From contig JAQUHB010000002.1 of the NCBI GenBank assembly GCA_028683835.1, positions 1 through 64,000 of the forward strand: a stretch of DNA of 64,000 bases. The letters are read 5' to 3'. This DNA comes from Sulfurimonadaceae bacterium (GTDB taxonomy: Bacteria > Campylobacterota > Campylobacteria > Campylobacterales > Sulfurimonadaceae). This document shows, piece after piece, positions 1-64,000 of the stretch. The number at the start of each line of letters is the position of its first letter. The first letter of the stretch is position 1. Under the pieces are notes generated by a model. It did no database searches. It saw only the letters and a list, made by a program, of their open reading frames with translations, and had not been told where the DNA came from. The translations under genes and the position numbers were made by a program.

Positions 1-709
1 CTTTTAACGTCTTAAAATTTTTAGAGAAATATTTATCAAACTCATACAACGCACCCTTTTGGTGTGGGTTTTCGCCATAACGAGTATCCATCACTTTGTT
101 TCCGACGATGAACTGTTTTTCTCCCATGCCGTTGTTGAAACGTGAATTCATATAGTTTGCTATCATAGAATCATACGCCGCAGTGTGCTCATACGCTTTT
201 ATCATCAGTGAACGACGGAACTCTACCGTGTTCGTGTCATTTTCCATAGCATTAAGTACCAAAGAGTAATCAGACGGGTCTGTTACGATGATGACACTGT
301 CAAAGTTCTTCGCAGCACTTCTCACCATCGCCGGACCGCCGATGTCGATGTTCTCTATGATCTCTTCAAAATCATCCGTTCTCTCAATTGTCGCTTTAAA
401 CGGGTAAAGATTTACACACACCAAATCGATAGCCTCAACACCAAGTTCTTTTGCCTGATCCAAGTGAGACTGTTTGTCACGACGATGTAAAATACCGCCG
501 TGCACATATGGATTTAAAGTCTTAACACGCCCCTCAAAACACTCTGGAAACTTTGTTACCTCATCGATCTCTATCGCTTTAACGCCATTTTCCACTAAAA
601 TTTTATATGTTCCGCCTGTTGAGATTATCTCAAATCCGTTTGATACTAATGACTTTGCAAACTCGACGATGTTGCTTTTATCGCTAACACTTAGTAATGC
701 TCTTTTCAT
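1..709 (-). CDS. purH: Bifunctional AICAR transformylase/IMP cyclohydrolase PurH (N-terminal part, cut by window edge)
   Basis: The reverse strand from ATG at 709 stays open to the window edge, giving about 236 residues. It begins [17 protein letters not shown] and contains [30 protein letters not shown] and [14 protein letters not shown], all landmarks of the IMP cyclohydrolase (MGS-like) domain, followed by the start of the transformylase domain at YGENPHQ. PurH catalyses the last two steps of IMP synthesis in the cytoplasm. The other purine gene here, purL, lies about 3.6 kb away on the same strand. The family is about 510 residues long, so roughly half is outside the window. Identification is firm from motifs. 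Confidence 0.96.
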
Positions 710-846
710 GAAAGACCTTATAAAAATAAATTACGGAATTTTATCCTATCGGAGTTTATAGAAAGGTAAACTTACGAGTTATTGACTCGGGTCAATAACT
801 GTTCTTACAAAAATAACTATAATCCAAATCAAAAAAAGGATCTCCC

Positions 847-1263
847 ATTATCTACGCAATCATCCACACTATTCATCTTTATTCTATCTTCATCTATGGC
901 GGATTTCTCTTTGTTGATAATCTTTTTCTTTCCAAAATGGCTCGTACTCTGGGCGAAGATGAAGCCAAAAAAGCAAAAGAAGCGATAATGCTCCATGTAA
1001 GAAAAGTAGTGCCCTACGCGCTGATGGTCGCCGTCGCAAGCGGACTTTTTATGTTCACTCAAATCTTTGGAGAGATAAAAGAGGAGGGACTCAGCCGTTT
1101 TCAGATCATGCTCGGTATAAAAGCGATTTTGGGTCTCTGGCTTGGAGCAAGAGGAATAAATCAAAAATTTTTCGGCATCAATCCATGGGTATTTAAAAGC
1201 CACCTCTTCCCGCTTCTACTTGTCATCATCATGATCTTTTTGTCGCAGTTTATGTATCTGTAA
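847..1263 (+). CDS. Small integral membrane protein, probable non-canonical ATT start
   Basis: An ATG-initiated frame runs from 937 to 1263 (108 residues), but the same frame is open back to 823 and encodes a hydrophobic stretch (IIYAIIHTIHLYSIFIYGGF) that looks like a real first membrane helix. No ATG, GTG or TTG lies upstream of 937 in this frame. ATT at 847 sits 6 bases after the purine-rich AAAAAAAGGA at 831-840, so an ATT start is plausible; a frameshift is the alternative. Further helices follow near VVPYALMVAVASGLFMFT and the C-terminal LFPLLLVIIMIFLSQ. The layout resembles small CopD-like membrane proteins, but no catalytic or metal motif is certain. Function unknown. Confidence 0.6.
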   Translation: MIYAIIHTIHLYSIFIYGGFLFVDNLFLSKMARTLGEDEAKKAKEAIMLHVRKVVPYALMVAVASGLFMFTQIFGEIKEEGLSRFQIMLGIKAILGLWLGARGINQKFFGINPWVFKSHLFPLLLVIIMIFLSQFMYL

Positions 1264-1302
1264 ATATGCTACCATTGTAAAAACCAAATATGGATGTTTA
1301 CA

Positions 1303-1614
1303 ATGTACAAACTCAACTTTTATGTCCCAGTTGCAGACAAAGAGCGCGTCAAAGAGGCACTTTTTGACATAGGTGTCGGCAAGTTTAAAAACTACGAGCG
1401 TTGCAGTTTCGAGACCCTCGGACACGGACAGTTCAAACCTGTAAACGGTGCAAATCCCCATATAGGGGAGTTGGACAGACTCGAGATAGTCGAGGAGTAT
1501 AAAGTGGAGATGATATGTGAGGATTCGCTCATCAAAGAGGCTGTAAGGGTTTTAAAGGAAGTCCACCCCTATGAAGAGGTGGCTTATGAGGTTTTTAGGA
1601 TGGAGGAGATTTAA
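1303..1614 (+). CDS. NIF3/YqfO C-terminal-domain-like small protein
   Basis: About 103 residues beginning MYKLNFYVPVADKERVKEAL, with GVGKFKNYERCSFETLGHG, GQFKPVNGANPHIG and a C-terminal EVHPYEEVAYEVF. These match the small PII/CutA-like domain found as an insert in NIF3/YqfO proteins and as a stand-alone protein. HPYEE and the C-terminal acidic residues are characteristic. Its function is not established; a metal- or ligand-sensing fold is the usual suggestion. ATG at 1294 is an alternative start; 1303 is preferred because GGAT at 1292-1295 is correctly spaced and the product then starts as family members do. It follows the membrane protein gene by 39 bases and may be cotranscribed. Confidence 0.8.
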   Translation: MYKLNFYVPVADKERVKEALFDIGVGKFKNYERCSFETLGHGQFKPVNGANPHIGELDRLEIVEEYKVEMICEDSLIKEAVRVLKEVHPYEEVAYEVFRMEEI

Positions 1615-1627
1615 TCTTTATCTACTT

Positions 1628-2143
1628 TTATTTATAATTATCCAATATGTTTATATGCTTATTTGAGTTTTTAACATAATAGTGAGTACCTAATACATCT
1701 TTAAAAAACATTTTTTTAGCTACTTCAAAATTATGATACGCACTTAGAAATTTATAATATTCATCATATTGAATACGAATTTCATAAATGTCACCATCCT
1801 CTAAACGAACTCCTATATCTTGAGATAACTGTTGTGGGATTTTTGATTCAAAATCAATATCTGATATGTCTAACGCTATATCTTCCATCGGCTTAATACG
1901 TGTCAAAACATTTTCATAATTCGACACTTCAAAACCTATATCTGTTAATGTTATTGGACGTAAACCTTTATTTACTGCATAAAGGTACATGACAGGATAT
2001 GACTTACCATCTTTTAATGACTGATGATAAACTATCTCTGACCATGTAACTAATTCACTTTTATCTCTATAAATTTTATATATACTAACAATTAGACTAA
2101 TCACTGAAATGATAAGTGCAACCCATGGAATATATGTAGTCAT
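1628..2143 (-). CDS. Hypothetical protein with one N-terminal membrane helix
   Basis: A 171-residue product, not recognised. Residues 5-24 (IPWVALIISVISLIVSIYKI) form one hydrophobic helix followed by positive residues. The remainder is soluble and mostly beta-like, with no Cys motif or obvious catalytic signature, and would sit on one face of the inner membrane. Converges on the NIF3-like gene with a 13-base gap and lies immediately beside the inverted-repeat element at 2227-2610, so it may be a relatively recent acquisition. Confidence 0.6.
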   Translation of the reverse strand: MTTYIPWVALIISVISLIVSIYKIYRDKSELVTWSEIVYHQSLKDGKSYPVMYLYAVNKGLRPITLTDIGFEVSNYENVLTRIKPMEDIALDISDIDFESKIPQQLSQDIGVRLEDGDIYEIRIQYDEYYKFLSAYHNFEVAKKMFFKDVLGTHYYVKNSNKHINILDNYK

Positions 2144-2226
2144 TCATTAAAACCTTTTAACTTAATAGAATAATTACGATCATTATATTCCAAACCACAT
2201 ATATTTACATGTAAAAGTTATACTCC

Positions 2227-2610
2227 ATACTTTTTTCTCCGCAAAAAAGTACCAAAAAGCTCTTGCAACGGCTTCGAGCTTGCCTTTGGCAAGTTCCCAA
2301 GAAACTACTCACAAATCCCAAAAAATTCAAAACTCACTTCGTTCAAACAGTTAAATTTTCTTAACGGTATTTATGAGTAGTATCTTGGCTCTGCAGATGT
2401 TGCAACTGACGGATAAACTTTTGCGGCGTTCTCTTTGTGTCACTTTGGATTTTAGCTTTGTTGACCGAGTGGAGTCGTAAAGAAAATGCAACTGTTTGAG
2501 GCATAGCCGAGTTTTGCATTTTTAGACGCAACGACCGAAATAAAGCGTTAAGAAATCCAACTTGCTGACACGAGCTTTTTTGCATACTTTTTTTGCGGAA
2601 AAAAAAGTAT
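2227..2610. repeat. Nested inverted-repeat element, non-coding
   Basis: The outer arms at 2227-2262 and 2572-2610 are near-perfect reverse complements (core ATACTTTTTT, CCGC, A-run, GTA, then AAAAAGCTC). A second pair is nested inside at 2297-2316 and 2369-2388 (CCAAGAAACTACTCACAAAT against the complement of ATTTATGAGTAGTATCTTGG). A 74-codon reverse frame inside looks like a by-product of the repeat, not a gene. The layout fits a dispersed non-autonomous or MITE-like repeat; two TTACATGTAA palindromes flank it at 2205 and 2663. It fills most of the 540-base gap between genes. Confidence 0.7.
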
Positions 2611-2683
2611 AAGAGAAGTCTTATAAAAAAGTGAGAAAGAAAACGCTTGCACCAAAGAGCGCTTACATGTAAAGAGTTTCCCC

Positions 2684-3010
2684 TTAATACTCAAACATCT
2701 TCACCAACATATTAGAAATGCTTTTCGACACCTTCTCATCGACTTCACCAATTTTTTTTACCAGTCTCGTCTTATCAACGGTTCTTATCTGATCTAGTAA
2801 TACCAATCCGTTTTTATTTTCAAATTTTATCTTCGGTCGAAATATAAACTCAAATCCCTTACTCGTCATTGGTGCTACGATAACGGTGTTTAATACATTC
2901 ATCTCATTTGGCGAGATCACTATGCAGGGACGTGTCTTTTGTATTTCAGACCCAATAGTAGGATTTAATCTCACCAGATAGATGTCAAATCTCTTAATAC
3001 CCTCTACCAT
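2684..3010 (-). CDS. MazF/PemK-family toxin (endoribonuclease)
   Basis: 108 residues. The N-terminal FDIYLVRLNPTIGSEIQKTR and RPCIVISPNEMN are the signature of the PemK/MazF fold: an Arg-Pro before the second strand and a loop preceding it. VIVAPMTS and VLLDQIRTVDKTRL supply the rest of the conserved core, including the Gln-x-Arg-x-x-Asp. Known family members are ribosome-independent mRNA interferases. The ATG overlaps the last 7 bases of the upstream antitoxin gene, giving translational coupling. Assignment to the PemK/MazF family is firm; cleavage specificity cannot be read from sequence. Confidence 0.93.
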   Translation of the reverse strand: MVEGIKRFDIYLVRLNPTIGSEIQKTRPCIVISPNEMNVLNTVIVAPMTSKGFEFIFRPKIKFENKNGLVLLDQIRTVDKTRLVKKIGEVDEKVSKSISNMLVKMFEY

Positions 3011-3264
3011 TCGTAGTCATCCAGATCATTGTCATTAAGCAGATCGACTAAAAGTGCTTCATCTGTTTTATTTTTATTGGCTAATAATACACTCTTGATA
3101 TTTTCTTTCCAAGTCTCTCTTGCGACGTTGTTTACGGGTTTAATCAATAAACCATTTTCAACAACTTCTAATTCAAGATTTACACTTTCTAAGTGAGCTT
3201 GTTTTATGATTGTTTTTGGAAGCCGAATACCTTGTGAGTTTCCAATCTTAATTAAAGTCGTCAT
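3004..3264 (-). CDS. MazE/AbrB-type antitoxin
   Basis: 86 residues from ATG at 3264 (a TTG two codons upstream at 3270 is the alternative). MTTLIKIGNSQGIRLPKTII is a classic SpoVT/AbrB swapped-hairpin DNA-binding motif: IGNSQGIRLPK. The C-terminal half is acidic (LLNDNDLDDYEW), as expected for the tail that occupies the toxin's RNA-binding surface. Transcribed directly before the MazF-like gene and overlapping it. A palindrome at 3282-3300 just upstream of the gene is the likely autoregulatory operator. Confidence 0.92.
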   Translation of the reverse strand: MTTLIKIGNSQGIRLPKTIIKQAHLESVNLELEVVENGLLIKPVNNVARETWKENIKSVLLANKNKTDEALLVDLLNDNDLDDYEW

Positions 3265-3281
3265 CTTCAACTCTTTTTTTA

Positions 3282-3300
3282 GTAATTATATTGTAATTAC
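3282..3300 (-). promoter_or_regulatory. Palindromic operator in front of the MazEF-like pair
   Basis: GTAATTA, 5 bases, then TAATTAC: a perfect 7-bp inverted repeat about 18 bases upstream of the antitoxin start. AbrB/MazE antitoxins bind such palindromes in their own promoters, so autorepression is the simplest reading. Inference from position and symmetry. Confidence 0.55.
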
Positions 3301-3375
3301 TTTTTGATGTCAAATATACTCACACCAAAGAGAACTTTGCATGTAAATCATTTCAAGCTTGGCTAGCGTAACACC

Positions 3376-3816
3376 CTAACTTTTATCACCAAAAACAATC
3401 CTGTCAAGACTAAATCTTCCCGCACCCGATGTGATGAAGATCAATAGAAATAATATATAATAGACCGGTATTTCAAACCCGTTGTTGCCGCATGAAAAAC
3501 CATTGTGTATATGCACGGTAAATATCGCGACAAGCATTACGACAATAAGGGGAATGGAAATCAATCTTACTAAAAAACCGAGTGTTAATAGCACGACACC
3601 TGTTATCTCGGTGCTTGCTGCCATATAGGCATTTAAAGTGGGAAAAGGTATTCCTAGTGTGCCAAACCAATCAGCGACCGAAGAGATATCACTCCATTTC
3701 ATCATAGCTGGGCCAAAAAAACCATACGCCACGCCTAGCCTTGCCAATAACAACGAAATCGACCTGCCATACTCACTCAAATGAGCATATTTCAAATACA
3801 ACTGTTTAAGATTCAT
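3376..3816 (-). CDS. DoxX-family inner-membrane protein
   Basis: 146 residues from ATG at 3816, chosen because AAAAAAGGAG lies 6 bases upstream; an ATG 10 codons further up has no such site. Four hydrophobic helices with the DoxX hallmarks ARLGVAYGFFGPAMMKW near the start and FPTLNAYMAASTEITGVVLLTLG in the middle, then the loop HNGFSCGNNGFEIPVYYILF. DoxX proteins are small quinone- or thiosulfate-linked membrane proteins, and HvfD-type members accompany copper-binding peptide operons. The gene follows a short exported Cys-Gly peptide gene by 92 bases on the same strand, which supports that link. Confidence 0.87.
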   Translation of the reverse strand: MNLKQLYLKYAHLSEYGRSISLLLARLGVAYGFFGPAMMKWSDISSVADWFGTLGIPFPTLNAYMAASTEITGVVLLTLGFLVRLISIPLIVVMLVAIFTVHIHNGFSCGNNGFEIPVYYILFLLIFITSGAGRFSLDRIVFGDKS

Positions 3817-3871
3817 AGCAGACTCCTTTTTTGATGGCAAAATCATGTTTGCCGAGGACTATATGAAACTC

Positions 3872-3901
3872 TTTTTATCGCAGACAAACCTGCTATAAAA
3901 A
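3872..3901 (-). other. Inverted repeat between the peptide gene and doxX
   Basis: Arms 3872-3883 and 3890-3901 pair at 11 of 12 positions around a 6-base loop. There is no 3' U-run on either strand, so a processing or attenuation hairpin is more likely than a terminator. It would let the upstream peptide gene be expressed at a higher level than doxX. Confidence 0.4.
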
Positions 3902-3908
3902 GATAAAA

Positions 3909-4127
3909 CTATTTTGCGTCACCGCATTTTCCCGCACCACATTTGACAGACTTTTTAGATGGAGTTTTTTTATTTGCATCTGACTTCATCTTTTTATCCA
4001 ATGCGGATTGCATTTTTTCAGACTCGCTTGCATTTGCATCGCTTTTCATATCCGCTGCACTCAGCACAGTCGAACCCATCCCCATAAAAAATGTAACTCC
4101 GACAAGTAATGACATAAACTTCTTCAT
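3909..4127 (-). CDS. Short exported peptide with C-terminal KCGAGKCG, HvfA-like
   Basis: 72 residues. A clear signal peptide (MKKFMSLLVGVTFFMGMG then STVLSAA) is followed by a low-complexity Lys/Ser/Asp region with a repeated MKSDAN, and the chain ends KKSVKCGAGKCGDAK. The two Cys-Gly units resemble the EGKCG-type core of HvfA precursors, whose cysteines are converted to copper-binding oxazolone/thioamide groups by an MNIO (DUF692) enzyme with a partner protein. A DoxX gene, as in hvfABCD loci, follows. No MNIO gene is present nearby, so any modification would have to be done in trans. Good ribosome site AAAAAAGGATATAAC. The exported small protein is certain; the HvfA link is inference. Confidence 0.72.
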   Translation of the reverse strand: MKKFMSLLVGVTFFMGMGSTVLSAADMKSDANASESEKMQSALDKKMKSDANKKTPSKKSVKCGAGKCGDAK

Positions 4128-4286
4128 GTTATATCCTTTTTTAGTTTTAAAAGTTGTGACACTCAGCTATATTACAAGATGATTTTACAACATTGTATTT
4201 GCCAAAATCTTTTAAAACTCTGTTTGTTAATTTTCTTAAAGTCTATATAATATTTTCTTATTTAATGAATCTACTTGAAGTTTATT

Positions 4287-4310
4287 GAAAAAGCCCGAGA
4301 CTCTCGGGCT
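4287..4310 (-). terminator. Rho-independent terminator of purL
   Basis: On the reverse strand an AGCCCGAG stem pairs with CTCGGGCT around a 3-base loop and is followed by TTTTTCAAT, 24 bases past the purL stop. Confidence 0.85.
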
Positions 4311-4333
4311 AGAAGTATTACAAAAAAGGGGTT

Positions 4334-6544
4334 TTATCTTTGGTTGATGACAGCGGCAAAAGTATTGTAGTAGTTATCTTGTAACTCTTTCATTCCCATC
4401 ATTACATTGTTACATGTAAAGTGTTCGCCGCCTACTGTACCTATCTTTTGAAGAGTCAGTTTTGATGCCATTGCTTCGAATGCTTTTGCATTTTCTGGGT
4501 TCACTTCGATGATTGCGCGTGAGAAACTCTCTGAGAAGATATCTCTCTCATCAGTTACATCCATACCTACGTTACAGCCAAGTCCGCTAACAGCACTCAT
4601 CTTCGCAAGAGCGATAGCCGCTCCGCCTGAGCTACAATCTTTTGCACACTCTAGAAGTCCAAGTTTATTTGCTTCAATCACTAATTCCCAAAGTGCGAGC
4701 TCTTTGACATAATTTATCTCAGGCATCTTTCCTGCGACTACATTGTAAAGCTCTTTCATGTAAAGTGATCCGCCAAACTCGCTTTTTGTATCGCCTACCA
4801 AATAAAGAAGGTTTCCATCTTTTTGGAAGCTTGACATAAGCACTTTATTTTCATCATCATTCACACCGACAGTCGCGATTGACGGAGTCGGGAAAACTGA
4901 AATTTTATCTGTTTCATTGTAAAGAGAAACGTTCCCGCCGATAACCGGAGTCGTAAGCTCTGCACACGCTTCTTTAATACCAAGACACCCTTGTGCAAAT
5001 TGCCACATAACTTCTGGATTTTCAGGGTTTCCGTAGTTGAGACAATCCGTGATAGCCAAAGGTCTCGCCCCACTCATCGCTACGTTTCTACCGCTCTCAA
5101 TTACTGCTGCAGCAGCACCGTTGCGAGGATCAACATAACAATAACGCACGTTACAGTCAGCACTCATTGCAAGTGCTTTTCCGTTCTCTTTTATACGAAT
5201 AACAGAAGCATCAAGACTTCCGCCTTTTTTGATCGTGTTTGTTTGTACCATTGAGTCGTACTGCTCATAGATCCATGATTTATCTACGACTTCCATGGAC
5301 TTAATAAGTTTTGCAAACGCATCTTGGTTGCTTACTTTGTCAAAATCATTGAGAGTCACATCACGAATTTCATCCAAGTATGCAGGACGAGAAGTTGGAC
5401 GGTCTAAAATAGGTGCTTCTTCACTCACAGGGTCAACCGGAACATCCGCACATTTTTCGCCGTGCCAGAAAAGTTCCATTCTGCCAGTTGCAGTTACTTC
5501 ACCCACGACAGCCGCATCCAAATCCCATTTTTCAAAGATATCAATGATCGCCTGCTCGCTTCCTTTTCTAGCACAAATAAGCATACGCTCTTGAGATTCA
5601 CTCAACATAAACTCATACGGAGTCATCCCCTCTTCACGAGCCGGAACTTTATCAAGATGCATAATCATCCCAGAACCTGAACGCCCAGCCATCTCAAATG
5701 AGCTAGATGTGAGCCCCGCCGCACCCATATCTTGGATACCTACGACGTAGTCAGTTTTAAAAAGCTCTAAACATGCTTCCAAAAGAAGCTTTTCAGTAAA
5801 CGGATCACCCACTTGAACGGTCGGGCGAAGAGATTTAGACTCTTCAGTGAAAGAGTCAGAACTCATAACAGCACCGCCTAGACCATCACGTCCCGTTTTA
5901 CTTCCTACATAGATAACAGGGTTGCCGATACCCTCAGCTTTTCCGTAAAATATTTCATCACTTTTTGCAAGACCTAAAGTAAATGCGTTTACAAGGATGT
6001 TTCCATTGTAACAATCATCAAAACTTGTCTCACCGCCGATAGTCGGAACACCCATACAGTTACCGTATCCGCCTATCCCCTCAACTACACCACGAACCAA
6101 AAAACGTTGGTGTGCGCTGATCTTATCGCCGCGAAGGACATTACCAAAACGTAATGCATTTAAGTTTGCTATAGGACGAGCGCCCATCGTAAAGATATCA
6201 CGCATGATCCCGCCAACGCCCGTTGCAGCACCTTGATACGGTTCTATGAAACTTGGGTGGTTATGTGATTCCATCTTAAATACAGCCGCATAACCGCCGC
6301 CGATGTCAATAACACCCGCATTTTCACCCGGACCTTGGATAACCCATGGAGCTTTTGTCGGAAAACCGTTTAGATGTTTTTTAGAAGATTTATAACTACA
6401 GTGTTCACTCCACATAGCTGAAAAAATACCAAGTTCTACAAGGTTTGGCTCACGCCCTAAAATATTTTTGATATTTGCATAATCAAGCTGAGAAAGCTTG
6501 TGTTGAGAGAGTAATTTATCTATATCTGGAAGTTGTTGGCTCAC
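4334..6544 (-). CDS. purL: Phosphoribosylformylglycinamidine synthase subunit PurL
   Basis: 736 residues, the usual length of small-type PurL. Near the start is [18 protein letters not shown], then [12 protein letters not shown] (catalytic and ATP-binding His region), [34 protein letters not shown] and, in the second AIR-synthase-like half, [11 protein letters not shown] and the Gly-rich [12 protein letters not shown]. It uses ATP and ammonia from PurQ to convert FGAR to FGAM in purine synthesis. Monocistronic here, with its own terminator; greB lies 59 bases upstream on the same strand. The gene contains one of the TTACATGTAA palindromes at 4410. Confidence 0.97.
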
Positions 6545-6603
6545 GGATTATTCCTAAAATTTTGGTTTTTAAGCGCAGATTATATCTAAATAGGAATAAA
6601 ATT

Positions 6604-7128
6604 TTAGTGAAAACCGAAATCTTTTTTTGTACGGATATTTTTTTTGAGCTCAAATACGGGAGTGTAAGAGATTGATAAAACTTCATACTCTTTTTTTCCG
6701 TTTGGAAGATTAATAAAAAACTGATCCTCTTCTACTTTTCCAAGCAAATGCTTTGCCAAAGGGGAATGTACCGATATCAGCCCATTTTCAGGTTCAGCTT
6801 CTAAAACACCGCATATCGTATAACTCTCATTCTCGCCTGTTGCAATATTCTCAATTTTCACAGTAGCGCCAAAATGTACTCGGCTATGATCCAAATGTGC
6901 AGGATTGATAACATTCGCTTTTTCTATCATGGAGTTGAGATAAAAAAGACGTCTTTCTATGTGGCGAAGTTGCTCTTTTGCTGCATGATAGTCCGCATTT
7001 TCACTTCTGTCGCCTTGAGCGGCGGCAACCTGTTTTTCATAGGTTACACGAGGTTTTTCAACTTCTCGAAGATATTTAAACTCTTCTAAAAGAAGATCAT
7101 ATCCCTCTAGTGTCATCGGTTCTTGCAA
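6604..7128 (-). CDS. greB: Transcript cleavage factor GreB-like
   Basis: 174 residues from TTG at 7128. With this start the product opens MQEPMTLEGYDLLLEEF, aligning with the GreB N-terminus, and AAGGA lies 8 bases upstream; an upstream TTG at 7146 would overlap the preceding gene. QGDRSENADYHAAKEQLRHI in the coiled-coil tip carries the acidic Asp-Glu pair that reaches the RNA polymerase active site. The FKBP-like C-terminal domain follows with FGATVKIENI and ISVHSPLAKHLLGK. It rescues backtracked polymerase by stimulating transcript cleavage. GDRSENADY favours GreB over GreA. It lies one base downstream of a small hypothetical gene and is probably translationally coupled to it. Confidence 0.85.
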   Translation of the reverse strand: MQEPMTLEGYDLLLEEFKYLREVEKPRVTYEKQVAAAQGDRSENADYHAAKEQLRHIERRLFYLNSMIEKANVINPAHLDHSRVHFGATVKIENIATGENESYTICGVLEAEPENGLISVHSPLAKHLLGKVEEDQFFINLPNGKKEYEVLSISYTPVFELKKNIRTKKDFGFH

Positions 7129-7129
7129 G

Positions 7130-7462
7130 TTAGAGTTCCTTACCAAAACCTAATATATAAAAAGTATCTTTTCCATCCACTTTTTGAAGTTCCACTTTAA
7201 ACTTATCAGAAAAATGTTCTACTTTTTCAAGAGCTTCTTCTTTAAGCGCTGGGATGATTGCCTCTATTTTTATTTTTAAATAATCATTTGAATTTGACAT
7301 TGCAACATGACTGTTCAAAGGTTTTAAAGCATCATGAAGATCCATAATATGTTTTTCTATTTTTTCATATCCAATAGTATTTTCTTTAATTTTTTGAAAC
7401 TGATCTATTAAGATGTCGTTTGGTATATATCCTAACTGATTTAACATAGCACTTGATTGCAT
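7130..7462 (-). CDS. Hypothetical protein upstream of greB
   Basis: 110 residues, not recognised. Predominantly helical and charged, with no Cys, no signal peptide and no membrane segment, so cytoplasmic. MLNQLGYIPNDILIDQFQKI begins the helical part and FYILGFGKEL ends it. Its stop is one base upstream of the greB start, so the two are one transcription unit. Confidence 0.7.
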   Translation of the reverse strand: MQSSAMLNQLGYIPNDILIDQFQKIKENTIGYEKIEKHIMDLHDALKPLNSHVAMSNSNDYLKIKIEAIIPALKEEALEKVEHFSDKFKVELQKVDGKDTFYILGFGKEL

Positions 7463-7570
7463 ATAATTCCTTTTTTACGAGGATTCTAACATATTTTTTT
7501 TTAATTTTAATCTTACTTTACGTTTGCTGTAATATAATGTTATACAAATAAAACACTTTAGGGATCGTTT

Positions 7571-8374
7571 ATGAATGAAAAATTACTTCAGCAAATAAAA
7601 CAACTTCCGCCACTCCCAGAGTCTGCTATGCAGATAGAAGCTGTATATCAAAATCCGGACTCGACTTTTAATGATATGGTAAAAATTTTAGAAAAAGACC
7701 CTCTTTTAACTGCCGATATCTTAAAAGCTGCCAACTCTCCACTTTATGGATTTTCAAGAGAGATCAATGCTATCAGTCAAGCTGTTGGGCTCTTTGGTAT
7801 GGGTACAGTTCGCGGTTTCGCTTTAGCGAGTATTGTCAAAAAAAGTTTTACACTAGATCTTTCATCATATGGCATTACAAATATACAGTTTGCTGAACTT
7901 TCCAAAAAACAACATGCACTTGTAACTTCATGGTACATAAAAAAGGATCCTAAACTTTTAGGGATTTTATCTCCTGCAGCTTTTTTAGTTGAGATAGGAA
8001 AAGTTTTGATCTCTCAATATCTTATAGAAGAAAAGATGAAAGAAAAGTTTAAAAACGCACTCGAAGAACTTCAAGACGTGGAAGCTGCTGAAGTTGAAGT
8101 AATTGGAGTCCACACTCCTGAAGTCAGTGCCACTGTGTTTACTCACTGGAAATTTGAAGAAAAACTTATAGAAACTATACGCTATGGTGCCGATCCAGAG
8201 AATGCTCCGGAGACGATAAAAAAAGCTGCGCAGAGTCTGCATGTAGTACGCACTGCAGTCCCTATAAGTGGAGTGATGACAGAAGCAAGTATTGCCGCGG
8301 CAAAAGCACTCGTTGACCAATATGGTCTTGATATGGATAGTTTTAATAAAGCTATCGAAAATGTTCTCTCATAA
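7571..8374 (+). CDS. HDOD-domain signalling protein
   Basis: 267 residues, a stand-alone HDOD domain. LPPLPESAMQIEAVYQNPDS, then ILEKDPLLTADILKAANSPLYGFSR and ISQAVGLFGMGTVRGFAL are the family landmarks (KDP, ILKxANS, PLYG, GxxxVR). HDOD proteins lack the catalytic HD pair and act as regulatory adaptors in motility, c-di-GMP or stress responses. No second domain is present. The downstream RNase gene begins 3 bases after the stop, which suggests cotranscription. The phenotype cannot be inferred. Confidence 0.9.
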   Translation: MNEKLLQQIKQLPPLPESAMQIEAVYQNPDSTFNDMVKILEKDPLLTADILKAANSPLYGFSREINAISQAVGLFGMGTVRGFALASIVKKSFTLDLSSYGITNIQFAELSKKQHALVTSWYIKKDPKLLGILSPAAFLVEIGKVLISQYLIEEKMKEKFKNALEELQDVEAAEVEVIGVHTPEVSATVFTHWKFEEKLIETIRYGADPENAPETIKKAAQSLHVVRTAVPISGVMTEASIAAAKALVDQYGLDMDSFNKAIENVLS

Positions 8375-8377
8375 ATT

Positions 8378-10318
8378 TTGAAATCACTTCTTATCCGTCT
8401 TACCCTTGGTCTTCATGACCAAGATATCACCGCTGATGAACGCTTACATGTCAATGAATGGCTTGATAAAGGTTATCTTATCCAAGAGGGAACCCTTTAT
8501 AGGTTTCACTCTAAATACCGTGCGGGAGAAATTACTCTTGCACAAAACCAGACTGCGTATCTCAATAATATAGGTCTTAATGTCAAAGATCTTTTTATAG
8601 ATGCCGGTGATCTTGGTGAAGCAAAAAATGGTGATCTGGTCATCGTAAAAAGACTTCTAGCAAAGCGAGGCACTCCGAGTGCAAAAGTGGTAGAGGTCGT
8701 CGGTCATGCTCAGACTTACAGTGTGGCTTTTGTCGCTTTCAAAGAGAATCACAAGGCACTTCTTGATATCAAGACTCTTCATCCTGCAGGTGTCGTGATG
8801 GATCTCAAAGAGCTAGAGTCTTATGAGGTCGGCACAGTTTTTAAAGTGGATAATCTCACCGCTACGATTATGGAAGTGCTTGGAAATCTGAGTGATCCTC
8901 TTGTAGATGAAAAGATCGTTCTAGCGCAGTACAACAAACATGATGAGTTCAGTGATGAAGTGATAAAACTAGCTTCCTCTTTTGAAGAGGTGGATGCCGC
9001 ATATTATCCTGAACGAAAAGATCTTCGTCACTTGCCTTTTTGTACTATCGATCCCGTAACTGCAAAAGATTTTGATGATGCGATCTGTTGGGACGAGGAA
9101 AAATATATTCTTTACGTCGCTATTGCCGATGTTAGTGAATATGTCAAACCATTTGGTCCTATTGATGCTGAAGCGATTTACAGAGGATTTTCTATCTACT
9201 TGCCTCACCGTTCTATCCCGATGTTACCTCGTCAACTAAGCGAAACTCTTTGTTCTTTGCAACCGAATGTCGATCGGCTCAGTCATGTTTTTGAATTGCA
9301 TTTAGACAAAGACACTCTAGAAGTATTCCACAGCGATGTTTATGAAGCAATCATCCACTCAAAAAGAAGATTTAATTATGAAGAGATCGATGAGTATTTT
9401 GAGGGTAAGCTTCATGCAAAAAATGATGATGAAAAAGAGGTTTTAGCTACTATAAATCCTCTTCGTAAGATCACCGATCGTTTAAGAGAAAAAAGACTCA
9501 AAATAGGTTTTGATTTTAGATCTGATGAAATTGAGATGCAACTTGATGCAAATGGAGAGATTGTCGCAACGACGGTCTCAGTAGAAACGCCTTCACATTC
9601 TCTCATCGAAGATTGTATGCTTCTTGCGAATAAAGCGGCGGCAAATATGTATGAAAGAGGCGTTTTTAGGATTCACGAACCCCCTTCACAGACAAAGATC
9701 CAAGCTCTTTACAGCGAACTTGCAGGGATCGGTATTTTCGTAGAACCACAAGAAACCATGAAAGAGACCATCGGTTTTATCCAGCAAAAAGCTCGAGAGA
9801 TGGGGATAGAATCTGACGTGGACACACTTATCATCCAAGCGCAACGTCGCGCACGTTACTCACCTGATAATTACGGTCACTTTGGATTAGGATTTGAAAA
9901 ATATACCCATTTTACTTCGCCAATCCGCCGTTACTCTGACCTTATCGTCCACAGACTTATCAAAGCGATCAAAGCTAACGATACAGAAGAAGGCTCTTAT
10001 GTACTTCGTAATATCGAGTCTTTGACTATCGCTGTGAGTGAAAAAGAGAGAGAAAGTGCGGATGTCGAGTTTCGTTTTATGGATAGAAAATATGCGCGCT
10101 GGGCGAACAAAAACATTGGTAAAAAGTTTAAAGCACGCATCGAAGCAACTGATCCACATTTGATGGCAAAATTAAATGATGAAATAGTCGGCGCAACCTT
10201 ACATGTAAGATCTCAGATCCCTATTATGCTTTTTGATGATGTCGAAATTATCATAGAAGAAGCGGATATCGCAACGACAAAAATTCTCACCACAGTTGTG
10301 CAAAAACTTGAGAAATAA
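8378..10318 (+). CDS. rnr: RNase R / RNase II family exoribonuclease
   Basis: 646 residues starting at TTG 8378, three bases after the HDOD stop. An N-terminal OB region is followed by the RNB catalytic core with FCTIDPVTAKDFDDAICWDE (metal-binding Asp cluster), YVAIADVSEYV, FSIYLPHRSIPMLPRQLSET and the Arg-rich YGHFGLGFEKYTHFTSPIRR. A degenerate S1 region lies near the C terminus. It is a processive 3'-5' exoribonuclease for structured RNA. It is shorter than E. coli RNase R (about 810), as in other Campylobacterota. It lies between the HDOD gene and holA with very short spacers, so a three-gene operon is likely. Confidence 0.92.
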   Translation: MKSLLIRLTLGLHDQDITADERLHVNEWLDKGYLIQEGTLYRFHSKYRAGEITLAQNQTAYLNNIGLNVKDLFIDAGDLGEAKNGDLVIVKRLLAKRGTPSAKVVEVVGHAQTYSVAFVAFKENHKALLDIKTLHPAGVVMDLKELESYEVGTVFKVDNLTATIMEVLGNLSDPLVDEKIVLAQYNKHDEFSDEVIKLASSFEEVDAAYYPERKDLRHLPFCTIDPVTAKDFDDAICWDEEKYILYVAIADVSEYVKPFGPIDAEAIYRGFSIYLPHRSIPMLPRQLSETLCSLQPNVDRLSHVFELHLDKDTLEVFHSDVYEAIIHSKRRFNYEEIDEYFEGKLHAKNDDEKEVLATINPLRKITDRLREKRLKIGFDFRSDEIEMQLDANGEIVATTVSVETPSHSLIEDCMLLANKAAANMYERGVFRIHEPPSQTKIQALYSELAGIGIFVEPQETMKETIGFIQQKAREMGIESDVDTLIIQAQRRARYSPDNYGHFGLGFEKYTHFTSPIRRYSDLIVHRLIKAIKANDTEEGSYVLRNIESLTIAVSEKERESADVEFRFMDRKYARWANKNIGKKFKARIEATDPHLMAKLNDEIVGATLHVRSQIPIMLFDDVEIIIEEADIATTKILTTVVQKLEK

Positions 10319-10323
10319 TCTTT

Positions 10324-11289
10324 ATGTATAAAAGAGAGTTCGATCAGCATCTGATAAAAAATAGTTTTTCAAATGCTGTGATGTTTTTTGGAGAGAGCCA
10401 TTTTTTTATCGATAAATATGTCTCTCTTTTGGATAATATTGAAGATTCTTCTAAACTCACTCTCTATCATGATGAATATAATTTTAACACTGCCCAAGCC
10501 CATCTCTCACAAGCTTCACTCTTTGGTGATGCAAACTTACTCATCATTAAAAGTGAAAAAAAGATACCAAAGGCAGATCTTGATAAGCTCGTAGAACTCT
10601 GCCAAAAAAATCCAACAAACCGCTTTATCTACGCTTATTATGGCAATGATTTTAAAACAAGTGATAAATCTTTTAGTGCAAAAAGCACAGGAATGAGCGT
10701 GAGATTTTTTACACCAAATCATAGTGAGGCGATTGCTTGTTTATCTGAAGAAGCAAAAAGCATTGGACTCCAAATTGACAAATATGCGCTCAACCATCTT
10801 CTGCAAGCTCAAAACAATGATCTCTCACTTGGTGTTTGTGAGCTTGAGAAACTCAAACTCTATGACAGAGAAATTACGACAAAAGATATAGATATCCTTG
10901 TTTATGGCTTGGCACAGGTCACAGTTGAGCAACTTATAAACAAAATTCTTTTAAAACAGGATTTCAAAAAAAGTTTAGAACAGATTTTAGAAAGCGGAGA
11001 AGATGAGATTAAGATTATCACCGCTTTAAGCAACTTTGTTATGCAACTTTATCTTTTTAATATCTATATCCGTGTCAATGGTACGCCCGATTCACAAGCA
11101 ATACTTGGCTATAACTTGCCACAGTTCGTACTCACGGAAAAAGCAACTTTTTCCCTGAAATTTAAACTGCCTACTTATCAAAATATGATAGATTTACTTT
11201 TAAGCGCAGAGCTAAAACTCAAATCAAGCAATATTGATAGAGAAGCGATACTTTTTTCTACACTCTTAAAAGTACAAAAAATTATATAA
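10324..11289 (+). CDS. holA: DNA polymerase III delta subunit
   Basis: 321 residues. MYKREFDQHLIKNSFSNAVM, FFGESHFFIDKYVSLL and LYHDEYNFNTAQAHLSQASL resemble the N-terminal region of HolA, where the clamp-opening wrench contacts the beta clamp. SLFGDANLLIIKSEKKIPKA and VYGLAQVTVEQLINKILL fit the middle and collar domains. Delta opens the sliding clamp in the clamp-loader complex. The gene follows the RNase gene by 5 bases. The second clamp-loader gene, holB, lies about 2 kb away on the opposite strand. The family is weakly conserved, so this rests on overall pattern. Confidence 0.82.
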   Translation: MYKREFDQHLIKNSFSNAVMFFGESHFFIDKYVSLLDNIEDSSKLTLYHDEYNFNTAQAHLSQASLFGDANLLIIKSEKKIPKADLDKLVELCQKNPTNRFIYAYYGNDFKTSDKSFSAKSTGMSVRFFTPNHSEAIACLSEEAKSIGLQIDKYALNHLLQAQNNDLSLGVCELEKLKLYDREITTKDIDILVYGLAQVTVEQLINKILLKQDFKKSLEQILESGEDEIKIITALSNFVMQLYLFNIYIRVNGTPDSQAILGYNLPQFVLTEKATFSLKFKLPTYQNMIDLLLSAELKLKSSNIDREAILFSTLLKVQKII

Positions 11290-11388
11290 CTTTTATTAAT
11301 AAATAAAACTAATTATTTATTTTCAAAAATGTAAGGATAACGTCAAGTATAATAATTATATTAAACATGATTATCACAGGGATTATAT

Positions 11389-11844
11389 ATGAATAAAAAT
11401 GAAGTTTTAGATCACCTCAGAGACGCAAAAAAAGCTCACCTTAAATGGTTACAGCGTGCCAAAGCGTTAATCTCAAATATACCGGTTGAAAAAGATGCAA
11501 TACCAATGGATTACACGGAGTGTATGTTTGGACAATGGTTTTATAGTGATGGACAGAAAATAGCTATGATGGCTGGAATGGACTGTATCTCAGATATCGG
11601 TACGAAACATCAAAATCTTCATGATGAATATATTAAAATCTTTAAAATCTATTTTGGAGATGCCAATAAATCCTTTTTTTCAAAACTCTTCAATCTCAAA
11701 AAACATGTTTCAGTGACTGAACAAGAGATAGCAAAAGAGTATTATAATAATCTAAAAGAGATTTCAGATGAACTTTTAAAACATATTGAAAAATTAGAAA
11801 GACGGATAACAGCACTCCAACAGTCGGCATTTGACAACATATAA
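11389..11844 (+). CDS. Stand-alone CZB (chemoreceptor zinc-binding) domain protein
   Basis: 151 residues. The CZB signature is visible: His17 in AKKAHLKW, Cys45 in ECMFGQWFY, and His74 plus His78 in GTKHQNLHDEY, the expected 3-His/1-Cys zinc site. The domain usually sits at the end of chemoreceptors or diguanylate cyclases. Here it is soluble and alone, with no transmembrane segment and a helical Lys-rich C-terminal tail. A role in sensing zinc or hypochlorous acid is known for family members and only inferred here. It converges directly on folP. Confidence 0.87.
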   Translation: MNKNEVLDHLRDAKKAHLKWLQRAKALISNIPVEKDAIPMDYTECMFGQWFYSDGQKIAMMAGMDCISDIGTKHQNLHDEYIKIFKIYFGDANKSFFSKLFNLKKHVSVTEQEIAKEYYNNLKEISDELLKHIEKLERRITALQQSAFDNI

Positions 11845-12984
11845 TTATCGCAGAGCATCTCTCACGCGTAAGGCTTGGGAATGCTCATAAACGTCATGAA
11901 CTCGGAGTATAGAAGCGCCGTTCTCTGCGGCTTTTAGATGCAGCGCCAAAGTTCCGGCAACTCTATCTTCTATCTTTGATGGGCTTATCATATTAATCAT
12001 CGATTTCCTACTCGCACCTACTAAAAGCGGATATCCAAAATGTAAAAAATGCTCTAAGTTTTTAATCAACTCAACGTTATGCTGTAGTGTTTTACCAAAG
12101 CCGATACCAACATCTAAGATAAGATCTTTAATACCAAAACTTTGCGCTTTTTCGATTCTTTCTTTGAAAAAGTCCTCTACATGTAAGACTACATTGTCAT
12201 AAGAAGGATCACACTGCATATCTTGAGGTTTGCCTTGCATATGCATGATGACAGCTTGTGCTCCGTAGTTTGAGCAAAGTTTACAAACTTCATCATTCGC
12301 CAAACCTGTTATATCATTGACAATATTAAATCCTCTTTCTAAAACATATGAGATCACTTGAGGTTCATAACTATCTATACTCAACACTGTTTTTTCATAG
12401 ATTTTCTGATCATAAAGCGCATTCACTATCGGTTTGATGCGAGAAAGTTCTTCTTCAGCACTTACATATAAGCTTCCAGGACGTGAAGAAACTCCGCCAA
12501 GATCAATAATAGAAGCGCCCTCTTCTATCATCTGTTCTATCTTTAAAATAGCGCTTGCATCTTTAAATCTACTTTCATGAAAAAAGCTGTCATCATTGGC
12601 GTTGATGATCCCCATAATCTCTACTTTTTCTGGCTTTGAGATTTTAGAAAAAGTTTTGAGTGCAAATGCTAATTCTTTTAAGCCAAAGGGTTGAGCGAGT
12701 TCCTTACGACTAAGTTCTAGCATCTGTTTTTGCGTTACAATTAAAATGGCATCCACAGTTTTATGCGTCGCAATCACAGTACCTCTAGGAACTGCTAAAT
12801 CCGCACCAATGGAGAGCGCATCTTGTTTTAAGATATTTGCAGCGCCTACATGTAAATCTTTGATATAAAAAATATGGTGTTGCATCTTCGAAGCTAAAAT
12901 ATCTATTCCGCCACCATCAACACCTAATTTATGAAGAGTCTTTTTAAAATCAATCTCATTGGAGAGTTTTTCAATCTGCATCAT
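11845..12984 (-). CDS. folP: Dihydropteroate synthase FolP
   Basis: 379 residues, longer than E. coli FolP because of an extra N-terminal domain of about 110 residues, as in other Campylobacterota. The catalytic barrel carries VEIMGIINANDDSFF, IDLGGVSSRPGSLYV, VLSIDSYEPQV, FNIVNDITGL, VIMHMQGKPQDM and PLLVGASRKSMI, matching the pterin- and p-aminobenzoate-binding loops. It makes dihydropteroate for folate. ATG at 12984 overlaps the end of holB by 14 bases. It is the last gene of the lysC-hobA-holB-folP run. Two near-copies of the TTACATGTAA palindrome lie inside it. Confidence 0.95.
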   Translation of the reverse strand: MMQIEKLSNEIDFKKTLHKLGVDGGGIDILASKMQHHIFYIKDLHVGAANILKQDALSIGADLAVPRGTVIATHKTVDAILIVTQKQMLELSRKELAQPFGLKELAFALKTFSKISKPEKVEIMGIINANDDSFFHESRFKDASAILKIEQMIEEGASIIDLGGVSSRPGSLYVSAEEELSRIKPIVNALYDQKIYEKTVLSIDSYEPQVISYVLERGFNIVNDITGLANDEVCKLCSNYGAQAVIMHMQGKPQDMQCDPSYDNVVLHVEDFFKERIEKAQSFGIKDLILDVGIGFGKTLQHNVELIKNLEHFLHFGYPLLVGASRKSMINMISPSKIEDRVAGTLALHLKAAENGASILRVHDVYEHSQALRVRDALR

Positions 12985-13615
12985 TAACTCCCATAAAACT
13001 CATTAGCACTAAAGCAAAAACACTCTGAGGTCTTGAATTAACTTCTAAAAGTCTGTAAGCCTTATCAAAACATTCAAGCTGATAAGCGGATAAAATCAAT
13101 TTATCAATTACCGTTGCTCTATAAAAAAGCATTTCCAACAACTCTTTTGCTTCATGCTTACTAGCTCTTTCATTCTCTTTTAAAAAAGAGAATATCAGTG
13201 CATTATCAAGCTTTACAAAACTAAAATCTATCTTCTGTTTTTCACGTTGTTCTTGTTTTTTGAGTATTGGCAAACGTGAACGGATAGTAGGAAGCAGCAG
13301 AGATTTTGTAGGAACGATAATGATAAACACTATATTTCTCGGAGGTTCTTCAAAGATTTTTAAAAGTGCATTTTGAGAATATATATTGAAATTTTTTGTA
13401 GCAATGATGATCGTTTTACGATGCTCTTCGCTAATATAGGCTTCTGCGATCACTGCTTTTGAATGTTCGACTTTAAAATCATCTTCTAAGAATGTGACAA
13501 TTCTCGAATCTTTGAGCTCTGCTAAAAGTGAGGCAACTCTTTGCTCACTCTCTTTATCGATGATAATATGAGAACCAAGATCACTGTGCATCCACTTCTC
13601 CAAAAAGTACGGCAT
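12971..13615 (-). CDS. holB: DNA polymerase III delta-prime subunit
   Basis: 214 residues, shorter than in E. coli but typical for Campylobacterota. NFNIYSQNALLKIFEEPPRN is the hallmark of the delta-prime/tau clamp-loader AAA+ fold (sensor region with ALLKxxEEPP), and LPTIRSRLP carries the SRC-like arginine-finger region. No functional Walker A is visible, as expected for delta-prime. It acts as the stator of the clamp loader. It overlaps hobA by 35 bases upstream and folP by 14 bases downstream, so the three genes are translationally coupled. Confidence 0.9.
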   Translation of the reverse strand: MPYFLEKWMHSDLGSHIIIDKESEQRVASLLAELKDSRIVTFLEDDFKVEHSKAVIAEAYISEEHRKTIIIATKNFNIYSQNALLKIFEEPPRNIVFIIIVPTKSLLLPTIRSRLPILKKQEQREKQKIDFSFVKLDNALIFSFLKENERASKHEAKELLEMLFYRATVIDKLILSAYQLECFDKAYRLLEVNSRPQSVFALVLMSFMGVNDAD

Positions 13616-14126
13616 TCAGAGAAAGATTAAAGAGAGTAAAAAGCTGTAAGAGTTTGATATCAAGCTGACTATCATACGATTTCATCGTAAAAGCATTATG
13701 AAAATCCTCATCAAAGATCCACAGCAAACTGTTATCTTTACGCTTTGCGATATCAACGCGCTTGTCTTCCCCTCTTCCGATATACCAAAAAAAATAATCC
13801 TCTTTATAGGTGATAGAAAGCATATCATCAAGCATATCTATCATCTTTGCACCAGAGATATCATCATAGTGAAAATAGATACTGTCTATACTCACGATAG
13901 GGATAATCGGGCGATCGGTTGTTAATTTATTGATAGAACTTACTATATAAGATTCAAACCATTTTCTCTCGCGGTCTGTGACGAGAACAATAGTTTTCCC
14001 CTCCATAATCTGAGAAATGGCAAGTTCTACTATCGTCGTCCATTCAAATCTGTACTCCTCTAGCCAACTGAGACTTGCACCATCACTGCGGATAGCATCA
14101 AGCGTCCATTTCTCAAAACTCTGCAT
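13581..14126 (-). CDS. hobA: HobA, DnaA-associating replication initiation factor
   Basis: 181 residues. The order lysC, this gene, holB, folP is the arrangement known for Helicobacter pylori hobA. The sequence fits: MQSFEKWTLDAIRSDGASLS, SWLEEYRFEWT, IVLVTDRERKWFESYIV and PIIPIVSIDSIYFHYDD. HobA is the epsilonproteobacterial functional counterpart of DiaA and tethers DnaA at oriC. No catalytic motif is expected. The assignment rests on synteny plus N-terminal sequence, and is a strong lineage marker for the window. Confidence 0.88.
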   Translation of the reverse strand: MQSFEKWTLDAIRSDGASLSWLEEYRFEWTTIVELAISQIMEGKTIVLVTDRERKWFESYIVSSINKLTTDRPIIPIVSIDSIYFHYDDISGAKMIDMLDDMLSITYKEDYFFWYIGRGEDKRVDIAKRKDNSLLWIFDEDFHNAFTMKSYDSQLDIKLLQLFTLFNLSLNAVLFGEVDAQ

Positions 14127-14134
14127 GAATATGG

Positions 14135-15346
14135 TTACTTATCTAAAGCGTAAGCGCTATGAAGTGAACGTACCGCAAGCTCTGCATATTTTTCACTGAT
14201 AACCATAGAAACTTTGATCTCCGAAGTTGAGATCATTGAAATATTAATATTTTCTGCCGCCATTGTTGAGAATGCTTTTGCAGCAACGCCAGTGTGCGAT
14301 TTCATACCAACACCAACGATAGAAACTTTACAGATGCTATCATCATAAGAGATATCTTGAATCTCATTTGCTTCTAAAAATTTATCCATAACAGCTTTTG
14401 CATCTAAAACTTCATTTTTAGGAACTGTAAAATCAAGATTTGTCATTCCATCATGCCCTACAGTCTGAATGATCATATCGATATTCACACTACTATCTGC
14501 GAGTTTATTAAAGATATCTGAGGCAATTCCTGGACGATCTTTTACACCCATCAAAGAGATACGAGATTGATTTTTATCTAATGCGATTCCGCTTACAAGT
14601 GGTTTTTCCATAATATTTTCTTCCTTAGTAATTAATGTTCCCTCTTCATCTGTAAAACTTGTGCGTGTGACAAGATTGACGTTGAGTTTTTTTGCAAGTT
14701 CGACAGAACGGTTTTGCAAGACTTTTGCGCCAAGACTAGCGAGCTCAAGCATCTCATCATAAGAGATTTTGTCAAGTTTTTTCGCTTTTGGTTCTATGCG
14801 TGGATCAGTTGTATAGATTCCACTAACATCAGTGTATATCTCACAAAGATCAGCTTCAAGAGCTCCAGCAATTGCAACAGCTGAGAGATCACTTCCACCG
14901 CGGCCTAAAGTCGTTACATTTCCGTTTTCATCCACACCTTGGAATCCTGCGATGACTACGACTTTACCACTGTTGAGCTCATCAAACATTTTTGTAGGAT
15001 CGATGCTCTCGATTCTCGCTTTTGTATGAACCGCGTCTGTGATGATTCCCGCACGTCTTCCACTCATAGAAACTGCCGGCAACCCCATCTCATTTAATGC
15101 GATAGAAAGAAGTGCTGCGGTAACTCTCTCTCCAGAACTAAGGAGCATATCTACATCATTACGTGCGGGGTTTTTGCTGAAATGTTCAGCATAAGCTACA
15201 AGTTTATTTGTCTCTCCGCTCATAGCTGAAACAACAACAACAACTTGATGTCCTTCTTTGACTGTCTTACTCACGCGGTTTGCAACATTTTGGATTCTTT
15301 CTAAATCCCCAACACTTGTTCCGCCAAACTTTTGTACAATTAACAT
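14135..15346 (-). CDS. lysC: Aspartate kinase
   Basis: 403 residues, the standard length for a monofunctional, regulated aspartokinase. It begins MLIVQKFGGTSVGDLERI, with VVVVSAMSGETNKL, LSSGERVTAALLS, TLGRGGSDLSAVAIAGAL and DVSGIYTTDPRI in the kinase domain. Two ACT domains follow (GIASDIFNKLADSSVNIDMI and a second near AAENINISMISTSE), which bind lysine or threonine for feedback control. It makes aspartyl phosphate for lysine, threonine and methionine. The start overlaps the rppH stop by one base, and hobA follows after 8 bases. Confidence 0.96.
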   Translation of the reverse strand: MLIVQKFGGTSVGDLERIQNVANRVSKTVKEGHQVVVVVSAMSGETNKLVAYAEHFSKNPARNDVDMLLSSGERVTAALLSIALNEMGLPAVSMSGRRAGIITDAVHTKARIESIDPTKMFDELNSGKVVVIAGFQGVDENGNVTTLGRGGSDLSAVAIAGALEADLCEIYTDVSGIYTTDPRIEPKAKKLDKISYDEMLELASLGAKVLQNRSVELAKKLNVNLVTRTSFTDEEGTLITKEENIMEKPLVSGIALDKNQSRISLMGVKDRPGIASDIFNKLADSSVNIDMIIQTVGHDGMTNLDFTVPKNEVLDAKAVMDKFLEANEIQDISYDDSICKVSIVGVGMKSHTGVAAKAFSTMAAENINISMISTSEIKVSMVISEKYAELAVRSLHSAYALDK

Positions 15347-15816
15347 TATAAGTAACCCTCTGATTTAAAATATTCAATGGCTTTTGTATAAACAGGCTTT
15401 TTCAACTCCGCCATCATCGAAAAAGCTTCATCTAGTGAAACATATTTGTAGTTCACAAACTCAGGATGCTTTGTTGCAAGATTGACAACTGCTTTTTTCT
15501 TCAAACGCACAAGATAATATCTCTGTGTCTGGCCATAAAAAGGTTTCATAGATTCCATTACATGTAAAGGAAAATCGTATGCAATCCAGTCTGGATACTC
15601 TGCAACTATCTTGATCTTATCTGTGCCGATCTCCTCTTTGAGCTCACGATAAAGAGCCTCCTGAGGAGATTCTCCTTTATCGATTCCGCCTTGAGGAAAC
15701 TGCCAAACACCCTCTATATCTGAACGCTCAGCTATAAATATCTCGGTTTTATCAGGATATGCACTCGAGACGATGATAGCGCAAACATTTGGACGGTACG
15801 GTTTTGTGTTTGTCAT
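15346..15816 (-). CDS. rppH: RNA pyrophosphohydrolase (Nudix)
   Basis: 156 residues. The Nudix box is intact (GGIDKGESPQEALYRELKEE, then IG), and IEGVWQFPQGG together with the C-terminal FVNYKYVSLDEAFSMM are typical of RppH. The enzyme removes pyrophosphate from 5' ends of mRNA and so starts decay; diadenosine polyphosphates are alternative substrates. It is the upstream partner of lysC, as in Helicobacter. A TTACATGTAA palindrome lies inside at 15558. Confidence 0.93.
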   Translation of the reverse strand: MTNTKPYRPNVCAIIVSSAYPDKTEIFIAERSDIEGVWQFPQGGIDKGESPQEALYRELKEEIGTDKIKIVAEYPDWIAYDFPLHVMESMKPFYGQTQRYYLVRLKKKAVVNLATKHPEFVNYKYVSLDEAFSMMAELKKPVYTKAIEYFKSEGYL

Positions 15817-15875
15817 AAAACATCCTAAAGTTAAGTGCGTGATTATAGTAAAAAAGGGTTTAAATTTACATAACC

Positions 15876-17078
15876 TTAGGGGATAAAAATGAGTGTAAAT
15901 ATATTTTTTTCATCTTGATACTCATACTTAAGTTTAAAATGATGCTTTGCAACGATTTTACTGACGATATTGAGACCAATTCCAAACCCTTTATGAATAC
16001 TATTGTTTTGCGTAAATACCTGAGCATAATATTCAAGCCCTTTATCTAATTTTTCTCCACCACTTACCACTGCTATTTTTTTATCTTTTGCCTCAATGAG
16101 AATCGGTTTGGAGCTTGAATATTTCAGAGCATTTTCAATGAGGTTTTTGAGTGCTATCGTGAGATAATACAAATCCCCCGTTATCTCAAAATCCTCTATC
16201 TCTATTTGTATCTCATCTTCATCTGCTATATAAAGTTTTGACAAGGCTTCAGTGATGAGTGTCTGAGCTTTAATTCTGCTATATTCAAAGAGATCGTCCT
16301 TGTTTAGAAGTTGCATCTGAAGTATCTCGCTTGTGAGAGTATCAAGATCATTAAAAGCTCTTTTGATGATCTCTTTTTCTTTGCTCTCACTCACACCCTC
16401 TAACGCAAATTTTCCTTTTGCTATCGGCGTTCTGAGCTCATGTCCGACATCTCTTAGAAGCTCCTCACGTGCATTTAACGCTTCTTGAAGTTTTGTCGCC
16501 ATTGCATTAAAATTATGGGAGACATCACCTATCTCATCTTTTGTATTCACAACCGCTCGAGCCTTTAAATCTCCTGCTGAAAACTCTTTCATCTTCTGGC
16601 TTATATGTTTTAATGGAGAGAGAATTTTTAAGACTACAAGATAGATTACAAACATCAATATTACATCTAAAGAGACTAAAAAGTTTGTTATAAAACGCTC
16701 ATGTATGCTATCTTCTTGCGCAACGTCATACAGAAGAAGTTCGGTGTCGAGATATTTTATATAAAGATAATATTTTCCGGAGTATTTTAGTATCTCAAGC
16801 GCACCGAAGGTATGCTCTTGATGAAAGAGAATCTCTGCATTTTTTTCAATGTTTCCATCCTTGATCTCTTTGAGTCCAAGTTCACTGATGGTAGATTCAA
16901 GCTGTGCTTTTTCGCCTTGAACAAGGGATAAAAAAACCTCTTTTGCGCTTGTGATATAACTGCTTTGCTGCAGCATTTGTGCTTTTTGCAGACCTGTTTT
17001 TTCACTCCAAAATCCTATAAGACTCATCATGATAAGACTGCTTAAAAAGAGTATGGTTATCTTTTTTTGTATAGACAT
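15876..17078 (-). CDS. Sensor histidine kinase
   Basis: 400 residues. An N-terminal helix (ITILFLSSLIMMSLIGFW), a periplasmic domain of about 110 residues and a second helix (FLVSLDVILMFVIYLVVLKI) lead into a HAMP domain (LSPLKHISQKMKEFSAGDLK). The phosphoacceptor box is LLRDVGHELRTPIAKGKFAL, the N box LIENALKYS and the G box FGIGLNIVSKIVAKH, so the kinase looks active. It resembles the ArsS family. It follows the response regulator by 3 bases and forms a pair with it. A periplasmic redox or stress input is plausible, given that periplasmic cytochromes are encoded just upstream. Confidence 0.92.
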   Translation of the reverse strand: MSIQKKITILFLSSLIMMSLIGFWSEKTGLQKAQMLQQSSYITSAKEVFLSLVQGEKAQLESTISELGLKEIKDGNIEKNAEILFHQEHTFGALEILKYSGKYYLYIKYLDTELLLYDVAQEDSIHERFITNFLVSLDVILMFVIYLVVLKILSPLKHISQKMKEFSAGDLKARAVVNTKDEIGDVSHNFNAMATKLQEALNAREELLRDVGHELRTPIAKGKFALEGVSESKEKEIIKRAFNDLDTLTSEILQMQLLNKDDLFEYSRIKAQTLITEALSKLYIADEDEIQIEIEDFEITGDLYYLTIALKNLIENALKYSSSKPILIEAKDKKIAVVSGGEKLDKGLEYYAQVFTQNNSIHKGFGIGLNIVSKIVAKHHFKLKYEYQDEKNIFTLIFIP

Positions 17079-17081
17079 CTT

Positions 17082-17753
17082 CTATCCTATAAATTTATAC
17101 CCTATGCCCCAAACAGATTTGATGTATTTTGCATCTTTGGAGTCATCGCCTATCTTTTGGCGTATATTGCTGATATGCATATCGATGGTTCTGTTTTTGG
17201 TGTCTTCGGAAAGTGAAGTTGCATTGATGAGTTGGTCTCTTGAGATCACCTTGTTGCGGTTTTTCAAAAGATACAAAAATATCTCAAACTCCACTTTCGT
17301 AAAATCTATGGAATAATCTTCGAGCAACACTTCCCGACTGGGTTCATCAACGCTAAAATCGGAGATCTTCAATCTGTCGCTTTTTTGCGCCCTTTTTAAA
17401 ACAGCTTCTATGCGCAAAACAAGCTCTCGCGGTTCATAAGGCTTCGCCAAATAATCATCCGCACCGATCTCAAAACCATGTATCTTATTTCCGATATCGC
17501 CTCTGGCTGAAGAGATGATAACGGGAATATCCCCAAGAGTTTTTAATCTCTTGCAAACGTCAAAACCGTCCATCTCTGGGAGCATAAGGTCTAGGATGAC
17601 GATGTCATATTTCGCTTTGTTTACTTTAAAATCCTCTATCGCCTCTTTTGGATGGATAAATGCGGTAACATCATAACCGTAGTTAAGCAGATAGTTTTTG
17701 ATGAGTTCTTGCATCTCGACCTCATCCTCGATAAGAAGAATTCTTTTACTCAA
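17082..17753 (-). CDS. OmpR-family response regulator
   Basis: 223 residues: an N-terminal receiver domain with the acidic pair in RILLIEDEVEMQELI, phosphoacceptor Asp in YDIVILDLMLPEMDGFDV and the Lys of DYLAKPYEPREL, followed by a winged-helix DNA-binding domain (FTKVEFEIFLYLLKNRNKVISR and NRTIDMHISNIRQKIGDD). Its start overlaps the end of the Spy-like gene by 8 bases, and the sensor kinase gene follows. It is likely to control the adjacent cytochrome genes and the Spy-like gene; that is inference from position. Confidence 0.95.
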   Translation of the reverse strand: MSKRILLIEDEVEMQELIKNYLLNYGYDVTAFIHPKEAIEDFKVNKAKYDIVILDLMLPEMDGFDVCKRLKTLGDIPVIISSARGDIGNKIHGFEIGADDYLAKPYEPRELVLRIEAVLKRAQKSDRLKISDFSVDEPSREVLLEDYSIDFTKVEFEIFLYLLKNRNKVISRDQLINATSLSEDTKNRTIDMHISNIRQKIGDDSKDAKYIKSVWGIGYKFIG

Positions 17754-18135
17754 CTTCCCACTCCCGTTTATATTGCAAAAAAAGCTCTCTTTGCTTTGGT
17801 TTTAAAACATCATGCATCTTTTTAAACATATCCGTCTCGATTGCTATCGACTCAGTTTTTAGCTCAACTAAAAGCTTTGAAGCTTTTTCTTGGTCAAAAT
17901 TATCCTCCAAGAAATAGCTTTTCATTTTTTGCTCTACAGACTCTTTTTTTTCATGCAGAAGTTTTAATTTTTTTTCATTCTCGGATACTATCTTAGATAT
18001 CTTCTCTTTTTGCTCATTATCAAGACTCAGATATCCAAGATCTCTTGGCATATGAAACTCATGATCTCTGTTTTTATGTCCATCTTTGCCAAATCCTAAA
18101 GAAAAAAAGAGTAAAAAGATTAAAACTATTTTCAT
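17746..18135 (-). CDS. Periplasmic Spy/CpxP-like helical protein
   Basis: 129 residues with a signal peptide (MKIVLIFLLFFSLGFG) and a helical body. SLDNEQKEKISKIVSENEKK and DVLKPKQRELFLQYKREW are the two LTxxQ-type repeats of the Spy/CpxP family, and the middle is Lys/Glu-rich. Such proteins chaperone unfolded periplasmic proteins or damp sensor kinases. Its place directly upstream of a two-component system fits a CpxP-like feedback role. It begins one base after the cytochrome b gene ends. Confidence 0.75.
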   Translation of the reverse strand: MKIVLIFLLFFSLGFGKDGHKNRDHEFHMPRDLGYLSLDNEQKEKISKIVSENEKKLKLLHEKKESVEQKMKSYFLEDNFDQEKASKLLVELKTESIAIETDMFKKMHDVLKPKQRELFLQYKREWEVE

Positions 18136-18136
18136 C

Positions 18137-19246
18137 CTACGCCTTTATTTTTGGGATTTTTATATTCATATCTTCTATCATCCCCTTTTCTATATCAGAG
18201 TGACAGGCTTTACAGTTTGCTTTAGATTTTATCTCATTTCTACTAAATATACTTTTATCAATTGCTGCATGTCTTTTTTTCCAATAGGATGTCTGCGTTA
18301 TGGCAATAATATCTTGATCCCCTTTTATGGACTCCAATATATAAAAAGCACTCTCTTTAGTCGAACTCTCAGCCGAATTTTTCATCAAATACTCTTTGAT
18401 AGAAACCCTTGTCGGCTCATCAAGTGAAGCATCATCTCCAAAGTGATTATCTAAACCATCCATCATTTTGCTCCATGATGCACGAGGCAAGAGATGCGGC
18501 GGATAAAGAGTATGGCAAGAGGCGCATTCTGCTACGAATGCGGAGTTTTCTTGTTTATATGAGATTGGCAAATCTTTGCTTTTTGTCAAAACAGAATCAA
18601 AAAAAAGCGAATAGAACAAGACACCCGCCGCTGCGCCAAGCATCAGAAGAGAAAAGAGCTTTTGAAAAAGGTTTAACGTCACACTCGGTGCTTCGATATT
18701 TTTATGTCCGTTTACGATCGAACCTAAAGTATCCGTCTCTTTATCCATCACTCTATCAAAGATAACTCCGCTTACATGTAAGGCAACGAGTATCATTAAA
18801 AAGGTCGAGAAAAACTCATGTACCTCTTTAAAAAGTTTCATCTCTTTAAAATAGGGAGTATTTAAAAAGCTAAGAATGCCCCTTCCCTCTTGAATACCGT
18901 ATGTCAATATCCCCGTTATGACCGTTAAAAGTACGACTCCAAACATCGTTATCATCACAAATGAGGCTGCAGGATTGTGTCCTGCATATTTTTTGTGATT
19001 GAAAACATTGAAAACGAACTCTTTTAATTCTTTTATATGTAAGGAAAAATCTGAAAATCTTGAATACGCAGGGCCGACAAATCCCCAAAGTATTCTGTAA
19101 ATCACAAGCACACCAACCGCATAACCGAAGCTTACATGTAAAGTTGAAAGTTTGTCTTCATCACCGCTGAAATATGCGGTAAGGATAAAAGCGGCAAACA
19201 TCATATGAAAAATGCGAGTCGGTAGACTCCAGATATATGCTTTCAT
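18137..19246 (-). CDS. Cytochrome b561-type membrane subunit fused to a diheme c (DHC-like) domain
   Basis: 369 residues. The N-terminal ~210 residues form four helices of a bacterial b561/hydrogenase-type cytochrome b with His in LPTRIFHMMFA, TLHVSFGYAV, FKEVHEFFS and ALHVSGVIF. After a fifth helix (LFSLLMLGAAAGVLFYSLFF) comes a periplasmic diheme c domain with CASCH near 244 and CKACH near 350. Its middle (LYPPHLLPRASWSKMMDGLD then NHFGDDASLD) matches the separate DHC protein encoded next. It likely passes quinol electrons through DHC to the SHP-like protein. The fused DHC-like tail is unusual. It lies 9 bases from the DHC gene. Confidence 0.85.
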   Translation of the reverse strand: MKAYIWSLPTRIFHMMFAAFILTAYFSGDEDKLSTLHVSFGYAVGVLVIYRILWGFVGPAYSRFSDFSLHIKELKEFVFNVFNHKKYAGHNPAASFVMITMFGVVLLTVITGILTYGIQEGRGILSFLNTPYFKEMKLFKEVHEFFSTFLMILVALHVSGVIFDRVMDKETDTLGSIVNGHKNIEAPSVTLNLFQKLFSLLMLGAAAGVLFYSLFFDSVLTKSKDLPISYKQENSAFVAECASCHTLYPPHLLPRASWSKMMDGLDNHFGDDASLDEPTRVSIKEYLMKNSAESSTKESAFYILESIKGDQDIIAITQTSYWKKRHAAIDKSIFSRNEIKSKANCKACHSDIEKGMIEDMNIKIPKIKA

Positions 19247-19255
19247 TTGAAACTC

Positions 19256-19759
19256 CTAATCTTCCCATCTTCCGTAATTTGGGATCTTTATCGCTCTCTC
19301 AGAATAGTTCCCTTGAGTTGCACTCGTGTGACACGCACTGCAGTTTGCGAGACTCTTCACCTCTTTTTGCTCTATGAGACGTTTTGGAATCCCTCTATGT
19401 TCTTTTAAAAAATATGGCGTTTGGCTAATTCTAAGCGGTGTTTCACTGCTTGCAATAGAGTTAGACATCTTTGAAAAATGTTTGTTAGAAGCTTTTACAT
19501 CGCCCGCATTGCTTGTCAAATAGGCAAGAATCATCTTGTTATCGTTGGCATCAAGCGATGCATCCACCTCGAAGTGGTTGTCCAAATTTTTCATCATCTT
19601 GTTCCATGAACGTTGTGGTAAAAACTGCGGCTGGTATGCCATATGACATGAACCGCACTCTTTTTGATACACTTTTTCGACACTTTTATTCTCTGCGCCA
19701 AACAATGAAACTCCACTGAGCAAAATCCCAACTGCGGCACTTATCAAAATCTTTTTCAT
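19256..19759 (-). CDS. Diheme cytochrome c, DHC type
   Basis: 167 residues with signal peptide (MKKILISAAVGILLSGVSLF then GAE). Two CxxCH sites: CGSCH at about 35 and CSACH at about 146. QFLPQRSWNKMMKNLDNHF is the conserved DHC core, also present in the fused cytochrome b. In Rhodobacter the DHC protein is the electron donor of SHP, an oxygen-binding c-type heme protein. Here DHC sits between the cytochrome b fusion and an SHP-like gene in one transcription unit. Confidence 0.88.
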   Translation of the reverse strand: MKKILISAAVGILLSGVSLFGAENKSVEKVYQKECGSCHMAYQPQFLPQRSWNKMMKNLDNHFEVDASLDANDNKMILAYLTSNAGDVKASNKHFSKMSNSIASSETPLRISQTPYFLKEHRGIPKRLIEQKEVKSLANCSACHTSATQGNYSERAIKIPNYGRWED

Positions 19760-19771
19760 AACTTTTTCCTT

Positions 19772-20176
19772 TTAATAGTTTTTTATGTATGTAAGAACAT
19801 CGCCTTTTTCAACAGCCGTTCCCTCTCGTTTATAGACATCGTTGAAATTGCGTTTCAACCATTTTTCTACGTTCTTCGCGTCAACAAGTCTCTCTTTGTT
19901 TACTTTTGGAGAGAGCGGGTCTATCACTTTTGCCGTAAACGTATTTTTTCCTGATTGCTTCAAATCATTTGTATGACAACTGGCACAAGAGATATTTTGA
20001 CCCTTTTTGCCAATGTGCTCTGAGGTAAAAATCTGCTTTCCTCTTGCGGCATCAAAACCCTTAAAAGAGCTATCTGCTTTTTTTGCCTCATTTGCCAAAC
20101 TCTGCATATATCCATCGATCGGTGCGCCAAACCCAAGTGTCGCGCCAAGCGCTAAAACTGTTAAAACTTTTTTCAT
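19772..20176 (-). CDS. SHP-like monoheme cytochrome c (DUF1924)
   Basis: 134 residues from ATG at 20176, chosen because AGGA lies 7 bases upstream; a TTG five codons earlier has no such site. Signal peptide MKKVLTVLALGATLGFGAPI, then FKGFDAARGKQIFTSEHIGK, a single CASCH in ISCASCHTNDLKQ, and KNVEKWLKRNFNDVYKREGT near the C terminus. The arrangement matches DUF1924/SHP proteins, in which an Asn axial ligand moves away to let O2 or NO bind; Asn83 or Asn120 would be candidates here. First gene of the cytochrome operon. SHP's physiological substrate is not established. Confidence 0.82.
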   Translation of the reverse strand: MKKVLTVLALGATLGFGAPIDGYMQSLANEAKKADSSFKGFDAARGKQIFTSEHIGKKGQNISCASCHTNDLKQSGKNTFTAKVIDPLSPKVNKERLVDAKNVEKWLKRNFNDVYKREGTAVEKGDVLTYIKNY

Positions 20177-20283
20177 AACCTGTTCCTGCAATTATCTTTA
20201 CAATTCAAATTATTCCCCAAATCAATCAAGCCGCGCTGCATACTCTCTTGACACTTTCTTGACACATTTGGTTATAATTTCGG

Positions 20284-21339
20284 ATGCTACTATATATACA
20301 CATCCCTTTTTGCGATTCCAAATGCTCTTACTGCTCCTTTAACTCTTATGTCGATAAGTTTCAACAGAGACAAAACTATATGGATGCTCTTTTGGAGCAA
20401 CTCAAATTTGAACTTCTAAGATTTGATGCAAAAGAGAAAAGCATCGAGACTTTTTTCATCGGCGGAGGCACCCCTTCGACGGTTTCGCCAGAACTTTACA
20501 GACCTATTTTTGAACTACTAGAACCCTATTTTGTAGATGATATCGAGATAACTACAGAAGCAAATCCAAATAGTGCAACGCTCTCTTGGATAGAGGGGAT
20601 GAAAGATCTCGGCATTAATCGCATCAGTTTTGGTGTACAGAGTTTTCATGATGAAAAACTCAAACTTCTCAATCGCGCGCATAACAGTGAAGATGCCCTC
20701 CGCGCTGTCAATGATGCGTACCATGCAGGTATAAAGAACATCTCCATCGACCTTATTTACGCGACGGCAATGGATACAAAAGAGCTTTTAAAAGAGGATT
20801 TAAAGCAGGCATTTTCTCTCCCCATCAATCATATCAGCGCTTATGCCCTGACCATCGAAGAGGGAACGCTTTTTGAAAAAACTCCCGAAGTCGCAAAGGA
20901 AAAACTTTCTCTCACGAACTTTGTCTTTGAAACTATTAAGCAACATGGATTTACCCAGTATGAGATATCAAATTTTGGCACTTACCAAAGCCGACACAAC
21001 CTTGGATACTGGCAATACAAAAACTATATTGGTGCGGGAAGCGGAGCTGTGGGATGCAAAGACGGAGTGCGCTATTATCCCTCAACCGATATCGATTTTT
21101 ACATCCAAAATCCCTTACATGTAAGAGAAGAGATTTTAAATGAAGAGGAACAAAAGGCTGAAAAACTGTTTTTAGGTTTGCGCAGTGTTATCGGTGTGGA
21201 TGAAACTATTTTAAATTCTGATGAATTAAAAAGAGCGAATATTTTGCTTGACGAAAAAAAACTGACTAAAGATGGTAACAGATTTTACAATAAAGAGTAT
21301 CTTTTAAGTGATGAGATAGCCTTATTTATCTTAAACTGA
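20284..21339 (+). CDS. hemW: Radical SAM heme chaperone HemW
   Basis: 351 residues. MLLYIHIPFCDSKCSYCSFN has the Cx3Cx2C cluster motif with Phe after the last Cys+1, which marks HemW and not HemN (which has a fourth Cys). IGGGTPSTVSPELYRPIF, NRISFGVQSFHDEKLKLLNR, SIDLIYATAMDTKELL and YEISNFGTYQSRHNLGYW are conserved. HemW binds heme and delivers it to respiratory enzymes, which fits the nearby cytochrome genes. It is divergent from the SHP-like operon with about 107 bases between starts. It contains one TTACATGTAA palindrome. Confidence 0.93.
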   Translation: MLLYIHIPFCDSKCSYCSFNSYVDKFQQRQNYMDALLEQLKFELLRFDAKEKSIETFFIGGGTPSTVSPELYRPIFELLEPYFVDDIEITTEANPNSATLSWIEGMKDLGINRISFGVQSFHDEKLKLLNRAHNSEDALRAVNDAYHAGIKNISIDLIYATAMDTKELLKEDLKQAFSLPINHISAYALTIEEGTLFEKTPEVAKEKLSLTNFVFETIKQHGFTQYEISNFGTYQSRHNLGYWQYKNYIGAGSGAVGCKDGVRYYPSTDIDFYIQNPLHVREEILNEEEQKAEKLFLGLRSVIGVDETILNSDELKRANILLDEKKLTKDGNRFYNKEYLLSDEIALFILN

Positions 21340-21406
21340 TAGAATCCCGTAAGTGAATTTGAAACTGATATAAGATACAATTACAAAAAATTTAGAGGAA
21401 ATAATT

Positions 21407-21808
21407 ATGTTTGGTATGGATTTTGGTGAATTACTTTTGATTGCTATTGTTGCAATCATCTTTTTAGGACCGGACAAACTTCCTGAAACAATGGTGCAAA
21501 TGGCAAAAATGTTTAAAAAAGTAAAGAGTGCAATAAGCACAGCAAAAGATTCGATCGAATCGGAATTGCATCTTTCTGACCTTAAAAGTGAAGCACTTGC
21601 ATACAAAGATGAGTTAATGAAGGCATCTGATGAGATAAAAAGTGTCAACCCTATTACCAATATTCAAAAAGAACTTTATGAGGTCACTGTAGAAAAACAG
21701 CTTCCAAAACAACCCCAAGAAGCTTCACAAAACACACCTGAACTTCCTAAAGCTGAAGAGATAACTTTTACAAAAAAAGTAACAAAACCTAAAGAAGAGA
21801 ATATTTAA
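21407..21808 (+). CDS. tatB: Sec-independent translocase subunit TatB
   Basis: 133 residues. One N-terminal helix (MFGMDFGELLLIAIVAIIFL) followed by the hinge GPDKLPETMVQMAKMFKKVK, an amphipathic helix and a Pro/Lys-rich tail ending in TKPKEENI. This is the TatB layout. TatB works with TatC to recognise twin-arginine signal peptides. The stop overlaps the tatC start by one base (TAATG). tatA is not in this window. Confidence 0.95.
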   Translation: MFGMDFGELLLIAIVAIIFLGPDKLPETMVQMAKMFKKVKSAISTAKDSIESELHLSDLKSEALAYKDELMKASDEIKSVNPITNIQKELYEVTVEKQLPKQPQEASQNTPELPKAEEITFTKKVTKPKEENI

Positions 21809-22659
21809 TGCTTGAAGACTTAAGACCACACCTCGTAGAACTTAGAAAACGTCTTACCATTTCCGTAGTAGCTTTTATCGTTATTTTTATGGCTATGTTT
21901 ACATACAATCAACCACTCCTTACTTGGATGACAGAGCCTCTTCATGATGCGCTTGTAAATGTGGGAAAAGTCTCACCCTTAGCTGCAAAAGGGATGATGA
22001 CCACTAATCAAGTCGGTGGAGCATTCTTTGTCGCCATGAAAGTATCATTTTTTGCCTCAATTGTCGCAGCCTTACCTATTATACTTTCTCAAATTTGGCT
22101 TTTTATCGCGCCAGGTTTGTATGATAATGAAAAGAAAATGCTTATTCCTTTCGTATTTGGCGGAACTTTTATGTTTGCTGTTGGCGTTGCCTTTGCTTAC
22201 TATGTAGTTACACCTTTTGGTTTTACCTTCCTTATCACCTTTGGGAGTTTCACCTTTACTCCGATGATAAATGTTGAAGATTATGTCGGATTTTTCACAA
22301 AGATTATGTTTGGATTTGGAGTTGCTTTTGAACTTCCAATCTTTGCATACTTTTTCGCTCTGCTAGGCTTTATCACAGATAGACATCTCATAGATTTCTT
22401 TAGATATGCAATTGTTTTGATATTTATCATCGCTGCTTTGCTTACGCCTCCAGATGTTATGACACAGCTTTTAATGGCTTTCCCGCTTATCATTTTGTAT
22501 GGTATCTCGATCATTATCGTCAAATTTGTTAATCCTGCTCCAAAAGAGGAAGAAGAAAAAGAAGATGATGACACAGAAGAAGAAGCGAACGAACTATTAG
22601 AACAAAAAGAAGAAAGCAAAAGAATAGAACAGAAAGAGGAAACTCCTAAGAGTGAATAA
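21808..22659 (+). CDS. tatC: Sec-independent translocase subunit TatC
   Basis: 283 residues. LEDLRPHLVELRKRLTISVV is the conserved N-terminal signal-peptide-binding segment, and six hydrophobic helices follow, with FYANEKKML-like YDNEKKMLIPFVFGGTFMF and AFELPIFAYFFALLGF. The C terminus is unusually long and highly acidic (EEEEKEDDDTEEEANELLEQ). TatC is the core receptor for folded substrates with twin-arginine signals. The overlap with tatB upstream and with queA (8 bases) downstream indicates one operon. Confidence 0.95.
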   Translation: MLEDLRPHLVELRKRLTISVVAFIVIFMAMFTYNQPLLTWMTEPLHDALVNVGKVSPLAAKGMMTTNQVGGAFFVAMKVSFFASIVAALPIILSQIWLFIAPGLYDNEKKMLIPFVFGGTFMFAVGVAFAYYVVTPFGFTFLITFGSFTFTPMINVEDYVGFFTKIMFGFGVAFELPIFAYFFALLGFITDRHLIDFFRYAIVLIFIIAALLTPPDVMTQLLMAFPLIILYGISIIIVKFVNPAPKEEEEKEDDDTEEEANELLEQKEESKRIEQKEETPKSE

Positions 22660-23683
22660 ACTCGATCCTCTTTTAACTTCCAGCTATGATTTCACACTTC
22701 CAAGTGAACTCATAGCAACTCATCCGCTCGAACCTCGAGACAGTGCAAAAATGCTTGTTTATAACAGAAATTCTGACACCATTATCCACACCTATTTTTA
22801 CGAACTTGAAAAATATATTCCCAAAGAAAGTGCTCTTATTTTTAATGACACTAAAGTCATAAAAGCGCGTTTATATGGAAAAAAAGAGAGTGGCGGTAAA
22901 ATTGAACTGCTAATAAACAGACCCTTGAATGCCACTGAGGTCAATGTCTACATCAGAGGAAAGATCAAAGTCGGTATGCAAATCTTCTTTGATGAAGCTC
23001 TTATATGCAAGGTTTTACAACTCCATGAAGATGGTTCAAGAGATGTTGTGTTTTATCAAAATGAAAATATCCTAAGATTTGAAGAGTTGCTTCCCATCAT
23101 TGAAAGAATAGGTCATATTCCGCTTCCTCCCTATCTTGGGCGTGAAGACGGCAAAGAAGATGAAAAGGATTATCAGAGCGTTTTTGCTTCCTATGAAGGT
23201 GCAGTTGCCGCACCTACGGCTTCTCTTCACTTTACAAAAGAGCAGCATGAAAGAGTTTGCAAGAATTTTAAACACGCGTATGTGACTTTACATGTAGGCG
23301 CAGGGACTTTCAAACCCGTAGAGGAAAAAGAGATTTTAAAACATCCGATGCACAGTGAGTATTATCATGTTTCTAAGGAAGCCGAAGAGATTATAAAATC
23401 TGAGACACCGATACTCTGCGTGGGGACGACCTCGACAAGAACCGTGGAATATTATGTTCAGTATGGCAAAAAAACAGATGGGGAAGCAAATCTTTTTCTC
23501 CATCCAAATAACAAGCCACAACGCGTAAACCAACTACTGACAAACTTTCATTTGCCAAAATCGACACTTTTGATGCTTGTGGCTTCGTTTGTAGGTGTAG
23601 AAAAAGCTCTTAGTCTCTATGAAGAAGCAATTTTAAATAACTACCGCTTCTATTCATACGGTGATGCGATGTTGATTATATAA
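22652..23683 (+). CDS. queA: S-adenosylmethionine:tRNA ribosyltransferase-isomerase QueA
   Basis: 343 residues from GTG at 22652. SYDFTLPSELIATHPLEPRD, GRIELL-like GKIELLINRPL, YEGAVAAPTASLHFT, THVTLHVGAGTF-like YVTLHVGAGTFKPVEEKEI, and VGTTSTRTVEY are QueA signatures. It builds the cyclopentane ring of queuosine in tRNA. The LHVGAGTF site carries a near-copy of the TTACATGTAA palindrome. It converges on the dprA fragment with only 6 bases between the stops. Confidence 0.96.
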   Translation: MNKLDPLLTSSYDFTLPSELIATHPLEPRDSAKMLVYNRNSDTIIHTYFYELEKYIPKESALIFNDTKVIKARLYGKKESGGKIELLINRPLNATEVNVYIRGKIKVGMQIFFDEALICKVLQLHEDGSRDVVFYQNENILRFEELLPIIERIGHIPLPPYLGREDGKEDEKDYQSVFASYEGAVAAPTASLHFTKEQHERVCKNFKHAYVTLHVGAGTFKPVEEKEILKHPMHSEYYHVSKEAEEIIKSETPILCVGTTSTRTVEYYVQYGKKTDGEANLFLHPNNKPQRVNQLLTNFHLPKSTLLMLVASFVGVEKALSLYEEAILNNYRFYSYGDAMLII

Positions 23684-23689
23684 TATAAA

Positions 23690-24301
23690 TTATCCTGCTA
23701 CAAAAACTCTTCCCTGTCTTATCTCTATAACTCCATCGAGTTCGGATTCAAGCAGTTTTTCACCATACTGTGCTATCGCCTCATCATACGTCGGAGATGT
23801 TTTACAAAATTTTATGAACTCATCTTCGATCTTATCTCCACTTCTAAGACCACTTATCTGTGCTACAAAGTTTTCAATATCATAAATCGCTTCTGCTTTC
23901 CCATCTTGAAGCAAGCGGTTTGTCGCACTGCTTTCACCAATGCGATGAGGAAGTACATAGATTTTTTTGTCCATTTCCATAGCGAAATCTATACTTCTCA
24001 TACTTCCACTTTCAAGTTCAGCTTCACTCACAATCAAAACATCACCAAGAGCAACAACGAGCTCATTTCTCACAACAAAACTCCAAGAAGTAGCTTTAAA
24101 ATCATTATCAAACTGACTGAGGAGAAGCCCTTCTTTTTCTATTGAGGAGAGTAAGTTTTTATTTATTGCGGGATATTTATGATTTAAGCCATTGGGTAAA
24201 ACTGCGATGGTATTTGAACTTTTTGCCCCGTTATGTGCAATAGCATCAACGCCCATTGCACCGCCACTTACAATGCAAATACCAGCTCTTGAAAGAGCAA
24301 A
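23690..24301 (-). pseudogene. dprA: dprA, 3' portion, cut off by the transposon
   Basis: The C-terminal three-quarters of the DNA-processing protein DprA: AGICIVSGGAMGVDAIAHNG, AVLPNGLNHKYPAINKNL, SWSFVVRNELVVALGDVL and EAELESGSMRSIDFA are Rossmann-fold landmarks of the family. The chromosomal reading frame starts abruptly at 24301 with TTT GCT CTT, where the transposon begins; a TTG inside the element end at 24313 would only add three foreign residues. The missing 5' part is at 49475-49647. DprA loads RecA on incoming single strands in natural transformation. Without its N-terminal region this fragment is unlikely to be functional. Confidence 0.95.
24297..24301. repeat. 5-bp target-site duplication (left copy)
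   Basis: GCAAA directly flanks the left TGT end; the identical GCAAA follows the right end at 49475-49479. Five-bp duplications are standard for Tn7-family insertion. Confidence 0.95.
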
Positions 24302-24326
24302 TGTCAATTCCAAGAATAAGTTGGAA
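24302..24326 (+). repeat. Left terminal inverted repeat
   Basis: Starts TGTCAATTCCAAGAATAAGT and ends TGGAA. Pairs with the right end (49450-49474, reverse strand) at 20 of 25 positions without gaps. Confidence 0.93.
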
Positions 24327-24365
24327 CAAAAACGCCTCTATATAGGCATTTTAAATCTAAATAAT

Positions 24366-24410
24366 ACAAAAACAAAGCGGAATATTTATAAGAAAAAAGC
24401 GGAATAAATT
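24366..24410 (+). repeat. Internal TnsB-site-like repeats at the left end
   Basis: Two sites: 24366-24387, ACAAAAACAAAGCGGAATAT plus TT, and 24393-24410, AAAAAAGCGGAATAAATT. The first is 21 of 22 identical to 49425-49446 on the reverse strand at the other end. Repeated 20-22-bp sites inside both ends are how Tn7-family TnsB binds. Confidence 0.8.
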
Positions 24411-24496
24411 GATATATACAATAATTAGCTGAGATAAATTATTATTTTTAACACTATATGTCATCAAAAATTAAATTAAAGGGATAAGAAGGTAAT

Positions 24497-26041
24497 ATGT
24501 CAGAAATATTTTGTGTTGTATGGAAAAATATGAGTTTTGGTAGCTTTCTAAAATCTTATCTTAAAGAGACATTTTTAGCGATCTTTATTGTCTTAATGAC
24601 TGCATTTTTATTTTTAGGTGCAAGATATACTGCATATAAATTCGATATAACAAGCCTAAAAAGTGTTGATACAGAAAAATTAGATGCTCTTTTGATACAA
24701 TTTTTTAAAGATGATTTTCAGCATAAATTTGTAAAAAATGATTTTTTACATTTCTATAGCGATGTAGGTTATTTATTACAAAGCAAGCAGATTAATATTA
24801 ATAATTACTCTTTATCTGAACAGTTTTTGGAAGCTCGAAATAAAAAAACCTACACCCGCTCAATGCAAGCCTTTGAACAAGGTTCAATGTTTGCAATTTC
24901 TGAAAAACTAAAAGATAGATTTCCAGAAATTAATACATTTTATATAAATCCTACAAACACTACTCAGAATATATATTTAAAAATTTATACACATGATAAT
25001 AAAATCTATCTAATCAATAAACCGTCATTCGACAAATTAAATACCAAAGAATTTATACATTTTGAAACACTTGGTGCAATTTTTGTTATTCCATCAGCAG
25101 AAATATATAAATCCTACAATCGCTCACTTGTTGGCATGATAGATATTGCTAAAGCAAATGATAAACAAGTACTAACAAATTTTGAAACTTCTGTTTCAGG
25201 CTTTTTAAAAGAGCTAATTATAGGGATTCTGATCCTGATTTTTGCATTACTGTATAGTGTTATAAAACATCTTCAGAAAATTTTTGTTAGAAAAGAAGAA
25301 ATATACAAGGATATATACAAGAGGGAAGAAGAAATCACTCGGAGAGAGGAAATAGTTTTTAATATCGAGCATATTTTACAACATGATACTAAAACAAATA
25401 TAGATGAACGTAATGAATATCTAACGCAACTCTATCATGATATAAAGAATTTAAATACTAACTCAAGTACAGAATCTATTCAAGATATGATCGTATTTCT
25501 TTTTGCTTTGGATCTAACAGTTAAACTTTCCAATGACTACATTAGAAGTACACCATTAAAAGTTGCACACTTCATAGCACATCTACAAAAAGAAAAATTA
25601 TTTAAATATGCCGAAGGGAACTTGGATTCATATGGAGAAATAGGTAAAAAAATACTTGAGAAAGTAATCATATTTGATATAAATCCTCAATTAGGCAAAT
25701 TAGATGACTTCCCTATCGCAAATGAGTTTTTTGAAAACGAGTTTACATGTGCAGTATTTCGACTCATTAATAATGCATTAAAACATTCATCCGATCACAA
25801 AGCAGAAATAAAAATCGGGTATGATTTCACCAATACGTTCAACATTACAATCATAAATGAAGTGGAAAACGTTGACAAAAGTTTATACAATATAGAAACT
25901 TCACTGAGTGGAGATGACGGAATTAAAAATATCTCTCATGCTAGAGAAAGTATAAAAAAATTTGATATGGTCATTGATTATGAACAAGATAAACAAAATT
26001 CTAAAATTTTAACTATTATTAAAAGGATTGGGGATGCTTAA
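24497..26041 (+). CDS. Transmembrane histidine kinase carried by the transposon
   Basis: 514 residues. A first helix near residues 25-42 (FLAIFIVLMTAFLFLGAR), a periplasmic domain of about 190 residues and a second helix near 235-255 (LKELIIGILILIFALLYSVI) precede a coiled coil rich in Glu/Arg. The likely phosphoacceptor is in QLYHDIKNLNTN. The ATPase domain has an N box (FRLINNALKHSSDHKAE) and a G box (GDDGIKNISHARESIKKF) but is divergent. It overlaps the receiver gene by 8 bases. It is the first gene inside the left end, 195 bases from the terminus. The input signal and its role in the element are unknown. Confidence 0.8.
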   Translation: MSEIFCVVWKNMSFGSFLKSYLKETFLAIFIVLMTAFLFLGARYTAYKFDITSLKSVDTEKLDALLIQFFKDDFQHKFVKNDFLHFYSDVGYLLQSKQININNYSLSEQFLEARNKKTYTRSMQAFEQGSMFAISEKLKDRFPEINTFYINPTNTTQNIYLKIYTHDNKIYLINKPSFDKLNTKEFIHFETLGAIFVIPSAEIYKSYNRSLVGMIDIAKANDKQVLTNFETSVSGFLKELIIGILILIFALLYSVIKHLQKIFVRKEEIYKDIYKREEEITRREEIVFNIEHILQHDTKTNIDERNEYLTQLYHDIKNLNTNSSTESIQDMIVFLFALDLTVKLSNDYIRSTPLKVAHFIAHLQKEKLFKYAEGNLDSYGEIGKKILEKVIIFDINPQLGKLDDFPIANEFFENEFTCAVFRLINNALKHSSDHKAEIKIGYDFTNTFNITIINEVENVDKSLYNIETSLSGDDGIKNISHARESIKKFDMVIDYEQDKQNSKILTIIKRIGDA

Positions 26042-26585
26042 TATATGGTTTATTGATGACAATGATGCTTTCTTAAAAACGATACGTACATGCCTTGGTG
26101 TCAAACAAAAATCTATGAGTGGAGTTTATAAAAACTCTGTTTCCATAACTATTCTTGATGCAAATATTGACGGAAGTAGCATTGTAAATACGATTCGTGA
26201 TTCAGGACATAAAACATCCCATATACCTGACTTTGTTTTTTTGGATTTAAGATTTCCTATAGACAAAAGACAGGCAAGTACAAACATTGATAATGATCCA
26301 TTAAAATTAAGTGGAATTAAAATACTTGATGCAATAATAGAAAATGATGTATATAAATCTACGATTCCTATTATTTTTACTGCAGTAAGTCTTGACCAAC
26401 ATGTAAAAGATTCGTTGACTAAACGAATGAGTCTTCAAAAAAGAAGAATTTTAATAAAAGAAAAATTTCCGGATATGAAAGACATGAACATTTCTATCGA
26501 TGGAATAGATGGATTTATAGCTTCAAAAAATTGTGATTCTTTACAGGAATTGGTTGAGAAGCTTTTGCATAAAATGGGAAAATAA
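26034..26585 (+). CDS. Receiver-only response regulator partner
   Basis: 183 residues from ATG at 26034, with AAGGA 6 bases upstream (TTG at 26028 is the alternative). LNIWFIDDNDAF holds the acidic pair, FVFLDLRFPID the likely phosphoacceptor Asp, and PIIFTAVSLD the conserved Thr. The loop between them is expanded and no DNA-binding or enzymatic output domain follows. It may signal by protein contact. Translationally coupled to the kinase. This is atypical enough that the pair may be a dedicated sensory switch for cargo or transposition. Confidence 0.75.
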   Translation: MLNIWFIDDNDAFLKTIRTCLGVKQKSMSGVYKNSVSITILDANIDGSSIVNTIRDSGHKTSHIPDFVFLDLRFPIDKRQASTNIDNDPLKLSGIKILDAIIENDVYKSTIPIIFTAVSLDQHVKDSLTKRMSLQKRRILIKEKFPDMKDMNISIDGIDGFIASKNCDSLQELVEKLLHKMGK

Positions 26586-26647
26586 CAGTTCAACAGCCTA
26601 TGTCAATCTTATAAAATAAACTCTGGCATAGAATAATATTTGGAAAT

Positions 26648-27382
26648 TCAATGACTTATAATGTTGTTGTGATCAACTGCTTTGATATCTAATCCAAATC
26701 CACCATTTTGAAGTCTAGCTTCAAAAAATCTTTTGTCTTTGAATTTTTCAAAAAAATAGTCTTTCGTTTCTTGTTCACAATGAACTCCAAAAATAATCTC
26801 TTTAATGATGCTATCTAGATCTATATTAAGCTTTCTTCCTTTTTCTGTTTTATCTATTGCTTCATCATATTCAAGTATTACTCTCCACTCTTTTTCATAT
26901 GCCCAATCGATCGACTTTGTTGACATAAGCTTATTGATTTCACACCATAATTGTTGCCCGTCAAATTCATCAATATTGATATTAACAGAATGTGTATAGC
27001 TTATATTCTGATACCTTTGCAAATTGAACTCATCGCCCGTAAAAGCTTTTTGAAATATTGAAGAATCATATCCGATGCAAATTCCCTTATGATAATCTGC
27101 GTAGTGCGACCACATAAGCATATTGTCATTATTCTCACAAAAACAAATAACCGCTTTTTTATCTATAAATTGTTCAACTTCAATGTATTTTTTTGTTTTT
27201 TTATCAGAAGGTAAATTTGGAATCTTATGTAATGCACAATCATATGGATCATTGAATGCTGAAGGATGAGACGCCCACATATATCCATTATCAAACGAGT
27301 CTTTAGTATAATTTGCTCGTTGACAATCTTTATCATACGTTTCTTTAAAATTATAGTATTTATAGAGTATTTTATATTCCAT
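26648..27382 (-). CDS. DUF2971 protein
   Basis: 244 residues. ILYKYYNFKETYDKDC, then MWASHPSAFNDPYDCALHK, VICFCENNDNMLMWSHYADYH, KGICIGYD and DWAYEKEWRVILEYDE are the hallmarks of DUF2971, a family of unknown activity often found in accessory and defence regions. Soluble, with no signal peptide. It faces the kinase/receiver pair tail to tail (62 bases) and is divergent from tnsA (250 bases). Confidence 0.85.
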   Translation of the reverse strand: MEYKILYKYYNFKETYDKDCQRANYTKDSFDNGYMWASHPSAFNDPYDCALHKIPNLPSDKKTKKYIEVEQFIDKKAVICFCENNDNMLMWSHYADYHKGICIGYDSSIFQKAFTGDEFNLQRYQNISYTHSVNINIDEFDGQQLWCEINKLMSTKSIDWAYEKEWRVILEYDEAIDKTEKGRKLNIDLDSIIKEIIFGVHCEQETKDYFFEKFKDKRFFEARLQNGGFGLDIKAVDHNNIISH

Positions 27383-27632
27383 TTATTGAAACCTTTGTTT
27401 GTGAAAAATTCACCAATCATTTTATCATAATTGAATATTGTAAAAATGTTGCTATTCATATTAGTAAAAATATGATTCTAAAAAAATGTAATGAAAAAGT
27501 AAAAGTCTTGAGATTTTTTAGTTCTTCCACTTAGAATAAATCAGATATATAATAATTACCTTGAATAAATTATAAAATAAACTTAATTACTAATATCTTG
27601 TATTAAAAAGATAAATTTTATATAATTCAGAT

Positions 27633-28289
27633 ATGAGCGTCAGAAAAATAAAAAAGAGCTACATCTCTTGTACCGGCTATTTTGCAAGCAATAAAAATAA
27701 AGCACAGATTGCATTTGAATCAACACTTGAAAGAGACTTTTACATGCTTCTTGAGTTTGACAACAATGTCATTAAGTTTGAAGAACAGCCTATGCGAATT
27801 AAATATGAACACACGAATAAAAAGCGAAAATATACGCCGGATACTCTGGTAACCTACAAAGACGGTACTCAAAAACTTTATGAGGTCAAATATCTTGACG
27901 AATTTAAAAGTGATCCAAAACTCCAGTATAAAATAGACATTTTAAAAGAACACATTTTAAAAGAGTACAGCATCGAGTTTGATGTATTTACAGATGATAT
28001 GATCAATGGAATTTATTTGGATAATTTAAAATTTCTCTATAAATTTGTCAATGTTCCTATACTAGATGATAAACTTGACTCTGTTCAAAAAATCATTCAT
28101 AAAAACGAAGTAATATCAGTCCAGCAAATCTTAGCAAGTTTCACAGACAGCAAAATCAAACAACTCGAATACATTCCATATATTTGGCATTATGCGTGCC
28201 ATCATATCGATCAGCTCAATCTTCATGACAAACTGAATATGAATACGAACATATATTTTAAAGACTACATTCGACATGAAAAAAATTGA
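27633..28289 (+). CDS. tnsA: TnsA, Tn7-like transposase endonuclease subunit
   Basis: 218 residues. The restriction-type catalytic core is visible: Glu in FESTLERDFYMLLEFD, Asp in KYTPDTLVTYKDG and ExK in KLYEVKYLDE. FEEQPMRIKYEH lies between them. TnsA cuts the 5' strands at the transposon ends, allowing cut-and-paste movement. A C-terminal helical region then probably contacts TnsC. The stop overlaps the tnsB start by 14 bases. Presence of TnsA separates this element from Tn5053/Mu-type relatives. Confidence 0.93.
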   Translation: MSVRKIKKSYISCTGYFASNKNKAQIAFESTLERDFYMLLEFDNNVIKFEEQPMRIKYEHTNKKRKYTPDTLVTYKDGTQKLYEVKYLDEFKSDPKLQYKIDILKEHILKEYSIEFDVFTDDMINGIYLDNLKFLYKFVNVPILDDKLDSVQKIIHKNEVISVQQILASFTDSKIKQLEYIPYIWHYACHHIDQLNLHDKLNMNTNIYFKDYIRHEKN

Positions 28290-30114
28290 ATTCGAAAACG
28301 GCAGCGAGGTTTATTATCAGAATAGAGAATACACAGTCTTTCGCGCTGTAAATATAAATGAAATTGCTATCAAAGATCCTCTCACCAAAGAACAACTTAT
28401 AGTACCTATTTCAAAACTTTCTTCTACCAAGAGACAAGAAGAGCCACATCCCTTAGAAGAATACTCCAAAACAGACTGGAATGCCGCAAAGAATAAATAT
28501 GAAATCATTAAAGATCTTGTCTTTAAAAAACGTTCCCTTGAGGTTATCAAGGAAGTTGCAAGTAAAGCCGGTGTCAGTAAAACCACGATATATGAATGGC
28601 TTAAAAAATATGAACAAACTTCAGATATCAGTTCGTTAATCTCACAAACTTCAAAACGTGGCAAAAAAGGTTCGCGTTTGGACACAGATACTGAAAACGT
28701 AGTGTCTCAAATCATCAATGAAATGTATTTGAACAAACAAAGATACAGTTTTCAAAGAATCTACAACAAAATCAAAATGGAATGCAAAAAACTCGGTCTG
28801 TCAGCACCGCATTCTAATACTGTCCGAAATAGAATCGATAACATAGATCCAAGAGAATCACTGAAAAAACGCCACGGACATAGAGCCTACAAACAGCAGT
28901 TTGTAGAAGCATCTGGTGAATATCCTGAAGGAAACTACCCTTTTGAGGTAATTCAGATCGATCATACGCCTATGGATATTATTGTTGTTGATAAAGTGTA
29001 TAGAAAACCTCTTAAGAGACCGTATCTAACGGTGGCAATCGATGTCTATTCAAGAATGATTGCTGGAATCTATATCTCTTTAGAAGGGCCTGGATACTAT
29101 AATGTCAGCCAGTGCCTCTTTAGTGTTTTTTCAAAGAAAGATGATCTTCTGCAAAAATATGAGATACCAGGAGAATGGAATATTTACGGAATCCCGAGGG
29201 TCATCCATGTAGATAATGGTGCTGATTTAGTCTCTTATGATATGCAACGCGTATGCGACGAATTTGGCATCACTTTGTTCAAGCGCCCCGTCGGCCGCCC
29301 AGAATTTGCTGGTAGTATAGAAAGAGCTTTAAAGACTATCAACAGTCAAACACATGACCTACCAGGTACTACAAAATCAAATATCCAAGCCAAAGGGGAT
29401 TACGATTCACAAAAATATGCAACATTTACAATTGAAGAATTAACTAAATGGATTCTAATTCATATTGTGACTACTTATCATAAAAATTATCACAGCGGTA
29501 TAGGGATGTCACCCGAAGCAAAATATCTTCAGGGAATATTCGGTGATGACGAAAATCCTGGAACAGGAACACTTCCGCCGATATCAGATCATCTTGATGA
29601 TGTAAGAATTGCTCTCTTGCCTGCTTTTTTTAGAACTGTTCAAAGAGAAGGCATTGCGCTTGATGGCATTTACTACTATTCCGATGTGCTCAGATATTGG
29701 ATCAATAAAACCGATGACAAAGGTGAAAAGATCAAACACAAGATAAAAAGAGACCCCTATAATATAAAGACCATCTACTTTTACGATCCTGAACTGAAAA
29801 AATATTTTGATATCCCCTCAAGAAAACTTTCTGCACCATCTATGACACTTTGGGATATGTATGCTGCCAAAAGACACCTCAAAGAAAAACATAAATTAAA
29901 CTACAATGAAGACGACATATTTGCTGCGTATCAGATGCAAGAGAAGATAGAAGAACAGAGCGCACAACTGACAAGAGAATCTAAACGCAAACGAGCAAGA
30001 GCCTCTAATGAGAATCTTGTGCAAAAAACTAATACTATACCAGAGCAGCAAAACTATGAGTCTCTATTTGCAAATATAAAAATATTTGACGTATTTACAA
30101 GAGACGAATCATGA
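28276..30114 (+). CDS. tnsB: TnsB, DDE transposase
   Basis: 612 residues. An N-terminal helix-turn-helix (SLEVIKEVASKAGVSKTTIY) precedes the integrase-type catalytic domain with D229 in VIQIDHTPMD, D313 in RVIHVDNGAD and E349 in FAGSIERALK; D313 and E349 are separated by 35 residues, the classical D35E spacing. A Mu-transposase-type beta-barrel and a basic C terminus (SKRKRARASN) follow. TnsB binds the end repeats and joins 3' ends to target. It overlaps tnsA upstream and tnsC (4-base ATGA) downstream. Confidence 0.96.
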   Translation: MKKIEFENGSEVYYQNREYTVFRAVNINEIAIKDPLTKEQLIVPISKLSSTKRQEEPHPLEEYSKTDWNAAKNKYEIIKDLVFKKRSLEVIKEVASKAGVSKTTIYEWLKKYEQTSDISSLISQTSKRGKKGSRLDTDTENVVSQIINEMYLNKQRYSFQRIYNKIKMECKKLGLSAPHSNTVRNRIDNIDPRESLKKRHGHRAYKQQFVEASGEYPEGNYPFEVIQIDHTPMDIIVVDKVYRKPLKRPYLTVAIDVYSRMIAGIYISLEGPGYYNVSQCLFSVFSKKDDLLQKYEIPGEWNIYGIPRVIHVDNGADLVSYDMQRVCDEFGITLFKRPVGRPEFAGSIERALKTINSQTHDLPGTTKSNIQAKGDYDSQKYATFTIEELTKWILIHIVTTYHKNYHSGIGMSPEAKYLQGIFGDDENPGTGTLPPISDHLDDVRIALLPAFFRTVQREGIALDGIYYYSDVLRYWINKTDDKGEKIKHKIKRDPYNIKTIYFYDPELKKYFDIPSRKLSAPSMTLWDMYAAKRHLKEKHKLNYNEDDIFAAYQMQEKIEEQSAQLTRESKRKRARASNENLVQKTNTIPEQQNYESLFANIKIFDVFTRDES

Positions 30115-31034
30115 TGCAAAGTACATCAGCACTTCCAAACATCGATGATCTTAAAAATGCGGACGACGAAGAAAGAATAAGTTTCATAAGAAAGACGAAG
30201 TGGCTCAACTATCCTTTGGGGCAAAAAATATTAGACCAGCTTGAAGATCTCAAAAAATATGAACAGAACAAAAGTAGAGTCACGAGCATACTGATCATAG
30301 GCTCTGGAAACAGTGGAAAAACAGCTTTACTTAACCGCTTTATGGAGATACATCCGCCCTATGATATGTTCGAAAGTAATCCAGACCGGCTGACCACAGA
30401 ATTTTTCAATGAATATAATGCATTCGGAATCCCGGTTGTCTATATTGCGGCACCAGCCGAACCAAGTGAGACCAGACTGTATAGCATTATTTTAAATACC
30501 CTCAGTGCACCTTTCAAAGAGCGGGATACTGTTTCCCGCAAACAGTTTTTAGTCGAATATTACTGCAAAGTGCTCCATGTAGAGGTTCTCATTATCGATG
30601 AAATTCATAACATTCTTGCAGGCTCTCCAGCAAAACAACGTCAAATGATGAACTCTATTAAAAATCTTAGCAACAATCTTAAAATCCCAATCGTTCTAGC
30701 AGGTATTAAAGATGCTCTCAGAGCAGTTAGTACAGATACACAAATAAGCAGCAGATTTCGGCCAGTTTATCTACCAAAATGGACAATGGATCAAGATTAT
30801 ATCTCTCTACTTGGCACCATTGATTCAATTCTTCCGCTAAGAAAAAAATCTTCACTGCTCACTACTTCAGTCGCTTTGGAAATTTTAAAAAGATCACATG
30901 GAATTCTAGGACACATTATAGGTCTCACGCAAGCAGCCGCCATCCACGCCATTAAAACAAAAAGTGAAAAAATTACTCTTAATGAAATTCAAAATTGCGA
31001 ATATGATTCTGGAGAGGACACACGTGATGTATGA
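30111..31034 (+). CDS. tnsC: TnsC, AAA+ transposition regulator (TniB family)
   Basis: 307 residues. Walker A GSGNSGKT at residues 64-71 and Walker B VLIIDEIHNIL with D163-E164, followed by a sensor region (IPIVLAGIKDALRAV) and SSRFRPVYLPKW. It is shorter than canonical Tn7 TnsC and closer to TniB. It forms the ATP-dependent platform linking TniQ to TnsB. Start and stop each overlap their neighbours by four bases (ATGA), so tnsABC-tniQ is one tightly coupled operon. Confidence 0.94.
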   Translation: MMQSTSALPNIDDLKNADDEERISFIRKTKWLNYPLGQKILDQLEDLKKYEQNKSRVTSILIIGSGNSGKTALLNRFMEIHPPYDMFESNPDRLTTEFFNEYNAFGIPVVYIAAPAEPSETRLYSIILNTLSAPFKERDTVSRKQFLVEYYCKVLHVEVLIIDEIHNILAGSPAKQRQMMNSIKNLSNNLKIPIVLAGIKDALRAVSTDTQISSRFRPVYLPKWTMDQDYISLLGTIDSILPLRKKSSLLTTSVALEILKRSHGILGHIIGLTQAAAIHAIKTKSEKITLNEIQNCEYDSGEDTRDV

Positions 31035-32164
31035 TCAAAAAAATCAATAATCCGAAGTTTTTGAGCGCAAAGTTTCTTATTATTCCTTCTCCTCTTCCGA
31101 ATGAACTTCTTAGCTCATGGCTCGTTAGAACAGCCTACGCTCACCATACGCATCCTCATACTTTTATGAATCTTCACTTTGGACAAAAGTACGGATATGT
31201 CTTTCATAATAATATTGATATCTCTATCTCAAACAAAGATATTGAAAAAATTCTCAATAAATGCCGTCACAAAATAGATGTAAAGAATCTTACTCTTAAA
31301 ACATACGAGACCTATCTTCAGGAAAAAATCATCAACAATGGATCTAACAAGTTTTTATGCGATCTGAGATTCTGTCCTCTGTGTCTCAAAGAGGATCCTG
31401 TTGTCTATTTCAGAAAACAGTGGAAAATAGCTTTTTATACGATCTGCCAAAAGCACCTCTGCTTTTTGCTTACAGAGTGTCCAAACTGCAATACGAAAAT
31501 TGATATCTCCAAAATGCATAGCAATACGTACAGTTTCAAATATTGTTACAAATGCAAGTTTGAGCTGTCTTCATCTCATCCTTCCTTGATAGATTCACAT
31601 CTTCTGCAACATTTGCCTCAACATAAAAAATTAATCTCCGCTCTTCACAATGGATATATTACTTTTCAGAAAAGGCCTGTGTACTCTTTTTATTTTTTTG
31701 ATGTGCTTTTGCAGTTGACCAAAAAACTGTTACGAAATAATAAACATAAATTTTTCGATTTTCATGAGTCTTTTCAATATCTTAAATCGATCAATAAGAT
31801 GCGAATAAAACCTATCGGTAATTTGATTACAATACAACAACAATATATACTTTTTACACTCCTGATACATCTGTTTGAAAACTATCCCTATAATTTCATA
31901 GAGTATATCAAAGCTAACAAACTCAGCCATTGGCAGCTGACGCAGGACATGGATTATGTGCCGTTTTGGTACGAGACTCTCGTTAATGAAATATCCCCGC
32001 AAGTTGTGCCATTTTCAAAACTTGTGACGGACGAGGAAATTGAAGCAGCGAAAAAATATCTTCTTGCAAACAATATACCTATAAATAAGGCTAATTTGAC
32101 TCGCTTACTTGGATGCAATTTTTTTAGCAGTTATAATGATTTAAAAGAAAGAATCAGTCATTGA
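31031..32164 (+). CDS. tniQ: TniQ/TnsD-family target selector
   Basis: 377 residues. The N-terminal PSPLPNELLSSWLVRTAYAH is the TniQ signature, and two zinc-finger pairs follow: CPLCLKEDP with QKHLC, and CPNCNTKI with CYKCKF. A helical C-terminal region of about 170 residues could bind target DNA. At 377 residues it is between the short TniQ of CRISPR-associated transposons and the about 500-residue TnsD. As the only selector-type gene recognised in the element, it is the first candidate for recognition of dprA. Last gene of the tns operon. Confidence 0.92.
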   Translation: MIKKINNPKFLSAKFLIIPSPLPNELLSSWLVRTAYAHHTHPHTFMNLHFGQKYGYVFHNNIDISISNKDIEKILNKCRHKIDVKNLTLKTYETYLQEKIINNGSNKFLCDLRFCPLCLKEDPVVYFRKQWKIAFYTICQKHLCFLLTECPNCNTKIDISKMHSNTYSFKYCYKCKFELSSSHPSLIDSHLLQHLPQHKKLISALHNGYITFQKRPVYSFYFFDVLLQLTKKLLRNNKHKFFDFHESFQYLKSINKMRIKPIGNLITIQQQYILFTLLIHLFENYPYNFIEYIKANKLSHWQLTQDMDYVPFWYETLVNEISPQVVPFSKLVTDEEIEAAKKYLLANNIPINKANLTRLLGCNFFSSYNDLKERISH

Positions 32165-32280
32165 ACACTTTTTTTGATACTATCTTACTAAGTAGTGAAT
32201 ATATAAATATATTTATATATTCACGCTTTCATATTTTCTCCTGCAAATTAAAAATTTCCTATCGCTTATGCGAATTTAGA

Positions 32281-32559
32281 CTAGCGCTCTAATATAAATG
32301 CATTTTGACCATTGTAGACACGCGATGTCACCACATATCTACCTACATATTGCCAACCATCTTTATATAGAGCTACGAGTGATGTAGACTTATATATTCC
32401 ATTTCTATTATTAATACCACATAAGAGGTTATTATCGTTTTCATCATACACTCCCATCTCAACACAGATAGTCACCTCTTTGTTCTTTGCTTTTTCTCCT
32501 GCAAAAGCTGCTCCTGACATTACCATGACAATCATCATGATTGCAAATATTTTTTTCAT
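32281..32559 (-). CDS. Small exported protein, unknown
   Basis: 92 residues with a clean signal peptide (MKKIFAIMMIVMVMSGAAFA, cut before GEK). The mature part of about 71 residues has two Cys (ICVEMG and LLCGIN), a Trp-containing VALYKDGWQYVGRYVV and a terminal NAFILER. It probably folds as a small disulfide-bonded periplasmic protein. Not recognised. It converges on tniQ and has a good ribosome site, GGAGAATTT. Confidence 0.65.
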   Translation of the reverse strand: MKKIFAIMMIVMVMSGAAFAGEKAKNKEVTICVEMGVYDENDNNLLCGINNRNGIYKSTSLVALYKDGWQYVGRYVVTSRVYNGQNAFILER

Positions 32560-32698
32560 ATAAATTCTCCTTCTCTGTATTTATAAGTCCTATAAGTGTA
32601 TACTATAAAATTAACTCTTAAAAAATGGGTTAACTATGAAAAAGTCTTCATGTTAATTGGGAAGTAGTCAAATTTTTTACTTTCTATCTTATCCCGCT

Positions 32699-33712
32699 TT
32701 AAAAAAGTACCCCTGCCTCTTCATAAAGCTTTTGCAGATAATCTGCAAGGTATGTCTTATTTCTTGAACTGTGAATTTTACTAAATTCTTCGTCATCAAA
32801 AGTATATAAAACATAAATGCCATCAACATCGACGATGGCATAGTATTTACCATCAAACGATATAAACTCATAAACATCTTCTTTATGTAGTAGTGTGTAC
32901 ACATTCTCTTCAGGAGGACCTGTATATATTTTCTTACACCCTTCATAAAATAACTGCATATGAGCAATAGCATTTTTTCGTTTATATGTCATACTTCTTG
33001 GATCAAGATAGAGTTCTTTAGCTATAGAATTAATATCATAAACTTTTTGTTGCACGGATGTTTGGATACTTTTTTTCTGCTCTTTTTGATACAGTGTATT
33101 ACTAACAAAGACTTCCACGTGGGTTTTCTTTGGAAATACAAACTTTGGAGCAAGTAATTTTTTAGAATTGTTTTTTTCAACGAGAAGAGTTTGAAGTTGC
33201 TCCTTTTTTGTATATCTGGTTGTTGAGATCATTTTATTCAGATCTATTTCTAGAATCAATGTCTCAATGGTATAGCTCTTTGCAAATCTATAACCTTTAT
33301 GAGATTCTTCCGGCGTTAAGAAGTAAACATTAAGCATACCGATAGAGGTAGTCAACTCTAAATCAAATCCGTTATTCTTTTTTTCTGCAGTAAGAATTTT
33401 TACTAAAGATGTATTTTTGTTGTATGGGATTTTATATAGACCATTCGTTTTATTAAGATCCAGATTAATATAACGAGTCTCTTTTAATATCTGTTTTGCC
33501 ATATCTCGCATAGAAACCCAAAAAGAGTAACTACATGTAGTCTGAGCTTTATCAGAATGGCTAAAGTGGTGTTCATTAATATCACCTTGTCTTGCTTTAA
33601 GTCTCATACTACAAGAGGGGCAGATGCAGTTACATCTAAGCCCTCGCGTGACTTCATCTATATCAACAAGTTTTTTTAGCGTATTTGAATAAGCAAAAGG
33701 TAAAAGTGCCAC
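32699..33712 (-). CDS. CoiA-like N-terminal zinc-domain protein
   Basis: 337 residues from GTG at 33712, preceded by a strong GGAGGG. The N terminus has CNCICPSCSMRLKARQGDIN then EHHFSHS, the Cys/His arrangement seen at the start of CoiA-family competence proteins and related putative nucleases. No clear nuclease motif is visible in the rest, which alternates beta-like and helical stretches. Cytoplasmic. The zinc domain is well supported; a nuclease or competence role is only a possibility, but notable in an element that also breaks dprA. Confidence 0.65.
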   Translation of the reverse strand: MALLPFAYSNTLKKLVDIDEVTRGLRCNCICPSCSMRLKARQGDINEHHFSHSDKAQTTCSYSFWVSMRDMAKQILKETRYINLDLNKTNGLYKIPYNKNTSLVKILTAEKKNNGFDLELTTSIGMLNVYFLTPEESHKGYRFAKSYTIETLILEIDLNKMISTTRYTKKEQLQTLLVEKNNSKKLLAPKFVFPKKTHVEVFVSNTLYQKEQKKSIQTSVQQKVYDINSIAKELYLDPRSMTYKRKNAIAHMQLFYEGCKKIYTGPPEENVYTLLHKEDVYEFISFDGKYYAIVDVDGIYVLYTFDDEEFSKIHSSRNKTYLADYLQKLYEEAGVLF

Positions 33713-33756
33713 ACACCCTCCAAATAATTAGTAAATCAACCATCTACACCACCATG

Positions 33757-33912
33757 CTATGAGCAGCAACCTCTTTGTCTGACTTCTTCGATTTTCAAAT
33801 TTTTACAATACTTTTCCTCTTTTACTTGAGTATTTAGAGAAGTAACGTTTTGATTACCATCTGCCATTGAAACTGTTACAAATAAGAATAATACTAATAA
33901 AACATTTTTCAT
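33757..33912 (-). CDS. Tiny exported protein, likely truncated by an amber codon
   Basis: 51 residues: a signal peptide (MKNVLLVLFLFVTVSMA) then a short polar chain ending EVRQRGCCS. AGGA 8 bases upstream supports the start. After the TAG at 33757-33759 the frame reads HGGVDG and stops at TGA (33736-33738). CCSxHGGV is a recurrent motif in small exported proteins, so the TAG may be a recent nonsense change inside it. Not recognised beyond that. Confidence 0.6.
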   Translation of the reverse strand: MKNVLLVLFLFVTVSMADGNQNVTSLNTQVKEEKYCKNLKIEEVRQRGCCS

Positions 33913-33985
33913 CGCCTGATCCTATTTATTTTTTTATGATACCATACATTAACATCATTTTTCACTCAAAAGGTTTATAATTATT

Positions 33986-34204
33986 ATGAAATTAGATTGG
34001 ACGCAGATAGTATTAAATTCATATTCTCAAAGTTGGTTTATGTGGGTTGGTTTAATAGTTTTTGGAGTATTGATTTTGAAATTTTCCGATTATATAAGCA
34101 TAAGCAATCGAGATAGAAGAAAAAAAGAAAAAGCAGGAATTGGGATGATAAGCGTCGGTACTGCAATGCATATTTTTGCTATTATTGCTTTTATTACTAA
34201 ATAA
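33986..34204 (+). CDS. Small membrane protein, unknown
   Basis: 72 residues with two hydrophobic helices: SWFMWVGLIVFGVLILKF and GMISVGTAMHIFAIIAFI, separated by a basic loop (SNRDRRKKEKAG). The positive loop places it in the cytoplasm and both ends outside. No family recognised. It stands alone between reverse-strand genes. Confidence 0.55.
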   Translation: MKLDWTQIVLNSYSQSWFMWVGLIVFGVLILKFSDYISISNRDRRKKEKAGIGMISVGTAMHIFAIIAFITK

Positions 34205-34248
34205 ATTTTATCTATTACAATAGGGCATTGCCATTTATTTAGAGGATC

Positions 34249-34509
34249 TTATACGAATGGATTTTCCACAATATCTACTTTCTTTACTTCAACATGCTCA
34301 GGAAGATTACTACCTTTAAGCTCATCAATAGCTGAATCTATGATACGTTTAAGCTCATACGCATATTGTAGTCCCTCTTTGTCCTTAGTGAGATCGATTG
34401 AACCATAGATGCTTATTCTATCAAGTCTGTTCTCGACAGTAAGGTCAGCTCCAATTGTAAGTGCGTCTGATTCGTTTTGATAAGCTTGAAATGGTTTATT
34501 TGTTGGCAT
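34249..34509 (-). CDS. Small protein coupled to the exported nuclease
   Basis: 86 residues, acidic, no signal peptide, so cytoplasmic. FQAYQNESDALTIGADLTVE and RISIYGSIDLTKDKEGLQYA are its most distinctive parts. Its ATG overlaps the nuclease stop by one base (TAATG), so production is coupled. An inhibitor or immunity protein protecting the cell from nuclease before export is plausible but unproven. Not recognised as a named family. Confidence 0.65.
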   Translation of the reverse strand: MPTNKPFQAYQNESDALTIGADLTVENRLDRISIYGSIDLTKDKEGLQYAYELKRIIDSAIDELKGSNLPEHVEVKKVDIVENPFV

Positions 34510-35378
34510 TAGTATCCTTTATTGTAGTTATGGATTTTTCTTTCTAATTTATCAAAGAAACCGTTGCCTTGAGATTGAGGTTTTTCACTTTGGGTGTTAG
34601 TCTCATTCTTTGAACTGCCTCCATGATAAGGTTTTGGTACAGGGAGAGTCGCTACATGATTTTTTACATCTTGACTCATTTTTGGAAAGAGATTGATACC
34701 TATAAGTTTTTCAAGTTCTGCAATACTTATGACTTTATAATCATTACCTGAAGCATTTTCTGTAAGATATGCAGCTGCTTGATTGGATGATGGGATATAG
34801 ATAGCTTTAAACAGCTTAGTTGGGACAAATACTCTTCCATTCATACGTTTGATGTTACTACCCTCAAATATAGGACCTGTAATGATATAGATTTCTCCCT
34901 TTTGTTGAGTGAGATATCTTGTTGCTCCTTCTATGCTTGACCAGATACCTGTATTGTTATTATGATCTTGAGGAACCATGTTGGCTAGAGTAAAACACTC
35001 ATGATTACTTTGAGGGTCTGTAAAGTCTGCACTAGGAGCCATGTGACCTCTGTCATATCCTGAATGTGCATAGTCATTTAATTCTGCTCTATCATCACTA
35101 GAGAGTTTTTCCTCTGCATGGAAAGCATTATCTCGTTTAGCTTTTTGGCTGAGTTTCTCTTTTGTGAGATGTTCAGCACTCCATAGAGGTGTTCTTGAGA
35201 CACCTGAGTGCATAACTGCAAATTGTTGATAGCATAGCTCTTTAGTCTTTGCTGTGAGCTTGGTGTTGATGAAATCTGGGGCTATGTTGCCAAAGTAGAT
35301 ATTTGAACACGATGTAGAACTCGCATATAAAGTTGCAGCTGTTAAGAGTGGAAGTAGTAAGAGTTTTAGTTGGTTCAA
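34509..35378 (-). CDS. Exported DNA/RNA non-specific endonuclease (NUC1 family)
   Basis: 289 residues from TTG at 35378 (AAGGA 8 bases upstream). Signal peptide MNQLKLLLLPLLTAATLYAS. The catalytic motif is DRGHMAPSADF with His112, and the metal site is in NMVPQDHNNNTGIWSSIE (Asn and Glu150). VFVPTKLFKAIYIPS and FPKMSQDV complete the beta-beta-alpha-metal fold of the Serratia nuclease/EndoG family. The C terminus is basic and Ser/Gln-rich. Campylobacter integrated elements carry relatives that degrade incoming DNA and suppress natural transformation. The active-site residues look intact. Confidence 0.92.
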   Translation of the reverse strand: MNQLKLLLLPLLTAATLYASSTSCSNIYFGNIAPDFINTKLTAKTKELCYQQFAVMHSGVSRTPLWSAEHLTKEKLSQKAKRDNAFHAEEKLSSDDRAELNDYAHSGYDRGHMAPSADFTDPQSNHECFTLANMVPQDHNNNTGIWSSIEGATRYLTQQKGEIYIITGPIFEGSNIKRMNGRVFVPTKLFKAIYIPSSNQAAAYLTENASGNDYKVISIAELEKLIGINLFPKMSQDVKNHVATLPVPKPYHGGSSKNETNTQSEKPQSQGNGFFDKLERKIHNYNKGY

Positions 35379-35490
35379 AAATAGGTTCCTTGGGAATAAT
35401 TAGTGCCATTATAGCGAAGTGGCTATTTAGGTTATCAGAAAATTATTAGCTTTTCATGGCCCATATAGGTATTTTGCATCTTATTAAATA

Positions 35491-35516
35491 AAAACTTGCA
35501 CCGTGCAAGATTTTTA
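35491..35516. terminator. Bidirectional-type terminator hairpin
   Basis: CTTGCA, CCG loop, TGCAAG, flanked by AAAA on the left and ATTTTT on the right. It separates the nuclease gene from the duplicated promoter segment at 35532-35660. Confidence 0.6.
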
Positions 35517-35531
35517 ACTTGAGATGTTAAA

Positions 35532-35660
35532 TTGTTTGAAATAGTAATCAAAACGCAGATCGCTTAAATATCTATTTTCATTGTTTAATTTCTTGTAATT
35601 TATATGAATTATTATACTGTATTGCGGTAAAGTGGTCACAAATTATGTCAGTTTGATATT
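35532..35660 (-). repeat. Duplicated promoter/5'-end segment (copy A)
   Basis: About 130 bases align at roughly 80 percent with 44189-44315, the 5' end and promoter region of the phosphoesterase gene. Copy A keeps CAGTATAAT on the reverse strand and a start reading ATG AAA ATA GAT ATT, then TAA. It is a truncated leader, left by duplication or by insertion and deletion. Confidence 0.75.
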
Positions 35661-36062
35661 ATGGAAATGTGTAATCAAAACTAGAAATTATCCATCTCAT
35701 ATCCCTATCTAATTTTTTAGTAGTATAGGTATCAAAAGCTATATCTAGACAAAAGAGTTTGATTAAAAACAGAATTTAGAAGACTTATGAGGAGAAACAA
35801 GCTTAAACAATCAAAAATCTTGTAATATCGATACCACTATCCATAAAGTCAATTCTGTTATTTGTGATATGCCAATTTCTCGCAGTACCCCACTTATTGC
35901 CATACAAAACGCTGAAAGATGAGGATGACACTGATTAAAAGACATAACCTAAACACTAAACTTTCTACAAAACACAAGAACTCTGCTAAAAAGAGTTTGC
36001 AATCTTAGAACTTTTTTATTTCTAAGTATGAATAAAGTGTAGCCAGACCAATTTGGATAAAT

Positions 36063-36559
36063 TTGATAAAATGTATCCTGATTGTCAATCGTCTTTTTGC
36101 TCCATCTCTGGAAGAGAAATATCAAGGACACTTTATCAAAGTGAACGAAATAGTATTATCAGACAAACAGTTAGTACGAGGCTGCTTGAAGGATTATGAA
36201 AAAGAGATCTTTCTCGTTAGACGAGTCTTTACAAATAAAGTAAGGAAGCACTAGTAAACATACTCTGGTATGTTCTGACATAACTTTGGATGGTGATCAT
36301 ATCGCAACATTCTATCAAAAACGATAGAGGGTTGAAAAATTTCACAAGTCACTTAAGAAGTAATGTTGCTTTGGCTAAATTGCCAATTAAGACGATTAAA
36401 ACTCAAGCCAATCATGTTTTTATGGCTATCCATTCAGTATTCAAACTCGAAGTCTTGAAAATAAGACACACTCTCAACAATTTCACTCCTAGAGCTAAAC
36501 TGCTAATTCATGCTAACTAGATGGCTTTTTTAGAATTACAGAAATTGAAGGGTGTGTAA
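36063..36559 (+). pseudogene. Decayed IS701-like transposase, C-terminal part
   Basis: Two broken frames together look like the end of an IS701-family transposase: EEKYQGHFIKVNEIVLSDKQ with LVRRVFTNK in 36063-36254, then RSNVALAKLPIKTIKTQANH, VFMAIHSVFKLEVLKI and ending MAFLELQKLKGV at 36559. Stops and a frameshift separate them. Weaker remnants may reach upstream to about 35840. The remainder of the 35661-36062 gap shows no intact gene. Confidence 0.7.
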
Positions 36560-36565
36560 GGTCAG

Positions 36566-37900
36566 TTAATTATTTAGCTCCAGTGTTCTTTTAATATAAT
36601 CATTTAGATCAGACTGGGTTATATTAGAATAATTTCCAGATGTAAAATTAAATTGTGTTCTACCTATAGTTTCACTTAATTGATAATCTTCTACGGTTTC
36701 TTGATATAGCAAATTTTCTTGTGATAGACTATTGTACAATTCTGTGCCATGATATGGTCTAAATTGAAAAACACTAGTTCTAAATTTTGTGTTATATTTA
36801 TTTGCTAAATCTTTTAATTTGGAAGCAAGTATAAAAGTTTTTTCAGCATCATCTATATTTTCATTTGGAAACCCGTATATAAAATATCCTTTTACATTTA
36901 TACCAGCTTTAAAGATTTTTTCAAAAGTATTCACTATGGTTGATATTGTACTTAATTTATGAATCATCTTTAATATCTCTTCAGAGCCTGACTCTATACC
37001 AATAGAAAGCTCATAACAGCCACTTTGATAAAGCTTGTTAATATCTTCTTGTGTACTTTTCGAAAACGACATTGTGTGAGCCATGGCTCTCCATTTTAAA
37101 TTTTGTTTTTGTAAAAATATATTTGATGCTTTTTCAATATTTTGATTATTTTTTAAAAAAAGATCATCTAAAATTCTTATTGATTCTAAACTATTATAAA
37201 GATTTTCTAAATAATTTATTTCATTGATAACACTTTCAATATTTCTCTCACGGACATCACTATGTTTGTTTAGTTTTCTAGCAGCACCACAGAATGCACA
37301 GTTATATATACAACCACGGCTAGTTACAATAGCAGCTTCCTTAAGATTATATATTTTATTTTGAGTTGGCTCATTTCTGAAAAAACTTCTATCTAGCTGC
37401 ATATTTGAAATGTTTTTTGGAAAGTATACAGAGTGATTGTCAACTCTATATAAAAATCGATTTTCTCTTGCGGCGATTGGATCTTCTTTTAGTTTAAATT
37501 GTACGATATCAACTGTAATTAATTCTCCATCTCCTATTACTACGAATATTTCATTGGATGTAATAAAATCAAATATTTCTTTATGTAAAAACTGGACTGC
37601 ATTTCCTCCAACAATAAAAGTTGTTTTAAATGAAATAAATTCAATTATTTCTTTTGTAATTATAAAATTTGTGGAGAAAATATTTATTCCAATAAACACA
37701 GGTTTAACACGGTTCAATTCCTGTAAGAGAGTATCAAAAGATATATTCTCAGAGACAGCATCAATCAATGTACAACTAATATTGTTTATCTTTAAATTAG
37801 TCGCTATATATCCCAATCCAATAGGTGGTAAGTAATCATCAACATTATGATTTACCTTAGTATCTTTAAAAAGTGGTGAATTTATAAGTACAACATCCAT
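36566..37900 (-). CDS. B12-binding-type radical SAM enzyme
   Basis: 444 residues from ATG at 37900, chosen because AAGGA lies 6-7 bases upstream (an ATG-like start 15 codons earlier adds residues atypical of the family). An N-terminal cobalamin-binding-like Rossmann domain (MDVVLINSPLF, then LPPIGLGYIATNL and TFIVGGNAVQFLH) is followed by a radical SAM barrel with CIYNCAFCGAARK (Cx3Cx2C), LDDLFLKN and ELSIGIESGSEEILKMI. The usual cobalamin DxHxxG is not obvious, so B12 binding is uncertain. It is divergent from the glycosylase-like gene across a 34-bp palindrome. Substrate unknown. Confidence 0.85.
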   Translation of the reverse strand: MDVVLINSPLFKDTKVNHNVDDYLPPIGLGYIATNLKINNISCTLIDAVSENISFDTLLQELNRVKPVFIGINIFSTNFIITKEIIEFISFKTTFIVGGNAVQFLHKEIFDFITSNEIFVVIGDGELITVDIVQFKLKEDPIAARENRFLYRVDNHSVYFPKNISNMQLDRSFFRNEPTQNKIYNLKEAAIVTSRGCIYNCAFCGAARKLNKHSDVRERNIESVINEINYLENLYNSLESIRILDDLFLKNNQNIEKASNIFLQKQNLKWRAMAHTMSFSKSTQEDINKLYQSGCYELSIGIESGSEEILKMIHKLSTISTIVNTFEKIFKAGINVKGYFIYGFPNENIDDAEKTFILASKLKDLANKYNTKFRTSVFQFRPYHGTELYNSLSQENLLYQETVEDYQLSETIGRTQFNFTSGNYSNITQSDLNDYIKRTLELNN

Positions 37901-38016
37901 ATAGTATCCTTCATTAGATACTACCAGAAATAAATATAAATCCATATAAATAGATGGTATAAATATTGCTTTAAGATAATTAAATGATTCAAATTATTTA
38001 AATTAATCTATTTTTA

Positions 38017-38050
38017 ATGTATATATAGTTATAAATAACTATATATACAT
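38017..38050. promoter_or_regulatory. Perfect 34-bp palindrome between radical SAM and UDG-like genes
   Basis: Arms ATGTATATATAGTTAT (38017-38032) and ATAACTATATATACAT (38035-38050) are exact complements with a 2-base centre. It ends 14 bases before the UDG-like start and lies in the shared upstream region of two divergent genes, the expected place for a dimeric repressor site. Confidence 0.7.
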
Positions 38051-38064
38051 TCTAGGATTTTATA

Positions 38065-38634
38065 ATGAAGAGTATCTCAAATTGTTCAAATTGTACTTTG
38101 TGTAATAATCAAAAACCTTTATTAGATAAGTCGACGTCTGCTCATGTAATGTGGATAGGTCTCTCTGCTAAAAAAGTGGAAAGCTTATTCAGTGAAACCC
38201 CTCTAGCAGCTAATACAAATACAGGGAAAATAGTAGCTGCAATAGAAAGTAAATTTAATAATCTCTTATTTTATAAAACTAACATTGTTAAATGTCTTCC
38301 ACTTGATGATAAAAAGAAACTTCGTTATCCTAATCATAGTGAGATGAGTGCTTGTTATGACAACTTCGAATTTGAGCTTAAAACGATCAAACCTAATTTA
38401 GTTTTTCTCTTAGGCAAAAAAGTTAGTGATTTTATATATAAACAACAAAAAAATATGAACTATAAAATTGAAAAAATAGAAGGTGGCTGGATTGCTAACG
38501 ATATAACTTACATGGCTATTCACCATCCATCATATATTTATGTATATAAGCGTAAATTTATAGATAACTATATTAATGAGGTGCAACTAGCAATCGAAAT
38601 AGAACTAGCTAATATACTTTGCATTGCAAGCTAA
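38065..38634 (+). CDS. Fe-S uracil-DNA glycosylase-superfamily protein with altered motif 1
   Basis: 189 residues. C10 and C13 (CTLC), C77 (NIVKCLP) and C97 (MSACYDNF) match the four iron-sulfur ligands of family 4/5 uracil-DNA glycosylases; LVFLLGKKVSDFI and the HPS motif (AIHHPSYIYVY, H154-S156) also match. However, the expected GExPG of motif 1 is replaced by IGLSAKKVES, so substrate specificity or catalysis is probably changed. UDG-superfamily members that excise modified phage bases are known to act in defence. AGGA is well placed. It begins 14 bases after the palindrome. Confidence 0.82.
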   Translation: MKSISNCSNCTLCNNQKPLLDKSTSAHVMWIGLSAKKVESLFSETPLAANTNTGKIVAAIESKFNNLLFYKTNIVKCLPLDDKKKLRYPNHSEMSACYDNFEFELKTIKPNLVFLLGKKVSDFIYKQQKNMNYKIEKIEGGWIANDITYMAIHHPSYIYVYKRKFIDNYINEVQLAIEIELANILCIAS

Positions 38635-38694
38635 TGAAAGGATTATGACTATTTACTTACAATATAATGAATTGAAATTATTTCAGGAGAATAA

Positions 38695-39780
38695 ATGAGT
38701 GCAAGAACAAGTGTTTTATCAGAAGAACAAAGACGTGAGCTACAAGTAGAAAACTTTATTTATCATATCATTAAAAAAGGTGAAGAACAACCTAGTTATC
38801 TTAGTGAAGTGATTTTAGCGAATGATAGACAACGTAACTTCTTTAAAAATATTATTGCTGAAACAGGACAAGGTACACAATACAGCTTTATAAGTGAATC
38901 TTCAAACTTCAAAACATCTTGTTTAAATATAATTAAAGACCCTGATAAAAACTTTGTTATAGAATCATGTAAGCTAGCACAAGACTTTTTATCACGACAC
39001 ACTGGCGGAAGTATGTCCGATGGTGTTTTTATTGTAGCTAGAGTAAGCATACCAAAAAATACAACAAGAGTCTCATTCATAGCATTGATAAAAGTTGACT
39101 ATATGCCTGTGATGAGACAGCATAGAGTTGAATCAGATGAGAATCGAGTTGAGCTAGAAGAGATATTAGAAGCTCTCTCTGAACAAAAAATTTCTGTACA
39201 GAAGAGAGCATTAATTGATATAAATAATCAATTTGACTGGGATGTATTGGCAGTAGAAAGAAGAAAAAGCGGTGCTGTACTAGATACAGAAGATGCCATT
39301 ACTGATTATTTCAAAAAGTTTATGGATATACGTTTAAGAGAAACTGATTCTGCTTTAACAAAACGAGTTGTAGTTGCATGTCATCAATGGGCCAAAAGTT
39401 ATGATGGTGACTTAAATGGTAGAACGCCTACAGACATTAGACAGTCTGTAATTAATCTTATGGATGCTTATGAAAATGGACAAATTGATTATGACGATTT
39501 GAAAGGACGTATCTGTACTCACCCGGAAAGAACTCAACAACAAAGAATAGAGCAGGCTTTTAATTCATATATGGATGAACAAGGCTTAGGCGGAGTATCT
39601 TTTTCACCGAAACCTAAAAGTATCTCATCAAGTGCAAGAAAAGGTGTTTGGGAGACTGACACAGGTATTAAAATCATATGGAATGGGCCCAGAAGTGAAG
39701 ATCAATTAAACAAGCGTGTTTTAGAAGATGGATCTGTTGTAATTACAATTAGAGCAAATGAAATAACAGAAAAAGAGTAA
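38695..39780 (+). CDS. NdpA/YejK-like nucleoid-associated protein
   Basis: 361 residues. The general pattern fits the 37-kDa nucleoid-associated family: DPDKNFVIESCKLAQDFLSR, SDGVFIVARVSI, ITDYFKKFMDIRL, LTKRVVVACHQWAKSY, FNSYMDEQGLGGVSF and the C-terminal TGIKIIWNGP followed by SVVITIRANE. In E. coli YejK the function is unclear but the protein associates with the nucleoid. Here its stop overlaps by one base the start of a membrane protein gene (TAATG), a coupling not typical of housekeeping ndpA. Similarity was judged by eye and is distant. Confidence 0.65.
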   Translation: MSARTSVLSEEQRRELQVENFIYHIIKKGEEQPSYLSEVILANDRQRNFFKNIIAETGQGTQYSFISESSNFKTSCLNIIKDPDKNFVIESCKLAQDFLSRHTGGSMSDGVFIVARVSIPKNTTRVSFIALIKVDYMPVMRQHRVESDENRVELEEILEALSEQKISVQKRALIDINNQFDWDVLAVERRKSGAVLDTEDAITDYFKKFMDIRLRETDSALTKRVVVACHQWAKSYDGDLNGRTPTDIRQSVINLMDAYENGQIDYDDLKGRICTHPERTQQQRIEQAFNSYMDEQGLGGVSFSPKPKSISSSARKGVWETDTGIKIIWNGPRSEDQLNKRVLEDGSVVITIRANEITEKE

Positions 39781-41327
39781 TGGAACACTTGAATTTATCT
39801 GCACTTGCGAATAAGCTATCAGTTTTAAGAACATTAGCAAATACGGCTCAGAAAGAAACTACAAATGGAATTTCCTACAGTGGGGACTTTAATCAAGAAG
39901 TAAAACAGATATTGGAAGATTTAAAACAAGTAATAATTCAATACAATCTAACTGGATTATATCTACAAATAGATGACTTAAATGAAGATTGGTCTACTTC
40001 TTTTCAAGGTTCTATCTCTAATTGGAGTCTTTCTATAGGAGATAAAAAAGAATTATTAGAATCAGCTGGAGTGATGTCAGTAGATGTAGACGCTTTTCTA
40101 TTCTTTAGTAAAGATTACTTTGTTAAAGAATGGCTAACAAAAGCTTCAAATATCAAAAAGTTAAATTCTATAAAACCTAAGAAGATATTCATAGATGGAT
40201 TAGAGTTAATATTTGGTGGACCACGTATCGCCTTTATACCACTGAATAAACAAACGGAGGAATTACCTTCTGAATGGCTAAAATCGACAAAGCTCCCGGA
40301 TAAAGAAAAAATACATAAAACAGTACATTTTATAACGTCTGAAGAAGATGACTTTTCACCAGAAAATTTTCTAATTACGTGGGGTGATATGGATAATAAG
40401 ATCGCTAGAACATTCCACATATTTTCTGCAAAAGCCCTTTTACGTACACTAGTACAAGAATATTATAATGATCAAAAGGCAATACTTTATGGTAAAAAAA
40501 GATTAGAAGTAAAAATTTCAGAACTGAATGAAGATGTCAATTTTATAAGTAAAAAAGATATTGATATCTTATATAAAATTGTTACATGGTGTTATGCAAA
40601 AGAAGATGAAACAACAAGAATACTACTATTAATAGATCGTTTAACCTTAGATATAAACCAAGAAAAATCACTGCTACACATCGTTCCAGAAATTATAGAA
40701 AAAGCATATGCAGAGGCCGAATCAAGATATAAGTATGTAATACTAGACAGAAAAGTAGAGTATACAAAAGAACTTGCTGAACTACAAAAAGATATATCAA
40801 ATATAGCCGATAAATATGCTGTTAGTACGAACGATTATATATCAGGTTTATTAAAAGATATACTAGCCTTTGCATTTGTTTTAACCGTAGGTGTTGTTGC
40901 AAAAAAGTTTATTGATGAAAAATTACTTTTTTCACCTGAAGCCGAATTATTGTTCAAAGCATTTGCAATATATTTATTTATTTCATTTTTTTTAAGAATT
41001 TTACATTTTATAATTGTTGTTTATCAGTTTGAAAAACTTTCTATTTCATGGAAAGAAATTGTTCGCAATCATATGTCGGCAAGTGAATTAAAGTCGTATG
41101 TAAATAAGGCTTTAAAAAGTGTTAAAATAACCTTTATATGTGTAGTTTGTTTAGTCAGCATAATTTATATCGGGATGGCTATAGCAAGTTGGAATAGTAC
41201 TTATATATTAAAATCAATAATTCATCCCATTAATGAGAATAATAAACCTAATCAAGGATTTAAAAAGCGAGAAGATAATTCAACAAATAAAATAAAAATG
41301 AAAGAATCTATAAAATCTCTGAAGTAA
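39780..41327 (+). CDS. Large protein with C-terminal membrane helices, coupled to the NdpA-like gene
   Basis: 515 residues. About 360 N-terminal residues are soluble and largely helical (WSTSFQGSISNWSLSIGDKK is the most distinctive part). They are followed by three hydrophobic helices: DILAFAFVLTVGVVAKKFI, LFKAFAIYLFISFFLRILHF and ITFICVVCLVSIIYIGMAIA. The tail is basic (NKIKMKESIKSLK). Not recognised. A soluble sensor next to a membrane effector is a common plan for abortive-infection systems, so a two-gene defence module is a reasonable hypothesis only. Confidence 0.65.
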   Translation: MEHLNLSALANKLSVLRTLANTAQKETTNGISYSGDFNQEVKQILEDLKQVIIQYNLTGLYLQIDDLNEDWSTSFQGSISNWSLSIGDKKELLESAGVMSVDVDAFLFFSKDYFVKEWLTKASNIKKLNSIKPKKIFIDGLELIFGGPRIAFIPLNKQTEELPSEWLKSTKLPDKEKIHKTVHFITSEEDDFSPENFLITWGDMDNKIARTFHIFSAKALLRTLVQEYYNDQKAILYGKKRLEVKISELNEDVNFISKKDIDILYKIVTWCYAKEDETTRILLLIDRLTLDINQEKSLLHIVPEIIEKAYAEAESRYKYVILDRKVEYTKELAELQKDISNIADKYAVSTNDYISGLLKDILAFAFVLTVGVVAKKFIDEKLLFSPEAELLFKAFAIYLFISFFLRILHFIIVVYQFEKLSISWKEIVRNHMSASELKSYVNKALKSVKITFICVVCLVSIIYIGMAIASWNSTYILKSIIHPINENNKPNQGFKKREDNSTNKIKMKESIKSLK

Positions 41328-41350
41328 ATCAACAATTCAGTCACTAAAGA

Positions 41351-41497
41351 CTATGAAATTATTATTACAACTACAGGAACTGTGCGCATAGTTCCATGAA
41401 TAACATCTAAGAATTCATTTGAAAGATTGATCTTTCTTTGTCCAAACTGCCTGTAATTTACAAAAATTAATACGACTCTATAATAATTGCGAATATA
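41351..41497 (-). other. Orphan open frame, probable gene remnant
   Basis: 48 open codons on the reverse strand without a start codon, reading NYRQFGQRKINLSNEF and then IHGTMRTVPVVVIIIS before TAG. The composition looks protein-like, but the 5' end is cut by a TAG at 41498. It may be the tail of a lost gene. Otherwise the 41328-41571 gap holds no gene. Confidence 0.3.
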
Positions 41498-41571
41498 CTA
41501 CATTCTCAAATAGCTTTTTATAGAAGGTAATTAATTTCTTAGAAATAATTCAATAATCACAGTTAACTGTC

Positions 41572-41835
41572 CTAAAACCATTCTCGTATATCGCGAGTTC
41601 CTGCGTATAAATAATTGACACTGATGTTATTAGATAATCTGGAAATTAAATAGTTAGCAAATAAATGTGATACTAACGTAGATGAATTTATATTTATCTC
41701 AAGTTGTCCAATTTCTTGCTCACACAACTCAGGATCATCAAATACAAAATATGACCTGCAAACACTAGGTCTAAAATCATAAATAATGCACATTTGATTA
41801 GCCTGATCCAAAAATAGACATGGTGTGCCATATTA
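41572..41835 (-). pseudogene. YkgJ-like zinc/iron-chelating protein, 5'-truncated
   Basis: The frame reads GTPCLFLDQANQMCIIYDFR then PSVCRSYF, the middle and end of the YkgJ motif (C...CxIYxxRPxxCRxF). The N-terminal CxxCC part is missing, and the frame breaks near 41835 next to a hairpin at 41849-41901. Starts at internal codons are possible, but the Cys set would be incomplete. Likely a remnant. Confidence 0.6.
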
Positions 41836-41848
41836 TTGATATCAAAGT

Positions 41849-41901
41849 GGAGTTTATTGGAAAAAGAAAGTCGAGAAGACTTGTCATTTCCAATAAACTC
41901 C
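41849..41901. repeat. 15-bp inverted-repeat hairpin
   Basis: GGAGTTTATTGGAAA and TTTCCAATAAACTCC are exact complements with a 23-base spacer that holds a smaller AAGTC/GACTT hairpin. It abuts the broken YkgJ-like frame, so it may mark an old insertion. The rest of 41902-42145 shows only fragmentary frames. Confidence 0.6.
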
Positions 41902-42145
41902 GATACATTCCAATGGATTTCGATACAAAAAATAGTATTCAATAGGCGAATACTTTTCCATGGCACTCAAAAAATTTTGAAAAGTATCCAATTTAAATAC
42001 CAAAAAATTTAACAAAAATATTGTTTGAGAGACGATCAGTTCTAGCTGATATACAAGAAGAAACTAACAAAAATTGGGCTAATATTTGTAAAAATACTCA
42101 TTTGCACAATACTTTTAAAAACAAATAGTTACAGGAGAAGAATAA

Positions 42146-42334
42146 ATGAATGAAAATCAACATGATAAACCTACCTTTAATCTCCATAACTTCAACGAGG
42201 CATTAAAAAGTGCAGATATCTCACCATTGAGCAGTTTTAATAAATATGCTGTTGCAGCTATTGCCAAAACAACTCCTGCACTAAAAAAATATCTTGAAAA
42301 AAAAGATGAACAGATGAAAACATCCAGACACTAG
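42146..42334 (+). CDS. Small hypothetical protein
   Basis: 62 residues, soluble, hydrophilic and helical: FNLHNFNEALKSADISPL followed by YAVAAIAKTTPALKKYLEKK. A strong ribosome site, AGGAGAAG, lies 5-6 bases upstream, which supports translation. No family recognised. It converges on the phosphoesterase operon. Confidence 0.55.
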   Translation: MNENQHDKPTFNLHNFNEALKSADISPLSSFNKYAVAAIAKTTPALKKYLEKKDEQMKTSRH

Positions 42335-42391
42335 AATAAGATACTATTTGAAGCGATTCCTTTTATTTATTTGAAAAGCTCATATAAAATT

Positions 42392-42853
42392 TTAATCATG
42401 TATAGCTTTTAAAATTCTCACAGGACTGACTTTGAAAAGAAATTCTGCTGCTTCATCCCAACTCATAGGACATGGCAAAGTGATCTGCTTAATAAAACCA
42501 TTCACATCTTGAACAAGATAGTTGCTTGTTTTTATACTTCGCTCATTCTCAGCTTCTTGAAGAGATACGAGATCTATTTTCTCAAACTCTTTAGAAATTT
42601 CTTCTTTAGTACCTTTGAGGATTTTGTATTTATATAGGCTGTTTAATGTCTTGACGGATAGTATGTCGTCTTCTAGCGACAAATCAACGATCAAACTAGT
42701 GCGATGTACCAAAGTATGACTAGTGAGGGCTTTTTCGTTATCAATAAAAACCATCCCGTGATCGACGTAAAATGTGCCTTCGCAGTCTTTATAATTTGTT
42801 AGTACACTAAAGTTAGTACTATCTATTAAACGAGCTCTGATTGTAGATTTCAT
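42392..42853 (-). CDS. Hypothetical protein, last gene of the phosphoesterase operon
   Basis: 153 residues, not recognised. Mostly beta-like in the first half (KSTIRARLIDSTNFSVLTNY), acidic and helical in the second, ending PVRILKAIHD. No membrane segment or Cys motif. The ATG overlaps the preceding phosphoesterase stop by 4 bases, so all three genes are coupled. A regulator or substrate-binding partner of the enzymes is possible. Confidence 0.65.
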   Translation of the reverse strand: MKSTIRARLIDSTNFSVLTNYKDCEGTFYVDHGMVFIDNEKALTSHTLVHRTSLIVDLSLEDDILSVKTLNSLYKYKILKGTKEEISKEFEKIDLVSLQEAENERSIKTSNYLVQDVNGFIKQITLPCPMSWDEAAEFLFKVSPVRILKAIHD

Positions 42854-43428
42854 AATAATTTTCTTTTTATAAGAAGTTCACCTAGTCGAATAGGAGTATA
42901 CCCAATTGCTTCAACACTAACATTTATACAATGGCTTTCATCAAGTTTCATTGAATGAATATGTCCGTGAATGTTAATGTCACAGCATTCATCATGAAAG
43001 ACTTTTGAGAGATACTGCCAATGTTCATTATCATATCCATCACTTACAATCGGATAATGACTAAAGAGGATTTTAATACCATCGACTTCGGCAATATGAT
43101 AAGCAGGGTTTCCTTTACTCGAAAAATCGATTACCTCTGTAAAACCGTTTTCAAGATAAACTTGCGGAGCCTTGTCATGATTTCCTCTTAGCAAATATTT
43201 TGTGCCATTGAGTTTTAAAGCCCATGTTTGAATAGATTCGCTTTTCCAGCTAAAGTCTCCAAGGTGAAATACAATATCATCTACACCTACTGTCTTGTTC
43301 CACAGATCAGCCATACGCTGATCTGGATTGTCGCCCAGAACAGTCTTGCGGTCCGGCTCATACTCTAAAACGTTGGCATGACCAAAATGAGTATCAGCGA
43401 CGATGAACGTATCGTTAGTGATTTTCAT
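42850..43428 (-). CDS. Calcineurin-like metallophosphoesterase (small)
   Basis: 192 residues. All blocks of the dimetal phosphoesterase fold are present: FIVADTHFGHANVL (DxH), IVFHLGDFSW (GD), KYLLRGNHDKAP (GNHD), IKILFSHYPI and CDINIHGHIHS (GHxH). It resembles small phage- or plasmid-borne phosphoesterases. Its nucleic acid or nucleotide substrate is unknown. It overlaps its neighbours by 4 bases on each side. Confidence 0.88.
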   Translation of the reverse strand: MKITNDTFIVADTHFGHANVLEYEPDRKTVLGDNPDQRMADLWNKTVGVDDIVFHLGDFSWKSESIQTWALKLNGTKYLLRGNHDKAPQVYLENGFTEVIDFSSKGNPAYHIAEVDGIKILFSHYPIVSDGYDNEHWQYLSKVFHDECCDINIHGHIHSMKLDESHCINVSVEAIGYTPIRLGELLIKRKLL

Positions 43429-44237
43429 ATTTCTATACTCTTCATATTGCTTTTGTAAAGTTCATATGCATTTACATGACACTGCACACCCTCAAATTCA
43501 TAGCTGTATGAGCTGTGTGTATGACCAAAAATCCAATGTTTCGCAGTTGTATTTTTCAGAAATTCGTGACCGTTAAAGCAATAAAAAGTAGTTGATCTAT
43601 TGTTACGATACTCTTGCGATATGTGCTCTGCTAAGAACGATGGATTGATATGAGTAATCATGACATCGCATTTTTGATATACAGCTTCAATTTTTGGAAG
43701 TTCGATTTTATACGGATCATCGAAGTTTTTGATTCCTTTGAACTGCTTGCCCTCTGGCATCAAAACTTTCCACATTCCGTTCATACCTTCGATACCTGCA
43801 AGTGGAAAATAAGTTCGTGAGAATGCAGAAGAGTACCAACCCATCGCTCCGCCGAATCTGATACCATCGATCTCGATTACATCTCCATCGAGGCAGTATA
43901 TCCCCTCTTTGTCATTGATGAGTTTCTTCATCTCATCGGCTCTTGCGAATGAATCATCATAATCATCTTCCATTATTCTATTCACTAGACAATAATCGTG
44001 ATTTCCAAGTACACAGATAATCGCCTTATATCCGTAGATCCTCTTTATCATATCCAATAAAGAGATATTCTGCTGATTGTTGTGTCCAAGATCACCGGCA
44101 ACGACAAGAACGTCACCGATCTCTCTGCCATCTTTTAAAAAATATTTATCATATGTTTTTCGTACATCTACCTTTGAACTGTAAATTTGTTTGAAATAGT
44201 AATCAAAATGCAAATCGCTTAAAATATCTATTTTCAT
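43425..44237 (-). CDS. Calcineurin-like metallophosphoesterase (large)
   Basis: 270 residues. MKIDILSDLHFDYYF (DxH), VLVVAGDLGHNNQ (GDLG), ICVLGNHDYCLV (GNHD), CDVMITHINPSF and KHWIFGHTHSSYSY (GHTH) are all intact, so it should be catalytically active. First gene of a three-gene operon with a second phosphoesterase. Its 5' end and promoter are partly duplicated at 35532-35660. A CAGTATAAT box lies on the reverse strand about 30 bases upstream of the start. Substrate unknown. Confidence 0.9.
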   Translation of the reverse strand: MKIDILSDLHFDYYFKQIYSSKVDVRKTYDKYFLKDGREIGDVLVVAGDLGHNNQQNISLLDMIKRIYGYKAIICVLGNHDYCLVNRIMEDDYDDSFARADEMKKLINDKEGIYCLDGDVIEIDGIRFGGAMGWYSSAFSRTYFPLAGIEGMNGMWKVLMPEGKQFKGIKNFDDPYKIELPKIEAVYQKCDVMITHINPSFLAEHISQEYRNNRSTTFYCFNGHEFLKNTTAKHWIFGHTHSSYSYEFEGVQCHVNAYELYKSNMKSIEI

Positions 44238-44315
44238 CGTTGAACTTCTTATAATTTTTATTGGTCATTATACTGTATTGCTTTAAAATGGTCACAAATT
44301 ATGGCAGTTTGAAAT
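44189..44315 (-). repeat. Duplicated promoter/5'-end segment (copy B)
   Basis: The intact counterpart of 35532-35660: it covers the first codons of the large phosphoesterase and the upstream CAGTATAAT box. A third short match, AAAATATCTATTTTCATT, lies at about 47318-47336 next to an IS3 remnant. Confidence 0.75.
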
Positions 44316-44451
44316 TTAATAAGTAAAATTAAAAGTCAGTTCGGTTGATTTACAAAAATACTATTGCTGGAGCTATATAGAACTAGAATATTTATTGGAG
44401 ATAAAAAAATAGTTATTTTATATATAACTACATTTTAAAAAAGGGTGGAAT

Positions 44452-44479
44452 TTGACATTTCACTAAATGTCGTTATAAT
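44452..44479 (+). promoter_or_regulatory. Strong sigma-70-type promoter with internal palindrome
   Basis: TTGACA (44452-44457), 16 bases, TATAAT (44474-44479). GACATT and AATGTC form an inverted repeat over the -35 region and spacer, suggesting an operator. It points toward the 3' end of the Septu-like HNH gene, which is on the other strand, so any transcript would be antisense. The 44238-44546 gap otherwise shows no gene. Confidence 0.5.
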
Positions 44480-44546
44480 TTGTATATCTCGTGTTCAGGA
44501 CCTTTAAAAAAAAGTTGTGTACATTATTCATATTTTTTAATAGATT

Positions 44547-45386
44547 TTAAAATAAGAATCCTCCGTTGCAAAACCAATGACTCTCAGATAGTGCTTTATA
44601 CATTGCTGTTTTCCAAGAATTTTTATTATTCATAAATTGACTTTGATATTCTTCATATAAATGTTCTTGTACACTTGCCATACCATTGCTTCTATGGAGT
44701 TTTGATAAACGATATTGTATTCCGGATAGCTCTTCTGCAGCATGTGAGCTGTATAAATCATTTAATTCAAATAAATTAAAGTGTACTTTTAGTCTCTTTT
44801 CTATCATTGTCTCTACGGGGGAAGTTTTTATATAAAATTGAAGGCTAGGTGGACTAATTTCATTGACTGAAGCGAATAAATATTGTTGATCTGAGATATC
44901 ATCATAGTATGGATGTATAATTTCAGTATCGGATGAAGTAGGTTGATAAGTATCTTTTATTTTGTTGCAATCAGCACAAGCCGGTATTAAATTTATAGGT
45001 GATACTGCAAAAACAGGGTACTTTGTTTTTGGCAACACATGATCTAATGAAGATACTGTTCTTTCTCCACATAAGGGACATTTACGATTCTTTGCTGCTA
45101 ATTTTAGCTTGTCATAATATTTTCGACCAGGTTGTTTTTTTTTAACTAATTTATTTTCATACACATTTTTCATTTCCTTCATTGTTACAATACCATTAAC
45201 ATCTGTGGAAGGAGACAGGCTATATAACGAATTAGATGCTGCTTTTATCTCATAGTTATCAGTAGAATTTTGAATATAGGAACTTATACTCTGCAATTTT
45301 GCTTTAAAGGTTTCATCTTCAAAATTAGAAATACAATCTTCAAATACTTTTATTACATTGTCTGTAGGTTTATTAATATTCATCAT
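44547..45386 (-). CDS. HNH endonuclease, Septu PtuB-like
   Basis: 279 residues. The HNH centre is complete: CPLCGERTVSSLDHVLPK with the paired Cys, the DH, then NLIPACADCNKIKD with the second CxxC. N-terminal and C-terminal regions are helical. The gene directly follows an SMC-like ATPase gene with no spacer, the PtuA-PtuB arrangement of the Septu anti-phage system, in which the HNH subunit cuts DNA under control of the ATPase. No reverse transcriptase or ncRNA next to it, so this is not the retron form. Confidence 0.82.
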   Translation of the reverse strand: MMNINKPTDNVIKVFEDCISNFEDETFKAKLQSISSYIQNSTDNYEIKAASNSLYSLSPSTDVNGIVTMKEMKNVYENKLVKKKQPGRKYYDKLKLAAKNRKCPLCGERTVSSLDHVLPKTKYPVFAVSPINLIPACADCNKIKDTYQPTSSDTEIIHPYYDDISDQQYLFASVNEISPPSLQFYIKTSPVETMIEKRLKVHFNLFELNDLYSSHAAEELSGIQYRLSKLHRSNGMASVQEHLYEEYQSQFMNNKNSWKTAMYKALSESHWFCNGGFLF

Positions 45387-46904
45387 CTATGATAGATTCC
45401 TATTTTGCTTAAGATGCATTTTTACGCTAGCAAGAGCTTTTGCTTCCGATCCCAACTGATTTCCAAAACTAGACTTAACAGATTCATAGTCCTCATTTCT
45501 ATCAACAGATTTTTGAATTAAATTGTAAAAGCCTGAATTACTTACTTCTAGTCCAAAAACCTCGTGAGTTAATACACCGACATTTTCACCAAATGTTTCT
45601 CTTTCAGGTCTTTCTGCTTTTGCAGAAATATTAGAACGGCTTAGAATCCATGTACAACTTTTTGGCACCTCTTGAAGGATCACCGGAGAATGTGTAGCAA
45701 TTATTGCAACACCATTTCTTAGAACTAATAGTTCTGATAAAGATCGTATGAAAGCTGCCAATAGAGGTGGATGTAAATGAGATTCCGGTTCATCTAACAT
45801 AACCAAAGTCTTTTCTTCTACTGTTTCTACTAATCTCGTAATGGTTAATAATACTATTTTATGTCCAGAAGAAAGTTTTTTAAATATCTCAGAAGCCTCG
45901 TCTTTAAATTGTTGTTTATCTTCAATTTCAATAAGCTGTAATATCTCAGATTCTTTAAACATAGGATCAGACTCAAGTGTTGTTACAGCATTTATCCACC
46001 TTTCTTTTCTATTCCCTAACTTACAGTTTTCAAGACTTTTAACAAATTCATTTTTCAAAACAGTAGGGCTTTTAGGTAGACTATCCTTTTCATCATTCAC
46101 TTTAACCTTTTTCAAACCTATATAAGAGTATTTCAAGCCTTTTGTTCTATCTTTTTGATCCATCCGAGGTTCTGATTCATCAAATGCACTAAACGAAACC
46201 GAAACAACGTTTGCAAAAAGTATTTCTTCATCAGATACAAAAACACCATGCTTAGTTGTCCTTTCACTTGAAAATAAAGCATTCAACATATTACTTAATA
46301 AGTGTGTCTTGCCTACACCGTTCCGTCCAATAAGTACATGCACGTTTGTTGGAGGATTTGAGGTGGGTTCTACATTAAAAGATAACTCCATATGCAGATC
46401 ACTATTCCTTGGTTTTGGTGGAAAAAATTGAAAATCATAAGGAGTACGTATTGCTCCTCCATGTGCTATCCTATGGAATTGTCCTCTAACTTCCTGTGAA
46501 GAAACATCTCTAAGTAATGAAATACGTGTAACACGTTCTTTTTGTGCTCGTTCAAATAGTTCTAAATCAAAGGCAAAATCACGCAATGCTCTTAATATCT
46601 CATTACCTATTTCATCATCTAAGTTATTAAGATGACTGTAGTAACTTGTATCTTGTCCTACTGAAAAAAAAGCATCCATTAATACTTCAAAAGTCGGTGG
46701 AATAGCGGCTCTCCTTTGTTTCTCTACCATATTAAACTGACCAATTTTTATTTGTCCAATATGATGCCTAACATTGTTGCTATCATAATAGTGAAGAATA
46801 TATAGCGTACCAAATTCAAACCAGTCATCCCAATTATCATTAATTAGATATACGGTATTGCTTGTTGCTAAATTGGGTAATATGTCTAAAACTTGAAATT
46901 GCAT
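45387..46904 (-). CDS. SMC/OLD-like ATPase, Septu PtuA-like, with an N-terminal extension
   Basis: 505 residues. Walker A is GRNGVGKT at 193-200, the ABC-type signature region is KLSSGHKIVLL, Walker B is TLVMLDEPESHLHP and the switch is IIATHSPVILQEVP. The N-terminal ~180 residues (VYLINDNWDDWFEFGTLYIL) are not part of the standard ATPase and are unfamiliar; in most PtuA the P-loop is nearer the start. They may add a sensor. The stop touches the HNH gene directly. AAGGG precedes the ATG. Confidence 0.82.
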   Translation of the reverse strand: MQFQVLDILPNLATSNTVYLINDNWDDWFEFGTLYILHYYDSNNVRHHIGQIKIGQFNMVEKQRRAAIPPTFEVLMDAFFSVGQDTSYYSHLNNLDDEIGNEILRALRDFAFDLELFERAQKERVTRISLLRDVSSQEVRGQFHRIAHGGAIRTPYDFQFFPPKPRNSDLHMELSFNVEPTSNPPTNVHVLIGRNGVGKTHLLSNMLNALFSSERTTKHGVFVSDEEILFANVVSVSFSAFDESEPRMDQKDRTKGLKYSYIGLKKVKVNDEKDSLPKSPTVLKNEFVKSLENCKLGNRKERWINAVTTLESDPMFKESEILQLIEIEDKQQFKDEASEIFKKLSSGHKIVLLTITRLVETVEEKTLVMLDEPESHLHPPLLAAFIRSLSELLVLRNGVAIIATHSPVILQEVPKSCTWILSRSNISAKAERPERETFGENVGVLTHEVFGLEVSNSGFYNLIQKSVDRNEDYESVKSSFGNQLGSEAKALASVKMHLKQNRNLS

Positions 46905-47060
46905 AGATACCCTTAATTAATTTAATTTTGTTATGTATAATATCTAAAGTTACTAAAATTTAGGACTTTTCAAGTATTACAAGCCATGGTGAAATTTTAT
47001 ATTTGGAATGTGAAATACTAGGCATGTTTTCATTCCACTCTCACACTTACAATTCCTATG

Positions 47061-47312
47061 AAATGGAATGCCCCCATAAACTAGACAATAGTTAATTCAG
47101 TAAATTAGATAAAATAATGTTAAAGCATTATGAGATTTAATAGGATTAAAAATGGCAAGAGTAGTTTGTAGTGAAGAGTTCAAAATAGAGGCTGTAAAAC
47201 AAGTTACAAAAAATGATTACAGTACTTCAGATATAGCACAAAAATTAGGTGTACATACTGACACACTAAGAAGTTGAATGAAACGACTAGAGTTACCACA
47301 GGCAATCCAAAA
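47061..47312 (+). pseudogene. IS3-family remnant (left end plus orfA)
   Basis: The left end TGCCCCCATAAACTAGACA is typical of IS3 elements. From ATG at 47152 the frame reads MARVVCSEEFKIEAVKQVTK then STSDIAQKLGVHTDTLRS, the orfA helix-turn-helix, and hits TGA at 47275 where Trp is expected; MKRLELPQAIQ continues after it. orfB is absent. It is followed by a short copy of the phosphoesterase 5' end. The remainder of 46905-47391 holds the Septu-like promoter and no other gene. Confidence 0.75.
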
Positions 47313-47391
47313 ACATAAAATATCTATTTTCATTCTTTGAGACAAGTATTTAAAAAAAGTATAACCAACAAAAGCTGGTTATACTTTTCGG

Positions 47392-47631
47392 TTACTCTCT
47401 TGTTTCATGCCACTTAATAAGCTCTTGTAGCTTTTTAAGTGTATTTGGTGTTTCTTTTGTTACATTCGATAAGATACATTTATAAAAATTTGACCAAAGT
47501 ACCTTTTCTTTACCAGTAGGCTTCAATTTTTTGCAACATTCACACATTAATTTTGCTACATATGACTCTTTAGTAACCCCATTAAAATATTTGAGGAATT
47601 TATCTTTTAGCTCATTGTAGCTACAACCCAT
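47392..47631 (-). CDS. Small Cys-containing hypothetical protein
   Basis: 79 residues. MGCSYNELKDKFLKYFNG, then LMCECCKKLKPTGKEKVLW and YKCILSNV: five Cys in a short basic protein suggest a metal-binding site (CxCC). No family recognised. It overlaps a 37-codon frame upstream by 25 bases and is the last gene of the DUF2188 operon. Confidence 0.55.
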   Translation of the reverse strand: MGCSYNELKDKFLKYFNGVTKESYVAKLMCECCKKLKPTGKEKVLWSNFYKCILSNVTKETPNTLKKLQELIKWHETRE

Positions 47632-47720
47632 TTTGAGTCACCATATCCAGCATTATTAGTATCATCATAGTCAACCTGATCTGTTACATCTGTTATTTTT
47701 TCAACTTTACTACAATCCAT
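47607..47720 (-). CDS. 37-residue acidic peptide gene in the DUF2188 operon
   Basis: ATG at 47720 has AAGGG 7 bases upstream. The product begins MDCSKVEKITDVTDQVDYDD and ends GYGDSKWVVATMS, acidic and soluble. It begins 2 bases after the DUF2188 stop and overlaps the next gene in another frame. The good ribosome site and coupling favour real translation. Not recognised. Confidence 0.5.
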   Translation of the reverse strand: MDCSKVEKITDVTDQVDYDDTNNAGYGDSKWVVATMS

Positions 47721-47722
47721 CG

Positions 47723-47950
47723 TTATCCCTTTATGTTTCTAGGGTCATGTCCATATGAGTTCTTCTCACGAATTTGTCCATTTTTCCCATGAATAAAAAG
47801 TTCAGCACTATTATTTTTAGCCTGAACAGTTGCATAATTAATGCACTCACCTTGTGTAGTGCAAACCTTCGTAGCTCTTTCATTTCCAGCAGTTTTGACC
47901 TGCCATCCACCATCTTTATGTGGTGTTACGTGTATAGACCTGTTAGCCAT
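47723..47950 (-). CDS. DUF2188 protein
   Basis: 75 residues. SIHVTPHKDGGWQVKTAGNE, AKNNSAELFIHGKNGQIRE and the terminal NSYGHDPRNIKG match DUF2188, a small family of unknown function common on plasmids and phage-like islands. No membrane segment. First gene of a three-gene unit with a 37-residue peptide and a Cys-containing protein. An inverted repeat at 48168-48198 lies upstream. Confidence 0.82.
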   Translation of the reverse strand: MANRSIHVTPHKDGGWQVKTAGNERATKVCTTQGECINYATVQAKNNSAELFIHGKNGQIREKNSYGHDPRNIKG

Positions 47951-48167
47951 ACAAAATCCTTTGATGGCCGATATTTCTTTTATCTATATTCACTAAAAAA
48001 CATGATCTTCCCAATATTCCCACTTCAACTGGAATTAATTATGCTTTTATTAGAATGGTGATTCACTTTTTTAAAAGGTCACATCGGCTCTTTTTAGTTT
48101 TTGGGATTAGATACGTCAATATCCGATTCCATGTCTGCATTGTATCTGATTATTTTTTTATGCGCCA

Positions 48168-48198
48168 ATTACATTTAGTCAATATGACTCAATGTAAT
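48168..48198. promoter_or_regulatory. 31-bp inverted repeat in the DUF2188 upstream region
   Basis: ATTACATT, T, AGTCA, ATA, TGACT, C, AATGTAAT: symmetrical apart from the T/C pair. It lies between the stop of the 367-residue gene and the DUF2188 start. Operator or terminator cannot be separated from sequence. No gene is visible in the rest of 47951-48299. Confidence 0.5.
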
Positions 48199-48299
48199 CG
48201 ATAGTAAGTAATTTCAATCTGAATTTTTATTGCTTTCAACTACTAAATTTTTTCCAGTTATTCAAATTTTTATTTCCTGAGTAGTAAATAATCGTACAA

Positions 48300-49403
48300 T
48301 TAACTTTGAGTATTGACATCACTAAACACAAACTTTTTGAAATTTTCGTACCACTGAATAGTTTCTTTCCCTCTAAACATCATATAGAATGACGAAATGG
48401 CAAATTTGTAAAAAATATAATTAAATTCATCATAAACAAACTTTTTTAATTTTTTATATGACATTGCATGTTCAAAAAAAAACTTCATAATTAGAGGTGC
48501 ATAATAATTCATAAATTCATTTCCATTAGAAAAATGACGAGATCGAAATATCCAAACATTTTCTTTAATAGAAGGGTGTTGAATTGTAATAATTAGAAAA
48601 CACCGTTGAAAGTCTTCTATACTTGAATGTTCTACCTTAAAAGAATAACTATGAAAATCCATTCCATCTATTACATTAATTCCAAGAAAACTAAAATCAT
48701 ATCCCACAGTGCTATTTCTATAATTGCAGCGTGCAACGTCAAATTCTTTTTCAAGTTTTAATAAAATAGCGTAATAAAAATTTTCGTGTACAAAAGAAAA
48801 ATATCTTTGAACATTATCTAGTTCCAATTCTTGATATCCTTCATCAATCCTCGATTGATGTGATGGAAATCTAAACAACAAAGTTTCTAATGGATACTTA
48901 ATATTCTCTTGTCCAATTACATTAGCAATAAGTAAACTATCATTTAATTCTTCAACACCTAAAGTAACATAAAATGGGCTTAAGGTAGGAAGAATACTCT
49001 TTATTGGCTTATTGGACTTGTTTACTGCTGTTTGAAAATAATGATAATAAAACCCATTAGAGTAAATACTACTGGAAAGAATTTTTCCTAAATGTAGAAT
49101 ACTTTTATAATTTAACTTAGTATTGATTTCAAAATCTATTCGTATATCACCATTTTGTCCTTTACTGGTACTTAAATATAACAAAGATAGACTACCACTT
49201 TTTGCAGCCTTATCGAATATTTTCCATGGTGCATAAAAATAATGATAAATAGCTTTACATGTAAGTAAAAGTGTGTACTGTTGATACTCAAAAACATACG
49301 CCCATTCGTCCAAATCAAGATAAGTATATTTAAAGGTATTCGTAGGTTTAATAATTTCCCTCAATCTAACAAGCTTACCCTTAGATGGATCTATTAAAAA
49401 CAC
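48300..49403 (-). CDS. Orphan 367-residue protein beside the right end of the transposon
   Basis: Starts at GTG 49403 with AGAGG 6 bases upstream, only 72 bases inside the right end. Aromatic-rich and soluble: KYTYLDLDEWAYVFEYQQYT, then HYFYAPWKIFDKAAKSGSLS, PIKSILPTLSPFYVTLGVEE and a helical C terminus. Not recognised, and no Cys or nuclease motif was seen. A fixed place beside the end opposite the tns genes is where Tn7 keeps accessory transposition factors, so a transposition-linked role is possible. There is little room for a promoter; transcription may come from the disrupted dprA operon on the same strand. Confidence 0.65.
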   Translation of the reverse strand: MFLIDPSKGKLVRLREIIKPTNTFKYTYLDLDEWAYVFEYQQYTLLLTCKAIYHYFYAPWKIFDKAAKSGSLSLLYLSTSKGQNGDIRIDFEINTKLNYKSILHLGKILSSSIYSNGFYYHYFQTAVNKSNKPIKSILPTLSPFYVTLGVEELNDSLLIANVIGQENIKYPLETLLFRFPSHQSRIDEGYQELELDNVQRYFSFVHENFYYAILLKLEKEFDVARCNYRNSTVGYDFSFLGINVIDGMDFHSYSFKVEHSSIEDFQRCFLIITIQHPSIKENVWIFRSRHFSNGNEFMNYYAPLIMKFFFEHAMSYKKLKKFVYDEFNYIFYKFAISSFYMMFRGKETIQWYENFKKFVFSDVNTQS

Positions 49404-49424
49404 TCTAAACCTCTATAATTCTTA

Positions 49425-49446
49425 AAATATTCCGATTTGTTTTTGT
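49425..49446 (-). repeat. Internal TnsB-site-like repeat at the right end
   Basis: On the reverse strand ACAAAAACAAATCGGAATAT plus TT, 21 of 22 identical to 24366-24387. It lies 28 bases in from the right terminus. Confidence 0.8.
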
Positions 49447-49449
49447 ATA

Positions 49450-49474
49450 TTCCAGTTTGTTCTTGGAAATTACA
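49450..49474 (-). repeat. Right terminal inverted repeat
   Basis: On the reverse strand it begins TGTAATTTCCAAGAACAAAC and ends TGGAA, matching the left end at 20 of 25 positions. Confidence 0.93.
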
Positions 49475-49479
49475 GCAAA
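49475..49479. repeat. 5-bp target-site duplication (right copy)
   Basis: GCAAA, identical to 24297-24301 at the other boundary. Confidence 0.95.
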
Positions 49480-49647
49480 ACTCAAGTTATGTGTCATCAT
49501 TTTTGTATATTGCGAAGGTTTTCGGCTTCCCACTATAGAAATTTTCTTTTTCTCTAAAAGTGCAAGATTTCCACTATACTGAAGTGTCTGCGGATATTTT
49601 TTCATACTGATGAGTGCCTCTATTTTTTGTTCAATAGTGCCTCTCAT
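49475..49647 (-). pseudogene. dprA: dprA, 5' portion, cut off by the transposon
   Basis: Begins MRGTIEQKIEALISMKKYPQ and reaches KKISIVGSRKPSQYTKMM then THNLSFA, the first Rossmann strand region of DprA (IVGSRxxS). From here the frame runs 23 codons into the transposon and stops at 49405. This 173-bp piece plus the 607-bp piece at 23690-24296 make 780 bp, exactly 260 codons, reading NLSFALSRAGICIVSGG across the join. The start is 11 bases after the upstream deacetylase stop, so dprA was in an operon with it. Confidence 0.95.
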
Positions 49648-49658
49648 CTCTTTCTCTT

Positions 49659-50852
49659 TTAAATCTTATTTATCTGCACTAACTCAACTTGAGAAAGTAA
49701 CTCTTTTGACTCGCGAAGTGCTTCTAGCGTGTTTGGATGCGGATGGCCTATGGCCACGGCATATCCTTTTGACTTGGCAACTTTCACAGCTTCTTGTATC
49801 TGTTTTTTCACATACTCCACATTCATAGTGTGGTCTAAAAACACATCTCTTCCTATATATCTTTCTCCATATGCCCTCATAACTTTTGGAGCTTTCGTCT
49901 GTGCAATCGTGCGGCTGTCTATAAACTCTATATGATGAGCATTGAGTGCAAAAATAAGTCTATTCATAGCGACTTCATCGGCAGTAAACTTACTTCCCGT
50001 ATGATTATTAAGATATTTTACTCTAGGAAATAGCTTCACAACATCATCTACACGCTGAGAAATAAGCGCTTGTGAGTCTTCTACTTTTAACGTTATGGGT
50101 TCAGAAGCGTTAAAACTCACAGCTTCCATAGGTAAATGCACCATATAAAATGATTCTTTTGATGCTAACACTGCAGAATCAGGATGTATCAAATTTGGCG
50201 GTAAGAAAGACATAGTCACTGTTAAATCAAGTTTTTTAATCGCTTTTACCTCTTTTGAGAATGAGACATCATCTATGATAATTGCAAGTTTAGGCTTGCC
50301 ACTAAATGTCCCTTGATTATTACTCTCTTGTATAGCTACATGTTGAGTTTTCTTTGGAGTTTTTTCAATTTTTTTTGAAGGATATTCTAATTTTTGTGGA
50401 ACTTTTTTTTCTACTTTGATCGGTTTATTTATCTTTTCTGGGTTTCCTTCATATTCATGAGAAGCACCTTTTATCGCATATCTATTTTGCTCTTCATTTA
50501 AAACAGTTTTAAGTCTTTCTTTAATATCTTCTTCTTGTTTTAAAGAGATATTTTGAGTGCTCTTAGGTAAATCTAGAGGAAGTTTAGGTTCTTTTGAAGT
50601 CACAATCTTGGGCTCATCCGCTTTTTTAGGTAAGGCTTGTGTAGATGTTACACTTGAAAATGGTTCAGTTGCATTTGACTCTTTATGTTTGGCACTTCTT
50701 GTGTCAGTGTATTTTGAGCCATCTACATAACCCGCATAATAACCAAGACCTATAAAGCCCATAAGTGCCAAGATAGCGATAGCACTCCATGTAAAAATTT
50801 TCAATTTCTTATTAGTAGAGTCTTTACTCTTAATTGTTCTTTTCTTTTTCAT
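49659..50852 (-). CDS. Divergent polysaccharide deacetylase (YibQ type)
   Basis: 397 residues. A single N-terminal helix (IFTWSAIAILALMGFIGLGY) anchors it, followed by a long Lys/Pro/Glu-rich linker to about residue 185. The catalytic-fold domain has PKLAIIIDDVSFSKEVKAI, VTMSFLPPNLIHPDS, MVHLPMEAVSF, NNHTGSKFTADEVAMNRLIF and VAIGHPHPNTLEAL, the divergent polysaccharide deacetylase family. It probably acts in the periplasm on glycans; the substrate is unknown. It directly precedes dprA in the original operon. Confidence 0.9.
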   Translation of the reverse strand: MKKKRTIKSKDSTNKKLKIFTWSAIAILALMGFIGLGYYAGYVDGSKYTDTRSAKHKESNATEPFSSVTSTQALPKKADEPKIVTSKEPKLPLDLPKSTQNISLKQEEDIKERLKTVLNEEQNRYAIKGASHEYEGNPEKINKPIKVEKKVPQKLEYPSKKIEKTPKKTQHVAIQESNNQGTFSGKPKLAIIIDDVSFSKEVKAIKKLDLTVTMSFLPPNLIHPDSAVLASKESFYMVHLPMEAVSFNASEPITLKVEDSQALISQRVDDVVKLFPRVKYLNNHTGSKFTADEVAMNRLIFALNAHHIEFIDSRTIAQTKAPKVMRAYGERYIGRDVFLDHTMNVEYVKKQIQEAVKVAKSKGYAVAIGHPHPNTLEALRESKELLSQVELVQINKI

Positions 50853-51070
50853 AAGGCGTATTAGAGCGAAATTGAGATTATAAACGACTTATTCTTTCAT
50901 TTTGCAACTTATTTTTAGAAGATTTTTTGGTAAAAGAAGGATTAAGTGAACTTTCTGTACAATTGCGCGTTCCTTTCTCTTTGTATTGCACAATGATGCG
51001 ATGTATTGATATCCGAAAGGGAAACAAAAGCCTAATTGTAGGCCTATATTCCAAGGGGAGACTATACTCT

Positions 51071-51466
51071 ATGAGACATTACGAAAACCTAGTAATCGTA
51101 AAACCGACACTAACTGAAGAAGAGATCAAAAACACTATTGCAGCTGTTGAAGAAGTGATCACATCAAACGGCGGAGAAATTTCTGCACGTGACGCCATGG
51201 GAATTCGCAAACTTGCATACCCAATCGCTAAAAATGAGCGTGGATACTTTTATGTAATCTACTACACAATCGAACCAGCTGCAATCAGCGAAATCGAAAG
51301 ACGTTTTAGAATCAACGAAGAACTTTTACGTTTTGTAACTATCAAATATGATACAAAACGTGAAGTAACAGCTTGGAATCAACTTGTTGACAAAGTAAAC
51401 AACCCAAGAAAAGCTGCTCCGGTTAAAGAAGAAGCAGTAGCTGCTCCTGAAGAAACAGAAGCGTAA
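51071..51466 (+). CDS. rpsF: 30S ribosomal protein S6
   Basis: 131 residues from ATG at 51071; a longer frame to 50927 is not ribosomal sequence. MRHYENLVIVKPTLTEEEIK, NGGEISARDAMGIRKLAYPI and RFRINEELLRFVTIKYD are S6. The Ala/Glu-rich tail (APVKEEAVAAPEETEA) is the usual extended C terminus. Binds S18 and 16S rRNA in the platform. First gene of rpsF-ssb-rpsR, with AAGGGGAG upstream. Confidence 0.97.
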   Translation: MRHYENLVIVKPTLTEEEIKNTIAAVEEVITSNGGEISARDAMGIRKLAYPIAKNERGYFYVIYYTIEPAAISEIERRFRINEELLRFVTIKYDTKREVTAWNQLVDKVNNPRKAAPVKEEAVAAPEETEA

Positions 51467-51483
51467 GTTAAGAGGATAAATCC

Positions 51484-52023
51484 ATGTTTAATAAAGTCAT
51501 TCTGGTAGGAAACTTAACTCGTGACATCGAGCTTAGATACTCACAAACAGGAATGGGTATAGCAAAAGCTGCTATAGCTACATCTCGTAAATTCTCGACT
51601 AACGGAGAGAAAAAAGAGGAAGTATGTTTTGTTGATATCACTTTCTTTGGACGCAGTGCCGAAGTTGCAAACCAGTACCTTCGTAAAGGGAGTAAAATCC
51701 TTGTAGAGGGAAGACTGACATTAGAGCAATGGGTAGATCAAAACGGACAAAAACGCTCAAAGCATTCAGTAACTGTTGAAACTATGCAGATGCTTGATTC
51801 TAAGGGAGACAATAGCGGGGGAGCATCTTTTTCAAATAATGATTTTGACCAAGACTATACTCAACCACAAAGCTATGCTCAACCAACTCAAGCTTATGGC
51901 CAAAGCAATGCGCCTCAGCAAAAATATGCTGAGCCAGTACGACCTGCACAACAGCCAAGAAAAATGATGCCTGAGCAAAATATTCCAGTCATCGACATCG
52001 ATGAAGATGAAATTCCATTTTAG
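51484..52023 (+). CDS. ssb: Single-stranded DNA-binding protein
   Basis: 179 residues. FNKVILVGNLTRDIELRYSQ, FFGRSAEVANQYLRKGSKIL and RLTLEQWVDQNG make the OB fold, then a Gln/Pro-rich linker and the acidic tip DIDEDEIPF that recruits DNA-repair partners. It sits between rpsF (17 bases) and rpsR (22 bases), the normal arrangement. Confidence 0.97.
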   Translation: MFNKVILVGNLTRDIELRYSQTGMGIAKAAIATSRKFSTNGEKKEEVCFVDITFFGRSAEVANQYLRKGSKILVEGRLTLEQWVDQNGQKRSKHSVTVETMQMLDSKGDNSGGASFSNNDFDQDYTQPQSYAQPTQAYGQSNAPQQKYAEPVRPAQQPRKMMPEQNIPVIDIDEDEIPF

Positions 52024-52045
52024 AAAATAACAGAAGGAAAAAACT

Positions 52046-52309
52046 ATGGCAGAAAAAAGAAAATACAAAAAAAGATTTTGTAAATATTGTGAAGCAAAAA
52101 CAGACTTCATGGATTATAAAGATGTTGCATCTCTACGTTTCTCTCTTTCAGAGCGTTACAAAATTATGCCACGTCGTTTAACAGGTAACTGTAAACGTCA
52201 CCAAGATATGATCTCTACAGTGATCAAACGTGCTCGTGCTGCGGCATTAGTTCCATATACTGTAACTCGCAAAGCAGTTGTAACTGCACCTTTCGAAAAC
52301 CTACGTTAA
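52046..52309 (+). CDS. rpsR: 30S ribosomal protein S18
   Basis: 87 residues. [40 protein letters not shown] and [20 protein letters not shown] are S18. The CxxC and later Cys and His indicate the zinc-binding (C+) version. AGAAGG lies 7-8 bases upstream. Last gene of the operon, with a hairpin about 11 bases downstream. Confidence 0.97.
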
Positions 52310-52319
52310 GTAGAAATTT

Positions 52320-52339
52320 TTGAGTGCTCTTGCACTCAA
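52320..52339 (+). other. Hairpin after rpsR
   Basis: TTGAGTGC pairs with GCACTCAA around TCTT. It is followed by no continuous U-run, so it may be a weak terminator or an mRNA-stabilising hairpin. Confidence 0.5.
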
Positions 52340-52428
52340 GAACTTTAAAACTCTCTTTAACTTCCTTTTTTTTATTTTGTTTAAAAATATTCCGATATTA
52401 TATTCAATCGTACTGTCTAAGGATTTTT

Positions 52429-53820
52429 ATGCCATTTATGCAAAGACTTCAAAGCGCTCTTATACTCAAAACATCACTTCATCAGTCATATGAAACAAAT
52501 ATTGTGGAGCATCCTGAAAAAAAAATATACAAAGCAATCGAGCAAAACAATACTCTAAGAATTCAAGAAAAAATTTATAATGGCTATGACGTAGATCTGC
52601 ATAATTCACACCATATTCCAGCTATTATATATGCAACAATCCACAATCGTGTTGATTGTATCAATCTACTTTTAGAGAATGGAGCAGATATCAATATCTC
52701 CGATAAAAACTCTAGAACAGCTCTACACTTTGCTGTAAACCTTTGTCTTTATGAACTTATCTATTTACTCCTAAAATATGGCGCCAATCCCTTCCTTAAA
52801 GATGATCAAAATCTTTCACCCTTGGAGTATGCACAGAATTATGAAGATAAAAAAAGTATACAACTACTAAAAGAAACAACACAGATTCCTTTACAATACC
52901 ATACTGTTTTAGAGTCTATACAGCATGCAAAACTATATGAATTATCAAAAAATGTCAAAAATAAAACACAATTATTTCAAAAAAATGCACTTTTTCAGTC
53001 TTACATGTATACGGCAGTTTTGAGTGGAAATATTAAACTCATCAACTATCTTTTCAATAAAGGGCTTAATATAGATGAAAAAGACACCAAAGGTAATACT
53101 CCGCTTTTACATGCAATTCTTCATTCTGCACCCTTGCATGTAATAGAATTTTTATGTCATAAAGGTGCAAGTATTGAAGTTAAAAACAGATATGCAGAGT
53201 CTCCTCTGCTCTCAAGTATTAAACTAGGACTCTATGAAATAGCAAATTTTCTTGTTGATTTTGGCGCGAATGTTAATGTCACAGAAAATATCAATACTTC
53301 TTTAACCCTTTGTCATTTTGCTATTCATACGTTTAAAGAAGATGCAGATAAATTTAGAGAGATTCAGACAAAACTGATCACAAAAGGTGCCACGGTGGAT
53401 ATCATTATCAATAAGCTAAAATGGACGCCATTGATGCACTGTGTAACGCAAAAAGAGCTACCGCTTATCAAAGATCATTTTGAGATCTTACTTCAGCTTG
53501 GAGCCAATCCCAATAAAGCTGATCTTAATGGCAGAACAGCCTTAATGCTTGCAACTTCAGTTGCAAACAAATACTATGTACATAGAATGATAGAAAATTA
53601 TGCGAATGTAGATCAAGTAGATAATTTTGGCTGGAATGCGCTTATTTTTGCTATCTACTACTCTCATAAAGAGCTTGTCAAAGAATTGTTAGATGTAAAT
53701 AGTAATATTCATATAGTGACAAATACAGGTCAAACAGCTCTACAAATAGCCTTACAAAAAAACAATCAAGAGATCATCAATCTGCTTAAAGCACATGGAG
53801 CACTAATAGATAAAGAATAA
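52429..53820 (+). CDS. Ankyrin-repeat protein
   Basis: 463 residues from ATG at 52429 (AAGGA 5-6 bases upstream; an ATG-like start at 52324 is not supported). At least nine ankyrin units are visible, e.g. NRVDCINLLLENGADINI, LYELIYLLLKYGANPFL, KLINYLFNKGLNIDEKD, FEILLQLGANPNKADLNGRT and NQEIINLLKAHGALID. No signal peptide or catalytic domain. It is a protein-interaction scaffold with unknown partners. It follows the rpsR hairpin and converges with the YdcF-like gene. Confidence 0.9.
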   Translation: MPFMQRLQSALILKTSLHQSYETNIVEHPEKKIYKAIEQNNTLRIQEKIYNGYDVDLHNSHHIPAIIYATIHNRVDCINLLLENGADINISDKNSRTALHFAVNLCLYELIYLLLKYGANPFLKDDQNLSPLEYAQNYEDKKSIQLLKETTQIPLQYHTVLESIQHAKLYELSKNVKNKTQLFQKNALFQSYMYTAVLSGNIKLINYLFNKGLNIDEKDTKGNTPLLHAILHSAPLHVIEFLCHKGASIEVKNRYAESPLLSSIKLGLYEIANFLVDFGANVNVTENINTSLTLCHFAIHTFKEDADKFREIQTKLITKGATVDIIINKLKWTPLMHCVTQKELPLIKDHFEILLQLGANPNKADLNGRTALMLATSVANKYYVHRMIENYANVDQVDNFGWNALIFAIYYSHKELVKELLDVNSNIHIVTNTGQTALQIALQKNNQEIINLLKAHGALIDKE

Positions 53821-53826
53821 GATATC

Positions 53827-54576
53827 TTAATGTGCTAATATCGTCCACATAAGACCGATATACTCGTGCACCGCTACTTGAGAGTTTTTAAATGACTCAA
53901 CATCTGGTTTTATCCAAATTGATCTGATATTCTTCTTTTTAAAATCCGTAGGCGCTGGAATCGGATTCAGTCCGTTATCTCTGAAAAGTTTTACTGCGCG
54001 TAGCATATGTGTAGCGGATGTCACTAATATAAATTGCTTCTCACCCACAACACTTTTTGCAAAAAGTGCTTCCTCTTTTGTATCTTGCGCTTTTGAATTA
54101 ATAATTATATTTTTTGCAGAAGTACCAAGAGCAAGTGCCATTTTAGCATTTACATCAGAATTGGCCAAAGTCATATCCCTTTTATAACCGGTAAAAATAA
54201 GTTTTGCTGCTGGATATTGTTTTTGAAGCAACACACCCTCTACAACGCGTTTTAAACTAGTGTCTCCGATGATACTAGAAAGCGGCTGAGTTGTGTCATC
54301 ATTATTCTCATTCCCAAGAACATGAATATAAGAGATATTCGCATCTATCGTTTCAAACTTTCCATAAACATCTTCAAGATTTCCTACCAATAAGTTTGAA
54401 AATGGAGGATAGGAAAATAAAAATAATAATATAAAAGAGAAAGAAAGAAAAATTTTCGCTTTTGTAAAACGACTTCTATATAAATAATAAAGACCAACAA
54501 AGAAAAAAAATAAAACAAGTCCGAATGGTTCAACAAAAAACGAAATAATTTTTTTTAAAGTAAAAAGAGTATCCAA
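53827..54576 (-). CDS. YdcF/ElyC-family membrane protein (DUF218)
   Basis: 249 residues. Two N-terminal helices (FFVEPFGLVLFFFFVGLYYL and KIFLSFSFILLFLFSYPPF) precede the DUF218 domain with ISYIHVLGNENNDD, AAKLIFTGYK, ILVTSATHMLRAVKLF and the final VAVHEYIGLMWTILAH. ElyC-type members affect envelope integrity. It lies 120 bases downstream of ilvC on the same strand. Confidence 0.88.
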   Translation of the reverse strand: MDTLFTLKKIISFFVEPFGLVLFFFFVGLYYLYRSRFTKAKIFLSFSFILLFLFSYPPFSNLLVGNLEDVYGKFETIDANISYIHVLGNENNDDTTQPLSSIIGDTSLKRVVEGVLLQKQYPAAKLIFTGYKRDMTLANSDVNAKMALALGTSAKNIIINSKAQDTKEEALFAKSVVGEKQFILVTSATHMLRAVKLFRDNGLNPIPAPTDFKKKNIRSIWIKPDVESFKNSQVAVHEYIGLMWTILAH

Positions 54577-54671
54577 AGAGTGTCCTTACATGTAAACATA
54601 AACACTCTCAAAGAGCGATGGAGTTTCAAGGTGCATAACGAGGAAGCACACTAACGTGCACAACAAGTGAA

Positions 54672-54692
54672 GCAACGCAGAAAATGCGTCGC
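54672..54692. other. Hairpin after ilvC
   Basis: GCAACGCA and TGCGTCGC pair (one mismatch) around GAAAA directly downstream of the ilvC stop. No 3' U-run follows on the ilvC strand, so read-through toward the YdcF-like gene is possible. Confidence 0.4.
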
Positions 54693-54696
54693 TATT

Positions 54697-55794
<1,098 letters not shown>

Positions 55795-55826
55795 TTATAA
55801 TAGCGAAAAATTTAGGAGTTAGTTTT

Positions 55827-56477
55827 ATGAAAAAATTCAATCTTTTTAACGAAATCATCGTGGTAAACAAAAGCGATCTTCTAAGTGCAATCAATATGGC
55901 AAAAACATTTGGAATCAATATTCATGGACAAATAGTTTTTCCCCCTTTTGCAAATAATGAAATGCTTATTTATGAAGGTGAGCATAAAAAAGCTCCAAAT
56001 ATGGGTATCGCCATCCCAAAACCGCTCAATCTTGAAACTGTTTTGGGTAAGGATCTTAAAGTGGTCGTAGATGATGAAAGAGTTCTTATAAAAGCCGCTC
56101 CTGCGTGGCAAAGCATTATAAAACTCAATGTTCTTCGTGCTTCCTATGATGATACGACAGGAGATGGGATTTCAGAATTTTCAAGCAAAGAACTTGAAGA
56201 TTTAGGCTGGCATGCAACAGAGTTCAATATCCAATACAGAACGCTTGTTGATCTAATAGAAGCAGATTGTGAAGGTACACTCTTATGCATTGAAAGACCG
56301 GAACCGTATCAGTTTAGCGGCTTAGGATTTATAGCTGATAATAAAAAAGCATATGAAATAGCATATAAATACACCCAAGAACAGATAAAAGATCTCATAG
56401 AAAATGATGAAGATTATACGCCAGATTCGCTAACTAATGATGAAATAAATGCTGCAGAATATTTTAAAGTTTTGTAG
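55827..56477 (+). CDS. Conserved hypothetical protein
   Basis: 216 residues, soluble and acidic. FNLFNEIIVVNKSDLLSAIN, VFPPFANNEMLIYEGEH, PAWQSIIKLNVLRASYDDTT and DCEGTLLCIERPEPYQFSG are distinctive, but no characterised family is recognised. It is divergent from ilvC (107 bases), and its last 14 bases overlap ruvX tail to tail. Probably a lineage-specific conserved protein. Confidence 0.75.
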   Translation: MKKFNLFNEIIVVNKSDLLSAINMAKTFGINIHGQIVFPPFANNEMLIYEGEHKKAPNMGIAIPKPLNLETVLGKDLKVVVDDERVLIKAAPAWQSIIKLNVLRASYDDTTGDGISEFSSKELEDLGWHATEFNIQYRTLVDLIEADCEGTLLCIERPEPYQFSGLGFIADNKKAYEIAYKYTQEQIKDLIENDEDYTPDSLTNDEINAAEYFKVL

Positions 56478-56865
56478 GTTTTTTACTTAAAAATCTTTCT
56501 AAAATAATCATAGCTGAGATGGAGTCTATTCTTCCATCTCTTTTGTATCTTATCTGCCCTTTCATGAGAGCTTCGGCTTCAAGAGAAGAGTTACTTTCAT
56601 CTTGATAAAAAACTTCACCCTTAAACGCAACAAGATTCATAAAATGTGCCACGCGACGAAGCATCTCACCTTCTGAACTTCCACCCATCGGAATGCCAAC
56701 GACTACTGCGTCCGCACCCCATTCATCTATAATTACTTTCACAGCTTTTGAAGCCTGATCGCGATTTTTTCTTTCTACGGCCTCAAGTGGAGAAACCATC
56801 TTGCCATCAGGTGAATACGCAAGTCCAATACGTTTTAAACCAAGATCAATGCATATAAATTTCAA
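56464..56865 (-). CDS. ruvX: YqgF/RuvX Holliday-junction-resolvase-like protein
   Basis: 133 residues. MKFICIDLGLKRIGLAYSPD has the RNase H-fold Asp, GADAVVVGIPMGGSSEGEM the second core block, and VFYQDESNSSLEAEALMKG the Glu/Ser region; IDSISAMIILERFL gives the C-terminal Asp. Known roles include 16S rRNA end maturation, with resolvase activity proposed. It follows mnmE by 2 bases. Confidence 0.92.
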   Translation of the reverse strand: MKFICIDLGLKRIGLAYSPDGKMVSPLEAVERKNRDQASKAVKVIIDEWGADAVVVGIPMGGSSEGEMLRRVAHFMNLVAFKGEVFYQDESNSSLEAEALMKGQIRYKRDGRIDSISAMIILERFLSKKPTKL

Positions 56866-56867
56866 AG

Positions 56868-58211
56868 TTATTTACCCAGACAGAAACTGCCAAACATTTT
56901 ATCAAGCATCTCATCGTTTTCAAAAGGTCTTGTAATGGAACTCATGGCATTAATAGCTTCTATGACATGAAAGGAAAATATCTCCAATTCCCCATCAACA
57001 AGCGGTTCTTTTGCCTCTGTAATAGCGTTCAGAGCTTTTTTAACAGCTTCACTTTGACGAAGGGAAATCAACATCATCTCATCTGAAGAGTTATTTGTAT
57101 CGATGATTTTTTCCAAGTTTTCTACCAGTTTTTCTGCGCTCTCTTTAGAATTTTGCTTTATATAATCATAATTTTTTAATTTTAACACATCAAACTTAGA
57201 GGACAAATCAGCTTTATTCAAAATAACAATCAACTCTTTAACGTCTTGATATTTTTCAAGCCACTTTAAAATTACATCATCTTCTGCATCAGACTCTCTT
57301 GAGTTATCAAAAAGTGCAACGACTATATCACTTTTTTCTATCGCTTCAATAGAGCGTTCAATACCGATACGCTCAATTTCATCATTCGCATCACGTATTC
57401 CTGCTGTATCAATGATGCGAATAAGATGCGTACCAATCTTGATCTGTTCTTCTATCGTATCACGCGTTGTTCCTGCGATCTCACTCACAATCGCGCGGTT
57501 ATAGTGAAGCAACATATTTAAAAGGGAACTTTTACCGACATTTGGCTTTCCAATTATGGAAACTTTAAATCCTTGCATCAAGCCCTGTCTTGATTCACTT
57601 GCTTTGAGTGTGCGAGAAAGCCTACCATGCAAGGCATCAAGCTTAGCAATAATTTGGTCTACTAAATCCTGAGGCAAGTCCTCTTCAGCGTAATCGATAC
57701 TCACTTCCGAATAGGCTAAGATATGCAACATCTCATCACGAACCTCTTCGACATAATTTTTCAAAGAACCCATCATCTGCGTTGCTAATATCTTTGCCGC
57801 ATCTTCACTTTTTGCTTCGATGAGCTTAGAGATTGCTTCTGCTTCACTCAGATCTATACGACCATTAAAAAATGCACGTTTACTAAACTCACCCGGATTT
57901 GCAAGTCTTGCCCCTGCATCAAGAGTCGCCCTTAAAATAAGCTCAGCAACGATAAATCCGCCGTGACACTGTATCTCGACAACATCTTCTGCAGTAAAGC
58001 TCTGCGCTCCTTGAAAATAGATGACTATCGCTTCATCAAGGAGTTCATTTTTTTGATTATAAATAGGTGTGAGCGTTGCATATCTGACTTTAAAATCAGA
58101 CTTATGAGAAAGTTGTTTTGCAATATCGAGAGCTTTATCACCGCTGATTCTTACAATACTGATAGAACCTATCCCATGCGCTGTTGCAACAGCACTGATG
58201 GTATCTTGCAT
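56868..58211 (-). CDS. mnmE: tRNA modification GTPase MnmE
   Basis: 447 residues from ATG at 58211; a longer frame to 58301 lies inside jag. QDTISAVATAHGIGSISIVR, PGEFSKRAFFNGRIDLSEAE, then G1 GKPNVGKSSLLNML, G3 DTAGIR and G4 NKAD. The terminal CLGK is the catalytic Cys motif. With MnmG it makes the cmnm5 modification at tRNA wobble uridine. The start is one base after the jag stop (TAATATG), so the genes are coupled. Confidence 0.96.
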   Translation of the reverse strand: MQDTISAVATAHGIGSISIVRISGDKALDIAKQLSHKSDFKVRYATLTPIYNQKNELLDEAIVIYFQGAQSFTAEDVVEIQCHGGFIVAELILRATLDAGARLANPGEFSKRAFFNGRIDLSEAEAISKLIEAKSEDAAKILATQMMGSLKNYVEEVRDEMLHILAYSEVSIDYAEEDLPQDLVDQIIAKLDALHGRLSRTLKASESRQGLMQGFKVSIIGKPNVGKSSLLNMLLHYNRAIVSEIAGTTRDTIEEQIKIGTHLIRIIDTAGIRDANDEIERIGIERSIEAIEKSDIVVALFDNSRESDAEDDVILKWLEKYQDVKELIVILNKADLSSKFDVLKLKNYDYIKQNSKESAEKLVENLEKIIDTNNSSDEMMLISLRQSEAVKKALNAITEAKEPLVDGELEIFSFHVIEAINAMSSITRPFENDEMLDKMFGSFCLGK

Positions 58212-58212
58212 A

Positions 58213-59175
58213 TTAATACCCGTTATAGTCGTTGATGATGATAAATTTGAGTCCATCTCTAGTTGAGCGGATTGCGACATATTTATCTGGGTAAGTTTCA
58301 CGAAGTTGTTTCAAAGCTATTTGTACAAGAACACCATCAAGGATTTTCGTTTGAGCACGCCCTTCTCTCTCAATAGTTTCGCATACACCGATAAGGTAAC
58401 GAGAAACTGATTCTTCTTGATTTTTTAAAAATTCTGCAATTTCAAGACGAAGCTGTAATTGGTATTTTGAATTGATCCAGTTAAATATCATATATGAAAG
58501 TGCTTTATATCTATATCCCTCTTTGCCGATTAAAAGTGCTGAATCTTCGCCAGATATCTCAACTAAAAGTGTGGACTCATCATAAAGCTTCACATCAATT
58601 GCATCAATATCAAAGCAGATAAGTTGAAAAAGTTTATTGATCTCTTCTTTGACCGTAAGGACAATCTCCTCGGGAGAATAGCTCTCTGCATCTTCTTTTT
58701 CATCATAAAAATAGTTTTTATCAAATTCATTTTTATAACTTTCTTTATATTGTTCGCTTGTGAGTTCCTCTTCTAAATACTCATCATCTTGATCACTTAC
58801 AAATGATGTCGGTAAAATAGTGTCATTAAGGATTTTTTGTTCAGGGTTTTTATTTTGTTTAACAGAAGATTCAATTTTGTCGTTCTTTTTTTCTTCTATA
58901 TCTAAAGGTTTATGAGGTTTTTCGTGGAGAGGTTCTTGCTTTATTTCAGGTTTTTTTGTAGCTTTCACTTCAGCTTTTGGTTCAATTTTCATCTCTTGGT
59001 TTTGAAAATCTTTTTTACATGAAGCAACAATAATAGCAGATTTTTTAAAAAAACCTAAAAAACCAGAATTTGGATGTTGCAGAACCTCTACTTGAAGTTC
59101 TGTGACAGAGCAGCTGTAATGCAGGGCTGCTTTTTCATAAGCATCTTGCAGATTAGCTGATTCAATTTTTATCAT
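58213..59175 (-). CDS. jag: Jag/KhpB-type RNA-binding protein
   Basis: 320 residues from ATG at 59175, with GGAG 7 bases upstream; it overlaps the yidC end by 14 bases. MIKIESANLQDAYEKAALHY and HPNSGFLGFFKKSAIIVASC form the Jag N-terminal domain. A long Lys/Glu-rich linker follows. The KH domain has SALLIGKEGYRYKALSYMIF-like DSALLIGKEGYRYKALSY, and R3H lies in VSRYLIGVCETIEREGRA. Global RNA-binding or cell-division role in other bacteria. Its place between yidC and mnmE is the standard one. Confidence 0.92.
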   Translation of the reverse strand: MIKIESANLQDAYEKAALHYSCSVTELQVEVLQHPNSGFLGFFKKSAIIVASCKKDFQNQEMKIEPKAEVKATKKPEIKQEPLHEKPHKPLDIEEKKNDKIESSVKQNKNPEQKILNDTILPTSFVSDQDDEYLEEELTSEQYKESYKNEFDKNYFYDEKEDAESYSPEEIVLTVKEEINKLFQLICFDIDAIDVKLYDESTLLVEISGEDSALLIGKEGYRYKALSYMIFNWINSKYQLQLRLEIAEFLKNQEESVSRYLIGVCETIEREGRAQTKILDGVLVQIALKQLRETYPDKYVAIRSTRDGLKFIIINDYNGY

Positions 59176-60763
59176 CTGTCTTCTCCAATTGCTTTTCATC
59201 ACCAACTGCTACTACTTTTTCAAACTGTTTATTTACTATAAACTGCTGGCCGATAGAAAACAAGTTATTAATAAACCAGTACAGAACAAGACCTGAAGGA
59301 AATGTTACAAAGAAGAATGTAAAAATAACCGGTAAAAATTTAAATACTTTCTCTTGTAATGGATCCGTAAAATTACTAGGAGTAATTTTTTGTTGATAAT
59401 ACATTGTTGCGCCCATAAGTATTGGTAAAATAAATAAATGATCCATACGAGAAAGATCTTGAACCCATAATATCCAAGGAGCACCTTGAAGTTCAGGAGC
59501 ATTTAAAAATACACGGTACATCGCGAAGAATACTGGAATTTGTAAAATCATCGGCAGACAACCGCCAAGAGGATTCGCTCCATGTTTTTTGTACATCTCC
59601 ATAACAGCGGCATTCATACGCTGAGGATCGCCTTTGTGTTTTGCTTGTAGTTCTTTGATCTTAGGTGATATTTGCTTCATTTTTTGCATAGATACCATAC
59701 CTTTGTATGTCAAAGGATATAAAACCATACGAACTAAAGCAGTAAGACCGATAATAGCCCATCCCCAGTTGCTAAAGATTGATTCCAACCATGCTAAAAC
59801 TGCGAAAAGTGGGCGTGAAGCAAAAGTAAACCAGCCATATTCTATAGAATTTACTAAAACTGGATCAATTGATTTGAGAGTCGAATATGTTTTTGGTCCA
59901 ACATAACCATGAAGTGCAATCTCACGAGGCGCATCAATATATGCACGAGGATCTCCATTTTTATCACGATCAACTAAAACATTAAGATTTTTGTCAAATC
60001 CATAAAGAATATTTGCAAAATATTGATCAAATGCAGAAATAAGGTGAACATCAGTAAAAGTCGAACGCCCTTCAACATCACCATCTTTAAAAATTGTTGT
60101 TTTTCCATCGCCATAGTAAACCATAGCTCCGGCAACTGTCATCATTTTTGTCTCAATTTTTGGACGTTGTCCAAGGTCTAGGTAGTAACGTGCATCATTA
60201 GACAATGCAACTTTTGCATCATAATGACCATCTTTATAAAATGTAAAAGTTTTTGTAACTGTAAGTTTAGAAAGTGTTTGTGTTAAAACAATACTTTGAG
60301 GTTTATCACTGAGTGTTAAAGTTGAAACATCAGTAGTATAAGGAACTTTAACAGCTTCTTCATTTAAAGCATTATCTGCAAATCTTACTAAAAGAGGCTT
60401 CACACTGTCTGCATCTATAAGCTCAGCATGTTGTCCTTCTGCTTTATCATATTTTTTTTGTAACATAATATGTGAGGAAATACGTCCCAAAGTATCTATA
60501 GTCATAGTAAAATCATCTGATTTTACAGTTACTAAACCTACTTTATTTCCTGTTGTCAAACTATTATCAAGCTTAACAGACGCATCTGTCACAGCTGGTG
60601 ACTTCTCTTGTGCAACTACTGAAGTAGCATTTGCCTCCTTTGTTACATTATTTTCCGCCAAAGTAGGTTTTGGTGGAAATATTGTCGTATAACCTATAAA
60701 AAATACAAACGATAGCCCGACAGCTACCAACAATCTCTGATTTGAAGTTAATTTCTCAAACAC
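59162..60763 (-). CDS. yidC: Membrane protein insertase YidC
   Basis: 533 residues. First helix LLVAVGLSFVFFIGYTTIFP, then a periplasmic beta-sandwich of about 290 residues (HLISAFDQYFANILYGF). The insertase core has NWGWAIIGLTALVRMVLYPL, the Arg in the hydrophilic groove, MQKMKQISPKIKELQAKHKG, LGGCLPMILQIPVFFAMYRV and FVTFPSGLVLYWFINNLFSI. It inserts and folds inner-membrane proteins with or without Sec. It follows yidD by 2 bases. Confidence 0.97.
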   Translation of the reverse strand: MFEKLTSNQRLLVAVGLSFVFFIGYTTIFPPKPTLAENNVTKEANATSVVAQEKSPAVTDASVKLDNSLTTGNKVGLVTVKSDDFTMTIDTLGRISSHIMLQKKYDKAEGQHAELIDADSVKPLLVRFADNALNEEAVKVPYTTDVSTLTLSDKPQSIVLTQTLSKLTVTKTFTFYKDGHYDAKVALSNDARYYLDLGQRPKIETKMMTVAGAMVYYGDGKTTIFKDGDVEGRSTFTDVHLISAFDQYFANILYGFDKNLNVLVDRDKNGDPRAYIDAPREIALHGYVGPKTYSTLKSIDPVLVNSIEYGWFTFASRPLFAVLAWLESIFSNWGWAIIGLTALVRMVLYPLTYKGMVSMQKMKQISPKIKELQAKHKGDPQRMNAAVMEMYKKHGANPLGGCLPMILQIPVFFAMYRVFLNAPELQGAPWILWVQDLSRMDHLFILPILMGATMYYQQKITPSNFTDPLQEKVFKFLPVIFTFFFVTFPSGLVLYWFINNLFSIGQQFIVNKQFEKVVAVGDEKQLEKTDDKN

Positions 60764-60765
60764 AT

Positions 60766-61092
60766 TTACCCTTTAAAAGCAAAATTTTTAATTATAAAAA
60801 AGCGGTTTTTTTTATTTGGAACCATCCAATATTTTATAGCATCAATCCCTAATTTTTGGGGTTTGCATCTAAGTTTATCCAAGAGTGGATACTCCACGCC
60901 ACCATCAAAAAGTTGATTGCAACGGAGTATTCTAGTCAAAGTGTGGTAAAAAGCACTTGAAATGTTATTATTTTCGAATTCCCATTTTGCATATTCACTG
61001 CAAGTTGGGTAATATCTACAACTTCCATACCCGATAAGCGTAAAAAATCTCTGATATAACTTTAAAAAGGAGAGAAGAAATTTTCTAATCAT
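60766..61092 (-). CDS. yidD: YidD membrane protein insertion efficiency factor
   Basis: 108 residues from ATG at 61092, overlapping the rnpA end by 8 bases; GTG at 61104 is an alternative. MIRKFLLSFLKLYQRFFTLI, then GYGSCRYYPTCSEYAKWEFE and LRCNQLFDGGVEYP are YidD signatures (CRYxPTCSxYA). It is an amphipathic inner-membrane-associated helper of YidC. Slightly longer than E. coli YidD. Confidence 0.95.
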   Translation of the reverse strand: MIRKFLLSFLKLYQRFFTLIGYGSCRYYPTCSEYAKWEFENNNISSAFYHTLTRILRCNQLFDGGVEYPLLDKLRCKPQKLGIDAIKYWMVPNKKNRFFIIKNFAFKG

Positions 61093-61402
61093 TGCGTAAT
61101 GCACCGGCTTTTATAAAAACTTTTTTGAAATCATTTTGAAGTGAAAGATAGGAGGTTTCTTGGAGTGCAACTTTGGCAACAAAAATATAAGTACCATCGT
61201 TTAGATACGAAGAAAATTCGCTAAAAAGAGCTCTAAATCTTCGTTTAGACCGATTTCGAACCACTGCATTACCAATTTTCTTAGTAGCTGTGAATCCTAC
61301 TCTCTTGACTCCCTTAGCAGGGAGATAAAAAAGTACCACACTGTTTGAGTGTGCATTTTTACCTTTGTTATATACGTACTGAAACTCTTTATGTTGTTTC
61401 AA
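61085..61402 (-). CDS. rnpA: Ribonuclease P protein component
   Basis: 105 residues if translation starts at TTG 61402. KEFQYVYNKGKNAHSNSVVL, GFTATKKIGNAVVRNRSKRR and VFIKAGALRND fit RnpA. The frame is open upstream to 61432 and encodes [15 protein letters not shown], which looks like the normal family N-terminus, so a start at ATT 61429 overlapping rpmH is likely. It binds M1 RNA for tRNA 5' maturation. It lies between rpmH and yidD as usual. Confidence 0.93.
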   Translation of the reverse strand: MKQHKEFQYVYNKGKNAHSNSVVLFYLPAKGVKRVGFTATKKIGNAVVRNRSKRRFRALFSEFSSYLNDGTYIFVAKVALQETSYLSLQNDFKKVFIKAGALRND

Positions 61403-61416
61403 TAATGAAAATTGAC

Positions 61417-61551
61417 TTAAACTGTCAATGATTTACGACCTTTAGCGCGACGTGCATTAATTATTTTACGGCCGTTTTTTGTTGCCATACGAGCTCTAAA
61501 ACCATGAGTACGCTTACGTGGCGTCTTATGGGGTTGGTATGTTCTTTTCAT
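61417..61551 (-). CDS. rpmH: 50S ribosomal protein L34
   Basis: 44 residues: [20 protein letters not shown], then [19 protein letters not shown] and KSLTV, unmistakably L34. Strongly basic. Ends 14 bases before the annotated TTG of rnpA and heads the rpmH-rnpA-yidD-yidC-jag-mnmE-ruvX run. Confidence 0.98.
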
Positions 61552-61684
61552 GCCAAATCCTCTTTTGAAATTTTAAGTCTGGAATTCTACAAAAACCTTA
61601 CTTAAATAAGGGTTAAGTAAGCCTTCTATTAATATTCTCAATGAATTACCGATGTTACAGAACAAACTTTATAAGGATACTTCT

Positions 61685-62209
61685 ATGAGTACATCAATAG
61701 CGGTGAGTGCATATCAATCACATGATCTGAGCATTATGATAAAAACATCTAGCGGTGACCTTATTAATATTGATCTTTCCAACAAACAATCTCTTAATAT
61801 GCAAAGTAAAAAAGATCAAAACGGTATTGCAGCTTCGCTTTCGTTCTCTTCTATGCAGTCATTTCAATTTTCCGTCCAAACTAATGGTATTGATGCACAG
61901 GATAAAAAAGAGATAGCATCTTTTATAAAACAAGCTCAACCCTATCTTGATAAATATATGAAAGAGTTAGATAATCAAAATGTAATATCCCCCTTAAATA
62001 AAGTTGCAAGAACTATATCTGACCTCTTTATACCTATAAAGAATAGTGATCAAAATACAAAAAACTATACCAAAAGTAGTATTATTGATATGTTTGACCA
62101 AACTTTAAAAAATTCTAATGATACTTCTAGAGTTTTTGATCAAATGAAAAACCTCCTCGATAAAACATTAAAACAATTTGACAAACTTACACAAGCACTC
62201 TACGCTTAA
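61685..62209 (+). CDS. Hypothetical protein
   Basis: 174 residues from ATG at 61685 (AAGGA 7 bases upstream; a longer frame to 61652 is unsupported). SIAVSAYQSHDLSIMIKTSS, SLSFSSMQSFQFSVQTNG and DAQDKKEIASFIKQAQPYLD are its most distinctive parts. The remainder is helical and Lys/Asn/Asp-rich. No signal peptide. Similar Ser/Gln-rich proteins occur near flagellar genes, but I cannot name the family. Its last 4 bases overlap the tetraheme cytochrome tail to tail. Confidence 0.65.
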   Translation: MSTSIAVSAYQSHDLSIMIKTSSGDLINIDLSNKQSLNMQSKKDQNGIAASLSFSSMQSFQFSVQTNGIDAQDKKEIASFIKQAQPYLDKYMKELDNQNVISPLNKVARTISDLFIPIKNSDQNTKNYTKSSIIDMFDQTLKNSNDTSRVFDQMKNLLDKTLKQFDKLTQALYA

Positions 62210-62553
62210 AGCTTCAAAAACTCTCTTAGTGGTCGTTCGTGGGACTGTTGTGGCGGTGAAGAAAGAAGCTGTTCATTAAGTTTCATATGGCAATCTCTAC
62301 AACCACGAATCACTTTATGCTCTGCAATATTGGGTTTCTCAATTTTTTCAATACTGTGACAAGCAAAACAATCACTTCCACAATCCGCCATAGCGTTTGG
62401 ATTTGCCGAGTGACACTTTATGCATGTAAGCATAGGTTTATGTCGTAAGTCTGTATTGATCTTTGGAAGAAGTTTTGGATGACACGTAAGACAGTCGCCC
62501 GTACATGCCATCAAAGAGATATAAGCTATGAGTATTAAGGTTATTATTTTCAT
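62206..62553 (-). CDS. Small tetraheme c-type cytochrome
   Basis: 115 residues. Signal peptide MKIITLILIAYISLMACTGD, then four CxxCH motifs: CLTCH, CIKCH, CFACH and CRDCH. Additional His in LRHKPML and IAEHKVI could supply axial ligands. A Cys at the signal peptide end (LMAC) makes a lipoprotein possible. A periplasmic electron carrier resembling the NapC/NrfB-like small multihemes. Next to clpB on the same strand but probably independent. Confidence 0.88.
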   Translation of the reverse strand: MKIITLILIAYISLMACTGDCLTCHPKLLPKINTDLRHKPMLTCIKCHSANPNAMADCGSDCFACHSIEKIEKPNIAEHKVIRGCRDCHMKLNEQLLSSPPQQSHERPLREFLKL

Positions 62554-62577
62554 AAAAAATTATAACCATTTTTTTAT

Positions 62578-64000
62578 TTACGAAACGGTGACTTTTATCG
62601 CATCACCTTGCGCATCAAAAGCTACGCTTGAGCCCTCAATAACTTCTCCACCAAGGATAAGATCAGCGAGTTTGTCTTCGACAATCTCATAAAGAGCACG
62701 TTTAAGCGGTCTCGCTCCATATACAGGATCAAATCCAGCTTCTGCTATCAACTCTTTTGCAGACTCACTTAGAGTAATAGTGATATTTCTCTCCTCAACT
62801 TTTTTAACTATCTCATTAAAAAACAGATCTACAATTCCTTTAATCTGCGTACTTCCAAGTGGATTAAAAATGATGATATCATCAAGTCTATTTAAAAACT
62901 CGGGTTTAAATGCAAGTTTGAGTTCACCCATAACAGCATCACGCATCTTGTCATACTCATTACCCATGCTCATAATCTTATCACTTGCGATGTTACTTGT
63001 CATGATAATAATCGTATTAGTAAAGTCAACGGTGACACCTTTATTGTCCGTTAAACGTCCATCATCAAGCACTTGAAGCAAAATATTAAAGACATCTGGA
63101 TGCGCTTTTTCCACTTCATCTAAAAGTATTACACTATACGGCTTTCGGCGCACCGCTTCAGTGAGCTGTCCACCTTCATCATATCCGACATATCCTGGAG
63201 GGGCACCGACAAGGCGTGAAACGGCGTGTTTCTCCATATACTCACTCATATCGATTCTAACCATCGCTTCTTCTGTGTCGAAAAGAAATTTAGCTAATGT
63301 TTTCGCTGTTTGAGTTTTTCCTACACCCGTCGGCCCAAGGAAAAGAAAACTTCCTATCGGTCTATTTTTATCACTGAGGCCTGCCTTATTTCTCTTGATT
63401 GCCCGTGCTACAGCGTGTGTTGCACGCTCTTGACCGATAACTGAGAGATTGAGTTCATCCTCTACATGTAAGATTTTTTCTTTCTCACTTTGCAGCATTT
63501 TACTCACAGCTATTCCCGTCCATCTACTAACAATCGAAGCGATAGCATCCTCATCCACACTATTTTTTAGCAGCGTACCCTCTTTCTGCATCTCTTTCCA
63601 CTTCTCATGAAGAGAGTTTTCCTCTTCTAAAAGTTTAGGAACTATCCCATACTCGATCTCTGCGGCTTTATTATATTCGCCGCTGTTTTTAGCATATTCT
63701 GCTTCACGCTTTTTAGCTTCGACATCTGATTTGATAGTTGCAATCTTTTCAAAGATTGCTTTTTCATGATTAAACTGCGATTCTAGGGCACGTTTTTCTT
63801 CCTCTGCATCTGCAAGCTCTTTAGCAATCTCTTCGATTCTTTTGGTATTACTTACAGATTCCTCCATTTTAAGAGCTTCTCTTTCTACATGATATTCTTG
63901 AATCTTTCTTTTTATCGATGCTAGTGCATTGGGTTCGCTCTCTATTTGCATTTTAAGTTCTGCGGCTGCTTCATCAATAAGATCGATTGCTTTATCTGGC
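62578..64000 (-). CDS. clpB: ClpB disaggregase, C-terminal part (cut by window edge)
   Basis: 474 residues are in the window, reading from [20 protein letters not shown] at the edge. The coiled-coil M domain follows, then NBD2 with [20 protein letters not shown] (Walker A), [20 protein letters not shown] (Walker B) and [36 protein letters not shown] is the sensor 2 region. It threads aggregated proteins together with DnaK. The M domain distinguishes it from ClpA/ClpC. The N-terminal domain and NBD1 are outside the window. Confidence 0.97.

Follow-up and report, generated by a model that had tools for sequence, protein, structure and literature searches.

Tn7 inserts beside glmS, and the gene stays intact. 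Other mobile elements enter genes for natural transformation, a process in which DprA is the RecA loader on incoming DNA. Tn6022 targets comM (Faure 2023, PMC10293859), and prophages and other elements disrupt comYC, comFA, comK, and comM (Croucher 2016, PMC4774983). A dprA attachment site is not named in those parts of the literature that we found. Here, we analyzed a window of 64,000 nucleotides (the whole stretch of DNA given above), in which dprA is split by a Tn7-like element of 25,173 bp (positions 24302-49474). The parts of the locus are:

23690-24301, minus strand: 3' part of dprA (Pfam DNA_processg_A, PF02481)
24297-24301: target-site duplication GCAAA, adjoining the 3' part of dprA
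24302-24326, plus strand: tnsA-side terminal inverted repeat (TGT end)
24369-24382 and 24393-24404: inner repeats, tnsA side
24497-26585, plus strand: two-gene cargo unit (24497-26041 and 26028-26585), no Pfam family above cut-off
26648-27382, minus strand: DUF2971 protein, PADLOC candidate PDC-S31
27633-28289, plus strand: tnsA (Pfam PF08722)
28276-30114, plus strand: tnsB transposase (Pfam rve and Mu-transpos_C)
30111-31034, plus strand: tnsC, TniB-type AAA ATPase (Pfam PF05621)
31031-32164, plus strand: tniQ (377 aa; Pfam PF06527), proposed to recognise the target in dprA (structure model; tree)
32699-33712, minus strand: CoiA-N-like protein (weak Pfam match, under the curated cut-off)
34509-35378, minus strand: DNA/RNA non-specific endonuclease (Pfam PF01223) with an apparent N-terminal signal sequence (by eye)
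36566-37945, minus strand: radical SAM / B12-binding protein, cargo
38065-38634, plus strand: uracil-DNA glycosylase superfamily, cargo
38695-41327, plus strand: NA37-like nucleoid protein and 515-aa protein, cargo
42392-44237, minus strand: two metallophosphoesterases and 153-aa protein, cargo
44547-46904, minus strand: Septu/PDC-M01-like defence pair (PADLOC)
44547-45386, minus strand: HNH protein of the pair (HNH by eye; PADLOC PDC-M01B, 3.8e-104)
45387-46904, minus strand: PtuA-like ATPase of the pair (PADLOC PDC-M01A, 1e-205; PtuA1, 3.5e-191)
48300-49403, minus strand: fifth core gene, short form of a TnsE-like family
49430-49443: inner repeat, distal side
49450-49474, minus strand: distal terminal inverted repeat (ACA end)
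49475-49479: target-site duplication GCAAA, adjoining the 5' part of dprA
49475-49647, minus strand: 5' part of dprA (Pfam DNA_processg_A, PF02481)

The element starts with TGT at 24302, ends with ACA at 49474, and is flanked by a perfect 5-bp duplication. Its terminal 25 bp match at 20/25 positions, a value reached by none of 20,000 composition shuffles (best, 17). The ends, inverted repeats, GCAAA duplication, and tnsA-tnsB-tnsC-tniQ operon of the original prediction were exact to the base. Alignment to an uninterrupted dprA, which had been proposed along with it, gave the expected picture: joined with a single GCAAA, the flanks aligned to the intact dprA of the same-genus genome G058 over 600 of 600 bp, gapless and at 92.5% identity. 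A search of the window genome (G000) at E up to 1 returned the two dprA pieces and one extra match (E 0.099, 30% identity), that is, no further dprA. An assembly artefact was rejected, as the same structure occurs in the single-contig genomes G225 and G437. The comM gene of G000 is uninterrupted, so the window element lacks the comM insertion of the Tn6022/comM group. Among the window proteins scanned, which comprised part of the ORFs, none matched a Cas effector. The CoiA-N-like protein had no match among 31 related loci compared, and the endonuclease matched only in L099 (genome G395).

The distal gene belongs to a family common to related elements, which weakly resembles TnsE. When the long form was modeled from a G094 copy, the top seven PDB matches were all TnsE C-terminal domains; the likeness is weak, with a best E of 6.5e-3, none below 0.001, and a Pfam match below cut-off. 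The short form in the window is tied to this family only via related short forms. When the PDB was searched by sequence with a profile of the TnsE-like family, no match was obtained.

That dprA is the home of a Tn7-like lineage had been drawn from a single insertion. A search of other genomes, as suggested at the time, revealed dprA insertions in related Campylobacterota genomes. Counting the window, there are now 13; in every one the 5-bp duplication is perfect, and the dprA frame stays open once the flanks are joined. By alignment column and phase, eight start at one base at codon 57 and five at codon 90, four of the latter at an identical base and one two nucleotides before. The claim of a dprA home has thereby gained a recurrent site and been refined by a second position in the gene. 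All 12 dprA elements with readable tns genes share a single orientation; from the thirteenth insertion, in G105, no tns genes were recovered. The dprA pieces of G105, G311, and G099 are on separate contigs. G367 contains two GAAAC copies, and the junction used reads AGA, not ACA, at that end. Splits of dprA by other elements were scored among the matches listed. Excluded from the count were the two-piece dprA of G111 and the partial genes of G171, G015, G026, and G160, all ending at or near contig ends, as well as G001, whose dprA shows a gap along with an in-frame stop codon and where no element was found. Matches to dprA were weak or partial in G101, G151, G178, G181, and G184, and the genome search gave none in G021, G065, and G133.

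The corresponding TnsB clade was found in 18 genomes, and two later searches yielded no further ones. The element resides within dprA in 12 of the 18, compared with a chance scale of approximately 0.8 kb of dprA in a 2-Mb genome. The host dprA is intact in the other six genomes, namely G094, G082, G143, G164, G163, and G052, which counts against dprA as the dedicated site; the location of the element within the genome was considered for all but G082 and G052. The right ends of the G143 and G164 elements were looked for and not found. A sublineage including G094 and G163 occupies unrelated insertion sites. G094 holds two near-identical element copies, which suggests a recently mobile relative.

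To relate site choice to the transposition proteins, we compared TnsB and TniQ trees, which were built from a chosen subset of loci after dropping TnsB below 450 aa and TniQ below 280 aa. The TnsB clade was supported at 100/99. In the TniQ tree, the codon-90 elements formed a single clade, likewise at 100/99. The tested groups were chosen after inspection of the trees: the codon-90 grouping was rejected for TnsB (p-AU 0.026) and the grouping of G390, G225, and G437 was rejected for TniQ (p-AU 0.004), while on TniQ neither 'site B plus G390' (p-AU 0.073) nor a single clade of all codon-57 proteins (p-AU 0.080) was rejected. TniQ is faster-evolving than TnsB in this set, so the conflict between the trees could partly reflect rate. 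The model of the window TniQ had Tn7 TnsD as its best PDB match and also matched TniQ structures. Since the TniQ tree, unlike that of TnsB, unites the codon-90 elements, TniQ probably reads the dprA site. Another TnsB tree, from which nine named loci and TnsB below 450 aa had been dropped, contains a large sister clade of 15 TnsB rows. Locus L122 is tagged comM in this second tree, yet the comM found there extends from residue 38 onward. G146, with a TnsB of 39% identity and an intact dprA, was left out of the trees.

A Tn7-like element that is not strict about its target might have landed in dprA by chance, as the unrelated sites of the G094/G163 sublineage would allow. Thirteen insertions at two positions of one gene speak against this, and owing to the recurrence in dprA we consider chance refuted, its probability being vanishingly small. 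A different question is which protein reads the site. Instead of TniQ, this could be the TnsE-like protein or a partner that went unrecognised and cooperates with a short TniQ; Tn6022 offers a precedent, its TniQ (369 aa) requiring TnsF (PMC10293859). The TnsE-like gene is indeed present in 11 of 12 genomes compared, the twelfth, G082, being incomplete, but G094 and G163 also have it and their elements lie outside dprA. By ORF and shared-family comparison, no TnsF was recognised: the window has no same-strand ORF of at least 120 aa within 2.5 kb 3' of tniQ, and where some members do have ORFs there, no extra family occurs in more than three genomes. We regard the TnsE-like protein or a partner as site reader as unlikely, though deserving consideration. 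Recurrence at the same base or a second spot, together with the spare dprA genes described below, suggests a dedicated landing site rather than chance. The best explanation as a whole, which on sequence comparison we hold to be probable, is that the window element is a member of a Tn7-like clade with dprA as its dedicated chromosomal attachment site.

For this dedicated site, we propose the following model. TniQ would bind 3' of the insertion point, at codons that specify conserved motifs of DprA, and load TnsC, upon which TnsA and TnsB would join the element to the target a constant distance away. An altered TniQ would move the landing point from codon 57 to codon 90. The TnsE-like protein probably opens another route of lower specificity, and this would account for the sublineage found at sites other than dprA. 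Splitting the gene breaks DprA, which should block natural transformation; we propose that the element is thereby shielded from replacement by transforming DNA.

A complete, divergent dprA is on board 4 of the 13 dprA elements, the host copy being broken in all four, whereas searches of the remaining nine hosts turned up no intact dprA. Because of these four spare genes, it is too strong to read the insertion as always a competence knock-out. Most simply, the carried gene would offset the damage. A ComEC domain was present in 15 of 15 genomes tested. With about even confidence, we envisage that the clade evolved dprA attachment with TniQ alone as reader, that TniQ changes shift the site between two conserved motifs, and that some elements abolish DprA and others boarded a foreign dprA, probably twice, host competence then depending on a transposon gene.

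Alternatively, dprA may have been chosen as a conserved and dispensable gene, the transformation block being a side effect of no gain to the element. The carried dprA genes would fit, as would the non-competence sites of other Tn7-like elements, such as glmS, yhiN, parE, and tRNA genes (PMC11406308). Related groups, however, target comM, another transformation gene, and in G390 both dprA and comM are split. Moreover, the window and G395 elements carry an endonuclease, a possible parallel to the C. jejuni element DNases that reportedly reduce transformation (PMC4774983). We regard this explanation as a real, if tentative, possibility. The carried dprA could also be a regulator instead of a repair, extra DprA keeping competence low, just as a pneumococcal prophage raises host DprA and transformation falls (PMC12637031). 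In the pneumococcus, the effect depends on the shut-off of competence regulation by DprA, a mechanism not known to operate here, and all four carriers found have a broken host gene; we regard a regulatory role as rather improbable. Finally, the two dprA pieces might cooperate, or the 3' piece alone be active, leaving the host competent. The window pieces lack internal stops, and their pN/pS versus G058 is 0.15 overall. A young insertion would leave the frames open anyway, and the break lies just 5' of the conserved SGGAMGVD stretch; we regard working pieces as very improbable.

With a dedicated site, dprA would be, after comM, a further transformation gene to which a particular Tn7-like lineage is devoted, in keeping with the idea that natural transformation and mobile elements are in conflict. 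For testing this idea, a natural comparison is offered by elements that carry a spare dprA and those that lack one. One short TniQ and two sites in one gene represent a simple system for DNA reading by TniQ, knowledge of which would be useful for retargeting Tn7-type insertion tools.

Like Tn7, the dprA elements have a heteromeric transposase and produce a 5-bp duplication, and the two-pathway logic of Tn7, with TnsD-like and TnsE-like proteins, may be paralleled here; unlike Tn7, they split their target gene. The original prediction had drawn a comparison with the Tn7-like AbaR islands in comM of Acinetobacter. It holds for related groups in Campylobacterota as well, in which comM is split (L108-L110, L113, L125, L128, and L129). 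These comM elements have a related TnsABC-TniQ set, with TnsB 37-42% identical, and, as in dprA, their tnsA side faces the 3' piece of the interrupted gene; they differ in the target, the comM piece beside tnsA beginning at residue 285-301. Tn6022/AbaR likewise combine TnsABC and TniQ with a transformation gene as target, and have a remote TnsE near the distal end, where the dprA clade has its weakly TnsE-like gene (PMC10293859, PMC11406308). In contrast to Tn6022/AbaR, the dprA clade uses two positions in its target, has no recognised TnsF, and in some members carries the target gene. Its TnsB is approximately 34% identical to that of Acinetobacter plasmid homologues, which are not confirmed as Tn6022. 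The elements of Croucher 2016 use other integration enzymes, and dprA is not among the targets named in the relevant parts of that study; they share with the dprA clade the insertion into competence genes and the argument of conflict (PMC4774983).

The original prediction placed a Tn7-like element within dprA on the basis of its ends, its duplication and its operon, and each of these was recovered. The relevant features are:

24297-24301 and 49475-49479: identical copies of the 5-bp duplication GCAAA
24302-49474: Tn7-like element, 25,173 bp
24497-26585: two-gene unit inside the tnsA-side end, ahead of tnsA
48300-49403 (-): fifth core gene, TnsE-like family, short form, 367 aa

The element ends in TGT/ACA, and its terminal repeats match at 20 of 25 positions, a value reached by 0 of 20,000 shuffles. 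Pfam assigned consecutive genes to TnsA, TnsB, a TniB-type TnsC and TniQ, and the gene pieces on both flanks to DNA_processg_A. Joined with one GCAAA, the flanks aligned without gaps over 600 bp and at 92.5% identity to the uninterrupted dprA of the congeneric genome G058. The window genome comprises 2.51 Mb in 88 contigs. Searched with an E limit of 1, it yielded no dprA beyond the two pieces; the sole extra match was at chance level (E 0.099, 30% identity). The G+C content is 31.4% in the element versus 37.4% and 35.7% in the flanks.

TnsB was searched in four overlapping genome sets: 398 genomes of the order, 228 of the family (E up to 1e-100), 104 of the family of G390 (cut-off 1e-150) and 397 of the phylum (cut-off 1e-140). 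The order and family searches revealed TnsB of the same clade in 18 genomes including the window's, the other 17 being 45-57% identical to the window TnsB. This clade was supported 100/99 (18 rows) in a tree of 29 rows and by an SH-aLRT of 100 (the 12 rows then known) in a tree of 68 rows. The element lies inside dprA in 12 of the 18 genomes, and a thirteenth insertion, in G105, was detected through its split dprA. The two G105 contigs lack tns genes, one carries part of the distal core gene, and the genome is absent among the family TnsB matches (E up to 1e-100). Identical 5-bp duplications flank all 13 insertions, which occupy two positions (numbered by the window's DprA); this supports dprA as a home of a Tn7-like lineage, as had been proposed.

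Insertions in dprA by position
Codon 57, with clade TnsB: window, G390, G487, G311, G069, G127, G099
Codon 90: G367, G369, G395, G225, G437

In a protein alignment, the eight codon-57 insertions share one start column and phase, as do four of the five at codon 90, G225 lying 2 nt upstream. TGT occurs at both ends in 12 of 13 (G367 has AGA for ACA at one end), and the dprA frame is open in 13/13 after joining of the flanks, with the pieces on separate contigs in G105, G311 and G099. All 12 elements with readable tns genes have the same orientation, their tnsA side being next to the 3' part of dprA.

Six clade genomes (G094, G082, G143, G164, G163 and G052), which form one branch within the clade (support 100/100), have an intact host dprA. 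G094 contains one 17.6-kb clade element in two 99.99% identical copies (L101/L142, L102/L143), which suggests a recently mobile relative. One copy lies in flhF, named by eye from its translation (duplication GTATG), the other beside an apparent lone element end (TTTAT). The G163 element is flanked by ACTAA; for G143 and G164, left ends alone were found, outside dprA. Among the other loci compared, G129 holds two different, nearly complete dprA genes (L045, L059), which could reflect contamination or a second copy in this 89%-complete genome, and the dprA of L047 (G001) contains a short gap and a stop codon in frame, with no inserted element.

Comparing the ORFs of elements from 12 genomes yielded five widely shared families: TnsA, TnsB, TnsC, TniQ and an opposite-strand gene usually near the distal end, adjoining tniQ in G487. 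Each was present in 11/12 genomes; the exceptions were two incomplete cases, G105 (no tns genes) and G082 (no distal gene). No further family occurred in more than three of the 12. The long form of the fifth protein (~555 aa) gave weak, below-cut-off Pfam TnsE_C matches for three proteins (E 0.003, 0.063 and 0.15). For the AlphaFold model of the G094 long form (mean pLDDT 69.6), the top seven PDB matches were all TnsE C-terminal domains (probability 0.98-1.00; best E 6.5e-3, none below 0.001). The window short form matched that of G437 (E 7.6e-10) and had no convincing match to the long forms; thus, a TnsE function is unsure in the window. The TniQ model (mean pLDDT 73.3) matched Tn7 TnsD first (E 1.3e-5) and then other TniQ structures; TM-scores were low. 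The 2.5 kb downstream of the window tniQ hold no TnsF candidate (ORF of at least 120 aa on that strand).

The five codon-90 elements form one clade in the TniQ tree (100/99) with the codon-57 TniQs outside, whereas the TnsB tree nests the codon-57 element G390 within the codon-90 group. Forcing together the codon-90 TnsBs (p-AU 0.026), the codon-57 TnsBs (p-AU 1.3e-5) or the TniQs of G390, G225 and G437 (p-AU 0.004) was rejected; for TniQ, codon-90 plus G390 (p-AU 0.073) and all codon-57 TniQs together (p-AU 0.080) survived, all groups having been named after the trees had been seen. G390 and four codon-90 elements are 39-41% identical in TniQ versus 60-64% in TnsB. Since TniQ evolves fast in this clade, the conflict is suggestive, rather than proof, of TniQ as the reader of the dprA position. 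Both positions lie 5' of codons for conserved parts of DprA, SGGAMGVD-like downstream of codon 57 and GLDxxYP-like downstream of codon 90, which would be natural candidate binding regions.

Elements of several other TnsB groups interrupt comM, in line with the comparison drawn originally. In seven Campylobacterota loci (L108, L109, L110, L113, L125, L128 and L129), tnsA is adjoined by a comM piece that begins at residue 285-301; in 18 of 39 loci of another set, the adjoining piece begins at residue 267-291. Pfam confirmed comM for seven proteins. L111 (G272) differs from other comM loci, its 3' piece lying beyond the tns genes on the far side. The comM-inserted L007 and L021 encode a single long TniQ (547 and 544 aa) with no TnsF-sized gene directly after it; thus, different selectors may read comM. 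G390 has both genes split, by related elements (L129 and L098). In G099, where dprA is also occupied, comM was recovered only as its 5' part (C125:14765-15583), which ends at residue 286, the usual comM insertion point; a genome search of G367 found no comM. In a large sister clade of TnsABC-TniQ elements from Campylobacterota (L112, L114, L116-L121, L123, L124, L126, L127, L130-L132), neither dprA nor comM was split within the stretches examined; in L127, an intact dprA lies ~6 kb from tnsA.

Four elements (G369, G069, G127 and G099) carry a full dprA, with Pfam identity checked for G369, where it directly follows the TnsE-like gene. It shares its strand with the disrupted host gene in 4/4; for G099, this was deduced from its orientation with respect to tniQ, which is located on a different contig. 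The copies of G069, G127 and G099 are 92-93% identical mutually but only 57-59% to their hosts' dprA; their pN/pS of 0.11-0.14 indicates selection to stay functional. None of 200 bootstrap trees placed the G369 copy, which is 51% identical to its host dprA, together with the three other copies. Two acquisitions are likely, although a single origin is still compatible with the well-supported branches taken by themselves. No intact dprA turned up in genome searches of the remaining nine hosts. All 15 genomes examined for it (13 hosts, G058 and G094) contained a ComEC-type Competence domain.

DprA loads RecA onto incoming single-stranded DNA; in the species studied, transformation is abolished or strongly lowered when DprA is lost. 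Insertion into dprA may have been selected for disabling transformation, and the carried copies would most simply mean that some lineages fare better with DprA retained. According to the excerpted text of PMC12637031, a pneumococcal prophage lowers transformation through raised DprA, so that a carried dprA could also work against competence. For this reason, we consider it an evenly balanced proposition that the clade evolved a dprA site with TniQ as sole reader and TniQ changes moving the position, some elements abolishing DprA and others, probably twice, carrying a foreign dprA. We found no description of dprA as a Tn7-like attachment site among the open-access papers listed by our searches, and the word is absent from the main texts of PMC10293859, PMC8649781 and PMC11406308; subscription papers, mostly outside this coverage, may hold a prior mention.

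The window cargo comprises a Septu/PDC-M01-like pair, a DUF2971 protein (a candidate in PADLOC), metallophosphoesterases, a radical SAM protein, a UDG-family protein and an NA37-like protein. The two-gene unit at the tnsA-side end looks, by eye, like a sensor/regulator pair and had no Pfam support. The element also encodes an endonuclease that appears to bear a signal sequence; among 31 related loci, a relative of it occurs in G395 only. Benler (2021; PMC8649781) describes Tn7-like elements as rich in defence cargo, and the window cargo agrees with this. In the excerpted text of Croucher (2016; PMC4774983), mobile elements are argued to profit from disabling transformation, and DNases of C. 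jejuni elements are reported to lower it.

Follow-up and report, generated by a model that had tools for sequence, protein, structure and literature searches.

Insertion into competence genes and secretion of DNases are two anti-transformation routes of mobile elements that were known separately before. Here we ask whether the two meet at one locus of a Sulfurimonadaceae bacterium, where a mobile element interrupts the competence gene dprA and carries an exported nuclease that the first-pass annotation took for a possible second block on natural transformation. The window, by which we mean the whole stretch of 64,000 nucleotides analysed, is contig C9 of a 2.5-Mb host genome in 88 contigs. Kinship with Sulfuricurvum kujiense places the host in Sulfurimonadaceae, Campylobacterota.

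A Tn7-like element in the sole dprA of its host

The element spans 25,173 bp (24302-49474). It has TGT/ACA ends and lies between two identical copies of a 5-bp target-site duplication, GCAAA (24297-24301 on the left, 49475-49479 on the right). Its left end (TGTCAATTCCAAGAATAAGTTGGAA, 24302-24326, plus strand) matches the other end (TGTAATTTCCAAGAACAAACTGGAA, read inward, 49450-49474, minus strand) at 17 of 22 bases. Four plus-strand genes complete its Tn7-like character: tnsA (27633-28289; PF08722, E=5e-14), the transposase gene tnsB (28276-30114; rve and Mu-transpos_C), the ATPase gene tnsC/TniB (30111-31034; PF05621, E=5e-57) and tniQ, encoding the target-selection protein (31031-32164; PF06527, E=4e-22). 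A different delimitation of the ends, by CCAAG and an imperfect AATT repeat, was dropped; the TGT ends and GCAAA restore the dprA frame.

DprA delivers incoming single-stranded DNA to RecA and is needed for DNA uptake. In the window, its gene is split into a 3' (C-terminal) fragment (23690-24301, minus strand; PF02481, E=3e-38) and a 5' (N-terminal) fragment (49475-49647, minus strand; PF02481, E=2e-8), which are 90% and 95% identical, respectively, to the intact dprA of G400, the nearest relative tested. Joining the flanks minus one GCAAA gives ...THNLSFALSRAGICIVSGGAMG..., an in-frame DprA that agrees with the G400 protein (THNLSLALSKAGICIVSGGAMG). A search across the host assembly found no second dprA, so that the split copy is the sole one and the host has lost it through insertion of the 25-kb element with a 5-bp duplication. 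The host genome retains ComEC and has a full-length comM frame on another contig (C72); the window element sits in dprA, not in comM.

The remaining cargo is mixed. Near the left end, two genes (24497-26585) resemble a membrane histidine kinase and a response regulator, with no Pfam match at E 0.01. The defence cargo comprises a Septu-like gene set, with a PtuB-type HNH protein (44547-45386, minus strand; PADLOC PDC-M01B, E=4e-104) and a PtuA-type ATPase (45387-46904, minus strand; PADLOC PDC-M01A, 1e-205, and PtuA, 3e-191), and a further PADLOC candidate, PDC-S31. A metallophosphoesterase gene pair (42850-44237) recurs, at 34-39% identity, in two other dprA elements (G183 and G214) and near another nuclease-partner pair (L031, 16043-17545). 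The gene that adjoins the dprA 5' fragment (48300-49403, minus strand) has no Pfam match and shares a 32% identical stretch with the gene at the right end of the dprA element in G027. Genes of 341-569 aa without a Pfam match occupy the right end or lie close to it, on the side of the dprA 5' fragment, in eight dprA elements (window, G208, G185, G261, G321, G183, G027 and G214), and could encode a target selector or other transposition factor.

The exported nuclease and its small partner

The nuclease gene (34509-35378, minus strand) starts at TTG with the ribosome-binding site AAGGA and encodes a NUC1-family non-specific nuclease of 289 aa (PF01223, E=1e-44). Its active site is intact (DRGH, Asn142, Glu150), and D109, G111, N142 and E150 are invariant in 42 relatives. 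Its fold in the AlphaFold model (pLDDT 88) is that of the beta-beta-alpha metal (His-Me finger) enzymes. The model matches 2o3b, 7r6v and 1qae, and its matches include human EXOG and Anabaena NucA; 2o3b is NucA with its inhibitor NuiA. The N-terminus forms a hydrophobic, signal-like helix that ends near ASS, and a cysteine pair, C24/C49, is conserved. Among near full-length relatives, DRGH is kept in 92 of 93 and nearly all have a signal-like N-terminus, export being called from a hydrophobicity measure and inspection of N-termini. The first-pass annotation had thus read the enzyme correctly as a NUC1-family protein with a signal peptide and an intact DRGH/Asn/Glu site; its DNase activity is a prediction.

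Downstream, and overlapping the nuclease stop codon with its own start (TAATG), lies the gene of an acidic partner of 86 aa (34249-34509, minus strand; pI 4.6) that ends in an NPF tail, lacks a recognisable export signal in its sequence and is a putative nuclease inhibitor. Searches of Pfam, NCBIfam, PHROGs, PADLOC and PDB sequences gave no hit for it, and a profile of 51 partners, run against all PDB chains at E up to 5, matched none, NuiA included. The partner model (pLDDT 85) combines three strands with a single helix and has extended tails, and its fold gave no convincing match in the PDB. Searching one-genome-per-species data with the partner alone returned 80 loci. At nearly all of them a PF01223 gene of the same strand directly precedes the partner, and most of the few loci that lack one are truncated by the end of the contig. 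Pairing far beyond chance, together with the TAATG overlap and the missing signal peptide, bears out the earlier statement that the nuclease is coupled to a small cytoplasmic protein.

The genome loci belong to Campylobacterota, Geobacter relatives, Chlorobiaceae, Oxalobacteraceae, Acetobacterales and Thiothrix, and plasmids add Azospirillum, Cupriavidus, Gluconobacter and Acinetobacter. The pair is chromosomal in Oxalobacteraceae, Geobacter relatives and Chlorobiaceae and is found on many plasmids. Viral contigs contain the partner at one locus only, and the pair is present on a phage-like contig (L130) with a probable terminase gene. Judged by sequence, the partner is a previously undescribed family of 80-90 aa proteins that extends over several phyla. 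Short orphan partners that lack the NPF tail and have no nuclease nearby occur on Sulfuricurvum kujiense plasmids (L032-L034 and L046) and at L027; the orphan on pSULKU01 lies a few genes away from ParA/ParB genes. Downstream of the window pair, on the same strand, is a CoiA_N-like protein (32699-33712, minus strand; PF25164, E=7e-6, just under the cut-off). In a second genome, at L052 (5649-6686), a 52% identical protein likewise comes after the pair on the same strand, and the CoiA_N-like protein might be part of the nuclease-partner module.

Several features suggest that the partner is a NuiA-like cytoplasmic inhibitor of the nuclease: it lacks a signal peptide, its charge is opposite to that of the nuclease (median pI 4.8 for partners versus 8.6 for nucleases), and at several loci its frame is still present where the nuclease is truncated, frameshifted or gone. 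Moreover, among the 92 partners that adjoin a full nuclease, 91 have the C-terminal NPF tail, usually followed by one single residue, and the lone exception runs off its contig; none of the six orphan partners (of which about three are independent) has it. Pairwise distances of nucleases and partners correlate (r=0.86, 91 loci), which fits joint inheritance of the two genes but does not by itself prove contact. Alternatively, the small protein may serve as an export chaperone or a regulator, a role that would suit its predicted cytoplasmic location and co-translation and the presence, in some lineages, of a membrane protein gene between the two genes. Such a role looks unlikely to us, since persistence beside decayed nucleases, strong acidity opposite a basic nuclease and a conserved tail confined to paired copies are marks of an inhibitor. 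A third gene separates nuclease and partner at L030 (G214), L039 and L044/L045; it encodes an RDD family membrane protein in Cupriavidus (L039) and a LysE family membrane protein in Acinetobacter (L044/L045).

The putative inhibitor may nevertheless be dispensable, because it adjoins only two of the four PF01223 nucleases of the host. The window copy and a copy on C17 are each followed by a small partner, whereas those on C58 and C84 have no adjoining partner gene. The C58 nuclease has an intact DRGH and lies beside core genes. The C84 paralogue (L023, 5834-6622) has DKGE where DRGH is expected and may be catalytically dead.

Recurrence in dprA and comM elements

A TniQ search over 399 Campylobacterales genomes, combined with inspection of flanks, identified nine Tn7-like elements inserted in dprA (window, G208, G185, G261, G321, G183, G120, G027 and G214), with breakpoints near codons 60 and 97. 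In seven of the nine, the ends are TGT, the 5-bp duplications are exact and differ between elements, and the empty site is in frame; G183, whose ends did not resolve, and G120, whose contig is cut, were scored from flanking fragments only. dprA is therefore a recurrent target of Tn7-like elements in this order. Eight of the nine genomes lack an intact dprA. In the ninth, G185, the element itself brings along a complete DprA of 258 aa (L167/L177; element coordinates 18052-18828), close to the broken host copy, and this cargo protein may restore transformation or single-strand DNA handling. Eleven further elements are inserted in comM, five of them with exact duplications (G078, G116, G077, G245 and G208). 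A related Tn7-like element is present in G336 (L164/L165) as two identical copies outside dprA, one of them after a short FlhF-like frame; dprA is intact in this genome.

Exported nucleases of three families recur in these elements. An intact nuclease-partner pair is present in two dprA elements (window and G214) and a comM element (G078), and the G116 comM element retains a partner remnant. The window nuclease clusters with the C17 copy of its host and other Campylobacterota sequences, in a well-supported clade separate from that of G214, which indicates at least two independent captures. The nucleases of G214 and G078, one from a dprA and one from a comM element, are sister sequences and group with Sulfurospirillum. 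In addition, the dprA element of G321 and the comM element of G208 carry EndA/Dns-type nucleases with signal peptides, 82% identical to each other. The G183 dprA element contains an SNase that has a signal peptide, and the G381 comM element a PF01223 nuclease whose N-terminus is lipoprotein-like.

In total, 7 of 20 competence-gene elements carry an exported nuclease of the three families, versus 1 of 19 other Tn7-like elements (one-sided p=0.026); leaving out the window gives 6 of 19 versus 1 of 19 (one-sided p=0.045), and dprA elements alone, again without the window, give p=0.065. The control consists of the 20 kb beside TniQ in 18 other Tn7-like elements and G077 contig C2, scanned at this fixed length, and its single positive is a nuclease 18 kb from TniQ on that contig. 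An SNase in the G294 comM element, a partial match of uncertain export, was left out of the count. Across the order, the three families occur at about 0.31 per Mb, so that 182 kb of dprA elements contain 4 nucleases where 0.06 are expected, or 3 versus 0.05 without the window (assuming a mean genome of 2.1 Mb); the other Tn7-like elements are a fairer control than this order-wide rate. The enrichment is suggestive, as the families were picked post hoc, samples are small, p values modest and the elements partly non-independent. The nuclease is evidently optional, with 13 of the 20 competence-gene elements carrying none of the three families.

A proposed two-layer block and its precedents

These observations can be assembled into an anti-transformation module on a dprA-inserting Tn7-like transposon, made of the dprA break and an exported nuclease with a cytoplasmic inhibitor partner. 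Insertion into the sole dprA forms the first layer, through loss of DprA. As the second, by analogy with the nucleases of C. jejuni CJIE2/CJIE4 and with Vibrio IdeA, the exported NUC1 enzyme would cut double-stranded DNA before uptake, either in the periplasm or outside the cell. The partner, made in the cytoplasm from its overlapping start, would bind nuclease that is not yet exported and plug its active site, most likely with the conserved C-terminal NPF tail. It would thereby shield host DNA and RNA, as NuiA does for Anabaena NucA; the C-terminal end of NuiA reportedly reaches the catalytic metal of NucA. Jointly, the two layers would keep the host from swapping the occupied locus for an empty dprA allele by transformation. 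Both may be useful to the element because transformation can persist at a residual level after a competence gene is lost, as can happen for comM (PMC11472951), and a nuclease that acts before uptake would do so regardless of the host allele.

We put the chance that this module exists as described at about even. A broader version, in which a lineage of Tn7-like transposons is specialised on dprA with the two-layer block of gene break and exported nuclease, shares its nuclease cargo with comM elements and carries in the partner a new inhibitor family acting via the NPF tail, is somewhat less likely than not, and we advance it tentatively. With relatives of the nuclease and of the partner recurring in other elements that break uptake genes, the element probably blocks DNA uptake twice; the second block is plausible, and the comparison across elements has strengthened it. 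What stood of the earlier double-block claim is that the nuclease is cargo of an element that splits the sole dprA exactly, that the pair occurs in a second dprA element and a comM element, and that three nuclease families recur. What told against it is the majority of competence-gene elements that carry none of the three nuclease families, the cargo dprA of G185, which would undo the first block, and the abundance of the pair on plasmids and chromosomes, outside competence-gene elements. Once dprA is broken, moreover, selection for a second block should be weaker.

The wide distribution of the pair also bears on two explanations in which transformation is not the point. The pair could be cargo for defence that breaks down, within the periplasm, the DNA of phages or DNA entering by conjugation, with any effect on transformation a by-product. 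Its occurrence on many plasmids and on the phage-like contig would fit, as would the Septu-like PtuA/PtuB genes and candidate PDC-S31 in the same element and the richness of Tn7-like cargo in defence genes (PMC8649781). We nonetheless consider such a general barrier rather improbable: exported nucleases are scarce in Tn7-like elements outside competence genes, as counted above, and PADLOC has no model for the nuclease or the partner. Less probable still is a nutritional role, in which the secreted nuclease recovers phosphate and nucleotides from DNA and RNA in the environment, the partner shields the cytoplasm and the location in an element is incidental. The chromosomal loci in Oxalobacteraceae, Geobacter relatives and Chlorobiaceae and the intact C58 copy beside core genes of the host speak for it, but it leaves unexplained why the pair recurs in independent dprA- and comM-inserted elements and why EndA and SNase enzymes appear in the same setting.

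An interrupted competence gene and an exported nuclease are united here in one element, repeatedly and with unrelated nucleases, which makes the chromosome-curing conflict testable in one locus; the partner family may in addition be a handy inhibitor of NUC1 nucleases. The C. jejuni precedent cited by the first-pass annotation is real. Nucleases of mobile elements lower transformation 100- to 1000-fold, as reported for IdeA of V. cholerae and for the nucleases on CJIE1, CJIE2 and CJIE4 of C. jejuni (PMC4774983), and the C. jejuni enzymes include CJE1441 and CJE0566 (PMC3995785). Like the CJIE-type enzymes, the window nuclease lies inside a mobile element (24302-49474) and has the signal-like N-terminus of an exported protein. 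The carriers of CJIE2/CJIE4 (CJE0566, CJE1441) and CJIE1 Dns are prophages or integrated elements, whereas ours is a Tn7-like element in a competence gene. No relative of the partner was found in the sampled genomes of family f11, which we take to include Campylobacter. IdeA is likewise a mobile-element DNase that blocks transformation (PMC4774983), but it resides on an integrative conjugative element and belongs to another nuclease family than the window enzyme; a point of likeness is that the EndA/Dns nucleases of G321 and G208 are Endonuclease I enzymes.

The genes comK, comYC, comFA and comM appear in published lists of competence genes disrupted by mobile elements, and dprA does not (PMC4774983). 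A survey of Tn7-like target selectors treats comM with no mention of dprA (PMC10293859), competence is unmentioned in a survey of Tn7-like cargo (PMC8649781), and we found no description of dprA as a recurrent Tn7-like target in the open-licence literature. Tn6022/AbaR and ZooTsy are also mobile elements in a transformation gene and have a dedicated selector (PMC10293859, PMC11472951). No TnsF recombinase-like selector was identified in the window element, whose right-end gene lacks a Pfam match. The G078 element sits in the same comM region (GGGS...GILFFD) as Tn6022/AbaR and ZooTsy, which target comM, whereas the window element targets dprA. The pair itself is comparable to Anabaena NucA-NuiA: NucA has the family and fold of the window nuclease (2o3b), and NuiA is an intracellular inhibitor that overlaps the NucA DNA site (PMC5758888), although the 80-90 aa partner has no sequence match to NuiA. 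The window element would be a case of an already known phenomenon, suppression of transformation by mobile elements, and it brings with it an undescribed partner family.
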